DNA from: an uncultured Desulfatitalea sp.
GTDB taxonomy: Bacteria; Desulfobacterota; Desulfobacteria; Desulfobacterales; Desulfosarcinaceae
Direction: 5' to 3'
Length of the DNA stretch: 43,781 nt
Assembly: GCA_937868765.1 (NCBI GenBank)
Contig: CALMNL010000012.1
Coordinates: forward strand, 1 to 43,781
This document shows, piece after piece, positions 1-43,781 of the stretch. Under the pieces are notes generated by a model. The model made no database searches and was not told where the DNA came from. It worked only from the letters and a program-made list of their open reading frames with translations. Position 1 is the stretch's first letter; every line of letters starts with the position of its first letter. Made by a program: the position numbers and the translations under genes.

Positions 1-1
1 C

Positions 2-1231
2 GCGGTGTCGAGCTACACCTTCAGCGCGGTGAGCGCCAACCACAGCATCAGCGCCCAGTTTAGCGCCCAGAACCAAGCCCCCACCGCCGACGCCGGTCCC
101 GACCAGGCCGCCAATGAAGGTCAACAGGTGATCCTGAGCGGCCTCAACTCCATGGACAACGACGACGGGATCGCTTCCTTCCAGTGGCAGCAGATCCAGG
201 GCCCGGTCGTGGCCCTGAGCAATGCGGCCGCCGCCGAAGCCACCTTCACGGCCCCGGATGTGGCCGAGAATGGCATCTCCCTGACCTTCCAGTTGACCGT
301 CACCGATTTTGCCGGCACCACAGCGGTGGATACCTGCATCGTCAACGTTACCTGGATCAATGAAATTCCCACCGCCAATGCCGGCTTGGATCAAACCGTA
401 TCCACCGGCGATCTGGTGAACCTCATCGCCGCCGGCTCCTCGGATCCGGATGACGGCATCGCCACCTATCGCTGGGTGCAAACCCAGGGACCGGCTGTCA
501 CCCTTTCCAATGGCGCCGAAGCCCAGCCGACCTTTACCGCCCCCGTGGTGGGTCTGCAGGGCGCCTCCATCGTCTTCGAACTGACCGTCACCGACCAAGG
601 CGGGCTCCAGGACACCGACACCTGCATGGTCACCGTCGAATGGGAAAACGCCCAGCCGGTTGCCGATGCCGGTGCCGATCAGCAGGTCCAGGAAGGCACG
701 GACGTGACCCTGGACGGCTCGGCCTCCATGGACCCGGATGATGGGATCGCCAGCTACGTGTGGAAGCAGCTCGATGGCACCCCGGTGACCTTGTCCGACG
801 CCGGCGCCATTAGGCCGGTGTTCAGCGCGCCCCTGGTCGAGGCGGCCGGGGAGACCTTGACCTTCCAGTTGACGGTTACCGACATGAACGGGTTGCAGAG
901 CGTGGATCGCTGCCAGGTGTTGGTCCAGGATGCCGTCCCGGCCGATACGGTGCCCCCGGTGGTCACCATCGGAACGCCATCGGCCACCACCGTTACCACC
1001 AAGAGCTCAAAGATCAGCCTCAGGGGAACGGCCTCGGACAATGTCGGGGTGGACCGGGTGGCATGGGCCAACAGCCGCGGCGGCAGCGGTGTGGCCACAG
1101 GCACGACCTCTTGGCGGACGGCCTATATCCGCCTGAGCAGAGGCCAGAACTTGATCACGGTCACGGCCTATGACGCCGCAGGCAACACGGCGACGGATAC
1201 CATAGTGGTCAATTACGGGACGCGGCGTTAG
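2..1231 (+). CDS. Secreted PKD-repeat surface protein, 3' fragment
   Basis: The reading frame is open through the left edge, so only the C-terminal 409 or so residues are here. The first residues (YTFSAVSANHSISAQF) resemble the end of an InlB-type bacterial repeat. Three PKD/K319L-like domains follow, each exactly 96 codons long and starting near 77, 365 and 653. They share the ADAG-DQ opening, DPDDGIASYxW, a TFTAP core, LTVTD and a Cys near the domain end. A final Ig-like module (about 930-1225) carries TASDNVGVDRVAW and LITVTAYDAAGNTATD. These domains are typical of extracellular adhesins or polysaccharide-active proteins. No LPXTG, PEP-CTERM or type IX sorting tail is visible; the protein ends NYGTRR. 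The catalytic or anchoring part, if any, lies outside the window. A strong terminator follows. Confidence 0.85.
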   Translation, partial: AVSSYTFSAVSANHSISAQFSAQNQAPTADAGPDQAANEGQQVILSGLNSMDNDDGIASFQWQQIQGPVVALSNAAAAEATFTAPDVAENGISLTFQLTVTDFAGTTAVDTCIVNVTWINEIPTANAGLDQTVSTGDLVNLIAAGSSDPDDGIATYRWVQTQGPAVTLSNGAEAQPTFTAPVVGLQGASIVFELTVTDQGGLQDTDTCMVTVEWENAQPVADAGADQQVQEGTDVTLDGSASMDPDDGIASYVWKQLDGTPVTLSDAGAIRPVFSAPLVEAAGETLTFQLTVTDMNGLQSVDRCQVLVQDAVPADTVPPVVTIGTPSATTVTTKSSKISLRGTASDNVGVDRVAWANSRGGSGVATGTTSWRTAYIRLSRGQNLITVTAYDAAGNTATDTIVVNYGTRR

Positions 1232-1288
1232 CCAGAAATAAACGGCGAGGCGCCCTTTTCTAAAAGCGTGCATCACTTGATAAGCAGA

Positions 1289-1322
1289 ACGGCCGGGGAT
1301 CGCTCCCGGCCGTTTACTTTTT
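1289..1322 (+). terminator. Rho-independent terminator after the PKD-repeat gene
   Basis: A 9-bp GC-rich stem (ACGGCCGGG / CCCGGCCGT, 1289-1297 with 1305-1313) is followed by TTACTTTTT. It lies 58 bases after the stop codon and isolates the surface-protein gene from ileS. Confidence 0.85.
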
Positions 1323-1457
1323 CAGATACAGCGAAAGTCGCTCGGCAAGGATCGCCAAATCGATTTGATTACATCGCCCTTCGGCTGAGGTGGAACGCGG
1401 CAGGCAATCGGAAGCGACCAGGGTGGGGCCACCCTGTGCGGCTCTAGGGTAATGAAC

Positions 1458-1487
1458 TTGACATGTTCCTGGATAACCATTAAAAAT
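1458..1487 (+). promoter_or_regulatory. Putative sigma-70 promoter for ileS
   Basis: A perfect -35 hexamer TTGACA (1458-1463) is followed after about 16 bases by the AT-rich -10-like TTAAAA (1480-1485). The ileS start codon lies at 1521, giving a short leader. An 8-bp hairpin, CAGGGTGG/CCACCCTG (1419-1436), sits just upstream of the -35 and has no T-run. Confidence 0.5.
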
Positions 1488-1520
1488 GCCGACCTATTCT
1501 ATCGCCCCAGGGAGGATGTA

Positions 1521-4325
1521 ATGGATTACAAAAACACGCTCAATCTGCCGGCCACCGCGTTCCCCATGAAGGCCAACTTGTCCCAGCGGGAGCCCGAACA
1601 GCTCAAACAATGGGCAGAGAGCCGGATCTATGAAACGACCCGCCGGATTTCCGCGGGTAAGCCACGGTTTATCCTCCATGATGGTCCTCCCTACGCCAAT
1701 GGTAACATCCACATCGGCACCGCCCTGAACAAGATCCTCAAGGACTTTATCGTGCGCTCCCGCCAGATGGCCGGCTTCGACGCTGTCTATGTGCCGGGTT
1801 GGGACTGCCACGGACTGCCCATCGAGCACAATGTCGAAAAGGAGTTGGGGGCCGCCAAGCGCCAGATGAGCCAGGCCGAGATCCGTAAACACTGCCGGTC
1901 CTATGCCGAGAAGTTCATCGATATCCAGCGCGGCGAGTTCAAGCGCCTGGGCGTGCAGGGAGATTGGGATGATCCCTATCTCACCATGAAATATCCTTAT
2001 GAGGCGATCATCGCCAGGGAGTGCTGCAAGTTCGCCCTCAATGGCGGGCTGTTCCGCAGCAAAAAACCGATTTACTGGTGTTGCAGCTGCCAGACCGCCC
2101 TGGCCGAGGCGGAGATCGAGTACAAGGAAGAGAATTCGCCGTCGGTGTTCGTCAAGTTCGAAATGCTGGCCGACGTGGGCGATCTGCTGCCGGCCCTGGC
2201 AGGGCGAAAAGTATACGTCGTGATCTGGACCACCACCCCCTGGACCCTGCCGGCCAACCTGGCCGTAGCCCTGCATCCGGAATTCGATTATGTCGCCGTG
2301 GATGCAGGACCGGCGGGAGTCCTGATCATGGCCCAGGCCCTGGTGGCCCAGTGCATGGCCGCCTTCAAGATCACCGATTACACGGTGCTGGGGCCGGTGG
2401 ATCCCCGGGGACTGGAGCGCCGACGCTGCCGGCATCCTTTATACGGCCGTGAATCCCTGATCGTCTTGGGTCGGCACGTCACCCTCGAGGCCGGCACGGG
2501 CTGCGTGCACACCGCACCGGGCCATGGCCGCGAAGACTATGAAGTGGGGTTGCAGTACGGGCTCGATGCGTATTCGCCGGTGGACGACCGTGGCTGCTTC
2601 ACCGATGAGGTGCAAAATTTCAACGGCCAGTTTGTCTTCAAAGCCAACGGCCCCATCACCCAGGCCCTGGAAGACAAGGGGTTGCTGCTGGCGCGGGCCT
2701 CTATCTCCCACTCCTATCCCCACTGTTGGCGCTGCAAGCAGCCGGTGATCTTCCGAGCCACCCCCCAGTGGTTCATCTCCATGGAAAAGAACGAACTGCG
2801 CAAGCGCTCTTTGTCCGCCATCGACCAGGTGCAATGGATTCCCCACTGGGGGCGGGAGCGCATTTACGGCATGATCGAAAACCGGCCCGACTGGTGCGTA
2901 TCGCGTCAGCGCGCCTGGGGCGTGCCGATCACCGTTTTCACCTGCGATCAGTGCGGCGCTCCCCATATGACACCGGCGCTGATGGAATCCATCCACGATC
3001 TGTTCGCGCAACATGGCGCCGACGCCTGGTTCGAGGCGGCCGCCGACAAGCTGCTGCCCGCCGGCACCGCCTGTGCCCAGTGCGGCGGCACGGCCTTCTC
3101 CCGGGAGACCGACATCCTGGATGTGTGGTTCGACTCCGGGGTCAGCCATGCGGCGGTTTTGGAAGCCCGCGATCAACTGCGCTGGCCGGCCGATCTCTAT
3201 CTGGAAGGCACCGACCAGCATCGCGGCTGGTTCCACAGCTCCCTGCTCACCGCCGTCGGCACCCGGGGCAACGCGCCGTACAAGTCGGTTTTGACCCACG
3301 GTTTCGTGGTGGATGCCGAGGGCAAGAAAATGTCCAAGTCCCTGGGCAATGTCATTGCCCCCAAACAGGTGATCGACAAATACGGTGCCGAAATTTTGCG
3401 GCTCTGGGTATCGGCATCGGATTACCGGGATGATGTGCGCATCTCGGAGAATATCCTCAAGCAATTATCCGATGCCTATCGCCGCATCCGCAATACCTGC
3501 CGCTTCCTGTTGGGCAACCTGAGCGATTTCGACCCCGGACGGCACATGCTGCCGTCCGACCAGATGACGGCCCTCGACCGCTACGCACTGCACGGGCTGC
3601 AGGACCTGATCGCCCGGGCCCGCAAGGCCTATGAAACCTACGATTTCCACATAATCTACCACAGCCTGCACAATTACTGCACCGTGGATTTGTCGGCGTT
3701 CTACCTGGATATCCTGAAGGACCGGCTCTATACATCGCCGCCTGAATCGCCGGCCCGGCGCAGCGCCCAGACGGCTCTTTACAAAATCGCCGATGCCCTG
3801 GCCCGGTTGATGGCACCCATCATGGTGTTCACTGCCGAAGAGATCTGGCGTTACCTGCCGGGCGGCGCCGAAAAAGCGCCCAGCATCCACCTGTGTGCCA
3901 TGCCCGAGACGGACGAGGCGTTGCGCGATGCGGCCCTGGCCGAGCAGTGGCAGGCTATCAGGCAGGTGCGCGCCGAGGTGACCAAGGCTTTGGAAGAGGC
4001 GCGGGTGCAGAAAAGAATCGGCCATTCTCTGGAAGCCGTGGTGAATCTGGGCCTGGCCGACGATCTGTTCGCCCAGGTGGCGCCTTATGCGGCTGAGCTG
4101 CGTGCCATTTTCATCGTTTCCGAAGTGCATCTGACCCAAGGCGGCCTCGAAGGTGCTTTCGGGGGCACCGAGGCCGCCGGTATCGCCATTCGGGTGACGC
4201 CCGCCGAGAGCCAGAAGTGCGAGCGCTGTTGGGTACACGATCCTTCGGTGGGAAAACGGGCCGAACACGCATCGGTCTGCGACCGCTGCTATACGGCCTT
4301 GAAGCAAATGGGGCAGGCCGAATGA
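1521..4325 (+). CDS. ileS: Isoleucyl-tRNA synthetase
   Basis: Class I aminoacyl-tRNA synthetase of 934 residues that charges tRNA-Ile in the cytoplasm; its CP1 domain edits mischarged Val. The HIGH-type motif is HIGT at residues 64-67 (within [13 protein letters not shown]). The KMSKS loop is at 603-607. The C-terminal zinc site has Cys900, Cys903, Cys920 and Cys923 (CERCW ... CDRC). The length matches bacterial IleRS of the E. coli type. The ATG at 1521 is chosen because GGAGG lies 5-6 bases upstream and the protein then begins [10 protein letters not shown] as in the family; an in-frame ATG at 1452 would add 23 unrelated residues and overlaps the promoter. The gene overlaps or abuts lspA, as in many proteobacteria. 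Confidence 0.97.
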
Positions 4326-4351
4326 CTGCTGCTCAAGGAGCGTCCGCACTG

Positions 4352-4843
4352 ATGCCTTCCAAATACATCCGCTTCATCCTGATCAGCGGGCTGGTGATCC
4401 TCCTGGACCAGGTCTCCAAAGCCCTGGTCCTCCGGTATATGCCGCTGCATGATAGCATCGAGATCATTCCTGGTTTTTTCAACCTCAGCCATGTACGCAA
4501 TCCCGGCGGCGCTTTCGGTTTCATGGCCCAACACGCTTCGCTGTTGCGGCACTTCATCTTCCTGGGTGCGGCGCTTTTCGCTTTGGGGATGATTCTCTAC
4601 TTTTACCATCAGACACCGCCCGCGCGGGTATGGTTCGGTGCCGCCCTGGCCATGATTTTCGGCGGGGCCGTAGGCAACCTCATCGACCGTCTGCGGTTCG
4701 GGGAGGTGGTGGACTTTCTGGATGTCTATCTGGGGTTTACCCATCTGCCCCACTGGCCGACATTCAACATCGCCGACAGCGGCGTAACGGTGGGTGTGAT
4801 CATTTTTCTGCTGCACATCCTGTTCAAGAAAGTACCCTTTTAA
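4352..4843 (+). CDS. lspA: Lipoprotein signal peptidase (signal peptidase II)
   Basis: Inner-membrane aspartyl peptidase of 163 residues that cleaves diacylglyceryl-modified prolipoproteins before the lipidated Cys. Four hydrophobic segments are visible. Both catalytic Asp motifs are present: GNLIDR (Asp112) and FNIAD (Asp142). LLDQVSK and VRNPGGAFG are further family signatures. The ATG at 4352 has AAGGAG 11 bases upstream and gives the usual length. An alternative ATG at 4322 overlaps the ileS stop codon as ATGA and would add 10 residues. The ileS-lspA pairing is conserved in bacteria. Substrates in this window include the transporter lipoprotein at 7916 and the SGNH lipoprotein at 30133. 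Confidence 0.95.
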   Translation: MPSKYIRFILISGLVILLDQVSKALVLRYMPLHDSIEIIPGFFNLSHVRNPGGAFGFMAQHASLLRHFIFLGAALFALGMILYFYHQTPPARVWFGAALAMIFGGAVGNLIDRLRFGEVVDFLDVYLGFTHLPHWPTFNIADSGVTVGVIIFLLHILFKKVPF

Positions 4844-4872
4844 AAACGGGATCGTACGCCGGCATCGGTGTC

Positions 4873-6348
4873 ATGGCCGAATACCTTCACAGTCAATTGT
4901 CCGATTTATTAGCGGATGGCGCCGCCGTCAAGAAGTGTGCGGTCGGCCTGATCCACGGTGAACCGATGCTGGTGGAGCAGTGCGCGGCCGCTTTGATCGA
5001 ACGCCTGTTGCAGGGAGAACCCAGGGATTTGCACTGCGAGATGATCGACGGCCTTGCCGAGAACATTCCCGACGCCCTGGCCCGCCTAAATACTTTCAGC
5101 CTCGTGCCCGGCCCCAAAGTGGTGTGGTTCAAGGAGGCCAAACTCTTCGAAGGCGCCGGTGGCCAAGAGCGGCTCATCGATCAGATCCTGGAGGCCTGCA
5201 CAGAAGAACAGCTGGACCGCGCCGCAAAATTGTTTTTCAGCTTGTGCGGCCGCTTGGGTCTGGATCCCCTTGCCGCCGGGTCGGCGACGCGGCTGCCTGC
5301 CGAGTTGCAGCCGATCGAAAGCGCCGTGGGTGAGGATGGCGTCAGCCGCATGATCGATCATGGTCGGGAGCAAGGTTGGCGGGCCGCCCAAGACGACGAT
5401 CCGCTCCAGACGCTAATCCAGGCCATCGAGAAGGGATTCCCGGACCAGCACTTTTTGCTGATCACCACCAGTGCCAGGGTTCCGAAAAATCGCAAGTTCT
5501 ACAAAAGTCTCCAATCCCATGGCCTGATCGTCGACTGCCACGTGCCGATGGGCGAACGCAAGGCCGACAAGCAGGCCCAGGAGGCGGTGCTCCGGCAGAT
5601 TTGGGAAAGCCGGCTGCAGGCAGCCGGCAAGCGTATGCACCCTGCGCTCTTTGCGCAATTGTGCCAATTGACGGGTTTTGATCCCGCCACTTTCCGGGAC
5701 AACATCGACAAGCTGGTCGATTACAGCGGTTCGCGCGCAGAGATCACGGCGGCCGACCTGGAGGCCGTGCTCCGGCGCACCAAGAGCGATCCGATCTACG
5801 AATTGACCAATGCCGTGGCCGACCGCGATGTGGGGATGGCCCTGTTTTACCTCGACACCCTGCTCAAGGCCGAGTGGCATCCCTTGCAGATGCTTTCGGC
5901 CCTGGCCAACCAGGTGCGCAAGCTGCTGGTGGCCAAGGATTTTCTTCTCAGCGTACACGGCCGAGCATGGCGCAGCAGAATGCCGTACCCTCAATTCCAG
6001 AATATGGTGTTGCCGGCGATCCAATCCTACGACGCCTGGATCGCCGAGCAGACCGGCGCCTGGAAAGCACCGGAAGGGGAGGCGGAAAAAGGCCGGAAAG
6101 GGACCAGACGTGAAAGTTTGGATCTGGCCCTTGCATCCAATCCCGGCAACGCGTATCCTGTCTTTCAAATTTTGCTCAAGGCCGATCACTTCGGGCGCAG
6201 CGAGCTGGAAAATGCCATGATTCAGCTCAGCGAAACGGACCTGCGGTTAAAATCAACGGGACAGGATGCCGGCGTGCTCATGAAGCATCTGATCATGGCT
6301 ATTTGCGGGCTTCAAAACAAAGCTGCCAGAGGCGAGCGGCCTCGCTAG
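4873..6348 (+). CDS. holA: DNA polymerase III delta subunit (HolA family), enlarged
   Basis: Clamp-loader delta subunit, which opens the beta clamp within the DnaX complex. The C-terminal half is most family-like: GLIVDCHVP, LTGFDPATFRDNIDKLVDYSG, a DPIYELTNAVADRD region, and a helical tail with PLQMLSALANQVRKLL and AMIQLSETDLRLKSTG. The N-terminus (VGLIHGEPMLVEQCAAALIERLL) fits the degenerate, non-catalytic AAA+ fold. At 491 residues it is well above the roughly 340 of E. coli HolA; the extra sequence lies mainly around residues 110-180 and 370-410. The ATG at 4873 is the first Met that gives the family N-terminus, but its Shine-Dalgarno is weak, so the start is less certain. It follows lspA after 29 bases and may be cotranscribed. 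Confidence 0.82.
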   Translation: MAEYLHSQLSDLLADGAAVKKCAVGLIHGEPMLVEQCAAALIERLLQGEPRDLHCEMIDGLAENIPDALARLNTFSLVPGPKVVWFKEAKLFEGAGGQERLIDQILEACTEEQLDRAAKLFFSLCGRLGLDPLAAGSATRLPAELQPIESAVGEDGVSRMIDHGREQGWRAAQDDDPLQTLIQAIEKGFPDQHFLLITTSARVPKNRKFYKSLQSHGLIVDCHVPMGERKADKQAQEAVLRQIWESRLQAAGKRMHPALFAQLCQLTGFDPATFRDNIDKLVDYSGSRAEITAADLEAVLRRTKSDPIYELTNAVADRDVGMALFYLDTLLKAEWHPLQMLSALANQVRKLLVAKDFLLSVHGRAWRSRMPYPQFQNMVLPAIQSYDAWIAEQTGAWKAPEGEAEKGRKGTRRESLDLALASNPGNAYPVFQILLKADHFGRSELENAMIQLSETDLRLKSTGQDAGVLMKHLIMAICGLQNKAARGERPR

Positions 6349-6402
6349 CCTACCGTGCACGGCTGAAGGCAACTCCGGTATCCATTGAAGGAACCCATCC
6401 CC

Positions 6403-7812
6403 ATGCCCCTGCCCAAGACCAAGATCGTTTGCACCATCGGACCCTCCAGTAATTCCTCCGAGGCGCTGATGGCCCTGATCGAGAACGGCATGAGCGTGGC
6501 GCGGCTCAATTTCTCCCACGGTTCGCACGGCGAGCATGCCCAGACGATTCAGGAGATCCGGAAAGCCTCCGAGGCCGCGGGACGGCCGGTGGCGATCCTG
6601 CAGGATTTGTGCGGCCCTAAAATTCGGGTGGGCGAAATTCCCGGCGCCGGCATTCGACTGCTGCCGGGCCACGAACTGATTCTCACCAACCAGCCGGGGC
6701 CGGCCAGGGAAAACCGTGTGCCGGTGACCTTCGGCGATCTGCCTTCCCAGGTCAAGTCCGGCGACCGTATTCTCCTGGCCGACGGTCTGATGGAAATGGT
6801 GGTGGCGCGCACCTCCACTGCCGAGATCGTCTGCAAGGTGATCACGGGCGGTATGCTCACTTCCCACAAGGGCATCAATCTGCCCACCAGCACCTTGTCG
6901 GTTCCCGCTCTCACCGAAAAAGACCGAAGGGATTTGCGCTTCGGTCTGGATGCCGATGTCGACTTCGTAGCCCTTTCCTTTGTGCGCACGGCTGCGGACA
7001 TTCATGCCATCAAGAAGATCATTCACCGCCAGAACAAGCAGACACCGGTGATCGCCAAATTCGAAAAGCACGAAGCCCTGGAGAATGTGGATGCCATTCT
7101 GGCGGCTGCGGACGGCATCATGGTGGCGCGGGGGGACCTGGGGGTAGAGATTCCACTGGAGAACGTTCCCGCCATTCAGAAGATGCTGGTGCGCAAGGCC
7201 AATGCTCAGGGCAAACCGGTGATCATTGCCACCCAGATGCTGCGATCCATGGTGGAGGCACCCCGTCCCACCCGGGCCGAAGCCACCGATGTGGCCAATG
7301 CCGTACTCGACGGCGCCGACGCAGTCATGCTATCCGAAGAAACCGCCAGCGGGCAACATCCTGTGGAGGCGGTGCACTATATGGCCCTCATCGCCCAGAG
7401 CGCCGAGCAGAACTATCCGCATGCCTACTATCTGCGGATGATTCCGCACCAGGAAGTCGCCGAATCGGTGGCCAACGCGGCCTGCATGCTGGCCAAAAAC
7501 CTCGATGCCGCGGCCATTGTGGCCACCACCCGCAGCGGCTCCACGGCCGCGCAGATCGCCCGTTACCGTCCCAGGCAGGCCATCGTGGCGCTTTCGCCCG
7601 ATGCCCGGGCCGTGCGGCGGCTGGCGCTTTATTGGGGATGCCTGCCCACTTTCCTGGAGAGCATCGAAGATACCGACGAGATGGTGGAAAGAGCGGCCGC
7701 CGCCGCGCTCGAAAAAGGGCATGCCCGCAAGGGAGAAAAGGTGGTTATCACCGCCGGGCGGCCCATCTGGGCCACCGGGACCACCAATATCCTATGGGTC
7801 AAGTCGTTATGA
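6403..7812 (+). CDS. pyk: Pyruvate kinase
   Basis: Glycolytic enzyme of 469 residues converting phosphoenolpyruvate and ADP to pyruvate and ATP. It starts with the family signature KTKIVCTIGPSS, then NFSHGSHGEH. The active-site region has the catalytic Lys (VIAKFEKHEALEN), MVARGDLGVEIP with metal and phosphate ligands, and ATQMLRSMVEAPRPTRAEATDVANAVLDGADAVMLS split over the A domain. The C-terminal regulatory domain begins at about residue 350 (AAAIVATTRSGSTA). ATG 6403 has AAGGAA nine bases upstream. It stands between holA and the amino-acid transporter, with about 100 bases to the next gene. Confidence 0.96.
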   Translation: MPLPKTKIVCTIGPSSNSSEALMALIENGMSVARLNFSHGSHGEHAQTIQEIRKASEAAGRPVAILQDLCGPKIRVGEIPGAGIRLLPGHELILTNQPGPARENRVPVTFGDLPSQVKSGDRILLADGLMEMVVARTSTAEIVCKVITGGMLTSHKGINLPTSTLSVPALTEKDRRDLRFGLDADVDFVALSFVRTAADIHAIKKIIHRQNKQTPVIAKFEKHEALENVDAILAAADGIMVARGDLGVEIPLENVPAIQKMLVRKANAQGKPVIIATQMLRSMVEAPRPTRAEATDVANAVLDGADAVMLSEETASGQHPVEAVHYMALIAQSAEQNYPHAYYLRMIPHQEVAESVANAACMLAKNLDAAAIVATTRSGSTAAQIARYRPRQAIVALSPDARAVRRLALYWGCLPTFLESIEDTDEMVERAAAAALEKGHARKGEKVVITAGRPIWATGTTNILWVKSL

Positions 7813-7915
7813 ACACATCAGGCTCCGGCCATTCAGGTACTGTCCTGCGCCGCCATCGTGCGGCGCATCATCGCTCACTTGGGTTTACTGTCCAAACAAA
7901 GAGAAGGAGGAGGCT

Positions 7916-9094
7916 ATGCGTAAATGGACTACGGCTCTGGTTGTCGTTCTTGCGGTCGTATTGGCGGCCGGTCTCATCGGATGCGGCGAGAAGCGTCAGG
8001 CGACCATCAAAATCGGCATCAATGCGCCCATCACCGGTGACATTCCCAAAGTGGGAGAAGGAACCAAATACGCGGCCCAGATGTGGCTCGAGGGCATTCA
8101 AGCGGCCGGCGGACTCCAGGTCGGCGACAAGAAATATCCGGTGGAGCTGGTGATAGAAGACAATGAAGCCAAGGCCGAATCGGCCGTCAAAGCCAATACC
8201 AAGATGATCACCGAGGACGGCGTGCTGGCGATCATCGGGCCCCAGGCCTCCAAGCAGGCCATACCGGCGGGCGGGGTGGCCAACGATTATCAGACGCTCA
8301 TGATCAGCCCGTGGTCCACCAACCCGGACACCACCAAGAACCGCCCGTACGTCTTCCGCGGCTGCTTCCTCGATCCGTTCCAGGGGCCGGTGGTGGCTAA
8401 ATTCATCAAAGGTGAATTCGGTTTCAGCAAAGCGGCAGTGTTGTATGACGTAGCCAGCGATTATCCCAAGGGCCTTGCCGAGTTTTTCAAGAAGGCCTGG
8501 GAAGAGATCAATGGCCCCGGATCGGTGGTGGCCTACGAGAGTTTTACCACCAAGGACACCGATTTCAGCGCTCAACTGACCAAGATCAAGGATAGCGGCG
8601 CCGAGTTTCTGTTTACACCCCAGTATTACAACGAAGTGGCCTTGATCGTGAAGCAAGCCCATGAATTGGGGTTCACCCAACCGATCGTGGGCAGCGACAG
8701 TTGGGGCTCGGCCGAAACCGTAAAACTATGCGGACCGGATTGCTACGGCCTCTTCTTCTCCACCCACTATGCGGCCGCCGGCGCCCAGGGTGCGACCAAG
8801 GAGTTCATCGACCGCTATCAGAAGAAATATGGCTACGTACCCGATGACGTGGCGGCCCTGACCTGGGATTCCATCCGGCTGGTCGCGCAGGCCATCGAAA
8901 AGACCGGCGGCCTTACCGGCGATCTTAAGAAGGACCGCCAGGCAGTGCGCGACCAAATGGCCAAGATCAAAGATTTTGCGGGCATCACCGGCAACATGAC
9001 CTTCACAGAAGAAGGAGACCCCATCAAGTGCGCGGTGATCGTGCGCATCAGCGACAAGGGCGAATTCGAATTCTACAAGCAGGTATGCCCATAA
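7916..9094 (+). CDS. Branched-chain amino-acid ABC transporter, substrate-binding lipoprotein
   Basis: Type I periplasmic binding protein of the LivJ/LivK family, 392 residues. The N-terminus is a lipoprotein signal ending in lipobox LIGC with Cys23 as the acylated residue. The mature part shows KIGINAPITGDIPKVGEGTKYAAQMW, a typical ligand-binding start, then AIIGPQASKQAIPAG and SPWSTNPDTTKNRPYVFR. ATG 7916 follows GAGAAGGAGGAGGC, a very strong ribosome-binding site in line with high expression. It heads a five-gene set with livH, livM, livG and livF. The real ligand (Leu/Ile/Val, another amino acid or a small amide) cannot be read from the sequence. Confidence 0.92.
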   Translation: MRKWTTALVVVLAVVLAAGLIGCGEKRQATIKIGINAPITGDIPKVGEGTKYAAQMWLEGIQAAGGLQVGDKKYPVELVIEDNEAKAESAVKANTKMITEDGVLAIIGPQASKQAIPAGGVANDYQTLMISPWSTNPDTTKNRPYVFRGCFLDPFQGPVVAKFIKGEFGFSKAAVLYDVASDYPKGLAEFFKKAWEEINGPGSVVAYESFTTKDTDFSAQLTKIKDSGAEFLFTPQYYNEVALIVKQAHELGFTQPIVGSDSWGSAETVKLCGPDCYGLFFSTHYAAAGAQGATKEFIDRYQKKYGYVPDDVAALTWDSIRLVAQAIEKTGGLTGDLKKDRQAVRDQMAKIKDFAGITGNMTFTEEGDPIKCAVIVRISDKGEFEFYKQVCP

Positions 9095-9154
9095 CCGGCA
9101 CCGCCGGAGATGAAGACGGAAAGAATAACGTAGACAGCTGAAGGCGGATGGCTC

Positions 9155-10078
9155 ATGGCGTTCTTTATGCAAAATGTGATCAACGCCCTGCAATGGGGCA
9201 GCTTTTATGCCTTGATTGCCTTGGGGTACTCCATGGTTTACAGCATTCTCATGCTGTTCAACTTCACCCATGGGGATATCTTCATGACCGGCGCCTACAT
9301 CGGGCTGGGGGTGGCCACGGCACTGCTTGCCCTGGTGGCGGCATTGGGCTGGAGTCTGCCGGGGTGGCTGTTGCTGGTGGCGACCATTATCATCAGCATG
9401 TTTATAACGTCGCTGCTGGGGGTGCTGGTGGAGCGGGTGGGATATCGCCCGTTGCGCAGCGCCCCCCGCGCGTCGGCGGCCATCACCGGTTTGATGATCG
9501 GCATCATATTGGAGTACGGCAACCTGGCCCTGCTGGGAACCCAGCGCCTGAGTTTCCCCGAGCTGATCCAGACCACTACCTACAGCGTCGGGTCGGTGTA
9601 TTTCACCAACAAGAAGATCTTCATCGTGGTGGTTGCGCTGCTGCTCATGGTGGGCCTGCACCAGTTCATTCAGAAGAGTCGCTGGGGAATGGCCATGCGG
9701 GCCATGTCCTACGACTTTCCCATCGTGCCCTTGATGGGTGTCTCGCTGAACCTTATCGCGCCGCTGACCTTTGCCATCGGCTCGGCGCTGGCCGCCGCAG
9801 GTGGCATCCTCTACGGCATGGCCTATCCGGTGCTCGATCCATTCATGGGAATTCTACTGGGGTGGAAATCGTTTGTGGCCGCCATCCTGGGAGGTCGGGG
9901 GTCCATTTTGGGCGCGGCCCTGGCCGGATTCCTGCTGGGATTCATCGAGATTTTTACCACCATGGTCTTTCCGTCCACTTTCAGGGATCTGATTGCCTAC
10001 AGCATAATACTGCTGATCCTGACCTTCCGGCCCTACGGCTTCTTCGGTCAGGCCCACAGCACCCAACTGCGGTTGTAG
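9155..10078 (+). CDS. livH: Branched-chain amino-acid ABC transporter permease LivH
   Basis: Inner-membrane permease of 307 residues with about eight hydrophobic helices. Family marks are the start QNVINALQWGSFYALIALGYSMVYSIL, the FTHGDIFMTGAY segment, ERVGYRPLRSAPR in the cytoplasmic loop that contacts the ATPase, and the C-terminal LGGRGSILGAALAGFLLGFIE. ATG 9155 has AAGGCGG about eight bases upstream. It should pair with LivM to form the channel served by the upstream binding lipoprotein and the downstream LivG/LivF ATPases. Confidence 0.95.
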   Translation: MAFFMQNVINALQWGSFYALIALGYSMVYSILMLFNFTHGDIFMTGAYIGLGVATALLALVAALGWSLPGWLLLVATIIISMFITSLLGVLVERVGYRPLRSAPRASAAITGLMIGIILEYGNLALLGTQRLSFPELIQTTTYSVGSVYFTNKKIFIVVVALLLMVGLHQFIQKSRWGMAMRAMSYDFPIVPLMGVSLNLIAPLTFAIGSALAAAGGILYGMAYPVLDPFMGILLGWKSFVAAILGGRGSILGAALAGFLLGFIEIFTTMVFPSTFRDLIAYSIILLILTFRPYGFFGQAHSTQLRL

Positions 10079-10118
10079 AATGCCGTTGCGTACGTTTGGA
10101 ATGGAGTAAAAGCGGACC

Positions 10119-11408
10119 ATGGGTGGATCCGATTTGAATCAACCGATGCTCAAGCCAGTTCTGATAAAACGCTTGCGGGATTTCTTCGCTCCCGTGCCGG
10201 CCTTGGCATGGCTCGCCGGTATTTTGTGCGCCGTGCTCATCGAGTACCAGTGGGGGGACGCCCTGGCGGTGGCCCTCTATTTGCCCAAAGTGCCGCCGCT
10301 TTTCGGCGCCACCCTGGTGCTCAAACAGCCGTTGCTCTTTCCCTGGGCCATGCTTTTCGTATGCCTGGTCTATGGGGTGCCCATCGTCCTCATCGGTCGA
10401 TTGACCGCCGGGCCGGCCAATCGAGCTGCTGCGGCCCTGGGCCGCATGCCTGTCTGGGTATCGGTGCTCTTGCATTTGCTGCTGCTTTACATCGCCTTGC
10501 ACATCTGGACCGAGACCAGCGACTACCGTCTGCAGGTGGCAAAACTGATCATGATTGCCGTGATGCTCACCTTGAGCCTGAACGTGATCAATGGCTACAT
10601 GGGCGAGTTTTCCTGCTCCCACCCCGGCTTCATGGCTTTGGGTGCATATATGGCCTCGGTTTTTTCGCTGCTTCTCTTCAAGGCAGATCGCGTTTTCGGT
10701 GCCCCTGTGCTGCCCGAGGCGTGGGGACCGTATTTTTTCCCCCTGGCGCTGGCGGCCGGCGGCATGGCGGCCGCATTGGGCGCCCTGGTGGTGGCCATCC
10801 CTTCGTTTCGCACCCGGGGAGACTATCTGGCCATTATCTCCCTGGCTTTCATGTTCATCGTCAAGAGCGCCATCGAGAACATCGATGCCATCGGCGGACC
10901 GCGCGGTCTGGGCGGACAGCCCCACTGGTCCACGCTGCCGGCGGTCTTTGCGGGCATGTCGCTGTGCATCTGGATCATCAACAACTTCGTGCGTTCTACC
11001 TTAGGCAAGGCCCTCAATGCCGTGCGCGACAATGAGACCGCGGCCGAGGCCATGACCGTCAACACCCGGCGTACCAAGATGGTGGCGTTTCTGTTCGGCG
11101 CCTTCTGGGCCGGGGTGGCCGGCGGTTTCTATGCCCATGAAGTGCGGCATGTGACCCCCGGCGGATTCGGCATCCAGAACCTGGCAGAAGTGCTGGCCAT
11201 GGTCTATTTCGGCGGTCTCAATTCCGTGGTGGGATCGATCGTGGGTGCCGTGAGCATCAGCTTTCTGAGCGAGATCCTCAAGCCTTTGTTGCTCTATAAA
11301 TGGATCGTCATCCCCTTGATCCTGATTCTGGTAATGATTTTCCGACCCACGGGCCTGATCGCCTTTCGTGATTTCGACCCCCGGCGCATCGTAGGGCCCA
11401 GGCGCTGA
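10119..11408 (+). CDS. livM: Branched-chain amino-acid ABC transporter permease LivM
   Basis: Second permease of the Liv system, 429 residues, with about ten membrane segments. The conserved core starts near residue 130 with LSLNVINGYMGEFSCSHPGFMALGAY. It continues through RTRGDYLAIISLAFMFIVKSAIEN, IGGPRGLGGQP and the coupling-helix region LGKALNAVRDNETAAEAM. An N-terminal extension of about 120 residues with two to three hydrophobic stretches precedes the core, as in LivM of E. coli. ATG 10119 follows a GGAG about 12 bases upstream; an internal ATG at 10146 is possible. It is 40 bases after livH and 20 before livG. Confidence 0.93.
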   Translation: MGGSDLNQPMLKPVLIKRLRDFFAPVPALAWLAGILCAVLIEYQWGDALAVALYLPKVPPLFGATLVLKQPLLFPWAMLFVCLVYGVPIVLIGRLTAGPANRAAAALGRMPVWVSVLLHLLLLYIALHIWTETSDYRLQVAKLIMIAVMLTLSLNVINGYMGEFSCSHPGFMALGAYMASVFSLLLFKADRVFGAPVLPEAWGPYFFPLALAAGGMAAALGALVVAIPSFRTRGDYLAIISLAFMFIVKSAIENIDAIGGPRGLGGQPHWSTLPAVFAGMSLCIWIINNFVRSTLGKALNAVRDNETAAEAMTVNTRRTKMVAFLFGAFWAGVAGGFYAHEVRHVTPGGFGIQNLAEVLAMVYFGGLNSVVGSIVGAVSISFLSEILKPLLLYKWIVIPLILILVMIFRPTGLIAFRDFDPRRIVGPRR

Positions 11409-11428
11409 AAGCATTTGGAGATTAACCG

Positions 11429-12199
11429 ATGTCTTTGCTCCAAGTGGAAGATATGACCCACTTTTTCGGCGGCCTGCGAGCCGTTTCCGGCTACAGACTG
11501 TCCATCGCGGCCGGAGAAATTCGCGGCCTGATCGGTCCCAATGGGGCCGGCAAGACCACCATTTTCAACCTGATCACGGGCATCCATACGCCCACCAAAG
11601 GCAGCATCCGCTTGGAGAACCGGAGCCTGATCGGCCTTCGCCCCCACCAGATTGCGGCCCGCGGCCTGGGGCGCACATTTCAGAACATGCTGCTCTGGCG
11701 TCACATGACCGTGCTGGAGCATGTCAAGTTGGCCCACTACGCCCAGCTGAAATATGGTCTGGCCGGGGCTTTCTTCGGAACCCGGCTGTGCCGGGCCGAA
11801 GAAGAACGGGTGGAAGAGAATGCCCATCGGCTGCTGGAAACCTTCGATGTGGCCCGGTTCGCCCATCAGAACGTGACGCAGCTGCCCTACGGCGTACAAC
11901 GGCGGGTGGAGATGGCCCGGGCCATGGCGACCCGTCCCAAGATTCTTTTCCTGGACGAACCCACGGCCGGTATGACCCCCGAGGAGCTGGTGCAGATGAT
12001 CGGCATCATCCGCCAGATCCATAGCGAGTTCAAGGTGGCGATCCTGCTCATCGAACATCGGCTCAAATTCGTCATGGAGCTGTGCCAGCGCATTCAGACA
12101 TTGGTCTTCGGCGAAGTGATCGCCGAGGGAACCCCCGAAGAGATTAAGAACAACCCCCAGGTGATCGAAGCCTATCTGGGGAAAGAAGAGGTCGCCTGA
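11429..12199 (+). CDS. livG: Branched-chain amino-acid ABC transporter ATPase LivG
   Basis: Cytoplasmic ABC ATPase, 256 residues. Walker A is GPNGAGKTT at about residues 36-44. The Q-loop follows in GLGRTFQNM, the signature region reads [20 protein letters not shown], Walker B is [11 protein letters not shown], and the switch His is in LLIEHRL. The signature deviates from LSGGQ (LPYGVQ), which is common for LivG. The C-terminal [24 protein letters not shown] is the LivG/LivF tail. The TGA overlaps the livF start as TGATG, pointing to translational coupling. Confidence 0.95.
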
Positions 12200-12912
12200 T
12201 GCAGTTGCGCGTGGAAAATCTGCATGTCTCCTATGACCAGATCCGGGCCCTGCACGGGGTGAGTTTCAGCATCGACGCCGGGGAGATCGTTTGCATTATC
12301 GGCGCCAACGGCGCCGGCAAGAGCACCACCTTGAGGGCCATTTCGCGCCTGGTGCCGGCGGACAAGGGGGCCGGGTTGCGTTTCGAGGGCCATGACCTGC
12401 TGGCCTTTGCGCCGGACAAGGTCGTCAGCGTCCTGGGAATCTCGCACGTGCCCGAGGGCCGGCGCCTGTTCGGCAACCTGAGTGTCCTGGAGAACTTGCA
12501 GCTGGCCACGTTCGCCCGCCGGGACCCGCAGGGGATCAAACGGGACATGGAGCGGGTCTTTTCCATTTTTCCGCGACTGCTCGAGCGCCGCACCCAGTAC
12601 GCCGCCACCTTGAGCGGCGGCGAACAGCAGATGCTGGCCGTAGGTCGAGCCTATATGACCGGTCATCGCATGATGCTGTTGGACGAGCCGTCCATGGGGC
12701 TGGCGCCGCTGATGATGCTCTCCATGTTCGAAGCGCTCAAAGAGATCAACCGGGACGGCACCACGATCCTGCTGGTGGAGCAGAATGCCCGCCTGGCACT
12801 CAAATTCGCGCAACGGGGCTATGTGATCGAAAACGGCCGCATCGTGCTCGAAGGTTCGTCGGAAGCGCTGCTCAACGACCCCGAAGTAAAAAAGGCCTAT
12901 CTGGGCGGTTGA
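12199..12912 (+). CDS. livF: Branched-chain amino-acid ABC transporter ATPase LivF
   Basis: Second ATPase of the Liv transporter, 237 residues. Walker A is GANGAGKST at about 35-43, the signature is the canonical TLSGGEQQML, Walker B is MMLLDEPSMGL, and the switch His position is occupied by Gln in LLVEQNAR, as is usual in LivF. SHVPEGRRLFGNLSVLENL is a strong LivF marker. The start overlaps the livG stop. A strong terminator 35 bases downstream ends the operon. Confidence 0.95.
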   Translation: MQLRVENLHVSYDQIRALHGVSFSIDAGEIVCIIGANGAGKSTTLRAISRLVPADKGAGLRFEGHDLLAFAPDKVVSVLGISHVPEGRRLFGNLSVLENLQLATFARRDPQGIKRDMERVFSIFPRLLERRTQYAATLSGGEQQMLAVGRAYMTGHRMMLLDEPSMGLAPLMMLSMFEALKEINRDGTTILLVEQNARLALKFAQRGYVIENGRIVLEGSSEALLNDPEVKKAYLGG

Positions 12913-12946
12913 ATCTGCCGCGCATTGGCCGTCACGGGACAAAATC

Positions 12947-12978
12947 AAGGGTGGACTTTATGTCCGCCTTTTTTTTTA
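12947..12978 (+). terminator. Rho-independent terminator after livF
   Basis: A 10-bp stem with two wobble pairs (AAGGGTGGAC, loop TTTAT, GTCCGCCTTT) runs into a series of T residues up to 12978. It closes the transporter operon before argC. Confidence 0.9.
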
Positions 12979-13025
12979 GTATAGGGGCGAAGACGGATTT
13001 CATTCAGTCTGCTGGAGGATAAGCA

Positions 13026-14060
13026 ATGATCAGAGTCGGTGTCATTGGCGCCTCGGGATATGCCGGGGCCGAGTTGGTGAGGATCCTGGCCGGTCACCCC
13101 CAGGCAAAGTTGACGGCGTTGACCTGCCGTCAGGATGCCGGCGAACGGTTCGACCGTATCTATCCGGCCATGAGCGGTTGGGTGGACCTGGTGTGCGAAT
13201 CCTACGACGCCGACAAGCTGGCGCAAGCGACGGATCTGGTCTTTACGGCGTTGCCCCATGAATTGCCCATGGCCATCGTGCCGGAACTCCTGTCCAAAGG
13301 TGTCAAGGTGGTGGACCTGTCGGCCGATTTTCGTTTCAAGGACGCCAAGACCTACGAAGCGCACTATCAAGCGCATACCGCCGTCGATCTGCTGGCCAAG
13401 GCCGTTTACGGTCTGTGCGAAGTCTATGCCGATCAGATCAGAAGCGCCGAATTGATCGGCAACCCGGGATGCTATCCCACCAGCATTCTGCTGCCTCTGG
13501 TACCGCTCCTGCGGGCGGGACTCATCGATCCGGATATGCTCATCGCCGATGCCAAATCGGGCGTCAGCGGCGCCGGCCGGGGTGCCGCGGCCGCCACCCA
13601 TTACTGCCATGTGAATGAATCCTTCAAAGCTTACAAGGTGGGCGGACATCGCCACACCCCCGAGATGGAAGCGATTCTGAGCGAAGCCGCAGGGCGGGCG
13701 GTTCATTTGAATTTCGTGCCCCATTTGGTTCCCATGACCCGGGGTATGGAGTCGACGATTTATACTCAGCCGCGCAGCGGCGTGACCATGCGCCAGGTTG
13801 AAGAGTGCCTGCAGACCTTTTACGCCGGCCGGCCGTTCGTGCGCCTGAGGGGCGGTTCGCCGCCCGATACGCTGCATGTCAAGGGCACCAACTGCTGTGA
13901 TATCGGCTATAAAATCGATGCCCGCAACAACCGCCTGATTCTCATGTCGGCCATCGACAACCTGGTCAAGGGGGCCGCAGGTCAGGCCGTACAGAACATG
14001 AACCTCATGCTGGGCCTGGAGGAGAGCGCAGGGCTGCGAAGCTGTCCCTTTCCCATTTGA
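13026..14060 (+). CDS. argC: N-acetyl-gamma-glutamyl-phosphate reductase
   Basis: NADPH-dependent enzyme of arginine synthesis, 344 residues, reducing N-acetylglutamyl phosphate to the semialdehyde. The N-terminal Rossmann motif is GVIGASGYAGAELVRIL. The catalytic Cys is in GNPGCYPTS (about residue 148), and the conserved His is in KVGGHRHTPEM. FTALPHE and VDLSADFRF are further family marks, and the C-terminus has KGTNCCDIGYKID and DNLVKGAAGQAVQNMN. TGGAGGATAAGC precedes ATG 13026. No other arg gene is adjacent, so it appears as a single transcription unit after the livF terminator. Confidence 0.97.
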   Translation: MIRVGVIGASGYAGAELVRILAGHPQAKLTALTCRQDAGERFDRIYPAMSGWVDLVCESYDADKLAQATDLVFTALPHELPMAIVPELLSKGVKVVDLSADFRFKDAKTYEAHYQAHTAVDLLAKAVYGLCEVYADQIRSAELIGNPGCYPTSILLPLVPLLRAGLIDPDMLIADAKSGVSGAGRGAAAATHYCHVNESFKAYKVGGHRHTPEMEAILSEAAGRAVHLNFVPHLVPMTRGMESTIYTQPRSGVTMRQVEECLQTFYAGRPFVRLRGGSPPDTLHVKGTNCCDIGYKIDARNNRLILMSAIDNLVKGAAGQAVQNMNLMLGLEESAGLRSCPFPI

Positions 14061-14275
14061 CATCCGGCGGCAATTGGAATAAGGGAAATTTCGGTTTTCA
14101 GCCAAGGCATCCTGATTCAGAATCTGGCTTCTTTTCGGCCCTGCAACAGGGATGAACGTACGCATCATGATCATGATTGCCGGGAAACCACACTATGCAG
14201 ACCAGCCCTGAGCTTTTGCGCAGGGTGCTTTTCCCAGAACCCAACCGTTTTTGATAAACCTTGAAAGGAGCGCAG

Positions 14276-15184
14276 ATGACCGCAAAACTCATTAAGGGAA
14301 CCGAAATTCGTGAGCAGATCCTGGAAGAAATCACCACCGAAGTGGCTCAGATCAAGGCAAAGCATGGTGTGGTGCCGGGCTTGGTGACCATTTTGGTCGG
14401 GGCCAATCCTGCCTCCATTTCTTACGTCACCCTGAAGATCCAGACCGCCCACCGTGTCGGTTTCCATGAAGTCCAGGACAACCAGGACGCTACCATTTCA
14501 GAGGAAGATCTGCTGGCTCTCATCGATAAGTACAACAAGGACGATTCCATCAACGGCATTCTGGTTCAGCTGCCGCTGCCCAAGCATGTCGACGAGAAAA
14601 AGGTGCTCAACGCCATTGATCCGGACAAGGATGTGGATGGTTTTCACCCGGTCAACGTCGGCCGCTTGATGATCGGCGGTAAAGAAGTCAAATTCCCGCC
14701 TTGTACGCCTGCCGGTATCCAGGAGATGATCGTTCGTGCCGGCGTCGAGACCAAGGGCGCGGAAGTCGTGGTGGTCGGTCGCTCCAATATCGTCGGCAAG
14801 CCCATTGCCAACATGATGGTACAGAAAGGCAAGGGCGCCAACTCCACGGTCACCATTGTCCACACCGGGACCAAGGACCTGGCCGCCCATTGCAAACGCG
14901 CCGACATCCTCATCGTGGCTGCCGGCGTACCGGGCTTGGTGAAACCGGAATGGATCAAGCCGGGCGCCTGTGTCATCGATGTGGGCGTCAACCGCGTGGG
15001 GGAAACCGTGAGCGAAAAGACCGGCAAAAAAGTGGCGGTCCTCAGGGGCGACGTCGACTTCGATGCCGCCAAGGAGATCGCGGGCTACATCACGCCTGTC
15101 CCCGGAGGCGTCGGCCCCATGACCATTACCATGCTGATGCTCAACACCCTCAAGTCGCTGAAGTTCAAACTGGGTATTGCTTAG
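14276..15184 (+). CDS. folD: Bifunctional methylene-THF dehydrogenase / methenyl-THF cyclohydrolase
   Basis: Cytoplasmic one-carbon enzyme of 302 residues interconverting 5,10-methylene-, methenyl- and 10-formyl-tetrahydrofolate. Motifs seen are the catalytic YVTLKIQTA region with its Lys, GILVQLPLPKHVDE, DVDGFHPVN, the nucleotide-binding VVGRSNIVGKPIANMM, and the C-terminal PGGVGPMTITML. AAAGGAG lies six bases before ATG 14276. In Desulfobacterota FolD often also serves the Wood-Ljungdahl methyl branch; whether that holds here cannot be told from the window. A long hairpin follows. Confidence 0.97.
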   Translation: MTAKLIKGTEIREQILEEITTEVAQIKAKHGVVPGLVTILVGANPASISYVTLKIQTAHRVGFHEVQDNQDATISEEDLLALIDKYNKDDSINGILVQLPLPKHVDEKKVLNAIDPDKDVDGFHPVNVGRLMIGGKEVKFPPCTPAGIQEMIVRAGVETKGAEVVVVGRSNIVGKPIANMMVQKGKGANSTVTIVHTGTKDLAAHCKRADILIVAAGVPGLVKPEWIKPGACVIDVGVNRVGETVSEKTGKKVAVLRGDVDFDAAKEIAGYITPVPGGVGPMTITMLMLNTLKSLKFKLGIA

Positions 15185-15197
15185 TCGGGATCAAGGA

Positions 15198-15236
15198 GAT
15201 AGCGCCTCCGGCTCGATGAGGCGCTATCCCTTTCAA
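15198..15236 (+). terminator. Hairpin terminator after folD
   Basis: A perfect 11-bp stem (GATAGCGCCTC, 15198-15208, with GAGGCGCTATC, 15218-15228) sits 13 bases after the folD stop. The tail is CCCTTTC, so the T-run is weak, but the stem is stable. Confidence 0.65.
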
Positions 15237-15626
15237 TATGACTTCCAAATTTTATCTGTCGAGCAACAGATAATTGCGCCCTCCCCCGGCGGGGCAAAAC
15301 CGGAGATTACCGATCTGCAGGCATGGGAATAATCCGGTGTTCGTACTTCGTAAATTTCAGAATTAGATAGTATAAAGCTCTTGCCAGGCTCGAAAAGCGA
15401 ACACCCCTCGCATAGGGGGCAAATCCGCTTTTGTACATTTGAACTGTCTGTAATCGATTGTATTTCTGGTCCATCCGACCAACTGCCACCGGCCATTGGC
15501 TGGCGCGTGCCGTTTCAATAGAACCATTTCCCCGGGCACCGACAGTCACTGTTTGAACCGATGTGCGATTGTGTTTGCGGTTGGGCATCGTACAAACGTT
15601 CCTGCTGAAGCTGATCAAGGGTGACT
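15237..15626 (+). other. Non-coding stretch with a two-part stem, upstream of the M23 gene
   Basis: No convincing gene is seen in these 390 bases. One structure stands out: AAAAGCG (15393-15399) pairs with CGCTTTT (15426-15432), and inside it CCCCT (15404-15408) pairs with AGGGG (15414-15418). Another imperfect stem joins ACCGG...ATTA near 15300 with TAATCCGGT near 15335. These could belong to the leader RNA of the peptidase gene, but no known riboswitch family was recognised. Confidence 0.35.
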
Positions 15627-16553
15627 ATGGAACACAAGCTATCTCTTATCATCCTGGGTGATTGCGGCTCTAAAATCAGACAGATACATCTTTCCCGCAA
15701 GCATTTTATCTGCTGGGCGGTTGTGCTGGCGCTCTTTGCCTCGGGATTAATCTATGCCTTTGTCGACTATATCGGGCTGCAATGGCGAGTGATCGACAAA
15801 AGCATCGTCGAACGGCGGCTGGCAGGCAAGAGCGAGGAGGTTGTGCAACAACGCCAGCAAATTCAAAAATTCGCCGAGGAGATCAACGCTCTTAAGAATC
15901 GCATCGTGTCCCTGGATAAATTCGAGAATCGTGTTCGGATTTTGGCCAACCTTGACCCCAAGGGTGACAAGAACCCGTTGTTCGGTATCGGAGGGTCGGC
16001 TCCCGAAGATCTGGATGCAAAAACGGACCTCACCCAGAGCCACAAAAAATTGATCAAAAAGATGCACCAGCAGATTAAGCAGCTGGAGTTCGCTTCCCAA
16101 AGCCAGCAATCTTCTTTTTCCCGTTTGATTCACAAACTGGAGGAGCAGAAAAACATGCTGGCGCATACCCCTGCCATTCGTCCATGTCAGGGATGGGTGA
16201 CATCCGCCTTCGCCTACAGGCAATCCCCTTTTACCGGAAAACGCGAATTTCACAAAGGAATGGATATCGCCAACCAAATCGGTACGCCGGTTGTCGCCAC
16301 GGCCGATGGCGTGGTTTCCTTTGAAGGGACCGACGGCGCTTTCGGGAACGTCGTCGTCATTGACCATGGCTACGGGATACATACGCGGTACGCCCACCTT
16401 TCAAAAACCCTCAAGGCGACCGGTGAATCCGTCCATCGCGGAGAAGCCATCGGCATCATGGGCAATACCGGCCGCAGCACTGGTCCCCATGTGCATTACG
16501 AGGTCCGGCTCAACGGTGTCCCGATGAACCCTGAAAAGTATATTCTCAACTGA
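15627..16553 (+). CDS. M23 (LytM-type) envelope metallopeptidase
   Basis: Predicted membrane-anchored murein endopeptidase or EnvC-like protein, 308 residues. Residues about 23-43 form a single membrane helix after a short basic cytoplasmic part. Residues about 60-185 are coiled-coil rich (QQRQQIQKFAEEINALKNR, KKMHQQIKQLEF). The C-terminal LytM domain has the zinc ligands in HKGMDIA, and HVHYEV, plus YGIHTRYAHLS and GNTGRSTGPH, so it should be catalytically active. ATG 15627 is chosen with AAGG six bases upstream; a GTG at 15621 would add two residues. It lies between a long leader region and secA. Confidence 0.9.
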   Translation: MEHKLSLIILGDCGSKIRQIHLSRKHFICWAVVLALFASGLIYAFVDYIGLQWRVIDKSIVERRLAGKSEEVVQQRQQIQKFAEEINALKNRIVSLDKFENRVRILANLDPKGDKNPLFGIGGSAPEDLDAKTDLTQSHKKLIKKMHQQIKQLEFASQSQQSSFSRLIHKLEEQKNMLAHTPAIRPCQGWVTSAFAYRQSPFTGKREFHKGMDIANQIGTPVVATADGVVSFEGTDGAFGNVVVIDHGYGIHTRYAHLSKTLKATGESVHRGEAIGIMGNTGRSTGPHVHYEVRLNGVPMNPEKYILN

Positions 16554-16777
16554 AGTGCCGCCTAATCAACCCAAGCCCGCCGCCAGATGATCGTAAAATA
16601 GAATTACCTTGAGAGTACCCTTAAAATATTTTAGGTTACCTATTGCTCTGCACCGACATCGCAGGACCCTTTCGCAGATGACGATGGCGGAAGAACAGGG
16701 ACTGGGATAAGCGGCCGTGCCACCTAAGCTGCCGGTGAGCAGAGTGTGTCAACCTTTTGGGAAGGATTAAATATCCA

Positions 16778-19309
16778 ATGTTCTGGAAACTACTGACCAA
16801 TATTTTTGGAAGCAAAAATGAACGTGAGATAAAGCGGCTCCAGCCGATGGTGGAGACGATCAACCAGCTGGAACCGCAGATGAAGGCCATGAGCGATGCC
16901 CAACTGCGGGCCCAGACCATTAAGTTCAAGGAGATGCTGGGGCAGGGGGCCACCTTGGATGATTTGCTGCCCGAAGCGTTCGCCACGGTCCGTGAAGCCT
17001 CGCTGCGAACGGTTCAAATGCGCCACTTCGATGTTCAATTGATCGGCGGAATGTTTCTGCACAAGGGGCGCATCGCCGAAATGAAAACGGGTGAAGGCAA
17101 GACGCTGGTGGCCACCTTGCCGGCCTATTTGAATGCCTTGACCGGCAAAGGCGTGCACATCGTCACGGTGAACGACTACCTGGCCCGGCGCGATACCGAG
17201 TGGATGGGCAAGATTTACACATTCCTCGGTTTGAGCGTCGGCACCATTCTGCACGGCCTCAACGACGGCGAACGCCGCAGCGCCTATGGTGCCGATATCA
17301 CTTATGGGACAAACAACGAGTTCGGGTTCGACTATCTGCGGGACAACATGAAGTTCGATGTCGAAACCATCGTCCAACGGGAACTGAACTACGCCATCGT
17401 GGATGAGGTGGACAGCATCCTGGTGGACGAGGCGCGCACCCCGTTGATTATTTCCGGACCGGCAGAGAAATCGACCCACTGGTATTACCAGGTCAATACC
17501 ATCATCCCGCAGCTCAAGCTGGAAACCCATTACGTTAAGGATGAAAAGGCCCGCGCCGTGACGTTGACGGAAGAGGGGGTGGCCGCCGCCGAACGGATGC
17601 TGCAGGTGGAAAACCTATATGACCCGCGCAATATCGAGGTTCTACATCATGTCAACCAGGCGCTCAAGGCGCACACCTTGTTCCAGCGGGATGTGGATTA
17701 TATCGTCAAAGAGGGTCAAGTCATCATTGTCGATGAATTCACCGGACGCCTGATGCCCGGACGGCGGTACAGCGACGGCCTGCATCAGGCATTGGAAGCC
17801 AAGGAAAGCGTAAAGATCGAAAACGAAAACCAGACCCTGGCCACCATCACCTTCCAGAATTATTTCCGGATGTATGAAAAACTGGCGGGCATGACCGGCA
17901 CGGCCGATACCGAGGCGGCCGAATTCAAGAAAATCTACAATCTGGATGTCAATGTCATTCCCACCAATATGGCCATGATCCGTAAGGACTTTGCGGATGT
18001 GATCTACAAGACCAGGCGCGAAAAGTACGAAGCGGTGCTGGACGAAATCAAGGAGTTGCATGAAAAAGGCCAGCCGGTGCTGGTGGGCACCATTTCCATC
18101 GATGTCTCCGAGCAAATTTCAGAGAAACTGAAGAAACGAGGCATCAAACACACCGTGCTCAATGCCAAAAACCATGAGGCCGAGGCCGAGATCATCGCCC
18201 TCGCCGGCCAGAAAGGCAGCGTCACCATCTCCACCAACATGGCTGGCCGCGGTACCGATATCAAGCTGGGCGAGGGGGTCACCGAACTGGGTGGTCTGCA
18301 TATCCTGGGCACCGAACGTCACGAGAGCCGGCGTATCGACAACCAGTTGCGCGGACGATCCGGCCGCCAGGGCGATCCGGGTTCCTCACGGTTCTATCTC
18401 TCCTTGGAAGATGATCTGCTGCGCATCTTCGGTGGCGAACGCATCGGTCGGATCATGGAGCGGCTCGGCTTGCAGGATGGAGAGCCCATCGAGCACAATC
18501 TGATCAGCCGGGCCATCGAGAGTGCCCAAACCAAGGTGGAAGCTCATAACTTCGATATCCGCAAACACCTCTTGGAATACGACGATGTGATGAATCAGCA
18601 ACGTGAGGTGATCTACCGTCAACGGCGCGAGCTGCTGACCGAGGAAGATATTCGGGAAACCATCACCGACATGATCGGCGAAAGGGCCGATGCGCTCGCC
18701 GCCCAATTTGCCGACGAGCGTGCGCTGCCCGAAGATTGGGATCTAAAAGGCCTTTCCGACGCCGTGTTTCAGCAGTTCAGCTACCGCCTGAAGCCATTCG
18801 ATGCCGATCTGTTGGATGGGCTGACCGCTGAAGGCCTGGGCCAGGAGCTTTATGAGCAGACCCTGGCGGTCCACCAGGAGCGGGAAAAGCTGTTCGGCGC
18901 CGATACCATGCGGCATCTGGAACGGGTGGTGATGCTGCAGACCGTGGATAACCTCTGGAAAGATCATCTGTTGAGCATGGATCATCTCAAGGAAGGTATC
19001 GGATTGCGGGGGTACGCCCAGCAGAATCCCCTTTTGGTCTACAAAAAAGAGGGGTTCGAGATGTTCCAGGATTTGATCGAACGGATCAAGACCGAAACCT
19101 TGAACATCCTTTTCCGGGTGCAGATCGCGCAACCGACCTCTTTCCAGGAGATGCAGCGTGAGCAGGAGAAAGATCTGGTATTTTCCGGTGGCGGTGATGG
19201 CACCCCCGCAAAAAAGAAACCCGTACGGCGGGACGACGACAAGGTGGGTCGCAATGATCCCTGCCCCTGCGGCAGCGGCAAAAAATATAAAAAGTGTTGC
19301 GGTCGGTAA
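16778..19309 (+). CDS. secA: Preprotein translocase ATPase SecA
   Basis: Motor of the general secretion pathway, 843 residues, acting at the inner membrane with SecYEG. Walker A MKTGEGKT occupies residues 102-109, numbered as in E. coli. Other marks are the DEAD-like [40 protein letters not shown] and [13 protein letters not shown]. The C-terminal zinc-binding tail ([16 protein letters not shown]) that binds SecB or phospholipid is intact. ATG 16778 gives the usual start [27 protein letters not shown] lies about 11 bases upstream. Three bases separate its stop from the next gene. Confidence 0.98.
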
Positions 19310-19312
19310 ACG

Positions 19313-19771
19313 ATGATCATCGGCGTGATATCGGACACCCACGGCATCTTGCACGATGAGGTGTTTGACCTGTTCAGAGAGGCGACCCATATCATCCATG
19401 CGGGCGATATCGGCTCGCCGGAAATAATCGCTGCCTTGGGGCGCCTGGCACCGGTCACTGCCGTGCGGGGCAACACAGACAACAGTGCCTGGTCCCTATC
19501 ACTGCCCTACAAGGAAATGGTCACGCTCGGCGAGCTTGGCTTTTATGTGCTGCACGATCTGCAGCAATTGGATCTGGAACCCCAAGCAGCCGGCGTGCAC
19601 GCCGTCATCAGCGGCCATACCCACCAACCGGAAATCAAAAATCGAAGCGGTGTGCTCTATTTCAATCCCGGATCGGCCAGCCAGCGCCGCCACGGCGGCT
19701 CCCTGAACGTCGGGCGGATCCGGATATCCGGGCATAAAATACATGCCGAGATCCTGCAATTGCCTTTCTGA
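19313..19771 (+). CDS. YfcE/MJ0936-type metallophosphoesterase
   Basis: Small calcineurin-like phosphodiesterase, 152 residues. All five metal-binding blocks are visible: GVISDTHG, HAGDIG, RGNTDN, ISGHTHQP and the final NPGSAS. The length and the short form match the YfcE family, whose members hydrolyse model phosphodiesters; the natural substrate is unknown. It starts three bases after the secA stop and is probably cotranscribed with it. Many Desulfobacterota carry such a gene singly, so the link with SecA need not be functional. Confidence 0.9.
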   Translation: MIIGVISDTHGILHDEVFDLFREATHIIHAGDIGSPEIIAALGRLAPVTAVRGNTDNSAWSLSLPYKEMVTLGELGFYVLHDLQQLDLEPQAAGVHAVISGHTHQPEIKNRSGVLYFNPGSASQRRHGGSLNVGRIRISGHKIHAEILQLPF

Positions 19772-20048
19772 TCCTGCTCCACTATTTTCTCTTTAAACTC
19801 ATGAAAATCGTTCGCGGTTCGATATTCAAATCGAGGAAATGGTACCATCGCCGGGGTCCGATCCCGCCCGGCAACAGCTTTTCCAAGGTTCCTGGGCGAG
19901 GACATCAATTGGGATTGATTGAAGATATCACATCTGTACGGGGCCGACCGCCAAGCTGTTCAATCCCCTTTACAAAGAGAGAACCAGATGCTTATAATTG
20001 ACTTCAAATCGGCCAAGGTAACGTAAATGACAATGATTGTTCGATTCC

Positions 20049-20363
20049 ATGAGCCAATATTTGCCCGAAACGATAGGGGATGCTGATGTCAGGACTGACC
20101 GCGACCTCAAAGAGCCGCCCATGTACAAAGTCCTGTTGCACAATGACGATTATACTACCATGGAGTTCGTTGTGCAGGTGCTCATGCAAGTTTTCCACAA
20201 GTCGGTGGAACAAGCGACACAGATCATGTTGAACGTTCACAAGCGTGGAATTGGGATGTGCGGCGTATTTACATTCGAGGTGGCTGAAACGAAGGTACAA
20301 ACAGTCACGCGGTTGGCCCGGGAAAACGGACATCCGCTAAAATGCACCATGGAGAAAGCATAG
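20049..20363 (+). CDS. clpS: ClpS adaptor for ClpA, N-degron recognition
   Basis: Adaptor of 104 residues that binds N-end rule substrates and hands them to ClpAP. The core is [21 protein letters not shown], with the Asn-Asp-Asp motif that recognises the substrate N-terminus. [19 protein letters not shown] follows; the usual HxxG and the ClpA-contacting helix are kept. The first 28 residues form the flexible N-terminal arm. ATG 20049 lacks a clear Shine-Dalgarno; an in-frame TTG at 20037 is possible. It precedes clpA by four bases. Confidence 0.93.
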
Positions 20364-20367
20364 CGCC

Positions 20368-22614
20368 ATGATCAGCAAAGAACTCAGCGTAACATTAGGA
20401 TTTGCGGTTAGAGAAGCCAAACGCCGTCGTCATGAATATGTGGGTATCGAGCATATCCTGTTTGCGATCCTTCACGATGGAAATGGCGTTGAAATAATCA
20501 GTGGCTGTGGCGGCGACGTCGAACACCTCAAGGGCGCTCTGGAAAACTTCTTTAACGAAAAAATGGAAGTGATCCCGGAGGGCGATGAGTATGTGCTGCA
20601 ACAGACCATCGGATTCCAGCGGGTGATCCAGCGCGCCGTCAATCATGTACGGTCGGCGGAAAAATCGGAAGTTTCGGTTAGCGATATTCTGGCTTCCATT
20701 TTCATGGAGAAGGATTCCCACGCGGCCTTTTTCCTCAACCAGGAGGGCATCACACGTCTGGATGTGCTCAACTACATCTCGCATGAATTGCCCTCGGAGC
20801 CGCCGGCCTCCAATGATCCGGTGGGGTTCAGCAAAACAGAGACCGAGACAGACAAGGACAAGAAAAAAACCAATCCGCTGGAGACCTATACGGTGGATAT
20901 GGTTCGTCAGGCCGCCGAAGGCAAACTCGATCCCCTCATCGGACGGGAAAGCGAACTGCAGCGAACCATGCAGGTACTCTGCCGACGGCGTAAGAACAAC
21001 CCCGTGTTCGTCGGTGAGCCCGGCGTGGGCAAGACCGCCATGGCAGAAGGTCTGGCCCAGAAGATCTACAATGGCGAAGTGCCGGAGATGCTCAAGGACA
21101 TGCGCGTTTACAGCCTCGACCTGGGGGGCATGCTGGCCGGCTCCAAGTTCAGGGGCGATTTTGAGCAGAGGCTCAAAGGGGTGATCTCCGAGTTACAGAA
21201 GCGCAAGAACGTGATTCTTTTCATCGACGAAATTCACACCATCGTCGGTGCCGGTGCCACGAGCAGCGGTTCGATGGATGCATCCAACATTCTCAAACCG
21301 GTGTTGGCCAATGGCGAGATCCGTTGCATCGGTTCGACCACCTACGAAGAGTACAAGAACCACTTCGAAAAGGATCGGGCTCTCTCCCGGCGGTTTGAAA
21401 AGATTGAAATTTCAGAACCATCACTGGATGAAAGCGTTAAGATCCTGAAGGGGTTGCGCTCGCGGTACGAAGAACACCATGATATCGTTTATACGGATGC
21501 CGCACTCAAGGCGGCTTGCGAGTTATCCGCCAAATATCTTAACGACCGTTTCCTGCCCGACAAGGCCATCGACGTCATCGACGAGGCGGGTGCCTTTGTG
21601 CGGCTTTCGGGCGGGGTTCACCGCAGCAAGATCAATCCCTCTGATATCGAGAAAATAGTGGCTAAAATGGCCCGGGTCCCCACCGTGAGTGTCTCCACGC
21701 CCGATCGGGCCAAGTTGGAAGGATTGGAAGAGCGGCTGAAGCAGGTGGTATTTGGCCAGGATGACGCCATCACGGCCCTTACCACCGCCATCAAACGGCA
21801 GCGAGCCGGATTGGGGCATCCGGAAAAGCCGGTTGGCTCGTTCCTTTTCACAGGCCCGACCGGCGTGGGCAAAACCGAAGTGGCGCGGCAAGTGGCGTTG
21901 AGCCTGGGCGTGGAGTTTATCCGCTACGACATGAGCGAGTACATGGAAAAGCACGCCGTCGCGCGGCTGATCGGCGCCCCCCCAGGCTATATCGGTTTTG
22001 ATCAGGGCGGGCTACTCACCGACGGCATTCGCAAGCACCCCTACAGCGTACTGCTGTTGGACGAAATCGAAAAAGCCCACCCGGATCTCTTCAATATCTT
22101 GTTGCAGGTCATGGATCACGCCACATTGACCGACAACACGGGGAAAAAGGCCGATTTCCGCAACGTAATCCTCATGATGACCTCCAATGCCGGCAGCCGC
22201 GAAATGAGTTCCTCCACCATCGGCTTTGGGGATCCCAAGAAGGATGCTTCCCGTAAAGGAAAGCGCGCCATTGAAAAGTATTTCAGCCCTGAATTCCGCA
22301 ACCGCCTGGATGGTGTCATCACTTTCAACGGTCTGACAATGGAAATCATGGAGCAGATCGTGGATAAATTCATGTCCGAATTCGCCGTCCAGCTGGCGGC
22401 CAAAAAAGTAGTCCTGGCGTACACCGATGCCACCCGCAACTGGATGGCTCAAAAAGGGTATGACCCCGATTATGGAGCCCGGCCGTTGGCCCGAGTACTG
22501 CAGACTGAGGTAAAGGATGTTCTCGCCAATGAGATTCTTTTTGGCAAACTCGAAAAGGGTGGCAAGGTCACAATTGACCTGAAAGACGATAAGTTGACTT
22601 TTGAGTACGATTGA
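20368..22614 (+). CDS. clpA: ATP-dependent Clp protease ATPase ClpA
   Basis: AAA+ unfoldase of 748 residues working with ClpP. The N-terminal Clp_N repeat spans about residues 1-145. The first AAA module has Walker A GEPGVGKT (216-223) and Walker [11 protein letters not shown]; the second has GPTGVGKT (496-503) and [13 protein letters not shown]. An arginine-finger/sensor region is in [13 protein letters not shown]. Length and order match E. coli ClpA (758). The gene is four bases after clpS, and a strong terminator follows. ClpP is not in the window. Confidence 0.97.
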
Positions 22615-22652
22615 AAAGCCGCGTCAATCCATTTATAGGAGTTTAAAAGGGC

Positions 22653-22684
22653 ACGGGGCGGGAAAATTCCCGCCCCGTTTTCGT
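22653..22684 (+). terminator. Rho-independent terminator after clpA
   Basis: A 10-12 bp stem, ACGGGGCGGG with CCCGCCCCGT, closes an AAAATT loop and is followed by TTTTCG. It lies 38 bases after the clpA stop. Confidence 0.88.
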
Positions 22685-22728
22685 TATTACAGATCACCGG
22701 CCGCACAGGTCTGAGAAATACCCATTCC

Positions 22729-23421
22729 ATGCCAGTCTATTTATTGTCGGACCAACTCATTTTTCCGCCGGTTCATATGGCAACCGAGGATGGTCTGCTT
22801 GCAGTCGGCGGGGATCTGAGCGTTGATCGCCTGCTGCTGGCCTATCGAAGCGGCATTTTCCCCTGGTACGCCGAAGGCGACCCGATCCTCTGGTGGTCCC
22901 CTGACCCACGGCTCGTGCTATTTCTCGATGAGCTTAACATTTCAAGATCGTTAAAAAAAACACTAAGGCAGGGTGTATTTCAAATCACCATGGATGCGGC
23001 TTTCGAGCAGGTAATCAGTGCGTGTGCCAACACGCGTCTTGAAAATGGCACTGGCACCTGGATCACCGAGGAAATGAAAAATGCCTACTGCCGCCTGCAT
23101 GAACTCGGTTATGCCCATTCAGTCGAGGCCTGGCGGGATGGCCAATTGGCCGGGGGCCTATACGGCGTTTCATTGGGAAGCGCCTTTTTTGGTGAATCCA
23201 TGTTTTCAAAAGCGACCAATGCGTCCAAGGTCTGCCTGGCGCATTTAGTTCAATATCTGCAAACCCACGGTTTCGCTTTTATCGATTGCCAGGTTGCCAC
23301 CGATCATCTGCAGCGAATGGGGGCGCGTAACATTCCACGGACTGAGTTTATCTCTCAACTATTTCAGTCCTTACGATATCCCACCTTACTTAGGGCTTGG
23401 GTGAACCCAGACCTATCATAG
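22729..23421 (+). CDS. aat: Leucyl/phenylalanyl-tRNA-protein transferase
   Basis: Adds Leu or Phe from aminoacyl-tRNA to the N-terminal Lys or Arg of proteins, making N-degrons read by ClpS. The 230 residues show LLAVGGDLSVDRLLLAYRSG, IFPWYAEGDPILWWSPDPR, GTWITEEMKNAYCRLHELG and LAGGLYGVSLGSAFFGESMF, all family signatures, and a GAR-IPR tail near 205. ATG 22729 has no obvious Shine-Dalgarno. It lies 114 bases beyond clpA, completing the clpS-clpA-aat N-degron set, a grouping also known from E. coli. Downstream the base composition turns AT-rich. Confidence 0.96.
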   Translation: MPVYLLSDQLIFPPVHMATEDGLLAVGGDLSVDRLLLAYRSGIFPWYAEGDPILWWSPDPRLVLFLDELNISRSLKKTLRQGVFQITMDAAFEQVISACANTRLENGTGTWITEEMKNAYCRLHELGYAHSVEAWRDGQLAGGLYGVSLGSAFFGESMFSKATNASKVCLAHLVQYLQTHGFAFIDCQVATDHLQRMGARNIPRTEFISQLFQSLRYPTLLRAWVNPDLS

Positions 23422-23718
23422 GCATGGTTGACGAATTTTTTTTAAAACACATTCGAACCCCAGCCTGGCAAAGATAAAAAAGTTAAATCATAACTGAAGA
23501 ATGCAATAAATTTGTTGCAACTATCAAAAGATGTTGCTATATGCTCGCCCGCTCATTGATTAATCCCAATGGGCACCCACCGATTTTTTTTCCTGAAAAT
23601 TAATGGATGAAGTGTGTCGCAATAGCGAGATGGAGAGCCACCGTGGCTTTTCAGCATGGGTACATCTGGGGGCGATGACGCATTGATCTCAATTTCGCAG
23701 GGAAATTGGCTAACAATA
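23422..23718 (+). other. AT-rich intergenic stretch after aat
   Basis: No gene of convincing size is seen. A run of T residues after 23437 could end aat transcription. One stem, AGCCA-CCG-TGGCT extended by wobble pairs, lies near 23632-23652, and CAATTTC/GAAATTG forms another just before 23710. A 27-codon frame starting at 23603 has no supporting features. Confidence 0.3.
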
Positions 23719-23736
23719 TATGTAAAATATTACATA
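23719..23736 (+). promoter_or_regulatory. 18-bp palindrome, candidate activator site (site A)
   Basis: TATGTAA (23719-23725), AATA, TTACATA (23730-23736) is a perfect 7-4-7 inverted repeat. Its centre is about 150 bases upstream of the sigma-54 promoter for the small PEP-CTERM-like gene, the usual distance for an enhancer-binding protein. It matches the palindrome at 40744-40761 in the pattern TAnGTAA-N4-TTACnTA. Confidence 0.55.
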
Positions 23737-23875
23737 GTTTGTGTGAAAATGGGATGTCTAATACATAGTTATAAAGTGGCTCCTTGAGAGCTGGACTGGA
23801 CCCCATGGCGGCTTAACACTCGATAACTATCTATAAATTAATATAATTTTTTTAGATTAAGGATCTTCGAAGTTT

Positions 23876-23891
23876 TGGCATTGCAGTTGCT
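23876..23891 (+). promoter_or_regulatory. Sigma-54 promoter of the PEP-CTERM-like gene
   Basis: TTGGCA at 23875-23880 and TTGCT at 23887-23891 give GG-N10-GC exactly (GG 23877-23878, GC 23889-23890). This is close to the sigma-54 consensus TGGCAC-N5-TTGCW. Transcription would begin near 23902, about 40 bases before the ATG at 23942. Confidence 0.8.
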
Positions 23892-23941
23892 TTTAAGCCG
23901 TATAGGTTTGATGGCTTCAAGTGGTGTGGGGAGGTGCTCAG

Positions 23942-24139
23942 ATGAAAAAGGTTCTCAAATACATTATTTCAATAGCGGGGCTTATGTCTGTGGTTCTGTT
24001 TTGTGTAAGCGCGACCGCAAGTATCGCAACTGCGCCCGCTAGTGCAAGTCAGGCATTTTCAGAACCGATAAATATGTTGCTGGCGGGTTTTGGTCTTATT
24101 GGCTTTGGAAGCTTAATAAAAAAAAGAACTCTCCGATAA
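23942..24139 (+). CDS. 65-residue secreted PEP-CTERM-like mini-protein
   Basis: Residues 1-26 form a signal peptide (basic start, hydrophobic core, SATA before the likely cut). The C-terminus has the three parts of an exosortase sorting signal: a short motif SEP (40-42) in place of PEP, a hydrophobic helix INMLLAGFGLIGFGSLI (43-59) and a basic end KKRTLR. Only about 15 residues rich in Ala and Ser would remain between the two signals. GGGGAGG lies about eight bases before ATG 23942, so the ribosome-binding site is strong. A good sigma-54 promoter lies upstream and a terminator follows. PEP-CTERM proteins are known to depend on sigma-54 and on exopolysaccharide loci in other bacteria; no exosortase is in the window. 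It could also be a small membrane protein that mimics the signal. Confidence 0.72.
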   Translation: MKKVLKYIISIAGLMSVVLFCVSATASIATAPASASQAFSEPINMLLAGFGLIGFGSLIKKRTLR

Positions 24140-24166
24140 GAGAGTCATAAAAACAAGAAACAATGC

Positions 24167-24202
24167 GGCCTGGTGGGTTATGCCCGTCAGGCCATTTTTT
24201 TT
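24167..24202 (+). terminator. Rho-independent terminator after the PEP-CTERM-like gene
   Basis: GGCCTG (24167-24172) pairs with CAGGCC (24188-24193), with an inner GGG/CCC pairing, followed by eight T residues (24195-24202). It makes the mini-gene a monocistronic unit. Confidence 0.92.
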
Positions 24203-24277
24203 GAGGTTGATTCTTCTATCACCAGTTGGCAGACACAGCGATTGGAACCTTTGCCATATCCTTTTCTAATTTCTTGC

Positions 24278-24303
24278 TATGTAATAGATCTTGTTGTATG
24301 TAA
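24278..24303 (+). promoter_or_regulatory. Two direct TATGTAA half-sites upstream of the regulator pair
   Basis: The heptamer TATGTAA, one arm of the palindrome at 23719, appears at 24278-24284 and again at 24297-24303, 19 bases apart in the same direction. They lie 60-85 bases before the response-regulator start. Autoregulation is possible. No sigma-54 promoter was found here. Confidence 0.3.
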
Positions 24304-24362
24304 GGCATGTTAGCTCTCTTTTTGGGGAGAACGTAGCATAACCCACCTTCAAGGAGCGGCAA

Positions 24363-24734
24363 ATGAGCTCGCCACCTAAAGTGTTAATAATTGATGACAC
24401 AGAGGAGGTATTGTTTGCCCTGTGCAAATTTTTCAAGCAAAAGGGCTATAATGTGATTTCCGCTTCTAACGGTTTGGATGGCCTTAAAATGATCGAGGCC
24501 GAAAAGCAGGATCTTGACATCATCATTACAGATTTGGTTCTGCCGAATATCAGTGGGGTGGCCGTCATCTCCATCGTCAAAAAGAAATATCCAAATCTGC
24601 CGGTAATTGCCATTACTGGCTGGGGCGAACATCCGGAAGCTTTGGCCAAAGAGGCCAAGGCGGATCTTGTGATGGAAAAACCTTTTAAATTACCAGAACT
24701 TGAAAAGGCTGCAAGGGATCTCCTTGCAAAGTAG
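24363..24734 (+). CDS. Receiver-only response regulator
   Basis: Single receiver domain of 123 residues with no output domain. The acidic pair is Asp11-Asp12 (VLIIDD), the phosphorylated Asp is Asp57 (IITDLVLP), the switch Thr is Thr85 (AITGWG) and the conserved Lys is Lys106 (MEKPFK). AAGGAGCGGCAA precedes ATG 24363. The stop codon is two bases before the start of a sigma-54 activator that lacks its own receiver. The pair therefore looks like an NtrC-type regulator in two pieces, with phosphorylation of this subunit possibly controlling the neighbour. No histidine kinase is in the window. Confidence 0.93.
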   Translation: MSSPPKVLIIDDTEEVLFALCKFFKQKGYNVISASNGLDGLKMIEAEKQDLDIIITDLVLPNISGVAVISIVKKKYPNLPVIAITGWGEHPEALAKEAKADLVMEKPFKLPELEKAARDLLAK

Positions 24735-24736
24735 AG

Positions 24737-25795
24737 ATGTCTGCAATGGGCCCACCCATCATCGGCGCCAGCGAATCTATGCGCAAAATCAAGGAACTCG
24801 TTGAGCATGTGGCTCATACGGGATTCAATACGGTCATTTTTGGGGAAAGCGGCGTGGGCAAGGAGGTCATTGCGCAGAATCTTTACCAGAAATCTCCACG
24901 GATGGGGAAGCCCTTTGTCAAAATCAACTGCGCTGCCTTGCCTGAAGGGCTATTGGAAAGCGAACTCTTTGGTTATGAACGCGGCGCTTTCACGGGCGCT
25001 GAGCAGAAGCGAAGAGGAAAATTTCAACTCGCCCATGGAGGCGTTCTGCTGTTAGATGAGATTGGAGACATGTCATTGGTTTTGCAGGCAAAACTTTTGC
25101 ATGTGCTTCAAAGCGGCGAATTCGCTCCCCTCGGATCTGAAAAAGACGTTAAAACCGATACATGGGTAATCGCTGCAACCAACCATGATCTCAAACAAGA
25201 CATCAGTGACGGAAAATTTAGAGAAGATCTTTACTATAGATTGAATATCATCAAAATCTACGTGCCGCCGCTCCGCGAAAGACCGGAAGATATCGAACCG
25301 CTGATCGATTTTTACATGAACGAGTACGCATCGCAGCTGGGCGGCATTCAGATCGAACGCCCCAGCGCAGGCGTGATCCATAAAATGAAACAATATCACT
25401 GGCCGGGTAACGTCAGGGAACTGCAGAATGTTCTTAAGCGAATGCTGGTGCTGGGCGAGTGCGAGCAAATCATCGACGAACTCTTTGCCGGAGGCATCAG
25501 CCGGCAACCCGATCAGGCACAGGCGGACAGTCCCAGCCAGCCCGATATGATCCATTCGCTATTAGAGATAAATGGAAAAGAAGAGATGGGAGGGCAGAAC
25601 TTTTCCTTGAAAGCCGCTAAAAAAAGAGCTGTCGACCGCGTCGAAAAAGAGATCATCTCCTACGTTCTGACCAAAACCGACTGGAATCGCAGCAAGGCTT
25701 CCAGAATCCTGAAGGTCAGCTACAAAACCCTTCTGAACAAAATAACTGAACTCAATATTACCCCGCCTTCCGGCACAGGTGGATTTTCTCAATAA
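24737..25795 (+). CDS. Sigma-54 enhancer-binding activator without receiver (AAA+ plus Fis HTH)
   Basis: Transcriptional activator of 352 residues that would remodel sigma-54 RNA polymerase using ATP. Walker A is GESGVGKE (36-43), the sigma-54 contact loop is GAFTGA (83-88), Walker B is GGVLLLDEIGD (about 101-109), and the sensor region is REDLYYRLNIIKI with Arg fingers. A Fis-type helix-turn-helix follows at about 310-345 (DWNRSKASRILKVSYKTLLNKI). There is no N-terminal regulatory domain: the protein starts straight with IIGASESMRKIKELV. It starts two bases after the receiver gene, in another frame, so the pair is a split NtrC-like system. PrsR, the PEP-CTERM regulator of other species, is a fused version. 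Targets may be the four sigma-54 promoters nearby. Confidence 0.94.
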   Translation: MSAMGPPIIGASESMRKIKELVEHVAHTGFNTVIFGESGVGKEVIAQNLYQKSPRMGKPFVKINCAALPEGLLESELFGYERGAFTGAEQKRRGKFQLAHGGVLLLDEIGDMSLVLQAKLLHVLQSGEFAPLGSEKDVKTDTWVIAATNHDLKQDISDGKFREDLYYRLNIIKIYVPPLRERPEDIEPLIDFYMNEYASQLGGIQIERPSAGVIHKMKQYHWPGNVRELQNVLKRMLVLGECEQIIDELFAGGISRQPDQAQADSPSQPDMIHSLLEINGKEEMGGQNFSLKAAKKRAVDRVEKEIISYVLTKTDWNRSKASRILKVSYKTLLNKITELNITPPSGTGGFSQ

Positions 25796-25835
25796 GCCCT
25801 CCGTGAGTTGAACGCCTCCTTTCTGGTCATTACTG

Positions 25836-25858
25836 TTACCTTCAGGTGTTGACCTGAA
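25836..25858 (+). promoter_or_regulatory. Dyad TTCAGGT-GTTG-ACCTGAA after the activator gene
   Basis: A perfect 7-4-7 inverted repeat (25841-25858) overlaps an adjoining TTACCTT half-site (25836-25842). There is no T-run, so a terminator is unlikely. It sits about 160 bases before the sigma-54-type promoter at 26012 and could be an activator site or an mRNA 3' stem. Confidence 0.35.
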
Positions 25859-26011
25859 AAATAATCCCCACCCTACTATTTAGTTTTTTTCACATTCGAC
25901 CAGAGGCTTAGGAACCATTTTGCGCCGTAGCTTTTCCGGTCGTTATGCATAGAGGAATAATAACGGTAAGTTGTCAGCATGAAAAGAGTGATCCGGCAGG
26001 GATCTGGTTGG

Positions 26012-26027
26012 AGGTACCGAACTTGCA
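26012..26027 (+). promoter_or_regulatory. Sigma-54-type promoter of the Arg-rich small gene
   Basis: AGGTAC (26012-26017), five bases, TTGCA (26023-26027); GG 26013-26014 and GC 26025-26026 are exactly ten bases apart. The -24 element is less than ideal. Transcription would begin near 26037, just where the folded leader starts. Confidence 0.55.
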
Positions 26028-26036
26028 TATTGAATA

Positions 26037-26170
26037 AGGAGGGGTGGGATCGAAAAAAGTCCCCGAGCCGCTACTCCAGCGAAAGTGGGAGCTCAAAACT
26101 ATCTGAAGTGACAGGGTGCTCCCTTACGCCGGCAAGACGTTAACAGGCACCGAGTCACTTTTAACAAGGT
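26037..26170 (+). ncRNA. Candidate structured leader RNA upstream of the Arg-rich gene
   Basis: Three nested or successive stems are readable. GGGA/TCCC closes an A-rich loop near 26046-26064. CTCC-A-GC-GAAA-GT-GGGAG (about 26075-26091) is a hairpin with a GNRA tetraloop. AAGTGAC-AG-GGTGC pairs with GCACC-GA-GTCACTT (about 26105-26160), with a tandem G-A internal loop. The last stem ends in TTTT just before the ribosome-binding site of the next gene, so folding could affect its expression. It does not match the c-di-GMP (GEMM) consensus or any riboswitch that I can name. Confidence 0.4.
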
Positions 26171-26173
26171 CAT

Positions 26174-26434
26174 ATGGGGATAAATAACTTGTTAGTCGCG
26201 GGAAATTATGTGTCGCTTTCTATGGCCAATCGGATACAGGATCAGTGCGAAGGGGAATTTTCGGTGAACACAAACTGCAACGACAGAGGCGGGCGCCGCA
26301 AAAAAGCGGACCGGAGGCAGTTTTCGTATACGTTTCATATCCCAGAGAGAAGAAGCGGCTCAGATCGGCGCAATTCTGATGATCGGCGAAAAAGCGTGCG
26401 TGAACCCGACGGTATGTCAATTTCAGTCTCATAG
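26174..26434 (+). CDS. Small Arg/Asp-rich protein with RRxxDRR motifs
   Basis: Protein of 86 residues, function unknown. The C-terminal half holds repeated basic-acidic motifs: RRKKADRRQFSY, then ERRSGSDRRNSDDRRKS. Such 'RRSGxDRRxxxDRR' proteins are common in Desulfobacterota near signalling and polysaccharide genes, but no activity is established that I know of. No signal peptide or membrane segment is seen, so it is likely cytoplasmic. ATG 26174 has AAGG five bases upstream; an internal ATG at 26222 is possible and would leave the motif part. It lies behind a sigma-54-type promoter and a structured leader. Confidence 0.7.
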   Translation: MGINNLLVAGNYVSLSMANRIQDQCEGEFSVNTNCNDRGGRRKKADRRQFSYTFHIPERRSGSDRRNSDDRRKSVREPDGMSISVS

Positions 26435-26458
26435 AGTTCATTTTTAAGAATTGCTCTC

Positions 26459-26547
26459 CGGTTCCCGTGCTCTGCGTGGGGACCACAGTAAACAGCGTGT
26501 GGGTTGCGTTGCGGTGAGCGGTGTTGCCACGCAGAACATGGGAACGA
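26459..26547 (+). repeat. REPIN-like pair of inverted palindromes
   Basis: GTTCCCGTGCTCTGCGTGG (26461-26479) is the inverse of the segment 26527-26545, with 17 of 19 bases matching. Each arm is itself an imperfect palindrome (GGTTCCC...GGGGACC; GTTGCC...GGGAAC). The motif resembles the GTTCCCACGCTCTGCGTGGGAAC repeats common in many bacterial intergenic regions and linked to RAYT-type IS200-like transposases. No transposase is in the window. Confidence 0.6.
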
Positions 26548-26636
26548 GAGGCGCAAGCGGCACCTGTATGCGAAAACTACAGGCAATAGCCGTATGCTGA
26601 TCTGGGCCGGCACATTGGGCAAATAAATCATAAAAA

Positions 26637-26654
26637 GTGGCAAAACATTACCTA
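26637..26654 (+). promoter_or_regulatory. Degenerate copy of the 7-4-7 palindrome (site B)
   Basis: GTGGCAA-AACA-TTACCTA keeps one full arm (TTACCTA, identical to the site at 40744) and four of seven bases in the other. Its centre lies about 146 bases before the sigma-54-type promoter at 26790, a spacing similar to site A. Confidence 0.3.
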
Positions 26655-26789
26655 AAAAGCGGTTCTTTTCCTACCACATAAAATCCCTACCCTTTTTCGA
26701 CCCATGCCTCATATTACCACTTTTCCAGTATTACACGTAATATTGATTAGATAAAAAATAAAGTCGAGAACCGCATGTGGTCCAATTTT

Positions 26790-26805
26790 GGGCATATAAA
26801 TTGCT
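26790..26805 (+). promoter_or_regulatory. Sigma-54-type promoter for the exopolysaccharide operon
   Basis: GGGCAT (26790-26795), five bases, TTGCT (26801-26805); GG 26791-26792 and GC 26803-26804 are ten bases apart. Transcription would begin near 26816 and reach the Wzz-like gene through a leader of about 360 bases that contains a large hairpin element. Confidence 0.6.
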
Positions 26806-26879
26806 AAACCCCCACTAAACTATTTGGTTATTCATTTTACGATGCTCTTGAGTGGTGATTTCTGAAAAACCGACAATAC

Positions 26880-27026
26880 TACAGGCCATCTCAAAATAAG
26901 GATTTTGGTTCAAAATCGCGGCGGAGGCAAATGTTAAACCGCAGACATATAATAATATTTGGAGGATTTAAAATTTGCCTCCAACAAAGAGTTTGGGCCA
27001 AAATCTTTATTTTGAGATGGCTTGTA
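26880..27026 (+). mobile_element. MITE-like long inverted repeat flanked by TA
   Basis: Left arm 26882-26938 and right arm 26967-27024 are imperfect inverted copies (roughly 47 of 57 positions agree), joined by a 28-base centre. The outermost 26 bases (CAGGCCATCTC... against ...GAGATGGCTTG) differ at only two positions. A TA dinucleotide borders each end (26880-26881 and 27025-27026), as expected for IS630/Tc1-type insertions. It has no coding capacity. In RNA it would form a very long hairpin in the operon leader. Confidence 0.65.
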
Positions 27027-27178
27027 ATCAAATGCTGACGATAAAGGAATCATCGCCGAAAACGACCGACATCCATATGGTACATCAGCTATAAATCCAT
27101 GTTGAATAAAATAATGATATATGAGAATATCTAACCAAAGGTATTTATTAGAAAAGACTGAATACTGAGCAGAATGAG

Positions 27179-28723
27179 ATGAATGAACCCCATATCGGAA
27201 TTACGCCGGAATTGGTGATCGCTATACTCCGTCGAAGGCGTTGGGTAATCATGGTACCTTGCAGTATTGCATTGCTTGCTGGCATCTTTCTGGCCATTAT
27301 GCTTCCGAGAGTATTTGAGGCCAAGACGATGATCTTGGTCGAAGGCCAAAAGGTCCCGGAGAACTACGTCCAATCCATTGTAACCGAAGATACCTCCCAG
27401 AGGATTGCGACGATTTCCCAGCAAATATTGAGCAGGACGAATCTTGAAAAAATCATCGAGGATTTTAATCTGTTTAAGGGGTCTCAAAAAAATCAAGGAC
27501 ATATCGAAGATCAGGTGGCCAATCTGAGGTCGCGCATATCGATTGAGGTCATAAGGGACGGCAGGCGGCAGACCGAAGCATTCACCATAGGATTCAAGGG
27601 CAGGGACCCGGAAAAGGTGATGCGGGTTGCCAATGGGCTCGCTTCATACTTCATAGATGAAAACCTCAAAGGGCGGGAAACCCAGGCTATAGGCACAAGC
27701 ACATTCCTGGAAGCGGAGCTGGAGACGATGCGCTTGAAGCTAGAGCAATTTGAGGAAAAAATGAAAAATTACAGAAAGACCTATATGGGCGAGTTGCCGG
27801 AGCAATTGGAAACAAATTTGAGAATCATAGAGCGGTTGCAAATGGCTCTGACAGGTAGGCAACAAAGCCTTCGAGATGCGAGAACTCGATTAGACAATCT
27901 CAACAGCCGAGCGACCAATCGTGAGCCTTCGGTAGTTATCATCGGTGGGGATAGACGGGCGAACGAGGAAACTGCGTCCCTTGAGGGGCTGAGATCCCAG
28001 CTTGAGGCCATTCAATCTCGGTATACAGACAAACATCCCGATATCCAGAGGCTTAAGAAGCAAATCGCCGAACTCGAAATCAGTGCCAATACGACAGACG
28101 CAGAATCAGCGATGGGTAGCTGGATACCATTCGAATTGCGCCAAAGGATATTGGAAGCCAATCGGGAGATCCAGTTCGAGGAAGATGAAATCGAAGGCCT
28201 GAAGATGCAGATTGCAGAGTATCAGAGGCGGGTTGAAAACATTCCCAAGCGAGAGCAGGAGATGCTCGGCTTGAGAAGAGATTACGAGAATGTCCAATCG
28301 ATCTATGAATCGCTTTTGACGCGCAAGCTTGAAGCCGATATCGCTGTCAACATGGAACGCAAACAAAAGGGTGAGCAATTCAGAATCATCGATTCGGCCA
28401 GGATTCCTCAGAAACCGATCGCTCCGAATCTGAAAAAGCTATTTATGCTCTCCATTGCTGCCGGATTAGCTTTGGGTTTCGGCTTGGCTCTTTTTCTGGA
28501 AAATACAATTCCTTCGTATCGAAGACCTGATGAAATCGAAAAGCAATTCAATGTACCTGTGCTGGTGTCGATCCCGCAATTGATGTCGCCCAAACAACTT
28601 CTTATTGGAAAACTGAACACAGTTGCCAGTATTGCTTACTCAGTGGTACTTTTCGGTTTAATTGGAATATTTGCTTTTATCAGCTTCACGGGTGCGGATG
28701 CAGCCATCGATGCACTTAGATAA
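27179..28723 (+). CDS. Wzz-family polysaccharide chain-length determinant
   Basis: Inner-membrane co-polymerase of 514 residues that sets polymer length and works with a tyrosine kinase. The N-terminal Wzz domain follows a helix at about 21-41 (WVIMVPCSIALLAGIFLA). The periplasmic part is largely coiled coil with a GNVR-type region (EMLGLRRDYENVQSIYESLLTRKLEA, about 363-388). A second helix is at about 414-436 and a third near the C-terminus (about 478-502). The extra C-terminal helix and the length recall the chain-length proteins of XrtA/PEP-CTERM polysaccharide loci. ATG 27179 has a weak ribosome-binding site. It heads the exopolysaccharide gene set and is followed by its likely kinase. 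Confidence 0.9.
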   Translation: MNEPHIGITPELVIAILRRRRWVIMVPCSIALLAGIFLAIMLPRVFEAKTMILVEGQKVPENYVQSIVTEDTSQRIATISQQILSRTNLEKIIEDFNLFKGSQKNQGHIEDQVANLRSRISIEVIRDGRRQTEAFTIGFKGRDPEKVMRVANGLASYFIDENLKGRETQAIGTSTFLEAELETMRLKLEQFEEKMKNYRKTYMGELPEQLETNLRIIERLQMALTGRQQSLRDARTRLDNLNSRATNREPSVVIIGGDRRANEETASLEGLRSQLEAIQSRYTDKHPDIQRLKKQIAELEISANTTDAESAMGSWIPFELRQRILEANREIQFEEDEIEGLKMQIAEYQRRVENIPKREQEMLGLRRDYENVQSIYESLLTRKLEADIAVNMERKQKGEQFRIIDSARIPQKPIAPNLKKLFMLSIAAGLALGFGLALFLENTIPSYRRPDEIEKQFNVPVLVSIPQLMSPKQLLIGKLNTVASIAYSVVLFGLIGIFAFISFTGADAAIDALR

Positions 28724-28810
28724 GTGTTGGGGGCCTGATTATTTTTGGTTCAATGCGGGTTGATAATTTTTTAAAGCCAACTTTTATTATCAAAAATATA
28801 GGAGAGATCA

Positions 28811-29647
28811 ATGGGTAAAATCTTCGATGCCCTTGAAAAGGCGAGCAATCAGACCGATAACACGGCTCCATTGACGCGCTCCAGAGCAGATGCAAATGAA
28901 GGCGCAAGGAGCGCAGATAATGTTGTGGCCCTATCCAGTACCAATAAAATAGCACAGGAATATCGGCTTGATCCAAACTTGGTCGCGTATCACTCTCCCC
29001 AGTCCATAGAGGGCGAGCTTTTCAAAATGTTGAGAACCAATCTGCTGTTTCCGCCATCGGGGAAACCTCCTAAAAAAGTACTGATTACGAGCGCTTTACC
29101 TGGTGATGGCAAGTCTTTTATCAGTTCGAACATGGCGATAAGCATCGCTCAAGGTGTTGAAGAGTATGTGCTTCTGATTGATGCGGATGTCCGCAGGCCT
29201 ACTATTCATTCCTATTTTGGATTCGGGAAAGTAGCTGGGTTGAGCGAACACCTGGCAGCTGGGACGGAGGTTTCAAAGATATTACTTAAGAGCCCAATCC
29301 CCAAACTGACTATCTTTCCGGCAGGGAACTCTCCTAAAAATCCAACTGAGCTATTGTCCTCAAAAAAAATGAAAAAGCTCCTTGAGGAAGTGGGAAAACG
29401 ATACGATGATCGCTTTATAATCATCGATTCTCCACCACCCAGCATGGCCGCGGAAACCAATGCTATTGTGAACTTTGTAGACGCGGTTATTCTCGTCATC
29501 AGGGCCGGGAAAACACCGAGGAAGGCTGTGTCTAGTACCATAGATCAAATAGGAAAAGAAAAGATAGTAGGCATCGTGCTTAATTATTCAGATCAGGCAT
29601 TAAAAAAATACTACGGATATGGTCGCCCATATTTCGATAAAAAATAA
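28811..29647 (+). CDS. CpsD/CapB-type tyrosine autokinase
   Basis: Cytoplasmic bacterial tyrosine kinase (BY-kinase), 278 residues, expected to act with the Wzz-like protein to control polymer synthesis. The P-loop is PGDGKS (about 97-102), Walker A' is LLIDADVRRP (about 121-130), and Walker B is FIIIDSPPPS (about 200-209). The C-terminus has a Tyr cluster (YSDQALKKYYGYGRPYF) for autophosphorylation. The start MGKIFDALEKA is shared by kinases of XrtA-type loci in delta-proteobacteria. GGAGAG lies just upstream of ATG 28811. It is 87 bases after the Wzz gene and close in codon use. Confidence 0.92.
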   Translation: MGKIFDALEKASNQTDNTAPLTRSRADANEGARSADNVVALSSTNKIAQEYRLDPNLVAYHSPQSIEGELFKMLRTNLLFPPSGKPPKKVLITSALPGDGKSFISSNMAISIAQGVEEYVLLIDADVRRPTIHSYFGFGKVAGLSEHLAAGTEVSKILLKSPIPKLTIFPAGNSPKNPTELLSSKKMKKLLEEVGKRYDDRFIIIDSPPPSMAAETNAIVNFVDAVILVIRAGKTPRKAVSSTIDQIGKEKIVGIVLNYSDQALKKYYGYGRPYFDKK

Positions 29648-29664
29648 ATGTAGCAAATCACAGT

Positions 29665-29835
29665 ATGCTACGACTGTTCAAACAATATTACCCGATCAGG
29701 AAAGCGATACTCGTATCTGGGGAATGTATTATTGGTAATACTTCTGATGTAATATGCCTCATCATCGTTAACCTGTTCGATGCGATATACTTGCCGAAGC
29801 AAAAAAACTTCAGTCACGCAGATCGATCGCGATAA
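29665..29835 (+). pseudogene. Remnant resembling the N-terminus of an XrtA-type priming glycosyltransferase
   Basis: A 56-codon frame from ATG 29665 to TAA 29833 begins MLRLFKQYYPIRKAILVSGE. This closely recalls the start of the EpsB-like priming sugar transferases of XrtA/PEP-CTERM loci, which open with M(L/I)R(L/V)F-QY-PIR and a hydrophobic helix with GE. The family match fades after about 45 residues, and no transferase domain follows before 30133. No Shine-Dalgarno is evident. The position directly after the Wzz and kinase genes is where such a gene often lies. I read it as a decayed fragment; a chance small frame is the alternative. Confidence 0.45.
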
Positions 29836-30132
29836 AGTAATCGACCATGCGGAGCTTTAATGGCAGAATCAGAAATTCAAACGATTGAAATTTGTATGAA
29901 TACCTTAACTTACATCAATACCTATAACTAACCCAAAATGAGATCTTGAAACCGATCCAACGTGGATATTTGCATACCGATGTCAATTTTGATGAGACTA
30001 CAATATCAACTGCTTTTCATCATTGGAATAGAAAAGATGCAAGTGACACCAGCGAATGTGAATGACTGCACCAAAAAGCGCAAAAGTAGCGTTTGCACCG
30101 CACGGGTGTGAACATACATAAGGAGATTTACC
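29836..30132 (+). other. AT-rich non-coding stretch, possible decayed gene
   Basis: No intact gene is present. A frame reading KPIQRGYLHTDVNFDETT (about 29945-30068) is open but not recognised. A good ribosome-binding site (AAGGAGA) at the right end belongs to the next gene. Confidence 0.3.
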
Positions 30133-30978
30133 ATGATCCGCAAATTGGGAATTTTAAATAGAACCAATCTGGCTTTGTGCGTAGCTTTTGCTATCGCCGC
30201 TTGTAACGGAGGTTCCATAACCGAACAGATACCTCACCGAGAGAGGCTTGGAGATGTTACGGAGGCCGATTGGCAAAAATTGTCTAACAAAAAAATATAT
30301 TTTGGTCACCAATCTGTGGGGTTCAACATTATGGATGGTATCGAAGACCTCCAAAAAGAAAATTTGCGAATAAAATTGAATATTGTCGAAACGAATGAGC
30401 TTGAAAAGATTTCGCAAGGTATTTTCGCTCATTCGCGTATCGGGCGGAACGGTGATCCAAAGTCAAAGATCGATGATTTTGCAACGTTCATAAACCAGGC
30501 AGGCGAAGATAGATTGGATTATGCGGGAATGAAGTTTTGTTATGTGGATATGAATGCTGATACCGATGTTAAAAAGTTGTTCAGCGATTACTCCACAGCC
30601 ATGGCAAAGCTCAAAGAACTTCATCCGAAAATGACCATAATTCATTTTACCATGCCTCTGATGGTGAATCGAGAATCATGGAAAACTAAAATTAAAAAAA
30701 TCTTCGGCAAAACCGAAATTTGGGAATATGCAGCCAACACCAACAGAAACCGGTTCAATCAATTGATTATCGAAGCATATCAGGGAAAGGAACCCCTTTT
30801 GGATATTGCTAAAATCGAGTCGACGAAGCCAGATGGTTCGCGCCAGGCCTTCGATCAAAACGGAGTTACCTATTATTCAATGGCTCCCGAGTATTCTTAC
30901 GATAACGGTCATTTGAATGAAATCGGCCGCAAAAGAGTAGCAGAACAATTGCTACTTCTTTTAATAAATCTCAAGTAG
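30133..30978 (+). CDS. SGNH-hydrolase-like lipoprotein
   Basis: Predicted secreted lipoprotein of 281 residues. The signal ends in AIAAC with the lipidated Cys at about residue 24. The mature part has IYFGHQSVGFNIMDGI near residue 55 and ends with YDNGHLNEIGRKRVAEQLL, a good match for the SGNH block V with catalytic Asp/His. A clear block I GDS is not seen, so the nucleophile is uncertain (the HQSVG Ser is a candidate). Proteins of this type often remove or add acyl groups on polysaccharides. AAGGAGATTTACC precedes ATG 30133. It is placed inside the exopolysaccharide set; a role in polymer decoration is inferred. Confidence 0.7.
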   Translation: MIRKLGILNRTNLALCVAFAIAACNGGSITEQIPHRERLGDVTEADWQKLSNKKIYFGHQSVGFNIMDGIEDLQKENLRIKLNIVETNELEKISQGIFAHSRIGRNGDPKSKIDDFATFINQAGEDRLDYAGMKFCYVDMNADTDVKKLFSDYSTAMAKLKELHPKMTIIHFTMPLMVNRESWKTKIKKIFGKTEIWEYAANTNRNRFNQLIIEAYQGKEPLLDIAKIESTKPDGSRQAFDQNGVTYYSMAPEYSYDNGHLNEIGRKRVAEQLLLLLINLK

Positions 30979-31130
30979 ATTGTGTTCCCAAATAATTTCA
31001 AGAAAGAACTCTCATTTGATGGTTACTATCGAATAATTATTTGTTTCCTGAAAACGGCAAAAACTAGCAGAATTAGAATGTGAACCCGAAAGACATGCGC
31101 CGATATATTTAAAGCTAAGGAACCATACTA

Positions 31131-32273
31131 ATGGCATTTTTGCTCTTTTATTTTTCAATGGCGATAATTATCTATATCTATATCGGATACCCGATAATCG
31201 CCCTGCTGTCAAGCCTGGTCATAAATCGGAGAATTGATAAAAAACTGATAACACCGGCGGTGACGGTGTTGATTACCGCCTTCAACGAAAAGGAAGTTAT
31301 CGCGGCAACAATCCGTAACAAACTCGAACAAGAATATCCATTCGATCGCTTGGAGGTTCTGGTTGTATCTGATGGCTCGACGGATGGAACCGATGAAATC
31401 GTCGCTGAATTCAAGGACCCGCGGGTACGGTTGCTGAGACAGGTACCCCGTTCCGGAAAGACAAGTGCGCTCAATATGGCAGTACCCGAAGCAAAAGGAA
31501 GTATTATCGTTTTTTCGGATGCTAATTCTATCTATGCGCCGGATGCCATAAAGCATCTCGTGAGCAACTTCGAGGATCCAAGAGTCGGCTACGTTACGGG
31601 AAAAATGATCTATACCAATCCTGATGGAAGTACTATCGGTGATGGATGCAGTGCTTATATGAAGTATGAAAACTTTTTGAGAAGAGCGGAAACGCGACTG
31701 GGTTCGGTGGTTGGGGTTGATGGCGGTGTCGACGCAATGCGCAAGGAACTCTATCAAAAACTGGGCAATGATCAATTGCCTGATTTCGTGCTGTCTCTCA
31801 AGGTCACTGAAATAGGCTATCGTGTGGTCTATGAACCCAAAGCGATCCTGAGAGAACCGGCACTCAAAGAGGTCGCCGATGAATTCCGAATGCGGGTAAG
31901 GGTATCACTTCGGGCGCTATGGGCGTTATTCGATATGAAGCATTTGTTCTGGCCGCGAAGCAACCCGCTTTTTGCATGGCAGCTGTGGTCGCATAAAGGA
32001 CTACGTTACTTATGTTTCGTGTTCATGCTGACAGCCTTCTTCAGTAACATGCTGTTAGTTGGATATAGCAAATTCTATTTGATAACTTTCATGCTTCAAT
32101 CGATTCTTTATATCGGCGCAATGTCTGCGGCCATGCTTGAACGAGAAGGACACCGGATCGCTCTGTTGACTTTTTTGCAATACTTCGTTTTGCTGAATGC
32201 CGCCGCTGGTTACGCCTTTGCTAAATTCGCAATGGGAATAAAACAAGTAACGTGGACGCCACGAAAAGGATAA
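31131..32273 (+). CDS. Membrane-bound family 2 glycosyltransferase
   Basis: Processive-type GT2 of 380 residues. A first hydrophobic helix (about 1-28) precedes the catalytic domain: VTVLITAFNEKEVI, VVSDGSTDGTDEI, GKTSALNMAV, the metal-binding FSDANSIY, VDGGVDAMRKELY and PDFVLSLKVTEIGYRV, followed by a REP-RMRVRVSLRALW motif near 245-265. Two to three membrane helices follow. The arrangement resembles the BcsA/HAS-like or polysaccharide synthase group. TAAGGAA precedes ATG 31131. It could build the main chain or add one sugar; the sequence does not say which. Confidence 0.88.
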   Translation: MAFLLFYFSMAIIIYIYIGYPIIALLSSLVINRRIDKKLITPAVTVLITAFNEKEVIAATIRNKLEQEYPFDRLEVLVVSDGSTDGTDEIVAEFKDPRVRLLRQVPRSGKTSALNMAVPEAKGSIIVFSDANSIYAPDAIKHLVSNFEDPRVGYVTGKMIYTNPDGSTIGDGCSAYMKYENFLRRAETRLGSVVGVDGGVDAMRKELYQKLGNDQLPDFVLSLKVTEIGYRVVYEPKAILREPALKEVADEFRMRVRVSLRALWALFDMKHLFWPRSNPLFAWQLWSHKGLRYLCFVFMLTAFFSNMLLVGYSKFYLITFMLQSILYIGAMSAAMLEREGHRIALLTFLQYFVLLNAAAGYAFAKFAMGIKQVTWTPRKG

Positions 32274-32323
32274 AGCAGGTAAAGACGTACGCATAGGTTT
32301 CGCGAAAGTTGCGTAAAGGTTTG

Positions 32324-33892
32324 ATGATGAATTATAAAAAGAAAATATATTTCGTGATGCTGATTTCCTTGCTGGCGGGAGGGGCATTTCTCAGATTAGA
32401 AAATATCGGGAAATTCAGCTTCTGGACAGATGAATTATTTGCCGTGTATGCTGCAAAATCCTATGCCAGCGAAAACAGCTTTTATGTTCCCTATGAGGGT
32501 GAGCATCCATATCGAAAACTAGTCGTCTATACCACGAGTTTTATGTTCCGATTCTTCGGTGAATCCGAAAAAACCGCCAGAATGCCGTTTGCGATAGCGA
32601 ACCTTCTATTTATTTTGTTAAGCTATATCCTTCTTTCAAGAATCCTGAGCCGCAAAGCCGCAATAGTAGTAGCATTCACTATGTCATTTTCTCCTATATT
32701 CATTCAAATGTCGAGAGAATGCCGGTCTTACACGCTGCATCAACTTTTTTATTTTCTTTCGTCTACAGCTTTCATTCTTGGCTTTGAATACAAGGAAAAT
32801 GAAGCGGGTTTCAGAGTACCTCAAATCGCCAGAAAGTATGAATCGAAGTATCAAGTAAACGTTCTGCTGCTTTCGGCAGCCATCTTCTTCGGCTATATTG
32901 CTAAAAACTTGCAGCCGCTTACATATAATTTGGCATTCATTATCGGTGGATATTCGATTGTAATGATGGCGATCCGTTTACTGGTATATCGAGATTTTGA
33001 TCGATCGGCATTCAAGTATACCGCAGTGGTGATCGGGATTGTGATGGGCGCGCTGATTCAATATATATTAAATTACGAGCATTTTGTTAGGATGCTGAAA
33101 TGGTCCGTATCCTTGCCGGATTGGGCGCGATTTCATAATTATAGCATTCATTATTATCGATGGTATTTGGCTGAACAGTATCCGGTTTTTTTCTATTCAT
33201 ACCCTCTTGGGTTGTATTTTTTAGTCAAAGACTATAGACGAAAAGGAATTTATTTCGGTTTGATGTTTATCATTCCCTTTATCTTGCATTCCTTGGTATA
33301 TCCCTTGAAATCGGATCGATATATCTTCTATTCGATTCCGTATTTCCTGTTAGGATTTGGAATGGTCGCTGACAAAGGGATTAGCGCCTTTAAAAATGCT
33401 TTGACGACTACTCCTCTTAAAGAAAAAGCAATTATTTATATAGCATTCTTACCACTGATTTTTTTTATGCTGCAACCATGGTTTCCGCTGGCCATGAAGG
33501 AACCAAATGTTAATAAGTTCCCAAACTGGCTCGGCTTCGAAGATAAATTAAAAGCAAGCATCGGAACGGCTAAGGTCATCACTACAAGACCTATCGAGTT
33601 CTTTTACTATTTTAAACGGAAACCCGATTACGCCATAGTAAATAGCATTCCCAAAAATTATAACTATGGGGATGATTTGCTTGGTAATGAGAATATTTTG
33701 ATGGAAGTCGTAAAAAGCCAAAAGGATCTCTATCTGGTAGCCTACAGAAGAGATTTAAATTACAGAGAATTTTTCAATGATAAAATGAAAAATATCATCA
33801 CTGAAAATATGATTGAAATAGATACCGGGTATGAGAAGTCATTCATTGTTTTAAAGAAGACTTTGCGACCAAATTATTCAGGAGCGCAATAG
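32324..33892 (+). CDS. GT-C type polyprenyl-phosphate-sugar transferase (GT39/ArnT-like)
   Basis: Multi-pass inner-membrane protein of about 522 residues with a dozen hydrophobic helices. The first periplasmic loop bears the GT-C signature [15 protein letters not shown], with Asp-Glu as the likely catalytic acids, and [16 protein letters not shown] follows. Such enzymes take a sugar from a polyprenyl-phosphate carrier on the outer face. The nearby ArnC/GtrB-like gene at 34820 could make that carrier. AAAGG lies 5-8 bases before the two adjacent ATGs at 32324 and 32327. Very AT-rich codon use. Confidence 0.82.
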
Positions 33893-33893
33893 A

Positions 33894-34787
33894 ATGAAGG
33901 GAATAATTTTAGCCGGCGGTTCCGGTACCAGGCTCTATCCAGTTACAAATGTCGTCAGCAAACAGCTGCTTGCGGTTTATGATAAGCCGATGATTTATTA
34001 TCCTTTATCGGTCCTGATGCTTGCAGGTATCAGAGAAATATTGATCATTTCATCGCAATTCCAGTTGCCCTTATTTAAACAGCTTTTTGGGGACGGAAGA
34101 CAGCTTGGGCTCAGACTGGACTATGCCGAGCAAGCGCAACCCAAGGGAATTGCGCAAGCATTCATTATCGGTAAAGAATTTTTAGGACGCAGCAACGTGT
34201 GTCTAATATTAGGAGACAATATTTTTTACGGACAAGGTTTTCAAAAAATCTTATTCGAGGCCTCCGGAATTGATACAGGTGCCTATATTTTTGGGTATTG
34301 GGTAAATGATCCAGAAAGATATGGAGTTGTGGAATTCGATAAATCCTTAAAGGTGCTCAGCATCGAGGAGAAACCACTTAAGCCGAAAAGCAATTATGTC
34401 GTACCTGGTCTATATTTTTATGATAACAAGGTCATCGATATCGCATCCAGCTTGAAACCATCGAACAGAGGTGAATTAGAGATCACGGATGTAAACAAGG
34501 CCTATTTAACAAATGGTGAACTGAAGGTGAAACTGTTCGGGCGTGGATTCGCATGGTTAGATACCGGGACGCATGACTCTTTGCTTGATGCTGGAATCTT
34601 TGTGTCCACCATTGAAAAAAGGCAAGGGTTGAAGGTCGCTTGTATCGAGGAGGTCGCTTACCGGATGGGATATATAGATGCCGCGCAAGTTGAAAAATTA
34701 GCGATGACTCAGATTAAAAGCGGCTACGGGAAATACCTGATGGATACCTTGAATTACGAAGTCCGCGGCATCATGCGGAAAAGCTAA
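33894..34787 (+). CDS. rfbA: Glucose-1-phosphate thymidylyltransferase
   Basis: Makes dTDP-glucose from dTTP and glucose-1-phosphate, first step to dTDP-deoxysugars; 297 residues. It starts [18 protein letters not shown] with the nucleotide-binding GGxGxRL-P motif, then [31 protein letters not shown] and the C-terminal [19 protein letters not shown] lies nine bases before the ATG and the previous stop is one base away. No rfbB, rfbC or rfbD is in the window; the aminotransferase at 39510 needs the RfbB product, so the dehydratase must be encoded elsewhere. Confidence 0.97.
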
Positions 34788-34819
34788 ATTATGCCGAAAA
34801 AGAAAGCCAGATAAAGAAT

Positions 34820-35767
34820 ATGGATAATAGCGAAAAAAAAGCTCTTCCTAAATATTCTGTGGTTATACCTGTTTATAATAGCGAAGCGACACTGAATGAG
34901 CTATGTCGAAGGCTGGCCTCAGTATTCGAAAGCAACGGTCTTCTGTATGAAATCATTCTGGTAAATGATGCCAGCTCCGATAAAAGCTGGCAGGTTATGA
35001 AAGATCTTAAGAAAAACTACCGCTTTCTAAAAATCATACAATTGATGCGTAACTTTGGACAACATAATGCTTTGATTTGCGGTTTTCATTATGTGACGGG
35101 CAATTACGTTATTACCATGGATGACGACCTGCAGAACCCCCCTGAAGAAATTCCTAAAATGATTTCGAAAATAAATGACGGCTACGATGTCGTGATCGGT
35201 GCTCAGATCGTCAAGCAGCATAGTATATTCAAAAATTTCAGCAGCTTTATCATACGGTATCTGAATGAGAGAATTTTCAATAAACCCAAAGAGCTCAGGC
35301 TATCGAGTTTCAGGATTTTGACCCGTGCTGTAACGGATGAGATTAAAACCTTGAAAACGCCCTATCCTTATATTTCCGGTCAAATGCTGTCAATCACCCG
35401 AAATATCGTAAATGTCGATGTCATTCACGATAAACGCAAATTCGGAAAGTCTACCTATACTTTCAGGAAATTATTGAATCTCGCGTTCAATCTTGTCATA
35501 AACTATTCTTCTTTGCCACTGAGGGTTTTGACACTCATTGGGATCAGCGTATCCGCGGTTTCTTTCTGCATGGGCATGTTCTTTATCGCGAAAAAAGTCG
35601 TCGTTGGAATACCGGTTAGCGGTTGGACGTCTGTCGTCGTGCTATTATCGTTTTTCAATGGGTTGCTCTTAATTATCATATCGATAATCGGCGAGTATCT
35701 GGGGAGAATAATCAATGAGGTCTCCAATAGACAACAATTTGTGGTGCGCGAAAAATTGATTGATTAA
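34820..35767 (+). CDS. GT2 polyprenyl-phosphate glycosyltransferase (ArnC/GtrB-like)
   Basis: Of the 315 residues, the first 215 or so form a GT2 domain: YSVVIPVYNSEATLNELC, VNDASSDKSW, MRNFGQHNALICGF and MDDDLQNPPEEIP (metal-binding Asp residues). FGKSTYTFRKLLNLAFN comes next, then two membrane helices (about 228-252 and 262-288) and the EYLGRI tail. The order is as in ArnC and GtrB, which load a sugar onto undecaprenyl phosphate at the inner membrane. The likely user is the GT-C protein at 32324. The sugar cannot be deduced; a 4-amino-4,6-dideoxy sugar is an option given the aminotransferase nearby. Confidence 0.9.
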   Translation: MDNSEKKALPKYSVVIPVYNSEATLNELCRRLASVFESNGLLYEIILVNDASSDKSWQVMKDLKKNYRFLKIIQLMRNFGQHNALICGFHYVTGNYVITMDDDLQNPPEEIPKMISKINDGYDVVIGAQIVKQHSIFKNFSSFIIRYLNERIFNKPKELRLSSFRILTRAVTDEIKTLKTPYPYISGQMLSITRNIVNVDVIHDKRKFGKSTYTFRKLLNLAFNLVINYSSLPLRVLTLIGISVSAVSFCMGMFFIAKKVVVGIPVSGWTSVVVLLSFFNGLLLIIISIIGEYLGRIINEVSNRQQFVVREKLID

Positions 35768-35851
35768 AAGCCGAAATACCGGGTTGTAATAATAAAGACT
35801 TATCCGAAAGAAATGCAGCCTTCTGGGGTACACGAATACATAAACAATCCT

Positions 35852-37084
35852 ATGAAAAAAAAACTGATAATTCTAGGCGCTGGCGAAAACCAGGTCCCAA
35901 TTATTGATCTGGCAAAGCAGAAAGATTATTACACCATTGCAATCAGCATCGATGGAGACTACCCGGGTTTCAAACATTGCGATAAAAAATACATAATGGA
36001 TGTGCGTGAAAAGGAGTACATCCTTGATATCGCAAGAAAAGAGAAGATTACAGGAATTTTGACCGATCAGACAGATATTGCCGTTCCGACGGCGGCTTAT
36101 GTCGCTGAAAAATTAGGTCTTCCCGGTATTGGATATGAATGCGCTTTGAGCTTCACGAACAAATTTAAGATGCGAGAAAGCTGCGAAAAGACTAAGATCA
36201 AGACCATCGGATTCAGGCGTGCCTCGAATTATAAAGAGGCAGATAAAGCAGCGCGGGAGCTTTCATTGCCGCTGATCATCAAGCCGGTCGACAACCAGGG
36301 CAGTCGCGGCGTCGGAAAAGTTGATCGCTATTCCGATTTGAAAGAAAAATTCGATAGGGCGATTAAATATTCCTCGACAGGTACTGTCATTATAGAAGAG
36401 TTCTTTCAAGGCCGCGAAATTGTTATTGAGGGATTCTCTAAAGATTATAAGTTCCATAACCTGATCATCGGAGACAGTGAGAATTTCGAATCTATCGAGA
36501 TGTTTATACCAAAGCAGAGGATTTTTCCAACCACTCTGAACTCTGAAATCAAGGCAAAAGTGCTGTCAGCCAACAGGGGCCTCGTCGAAAAGCTGGGCTT
36601 GAAATTTGGTATAACGCACTCTGAGTTTCTGGTAAATGAAACCAACGGTGACATATGTCTAATTGAAATTGCCGCAAGGGGAGGAGGGGTATTTATTTCT
36701 TCGGATTTGATACCGCTCGCTTGTGGAATCAATGTAAATGAACTTTTGATCGAACTTTCTGCGGGTGGAAACCCCGATTTCGATATGAAAGGTTATGTCG
36801 AGGCCTCTTCCGGCTATGTATGTTTCCTTCTTCCAGAAGGCACCATCACGAAAGTCGAAGGCTTGGAAGAGGTAAAGAAATTGCCAGGAGTTCACAGGGC
36901 CTGTCTTGCAAATATCCAATTGGGTATAAAAACACCATGCCTAAAAGATAAAACCTCCCGGCTTGGGCCCATTTTGGTTTCAGCCGAAAACAGGAATAAG
37001 CTGCTGGATATTATTCAAGAGTTAAAAACACTTCTAAAGATAGAAGTTGAAACATCAAACGGAACAAGAGGAATAATGTGGTGA
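35852..37084 (+). CDS. ATP-grasp carboxylate-amine ligase
   Basis: Predicted ligase forming an amide or carboxylate bond with ATP, 410 residues. The pre-ATP-grasp part begins KKLIILGAGENQVPIIDLA. The grasp fold follows with LIIKPVDNQGSRGVGKV (ATP-binding Lys and the Gly-rich loop), VIIEEFFQGREIVIEGF, and the metal-binding block ICLIEIAARGGGVFIS. The substrate is not evident. Neighbours suggest joining an amino or carboxylic acid to a sugar amine. The start at 35852 fits the family N-terminus; ATG 35813 would add 13 residues and neither has a clear Shine-Dalgarno. Confidence 0.82.
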   Translation: MKKKLIILGAGENQVPIIDLAKQKDYYTIAISIDGDYPGFKHCDKKYIMDVREKEYILDIARKEKITGILTDQTDIAVPTAAYVAEKLGLPGIGYECALSFTNKFKMRESCEKTKIKTIGFRRASNYKEADKAARELSLPLIIKPVDNQGSRGVGKVDRYSDLKEKFDRAIKYSSTGTVIIEEFFQGREIVIEGFSKDYKFHNLIIGDSENFESIEMFIPKQRIFPTTLNSEIKAKVLSANRGLVEKLGLKFGITHSEFLVNETNGDICLIEIAARGGGVFISSDLIPLACGINVNELLIELSAGGNPDFDMKGYVEASSGYVCFLLPEGTITKVEGLEEVKKLPGVHRACLANIQLGIKTPCLKDKTSRLGPILVSAENRNKLLDIIQELKTLLKIEVETSNGTRGIMW

Positions 37085-37095
37085 GGAGGATAACG

Positions 37096-38412
37096 ATGAG
37101 TAAATCTACAATCCTTCATGCAATAAGAGTCCTTAAAAGTCACATTATTTATTCCTATAGCCAAAATTGGAATAAGGAACAGATAGAAAACCATCAGGAT
37201 AAAAAATTAATAAATATCGTCAAGCATGCGGCTAGGAATGTCCCCTACTACCGAAACCTGTTCAGTAACATCGGTTTCGATGCTAATGATTTCAGGGGCC
37301 GAATCGATATGCACAAGGTACCGCTTTTAGACAAGCAAACCTTGCGTACTCGCCAGAAGGAATTCATCGCTGATAATGCCGATAGATTTGGTATAAACTG
37401 GGAAACCACCAGTGGGTCGACGGGTACGCCCCTTAAATTGGCGATCGACAATTCGACCAAAGCGCATAAACTCGGTGCGGTCTTGCGCAGCTACCGATGG
37501 GCCGGATATATACCTTGGAAAAGAACTTTCAGTATACAAAGCTATAAATTCGCCGATCCAAAAGCAATCTACAAGCATTACCCGATGGTCAATATGTGGC
37601 GTTTCAATTCACGATTGCTATCGAAAGATGCCTCATTAGAAATACTGGCAATGATAAATGATTTGAAACCTGAAATGATGATTGGGTATCCCTTCTCGAT
37701 TTATATGTTGAGCAAATTCGCAAAAGATGAGAGAATTCCGATCCACCCCATTCGATCTATCGTAACCGCAGGAGAAACGCTGAGCGAAAAGAGAAGGATA
37801 CTATTGGAAGAGGCCTATCAATGCAGCGTCTACGATTTCTATTCCCACCACGAAGATGTCGCCATCATTTCCGAGTGTAAAAAGCATTCCAAGCACCTTT
37901 TCGATGATTTTTCTTACACTGAGATAATCGATGAGCAAACTGGTGAAACAAAAACATCAGGGAGCGGTGAACTTGTGGGCACCGGCTTTTATAATTATGC
38001 GATGCCGTTGATTCGTTACAGGGTAGGCGACAAAGTTGTCCTGAATGACAACCAGGAACCATGCCCGTGTGGGTGTAGGTTTCGTACATTAGAAGAGATC
38101 ATCGGCAGGCAGAACGATTATATCGTCACGCCCGATGGCCGCTACATCGGAAACGTTCTTGAACATGCGATCGATAAGTCCAAAGGGGTGATCCTTTCCC
38201 AATGCGTCCAAGATTCTGTCGACCATGTGTATTTGAACCTGATCGTCGACAATACCTTCAGCCAGGACTCCATTGGCGATTTGGAAAAAGGGATCAGGGC
38301 CAGATTGGGGGATGAGCTTTTAATCGATTATAAAATTGTCACTGAACTTGAGAAAAAGCCAAGTGGAAAAACCCCCTTCATCATGTCGAAGATCGGCCAA
38401 GAGTTCATATGA
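37096..38412 (+). CDS. PaaK/CapK-like adenylate-forming enzyme
   Basis: Member of the ANL superfamily of 438 residues, resembling phenylacetate-CoA ligase and the CapK capsule protein. The ATP-binding P-loop is TTSGSTGTPLKLAID (about 111-125). FDFSYTEIIDEQTGE and GTGFYNYAMPLIRYRVGDKVVL form the adenylate-binding region, and CPCGCRFRTLEEIIGRQNDYI the hinge. A catalytic Lys is likely in KPSGKTPF at the C-terminus. AGGAGG is six bases before ATG 37096. It may activate the acyl group put on a sugar amine. It overlaps the next gene as ATGA. Confidence 0.85.
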   Translation: MSKSTILHAIRVLKSHIIYSYSQNWNKEQIENHQDKKLINIVKHAARNVPYYRNLFSNIGFDANDFRGRIDMHKVPLLDKQTLRTRQKEFIADNADRFGINWETTSGSTGTPLKLAIDNSTKAHKLGAVLRSYRWAGYIPWKRTFSIQSYKFADPKAIYKHYPMVNMWRFNSRLLSKDASLEILAMINDLKPEMMIGYPFSIYMLSKFAKDERIPIHPIRSIVTAGETLSEKRRILLEEAYQCSVYDFYSHHEDVAIISECKKHSKHLFDDFSYTEIIDEQTGETKTSGSGELVGTGFYNYAMPLIRYRVGDKVVLNDNQEPCPCGCRFRTLEEIIGRQNDYIVTPDGRYIGNVLEHAIDKSKGVILSQCVQDSVDHVYLNLIVDNTFSQDSIGDLEKGIRARLGDELLIDYKIVTELEKKPSGKTPFIMSKIGQEFI

Positions 38413-39434
38413 AAAAGAAGGTATTCCGGTATTTACGCTGGCTGATCGGCATTGCCATTCTATTCATCGTTTTTAAACAAATTGATCTCGAAAAACTCAA
38501 GGAGTATCTATTAAGGTCAAACTACTGGTTGATAGCTCTGGGATTACTGCATTCTCCACTCTTGATTCTTGTGGGGGCGATCCGGTGGCAGTATATTCTG
38601 GCGCAATTTTTCAAGCCGAAGCTCGCAACGCAATCGGCTATCGTGCATTATTGGTCCGGTGTGGCGATAGGCTTCTTCACCCCTGCATCTTTGGGGCTGG
38701 ATGCCTATCGTGTCCTTTACGGGGGAAGGGTTTATGGCGGCTACACCATCAATGCCATTGCCGTTATCATTGAGAAAATTTTAGCATTGATCACATGTGC
38801 TTCCCTATTTGTTGCGCTTTACCCGATCGTTCCAATATCCATCGATAATCAACTCATGGCAGTATTATATATTGCCTTTTTTGTCATGATTTGTTTTTTC
38901 ATTGCGCTGCTTTTTTCAAAAGCTGTCCTAAAAAGCCATACCGTAATGCGCTTTATATCGAAATTGGACGCTCAGGGCGCAAGAATTCTAAAGAAGATCA
39001 GTCAAAAATACGCCTTCAACAACGAAAAAGTTTCACTGGCCCAAATACTGAACGAGGTAACGACAGCGTTATCAATTCTTAAGATCTCCAATGTTATAGC
39101 ATTCACAATGGCCATTCAATTTATCACCTCATTGAAAAGCCAGATTTTTTTCACCGCTATCGGATATGATTTACCGTTTCTTATCAACTTATTCGTAGCG
39201 CCGACGCTGTATTTCATTTTTATGCTGCCAATTTCTTTCGGCAGTCTTGGGATACGCGAGGGAGTCTATATTGTCTTGTACGGTCTGTTCGGTATCCCCG
39301 CGGAGATAGCGCTAATCGTAAGCTTTTTCAATTTGGTCGGGATGGCTTTAAACAATCTCATTGGGGCTATAATTATGATGTTTGCTAAAAATATTGAAAA
39401 TCTAGAGATACGCAGCCATAAAAAGCACCTCTAA
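38409..39434 (+). CDS. UPF0104 membrane protein (lysylphosphatidylglycerol synthase TM domain)
   Basis: Integral membrane protein of 341 residues with seven to eight helices. Family marks are YLRWLIGIAILFIVFKQID with the helix of the N-terminus, GAIRWQYIL, GVAIGFFTPASLGLDAYRVLY (the conserved core), and LPISFGSLGIREGVYIVLYGLFG. This group occurs in polysaccharide and hopanoid clusters and is proposed to move or tether lipid-linked substrates; it has no MprF catalytic domain here. The start overlaps the previous stop (ATGA), so translation is likely coupled. Confidence 0.85.
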   Translation: MKKKVFRYLRWLIGIAILFIVFKQIDLEKLKEYLLRSNYWLIALGLLHSPLLILVGAIRWQYILAQFFKPKLATQSAIVHYWSGVAIGFFTPASLGLDAYRVLYGGRVYGGYTINAIAVIIEKILALITCASLFVALYPIVPISIDNQLMAVLYIAFFVMICFFIALLFSKAVLKSHTVMRFISKLDAQGARILKKISQKYAFNNEKVSLAQILNEVTTALSILKISNVIAFTMAIQFITSLKSQIFFTAIGYDLPFLINLFVAPTLYFIFMLPISFGSLGIREGVYIVLYGLFGIPAEIALIVSFFNLVGMALNNLIGAIIMMFAKNIENLEIRSHKKHL

Positions 39435-39509
39435 AAGCCATAAACAAGAATCAGGCCGGCAGGTAAGGCGCGCGGTTCAATCACATTAACAAAGGGGATC
39501 GAGCAAATC

Positions 39510-40637
39510 ATGATACCTTTCAACAAGCCTTTCATCGTTGGCAAAGAACTCTATTATATTTCCCAGTCCGTACTATCTGGTAAAATCGCCGGTGACGGAC
39601 TCTTCACCAAAAAATGCCATGAATTGATGGAAAAACAATTCGGTGCCAGAAAAGTCTTACTCACCCACTCGTGTACCGCTGCATTGGAAATGGCAGCGAT
39701 TCTATGCGGGATAAACAACAACGACGAAGTCATAATGCCCTCATACACCTTCGTTTCGACAGCCAACGCATTCTACTTAAGGGGTTGCAAGATTAAATTC
39801 GTTGATATCCGAAGCGATACTTTAAATATCGATGAAAATTTAATCGAAGCCGAAATTTCCGACAACTCGAAGGTCATCGTTCCAGTGCACTATGCCGGTG
39901 TTTCTTGTGAAATGGACACCATCCTCAGCACCGCAAGAAAGCACAATTTATATGTCGTCGAGGACGCTGCGCAAGGCGTCAATGCGAAATACAAAGATCG
40001 CTATCTGGGAACTATCGGAGATATTGGAGCCTATAGTTTTCACGAAACGAAGAACCTCATCAGTGGGGAAGGCGGCGCAATTGTCATCAACAACGAAAAA
40101 TTTTTAGAACGGGCTGAAATAATAAGAGAAAAAGGAACAAACCGCAGCAAATTCTTCAGAGGAGAAATTGATAAATATACTTGGGTGGATATCGGATCGT
40201 CATATTTGCCCTCCGATATTATCGCCGCTTTTCTCTATGCCCAGCTTGAAAACATCGAGATTATCGACAATCGCAGAAAAGAGCTGAACGAAATGTACAG
40301 CCGGGAACTCATTCCGCTGGTAAATGATGGGAAGTTGAGGTTGCCTTATGTTTCGGAGGAATGCCAGAGTAATAACCATCTATTTTATATAATTCTCGAA
40401 AACGAAAATATAAGAGATTCTCTGATTCAGCATCTCAAAGCTAATGGAATCCATTCTGTTTTTCACTACATCCCACTGCACCTCTCTCCCATCGGTCAGT
40501 CAATGGGATACAAAAAAGGGCAACTGCCCGTTACCGAATCAATGAGTGAAAGATTGCTACGGCTCCCGTTTTACTACGAATTATCAAAAAATGAACAAGT
40601 ACTTGTTATCAAAGCCATAAAGTCCTTTTTTGCCTGA
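39510..40637 (+). CDS. wecE: dTDP-4-amino-4,6-dideoxy sugar transaminase (WecE/RffA-like)
   Basis: PLP-dependent aminotransferase of the DegT/DnrJ family, 375 residues as in E. coli WecE. It begins IPFNKPFIVGKELYYI, has THSCTAALEMAAIL, MPSYTFVSTANAFYLRG, VVEDAAQGVNA and the PLP-binding Lys181 in SFHETKNLISGEGG; EKGTNRSKFFRGEIDKYTWVDIGSSYLPSD is a WecE-type stretch. It should convert dTDP-4-keto-6-deoxyglucose to dTDP-4-amino-4,6-dideoxygalactose using glutamate. The gene is preceded by AAAGGGG about 14 bases before the ATG and is the last one of the exopolysaccharide set. The exact sugar product cannot be proved. Confidence 0.88.
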   Translation: MIPFNKPFIVGKELYYISQSVLSGKIAGDGLFTKKCHELMEKQFGARKVLLTHSCTAALEMAAILCGINNNDEVIMPSYTFVSTANAFYLRGCKIKFVDIRSDTLNIDENLIEAEISDNSKVIVPVHYAGVSCEMDTILSTARKHNLYVVEDAAQGVNAKYKDRYLGTIGDIGAYSFHETKNLISGEGGAIVINNEKFLERAEIIREKGTNRSKFFRGEIDKYTWVDIGSSYLPSDIIAAFLYAQLENIEIIDNRRKELNEMYSRELIPLVNDGKLRLPYVSEECQSNNHLFYIILENENIRDSLIQHLKANGIHSVFHYIPLHLSPIGQSMGYKKGQLPVTESMSERLLRLPFYYELSKNEQVLVIKAIKSFFA

Positions 40638-40743
40638 TAGGTGATGCCTGAGATATATATTTTTAGGTTCGAATCGAGTTTTATCCTCAAACGGGGATGC
40701 ATTAATACCTTGACTTCCTAGAAAACGAAAACATTTACATATA

Positions 40744-40761
40744 TAGGTAATATTTTACCTA
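40744..40761 (+). promoter_or_regulatory. 18-bp palindrome, candidate activator site (site C)
   Basis: TAGGTAA (40744-40750), TATT, TTACCTA (40755-40761) is a perfect 7-4-7 inverted repeat. It is about 90 bases before the -24 element of the sigma-54 promoter for the golvesin-repeat gene. It agrees with site A in five of seven arm positions plus spacing (TAnGTAA). Confidence 0.55.
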
Positions 40762-40841
40762 TTAAAATTCTTTGTCTGAGCTTTGAAGCCGATAACCATT
40801 TGAAAGCGTAGAAAATATGAGATAAATTTTATCTTCATTTC

Positions 40842-40857
40842 TGGCACACATCTTGTA
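40842..40857 (+). promoter_or_regulatory. Sigma-54-type promoter of the golvesin-repeat gene
   Basis: TGGCAC (40842-40847), five bases, TTGTA (40853-40857). GG 40843-40844 and GT 40855-40856 lie ten bases apart; the -12 has GT instead of GC, a tolerated variant. Transcription would begin near 40868, giving a leader of about 90 bases. Confidence 0.65.
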
Positions 40858-40956
40858 TTGGCCTGAACTCGAACAGTTAACTGAACCTTTCGTCTTCATT
40901 AAAAATCGATAGAGACACTTTGCGGGCAGCAGCAACAGCTAGAAACGGAGAAAGGT

Positions 40957-43781
40957 ATGAGGACAGCTAATACCCAGAAGATATTCAGCAAAGCATGCAT
41001 GCTCTTGCTGGTTTTATTCCTGACTTCCTTCGGAACCCAGGCGACCGCCGACGTCATTATAGACAATGGCGCCAGTGGAACTTCTTATACAGGAGCCTGG
41101 AGCGCATCGGTCGGCGCCGGCTACTATGGCACCAACAGCCTGTTCGCGCGCCCCAGCGCCACCTACACCTGGCAATACACTTCGCAGCCCGCGGGAACAT
41201 ACGAGGTCTTGCTGTGGTGGACGCAGACGGATACCCGGGGAAACTCTGTGGCTGTAAGGGTCGCAACCGCAGACGGTCCGGTTGACGTGACGATTAACCA
41301 GCAGACCAACGGCGGGCAGTGGAACAGCCTGGGGAACTTCAACCTGGCGTCGAATGCCAGTGTTACCATCACTGCTTCGACCCAAAGATTGCCTGATGGC
41401 AGGTATGTCGCCACGTGTGCCGATGCAGTATGGTTCCGGCAGGTATCTAGCAATGCATCGCCAATTGCTGCCATTGACAGCATCAATCCCAATCCGGCCA
41501 ATTCCGGGGAGATGATCGTTTTCAGCGGACATGGAAATGACTCCGACGGCAATGTTGCCGCTTACTCATGGGATTCGGACATCGACGGGCATTTGAGCGA
41601 CAATATGTCCTTCTCGTCAAATCTGCTCTCCGACGGAACCCATGAGATTTCCTTCCGCGTCCAGGACAATGAAGGGCTCTGGTCTGCAGCGGCAACCATG
41701 AGCCTGACAGTGGGAGAGCCGATTATCGAACGCGTAATCGACAACGGGGGGGCCGGTACCTCGTTTACCGGCACTTGGTCCCCTTCGAGCGGCGTGCACC
41801 CCTATGGCGCCAACAGCTTGTTCGCTCGTCCTGCCGCCACCTATACCTGGCAATTCAATTCATTGACCCCCGGCACCTACGAGGTGTTTATGTGGTGGAC
41901 CACCGCCGATACCCGCGGATCGGCCATCCCAGTGAACATCAACGGTTTGCAGACGGTGAACGTCAACCAGCTTGCCAGCGGCGGCCAGTGGAATTCTTTG
42001 GGCACCTTTAATTTCGGAACGAGCGGATACGTGACCATTACAGCGGTCGGCACCACAAGCACCTGTGCGGATGCCGTCAGGCTTGTATCCGTTGATCTGA
42101 ACCCCTCACCGACCGCAACCATCGATTCAATCAGTCCCAATCCGGCCGGATTCGATACAATCGTTGACTTCAGCGGTCATGGCACTGCAGTAGGGAGCGC
42201 AACCATCGCAGAATACAGATGGGAATCCAGCATCGACGGTTTGTTGGGAACAGAAGCCAGTTTCTCCGCGGGCCCATTGACCTTAGGCACCCATACCATC
42301 TCTTTTAGGGTAACCGACAGCAATGGCGAGGTTTCCGAAGTCGCGCAGCAGCAACTGGTGATTGGGAATCCCGTCATAACCATCGACAATGGAGGTACAG
42401 GCACATCGTCGACCGGCACCTGGAGCGTCTCCACCGGCCCAAACCCTTACGGTAGCAACAGTCTTTATGCCCGGCCGACGGCCGCTTATACCTGGCAATT
42501 TGCTTCACAGCCTGCCGGCCTCTATAATGTTTATATATGGTACACGGCCACCAGCACCAGGGCCAGCGCCGTTCCGGTGAACATCAACGGGCTGGAGACG
42601 GTCACCATCGATCAGCGAACCGGAGGCGGGCAGTGGAACTATCTGGGCACTTATCCTTTCAACGGCAGCGGCTATGTAACCGTCACGGCGGTCGGGACCG
42701 CCAGCACCTGCGCCGATGCAGTGCGTTTCGAATATGTTTCCGGCACCAATCCGCCGGTCGCCCAGATCACTTCGATCACCCCCAACCCTGCGGAAGTTGA
42801 AGAGGTTATCTCTTTTGCGGGGCAGGGCACCGACACAGACGGTTCGATCGTCGAGTACCGGTGGACCTCCAGCATCGACGGGCAGTTGAGTGATCAGGCC
42901 GCCTTCGATGCGGTCCTGTCCCTCGGGGTTCACGAGATCAGCTTCAGCGTCCGGGATGATGACGGCACCTGGTCCCAGGCGGCCACCCAGTCGGTGACGG
43001 TCAGGGAAACGCTTCAGACGGTGGCTTCGGACAACGGCGGACCGGGCACATCCTTCACCGGTACCTGGACGGTTTCGGCTCAGCCGAACTTTTACGGTAC
43101 TTCAAGCCTGTATGCCAGGGATGGAGCGACCTATACATGGCGGTTCAATCCGCCGGTCTCGGCGGTGTACATCGTCAACATGTGGTGGACCGCATATTCG
43201 GGCCGCAGCAACAACGTGCCGGTCGATATCACCAGTGCCGGCGGCACGCAACGGGTTTATGTCAATCAGCAACTCAACGGTGGCCGGTGGAACGCGCTGG
43301 GGCAGTATCAATTCCTGGCCGGGACCACTTATACGGTGACGATCACGGCGCCCGTCGGAACGGCGAGCACCAGCGCCGATGCGGTGCAGTTCGTTCAAAT
43401 GTCTTCATACCAGGCACCGGCGGCCAATTTTTCGGCCGATTCCACCGGCGGCGTGATGCCGATTACGGTTCAATTCAAGGATCTGAGCACTGGCGATATC
43501 GACAGCTGGCTGTGGACTTTCGGCGACGGCACCACGAGCACCGCGCAGTCGCCGACCCACCAATACGCAGCTGCCGGCAACTACACTGTAGCGCTGACGG
43601 TGACCAACCGGTTCGGGTCCGATACCGAGACCAGAAACAACTTCATCCAGGTAGCCGCAGCCAGTGTGGAGAACATCTACGTAGCCATTGGCTGGGGGGC
43701 GACCTACACCGGAACATGGCAGAATCTGGAGTGGGACATCGACGATATCGGCGCCGTGGAGATCAGCCCCGATGTCTGGCG
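40957..43781 (+). CDS. Large secreted golvesin/PKD-repeat protein, 5' part
   Basis: An open frame runs from ATG 40957 to the right edge (941 codons) without a stop. Residues 1-31 form a signal peptide (hydrophobic LLLVLFLTSFGTQATA). Then come four golvesin/Xly CBD-like domains starting near residues 36, 262, 477 and 692 (GAC codons at 41062, 41740, 42385, 43030). Each has DNGG-GTS-TGTW, a YG-NSL-AR stretch, TYTWQF, G-Y-V--WW and GGQWN-LG--F. Three Ig-like units (DGTHEISFRVQD type) separate them, and a PKD domain (FGDGTTSTAQSPTHQY) follows at about 820-900. The gene ends outside the window, so anchoring and enzymatic parts are unknown. GGAGAAAGGT precedes the start. GC content is higher than in the exopolysaccharide genes. 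A sigma-54-type promoter lies upstream. Confidence 0.92.
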   Translation, partial: MRTANTQKIFSKACMLLLVLFLTSFGTQATADVIIDNGASGTSYTGAWSASVGAGYYGTNSLFARPSATYTWQYTSQPAGTYEVLLWWTQTDTRGNSVAVRVATADGPVDVTINQQTNGGQWNSLGNFNLASNASVTITASTQRLPDGRYVATCADAVWFRQVSSNASPIAAIDSINPNPANSGEMIVFSGHGNDSDGNVAAYSWDSDIDGHLSDNMSFSSNLLSDGTHEISFRVQDNEGLWSAAATMSLTVGEPIIERVIDNGGAGTSFTGTWSPSSGVHPYGANSLFARPAATYTWQFNSLTPGTYEVFMWWTTADTRGSAIPVNINGLQTVNVNQLASGGQWNSLGTFNFGTSGYVTITAVGTTSTCADAVRLVSVDLNPSPTATIDSISPNPAGFDTIVDFSGHGTAVGSATIAEYRWESSIDGLLGTEASFSAGPLTLGTHTISFRVTDSNGEVSEVAQQQLVIGNPVITIDNGGTGTSSTGTWSVSTGPNPYGSNSLYARPTAAYTWQFASQPAGLYNVYIWYTATSTRASAVPVNINGLETVTIDQRTGGGQWNYLGTYPFNGSGYVTVTAVGTASTCADAVRFEYVSGTNPPVAQITSITPNPAEVEEVISFAGQGTDTDGSIVEYRWTSSIDGQLSDQAAFDAVLSLGVHEISFSVRDDDGTWSQAATQSVTVRETLQTVASDNGGPGTSFTGTWTVSAQPNFYGTSSLYARDGATYTWRFNPPVSAVYIVNMWWTAYSGRSNNVPVDITSAGGTQRVYVNQQLNGGRWNALGQYQFLAGTTYTVTITAPVGTASTSADAVQFVQMSSYQAPAANFSADSTGGVMPITVQFKDLSTGDIDSWLWTFGDGTTSTAQSPTHQYAAAGNYTVALTVTNRFGSDTETRNNFIQVAAASVENIYVAIGWGATYTGTWQNLEWDIDDIGAVEISPDVW

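Follow-up and report, generated by a model that had tools for sequence, protein, structure and literature searches.

The 43,781-nucleotide stretch analysed here (the window) carries a PEP-CTERM-like mini-protein gene, a two-gene activator pair, a gene for an Arg-rich small protein, an exopolysaccharide (EPS) operon and a golvesin-repeat surface protein gene, the last of which is cut by the end of the contig (C12) at 43781; their coordinates and those of the associated control elements are collected in Table 1. Orthologues of the mini-protein were found in four other genus members, and against the Pfam PEP-CTERM model (PF07589) it scored 14.1 bits, under the cut-off of 20.7. The Arg-rich protein had no Pfam or NCBIfam match at an E value of 0.1, and a search of the whole window with Rfam, which covered the odd leader ahead of this gene, returned nothing at the gathering threshold. 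The EPS autokinase scored 196 bits with the XrtA-type model TIGR03018, under its cut-off of 230.65, and no exosortase (PF09721) match was found in the source genome, as against 20 of the 40 genomes in our search of relatives (E 0.001).

Table 1. Features of the locus, numbered from the first nucleotide of the window (box scores follow a weighting of the -24/-12 consensus chosen by us)
Feature	Position	Strand	Evidence
Palindromic enhancer (UAS), mini-protein gene	23717..23738	.	TATGTAAAATATTACATA core; 20.1 bits, best site of the window
Sigma-54-type -24/-12 box, mini-protein gene	23875..23892	+	TTGGCATTGCAGTTGCTT; score 11.5
65-aa mini-protein, signal peptide and PEP-CTERM-like tail (SEPINMLLAGFGLIGFGSLIKKR)	23942..24139	+	translation
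Terminator-like hairpin and T run ending the mini-protein unit	24168..24203	+	by eye from sequence
Stand-alone REC (receiver) domain, leading gene of the activator pair	24363..24734	+	PF00072 78.7 bits
Sigma-54 activator without receiver; AAA+ domain (GAFTGA), Fis-type HTH	24737..25795	+	PF00158 226.6 bits, HTH_8 36.8 bits
Weak enhancer-like site, Arg-rich gene	25875..25892	-	8.3 bits, position -136, shuffle P 0.05
Sigma-54-type box, Arg-rich gene	26011..26028	+	GAGGTACCGAACTTGCAT; score 9.5
Arg-rich small protein, GGRRK..DRR..YTFHIPERRSG.DRR, start codon uncertain	26174..26434	+	conserved beside activator
Enhancer, EPS operon	26639..26656	+	GGCAAAACATTACCTAAA; 15.5 bits, third distinct window site
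Sigma-54-type box, EPS operon	26789..26806	+	TGGGCATATAAATTGCTA; score 10
MITE-like palindromic repeat, ~148 bp, between EPS promoter and operon	26880..27027	.	76% identity to own reverse complement
AAA2 remnant, last codons ISYKSMLNKIMIYENI and stop	27084..27134	+	tblastn with relatives' AAA2, frame translation, DNA match
XrtA-type polysaccharide chain-length determinant, opening the EPS operon as its first intact gene	27179..28723	+	TIGR03007 288.9 bits, cut-off 278.85
Tyrosine autokinase, EPS operon	28811..29647	+	TIGR01007 147.8 bits, above its cut-off
Palindromic enhancer, golvesin-repeat gene	40742..40763	.	TAGGTAATATTTTACCTA core; 16.8 bits, second distinct window site
Sigma-54-type box, golvesin-repeat gene, GT at -12	40841..40858	+	CTGGCACACATCTTGTAT; score 10
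Secreted golvesin/PKD-repeat surface protein	40957..43781	+	PF25275 263.4 bits, PF18911 98.4 bits

A preliminary description of this DNA had read four sigma-54-type elements of the form GG-N10-G[CT], with TTG before the -12, and this reading holds for 4/4. Over the whole window and both strands, boxes scoring at least 9.5 are not enriched (five observed as against 5.5 from a Markov null, 60 runs), so the case for them rests on their placement, their conservation and the enhancer described below. Four of these five boxes sit in intergenic gaps that precede genes, the fifth (25087) lying within the activator gene, and the four described earlier are the sole boxes scoring at least 9 in the window's 27 intergenic gaps (5288 bp, both strands), for which an intergenic null gave 0.45 boxes at a score of 9.5 (four being reached in 0/300 nulls) and 0.98 at a score of 9.0 (P 0.04). 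Conservation in relatives, examined for three of the promoters with the window included in the counts, is high: the box is present in 5/5 mini-protein loci (the genus members in which the gene was found), 9/10 Arg-rich loci (the boxless tenth, L043, being a partial match) and 14/14 EPS operon heads (eight relatives, five further relatives and the window), with best-box P values of 0 to 0.06 across the regions of 20 relatives. Genome-wide, the exact pattern TGGCAC-N5-TTGCW occurs at 30 sites in the source genome, compared with two for the reversed pattern.

Three of the four promoters, those of the mini-protein gene, the EPS operon and the golvesin gene, also share a palindromic enhancer of approximately TRTGTAA-N4-TTACATA, located 90-150 bp upstream. 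The matrix that describes it was trained de novo on 12 upstream regions from relatives, with the window left out, and reached a log-likelihood of 84.0 as compared with 43.0-54.4 in eight base-shuffled sets (80 restarts for the real set and 40 for the shuffles). This enhancer has predictive power for held-out genes: the three best distinct sites in the window are those at these three promoters, including the golvesin-repeat gene, which has no counterpart within the training set, and five EPS heads outside that set scored 22.6 (L036), 18.8 (L037), 17.6 (L135), 10.8 (L010) and 5.0 bits (L008). Sites similar to the mini-protein enhancer could be aligned in four genus members, and the enhancer-like site of the Arg-rich gene ranks 15th among window positions. 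The 12-mer GTAANATNTTAC occurs at two places in the genome, both inside the window, but as its reversed control has three hits per strand, this rarity proves nothing alone. The preliminary description had placed all four promoters in one shared regulon; because the specific palindromic enhancer is common to three of them besides the -24/-12 box, we retain the mini-protein, EPS operon and golvesin promoters, that of the Arg-rich gene, with a conserved box and a weak enhancer only, being a possible member.

A search of the source genome with the enhancer consensus gave 19 hits, representing 16 distinct sites once palindromic double hits were merged, as compared with nine for the reversed-pattern control. 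Six of these 16 have a box scoring at least 9.5 within 60-240 bp, where ~0.3 would be expected from the 13 boxes found in 129,785 bp, and three enhancer sites of at least 15.5 bits have no sigma-54 box. Outside the window, enhancer and box precede a diguanylate cyclase (GGDEF protein) gene and two true PEP-CTERM genes, one of them called canonical, so the regulon appears to extend past the stretch analysed; the GGDEF gene and the canonical PEP-CTERM gene are among the six sites with a box. In relatives, the same combination stands ahead of an fn3 protein gene (G001) and a PEP-CTERM gene (G007). Across seven genus relatives taken together, the bare enhancer pattern was not above its reversed control (93 compared with 89 hits), and pattern hits were paired with a box in 0/11 cases in G002, which has the activator, 1/15 in G003 and 2/16 in G009. 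A survey of PEP-CTERM genes in 11 genomes gave 60 matches, four in the source genome and 56 in nine of the ten relatives (none in G005). Among the 55 rows defined by our own script pattern, some of which are not true PEP-CTERM tails, 23 have a box scoring at least 9.5 and 14 of these 23 have a best palindrome at a shuffle P of 0.025 or less, but as this test (40 shuffles each) allowed the palindrome anywhere in the 230 bp ahead of the box, some lie at unlikely distances; in G001, none of its seven rows has a box.

In relatives, the EPS operon is headed by AAA2, a second regulator without GAFTGA that itself lies behind a sigma-54 box. All that is left of it in the window are its last codons, which stand directly ahead of the chain-length gene, as AAA2 does in relatives; by tblastn alone this remnant is a weak match (best E 0.029). 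In the cultured relative Desulfatitalea alkaliphila M08but (locus L033), activator, AAA2, boxes and enhancer are all present. Copies of the MITE-like repeat upstream of it occur on contig C15 of the source genome (88%) and at loci of G006. The preliminary description had named the neighbouring activator as the only transcription factor gene of the region, which is correct for intact genes near these promoters but overlooks the second-activator remnant.

The window's AAA+ protein has the features of a sigma-54 enhancer-binding protein, namely an AAA+ domain with GAFTGA, a Walker B motif and a Fis-type HTH, and GAFTGA is present and a fused receiver absent in 19/19 activator orthologues, including that of the window. 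The REC gene adjoins the activator in 20 of the 22 loci compared, and in the other two (L044 and L046) the activator is at the contig start. As the activator adjoins the enhancers, its gene order is kept across the family and the sites persist here although AAA2 is gone, this protein is likely to be the one that binds the enhancers and is the best candidate for that role. Its HTH resembles other HTHs of the genome (up to 82, compared with 90 for AAA2), and is not unique enough to settle specificity. We also considered autoregulation of the REC-AAA pair through an enhancer or good box, but found no convincing site.

A third activator of the genus might bind the palindrome in place of this protein, with the neighbouring REC-AAA pair regulating something else. 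The source genome has 34 activator-like matches at 1e-60, and strong palindromes precede PEP-CTERM genes in G004 (19.6 bits; assembly 86% complete) and G010 (19.0 bits; 95%), in which no close AAA orthologue was found; the presence of the enhancer and that of the activator thus do not agree in these two genomes. They do agree in G006, which is 99% complete, has no AAA and pairs 0/16 pattern hits with a box. In addition, the REC-AAA pair stays beside enhancer-bearing promoters across the family, and no HTH closer than that of AAA2 was found among the stretches compared from the source genome (21), G010 (6) and G004 (11), several of which have no recognizable HTH. We consider a third activator unlikely.

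Control of the window promoters by PrsR, with the window activator having another job, seems less probable still. In the PrsK/PrsR regulon described by Haft et al. (2006, PMC1569441), PrsR is a fused REC-AAA-HTH protein acting with the kinase PrsK, and its motif comprises 17 nt ending in TTTACA, with a spacer of ~63 nt (32-92); in other species, regulators of the PrsR type have been linked with both EPS and PEP-CTERM genes (PMC1569441, PMC3333781). The preliminary description had drawn a parallel with this pair, which needs correction: the source genome has its own true PrsR (contig C4, 543.5 bits) and PrsK (311 bits), both over their cut-offs, which lie elsewhere and go with a different enhancer, whereas the window activator fails the PrsR model TIGR02915 (283 compared with 502.6 bits). 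Between PrsK and PrsR lies a PEP-CTERM gene that lacks the palindrome and carries the TTTACA-type motif TGTCGGCAGACTTTACA 61 bp from its box; two further PEP-CTERM genes with a box show the reverse, and the last of the four is boxless. The two kinds of enhancer coexist in this genome. By eye, TTTACA was found at none of the window promoters 32-92 nt ahead of the box; at the golvesin promoter it lies ~101 nt ahead. The HTHs of PrsR and the window activator are dissimilar (36 compared with 183 for self), and enhancer and box precede the genes noted above in G001 and G007 (73% complete), neither of which has a PrsR over the cut-off. On the other side, genes in G006, G008 and G002 that have the TTTACA motif also score as palindrome-bearing (14.2, 13.0 and 11.5 bits respectively), and a clean separation of the two kinds of enhancer is thus confined to the source genome. 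That the four boxes are unrelated sigma-54 promoters or partly chance, without a common activator, is the least probable reading, since their intergenic placement, their conservation in orthologues and an enhancer found from relatives alone outweigh the chance-level count over the whole window and the lack of a clear enhancer at the Arg-rich promoter.

With a real PrsK/PrsR pair and a different enhancer in the same genome, the set in the window looks like a second circuit. As in the PrsK/PrsR regulon, PEP-CTERM genes that mostly form single-gene units are preceded by sigma-54 boxes with an activator site further upstream, and the regulator is usually near EPS genes; the window set differs in its receiver-less activator, separate receiver and palindromic site centred 90-150 bp upstream (PMC1569441). 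Among sulfate reducers, the sigma-54 activators DVUA0057 and DVU0110 of Desulfovibrio vulgaris have been assigned to EPS and biofilm genes, and DVUA0057 bound predicted PEP-CTERM targets by DAP-chip; both are two-component response regulators, unlike the window activator, and the likeness noted here is one of regulator and targets (PMC3333781, PMC4641369). The RpoN-dependent pepA of Aquincola tertiaricarbonis, with a mapped start, boxes TGGCAC and CTGCTT and a predicted enhancer, likewise has -24/-12 boxes before a PEP-CTERM gene, although this organism has PrsK/PrsR and is no sulfate reducer (PMC9850573). AAA2, which heads an EPS operon in relatives, resembles the bEBPs without GAFTGA, among them the NtrC proteins of Caulobacter and Rhodobacter and Vibrio cholerae VspR (printed so; taken as VpsR); these are reported to act at sigma-70 promoters (PMC10274813), whereas AAA2 is preceded by a sigma-54 box and has been lost from the window. 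The palindromic enhancer is named in no title or abstract opening that we found in the literature on PEP-CTERM, sigma-54/RpoN, EPS regulons and GAFTGA-less activators.

Taken together, these comparisons of sequence make it fairly probable that the window contains the central part of a regulon in which sigma-54 governs genes of the cell exterior. In this model, the receiver-less AAA+ protein would bind TRTGTAA-N4-TTACATA and, by looping, contact the sigma-54 RNA polymerase on the -24/-12 boxes, where transcription would start; the stand-alone receiver would modulate this protein in trans. Switched on in this way would be the EPS operon, the mini-protein and the golvesin surface protein, together with the two PEP-CTERM proteins and the diguanylate cyclase encoded outside the window. 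The AAA2 of relatives, a paralogue with a similar HTH, may brake the EPS operon. More tentatively, and with less confidence than we place in the core model, we suggest a PrsR-independent, split-activator coat circuit in Desulfosarcina relatives that makes its own diguanylate cyclase, and in which an AAA2 brake competing for the same site has been deleted here, a MITE-like repeat marking the scar, leaving the EPS operon to the activator alone. With AAA2 lost, the window represents a natural knockout of a relative of the activator that lacks GAFTGA.

What had been promoter look-alikes thereby become a regulon that can be put to the test and whose enhancer is defined. The genes for the slimy coat and the surface proteins probably form one co-regulated set, distinct from the known one, which suggests that PEP-CTERM genes within a single genome can be under two sigma-54 circuits, each with its own enhancer, and predicts which genes would be switched on together during coat building in the sulfate reducers of this family.

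The four sigma-54-type -24/-12 elements of the preliminary description, which precede the genes for the PEP-CTERM-like mini-protein, the Arg-rich protein, the EPS (exopolysaccharide) operon and the golvesin-repeat protein, were confirmed when the sequence was re-read. Such boxes showed no excess across the whole window (5 compared with 5.5 expected by chance); in its 27 intergenic gaps, those scoring at least 9 were exactly these four, all on the coding strand, where chance predicts 0.45 boxes at a score of 9.5 and 0.98 at 9. Our comparison of orthologues covered three of the promoters, and the boxes were found again upstream of the mini-protein (5/5, window included), the Arg-rich gene (9/10 loci, window included, the tenth being a partial match) and the EPS operon head (14/14, window included, the box of L039 being weak, P 0.06).

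Side-by-side comparison of the mini-protein and golvesin upstream regions revealed one common 12-mer, GTAANATNTTAC, in palindromic surroundings; picked by eye, it has no third occurrence in the genome, its reversed control being equally rare (three matches per strand). An 18-bp motif was also learned by an EM script from relatives, with the window excluded; the training set comprised 12 upstream sequences (4 of the mini-protein gene, 8 of the EPS operon), and the fit was 84.0 compared with 43.0–54.4 in eight base-shuffled sets run with half the restarts. When both strands of the window were scanned with this relatives-only matrix, the best three distinct sites each lay 5′ of one of the four boxes, and five additional EPS heads outside the training set scored 22.6, 18.8, 17.6, 10.8 and 5.0. 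The proposal of one regulon for all four promoters is therefore supported for the mini-protein, EPS and golvesin promoters, but less well for the Arg-rich promoter, where an enhancer-like site at -136, a distance similar to that at the others, is weak (8.3 bits, P 0.05; P from 0 to 0.47 in eight orthologues).

Positions of features in the window, or in the locus named
Feature	Position	Remark
Enhancer-like palindrome	1517-1534	13.9 bits; start of isoleucyl-tRNA synthetase gene; no box of at least 9.5 found nearby
Mini-protein enhancer	23717-23738	partly conserved by descent
Stand-alone receiver gene	24363-24734	
AAA+ activator gene	24737-25795	
Arg-rich protein gene	26174-26434	no Pfam or NCBIfam match
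EPS enhancer	26639-26656	partly conserved by descent
MITE-like palindromic repeat	26880-27027	148 bp; second copy on C15, L148:7859-8007
Surviving end of AAA2	27084-27134	final codons and stop
EPS operon protein	30133-30978	no confident Pfam or NCBIfam family match
Golvesin enhancer	40742-40763	wholly held out from training
GAF-PAS-GGDEF diguanylate cyclase	L150:5236-7500	paired site on C8

The organism's own genome (5.36 Mb in 18 contigs, completeness estimate 100%, the window being contig C12) holds 19 matches to the enhancer consensus, representing 16 distinct sites, compared with 9 for the reversed control. Six of the 16, palindromic double counts having been merged by hand, pair with a box of at least 9.5 at 60–240 bp, where about 0.3 would be expected: three in the window, one before a 203-aa PEP-CTERM gene (C15), one before a diguanylate cyclase (C8) that may give the regulon a c-di-GMP arm, and L115 on C4, which is weaker. 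C6 carries another PEP-CTERM gene preceded by both a palindrome (16.2 bits) and a box, and three sites of at least 15.5 bits have no box. In seven genus relatives the bare pattern was not in excess (93 matches compared with 89 in the control); box-paired matches, at one match per locus, numbered 5/20 in G001, 0/11 in G002, 1/15 in G003, 0/16 in G006, 2/8 in G007, 1/4 in G008 and 2/16 in G009, and include a PEP-CTERM protein (G007) and an fn3 protein (G001).

Two genes adjoin the enhancers of the window, one for a receiver domain on its own and one for an AAA+ activator that lacks a receiver, and we infer that this activator binds the palindrome. All 19 activator orthologues, one per genome in 19 of the 40 genomes searched, have GAFTGA and no fused receiver; the receiver gene adjoins the activator in 20 of 22 loci compared, often with the Arg-rich gene, whose family is conserved beside the activator (nine loci plus the window, L043 being partial), and the EPS operon close by. 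The assignment is favoured by the relative G006, which at 99% completeness has neither the activator nor any box-paired enhancer match, and by the retention of enhancer sites in the present genome despite loss of AAA2; it is weakened by G004 and G010, whose palindromes are strong but which lack a close activator orthologue.

AAA2 is an activator-like protein encoded by the first gene of the EPS operon in relatives, with an HTH similarity to the activator of 90; in the own-genome set the highest value reached by another HTH is 82, and that of PrsR is 36. Present at 1e-50 in 7 of 40 genomes, it was not found at that cut-off in this one (41 of 67 first-look candidates scored), where its surviving end adjoins the palindromic repeat, which also occurs in G006 (L242 and L298). 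Read by eye, the alignment of eight such proteins shows GAFTGA absent from all and Walker B broken in seven; this anatomy, together with what one report describes for other GAFTGA-less proteins (PMC10274813), suggests that AAA2 may act as a brake.

The parallel drawn with PrsK/PrsR has to be corrected, as the promoters of the window probably lie outside the PrsR regulon: both proteins are encoded in the genome (311 and 543.5 bits respectively), but on C4 and with a different motif, and the window activator, at 283 bits on the PrsR model, falls below its cut-off of 502.6. Four PEP-CTERM genes exceed their cut-off. No exosortase (PF09721) matched in a profile search of this genome, whereas 20 of the 40 genomes covered by the search for relatives have one; the gene may have been lost, fall in a gap between contigs, or encode an enzyme that has diverged. 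The PEP-CTERM gene between PrsK and PrsR carries TGTCGGCAGACTTTACA 61 bp before its box and no palindrome, in agreement with the published PrsR-regulon motif (a 17-mer with a TTTACA end, mean spacer 62.8; PMC1569441), so the PEP-CTERM genes of this genome are divided between two enhancer types. PrsR-type motifs at -61 are present in G006 (L293) and G008 (L259) too. Among relatives the split is blurrier, with palindrome-like sites at L293 (14.2 bits), L259 (13.0) and L278 of G002 (11.5), and a PEP-CTERM gene adjoining PrsR in G006 (L277) has a box and no TTTACA.

Taken together, the earlier interpretation is supported in part and extended. Control of EPS and PEP-CTERM genes by sigma-54 is already known (PMC1569441, PMC9850573, PMC3333781 and PMC4641369); the present case differs in its palindromic enhancer and split activator, in the presence of PrsR in the same genome, and in a sister gene that has been deleted.
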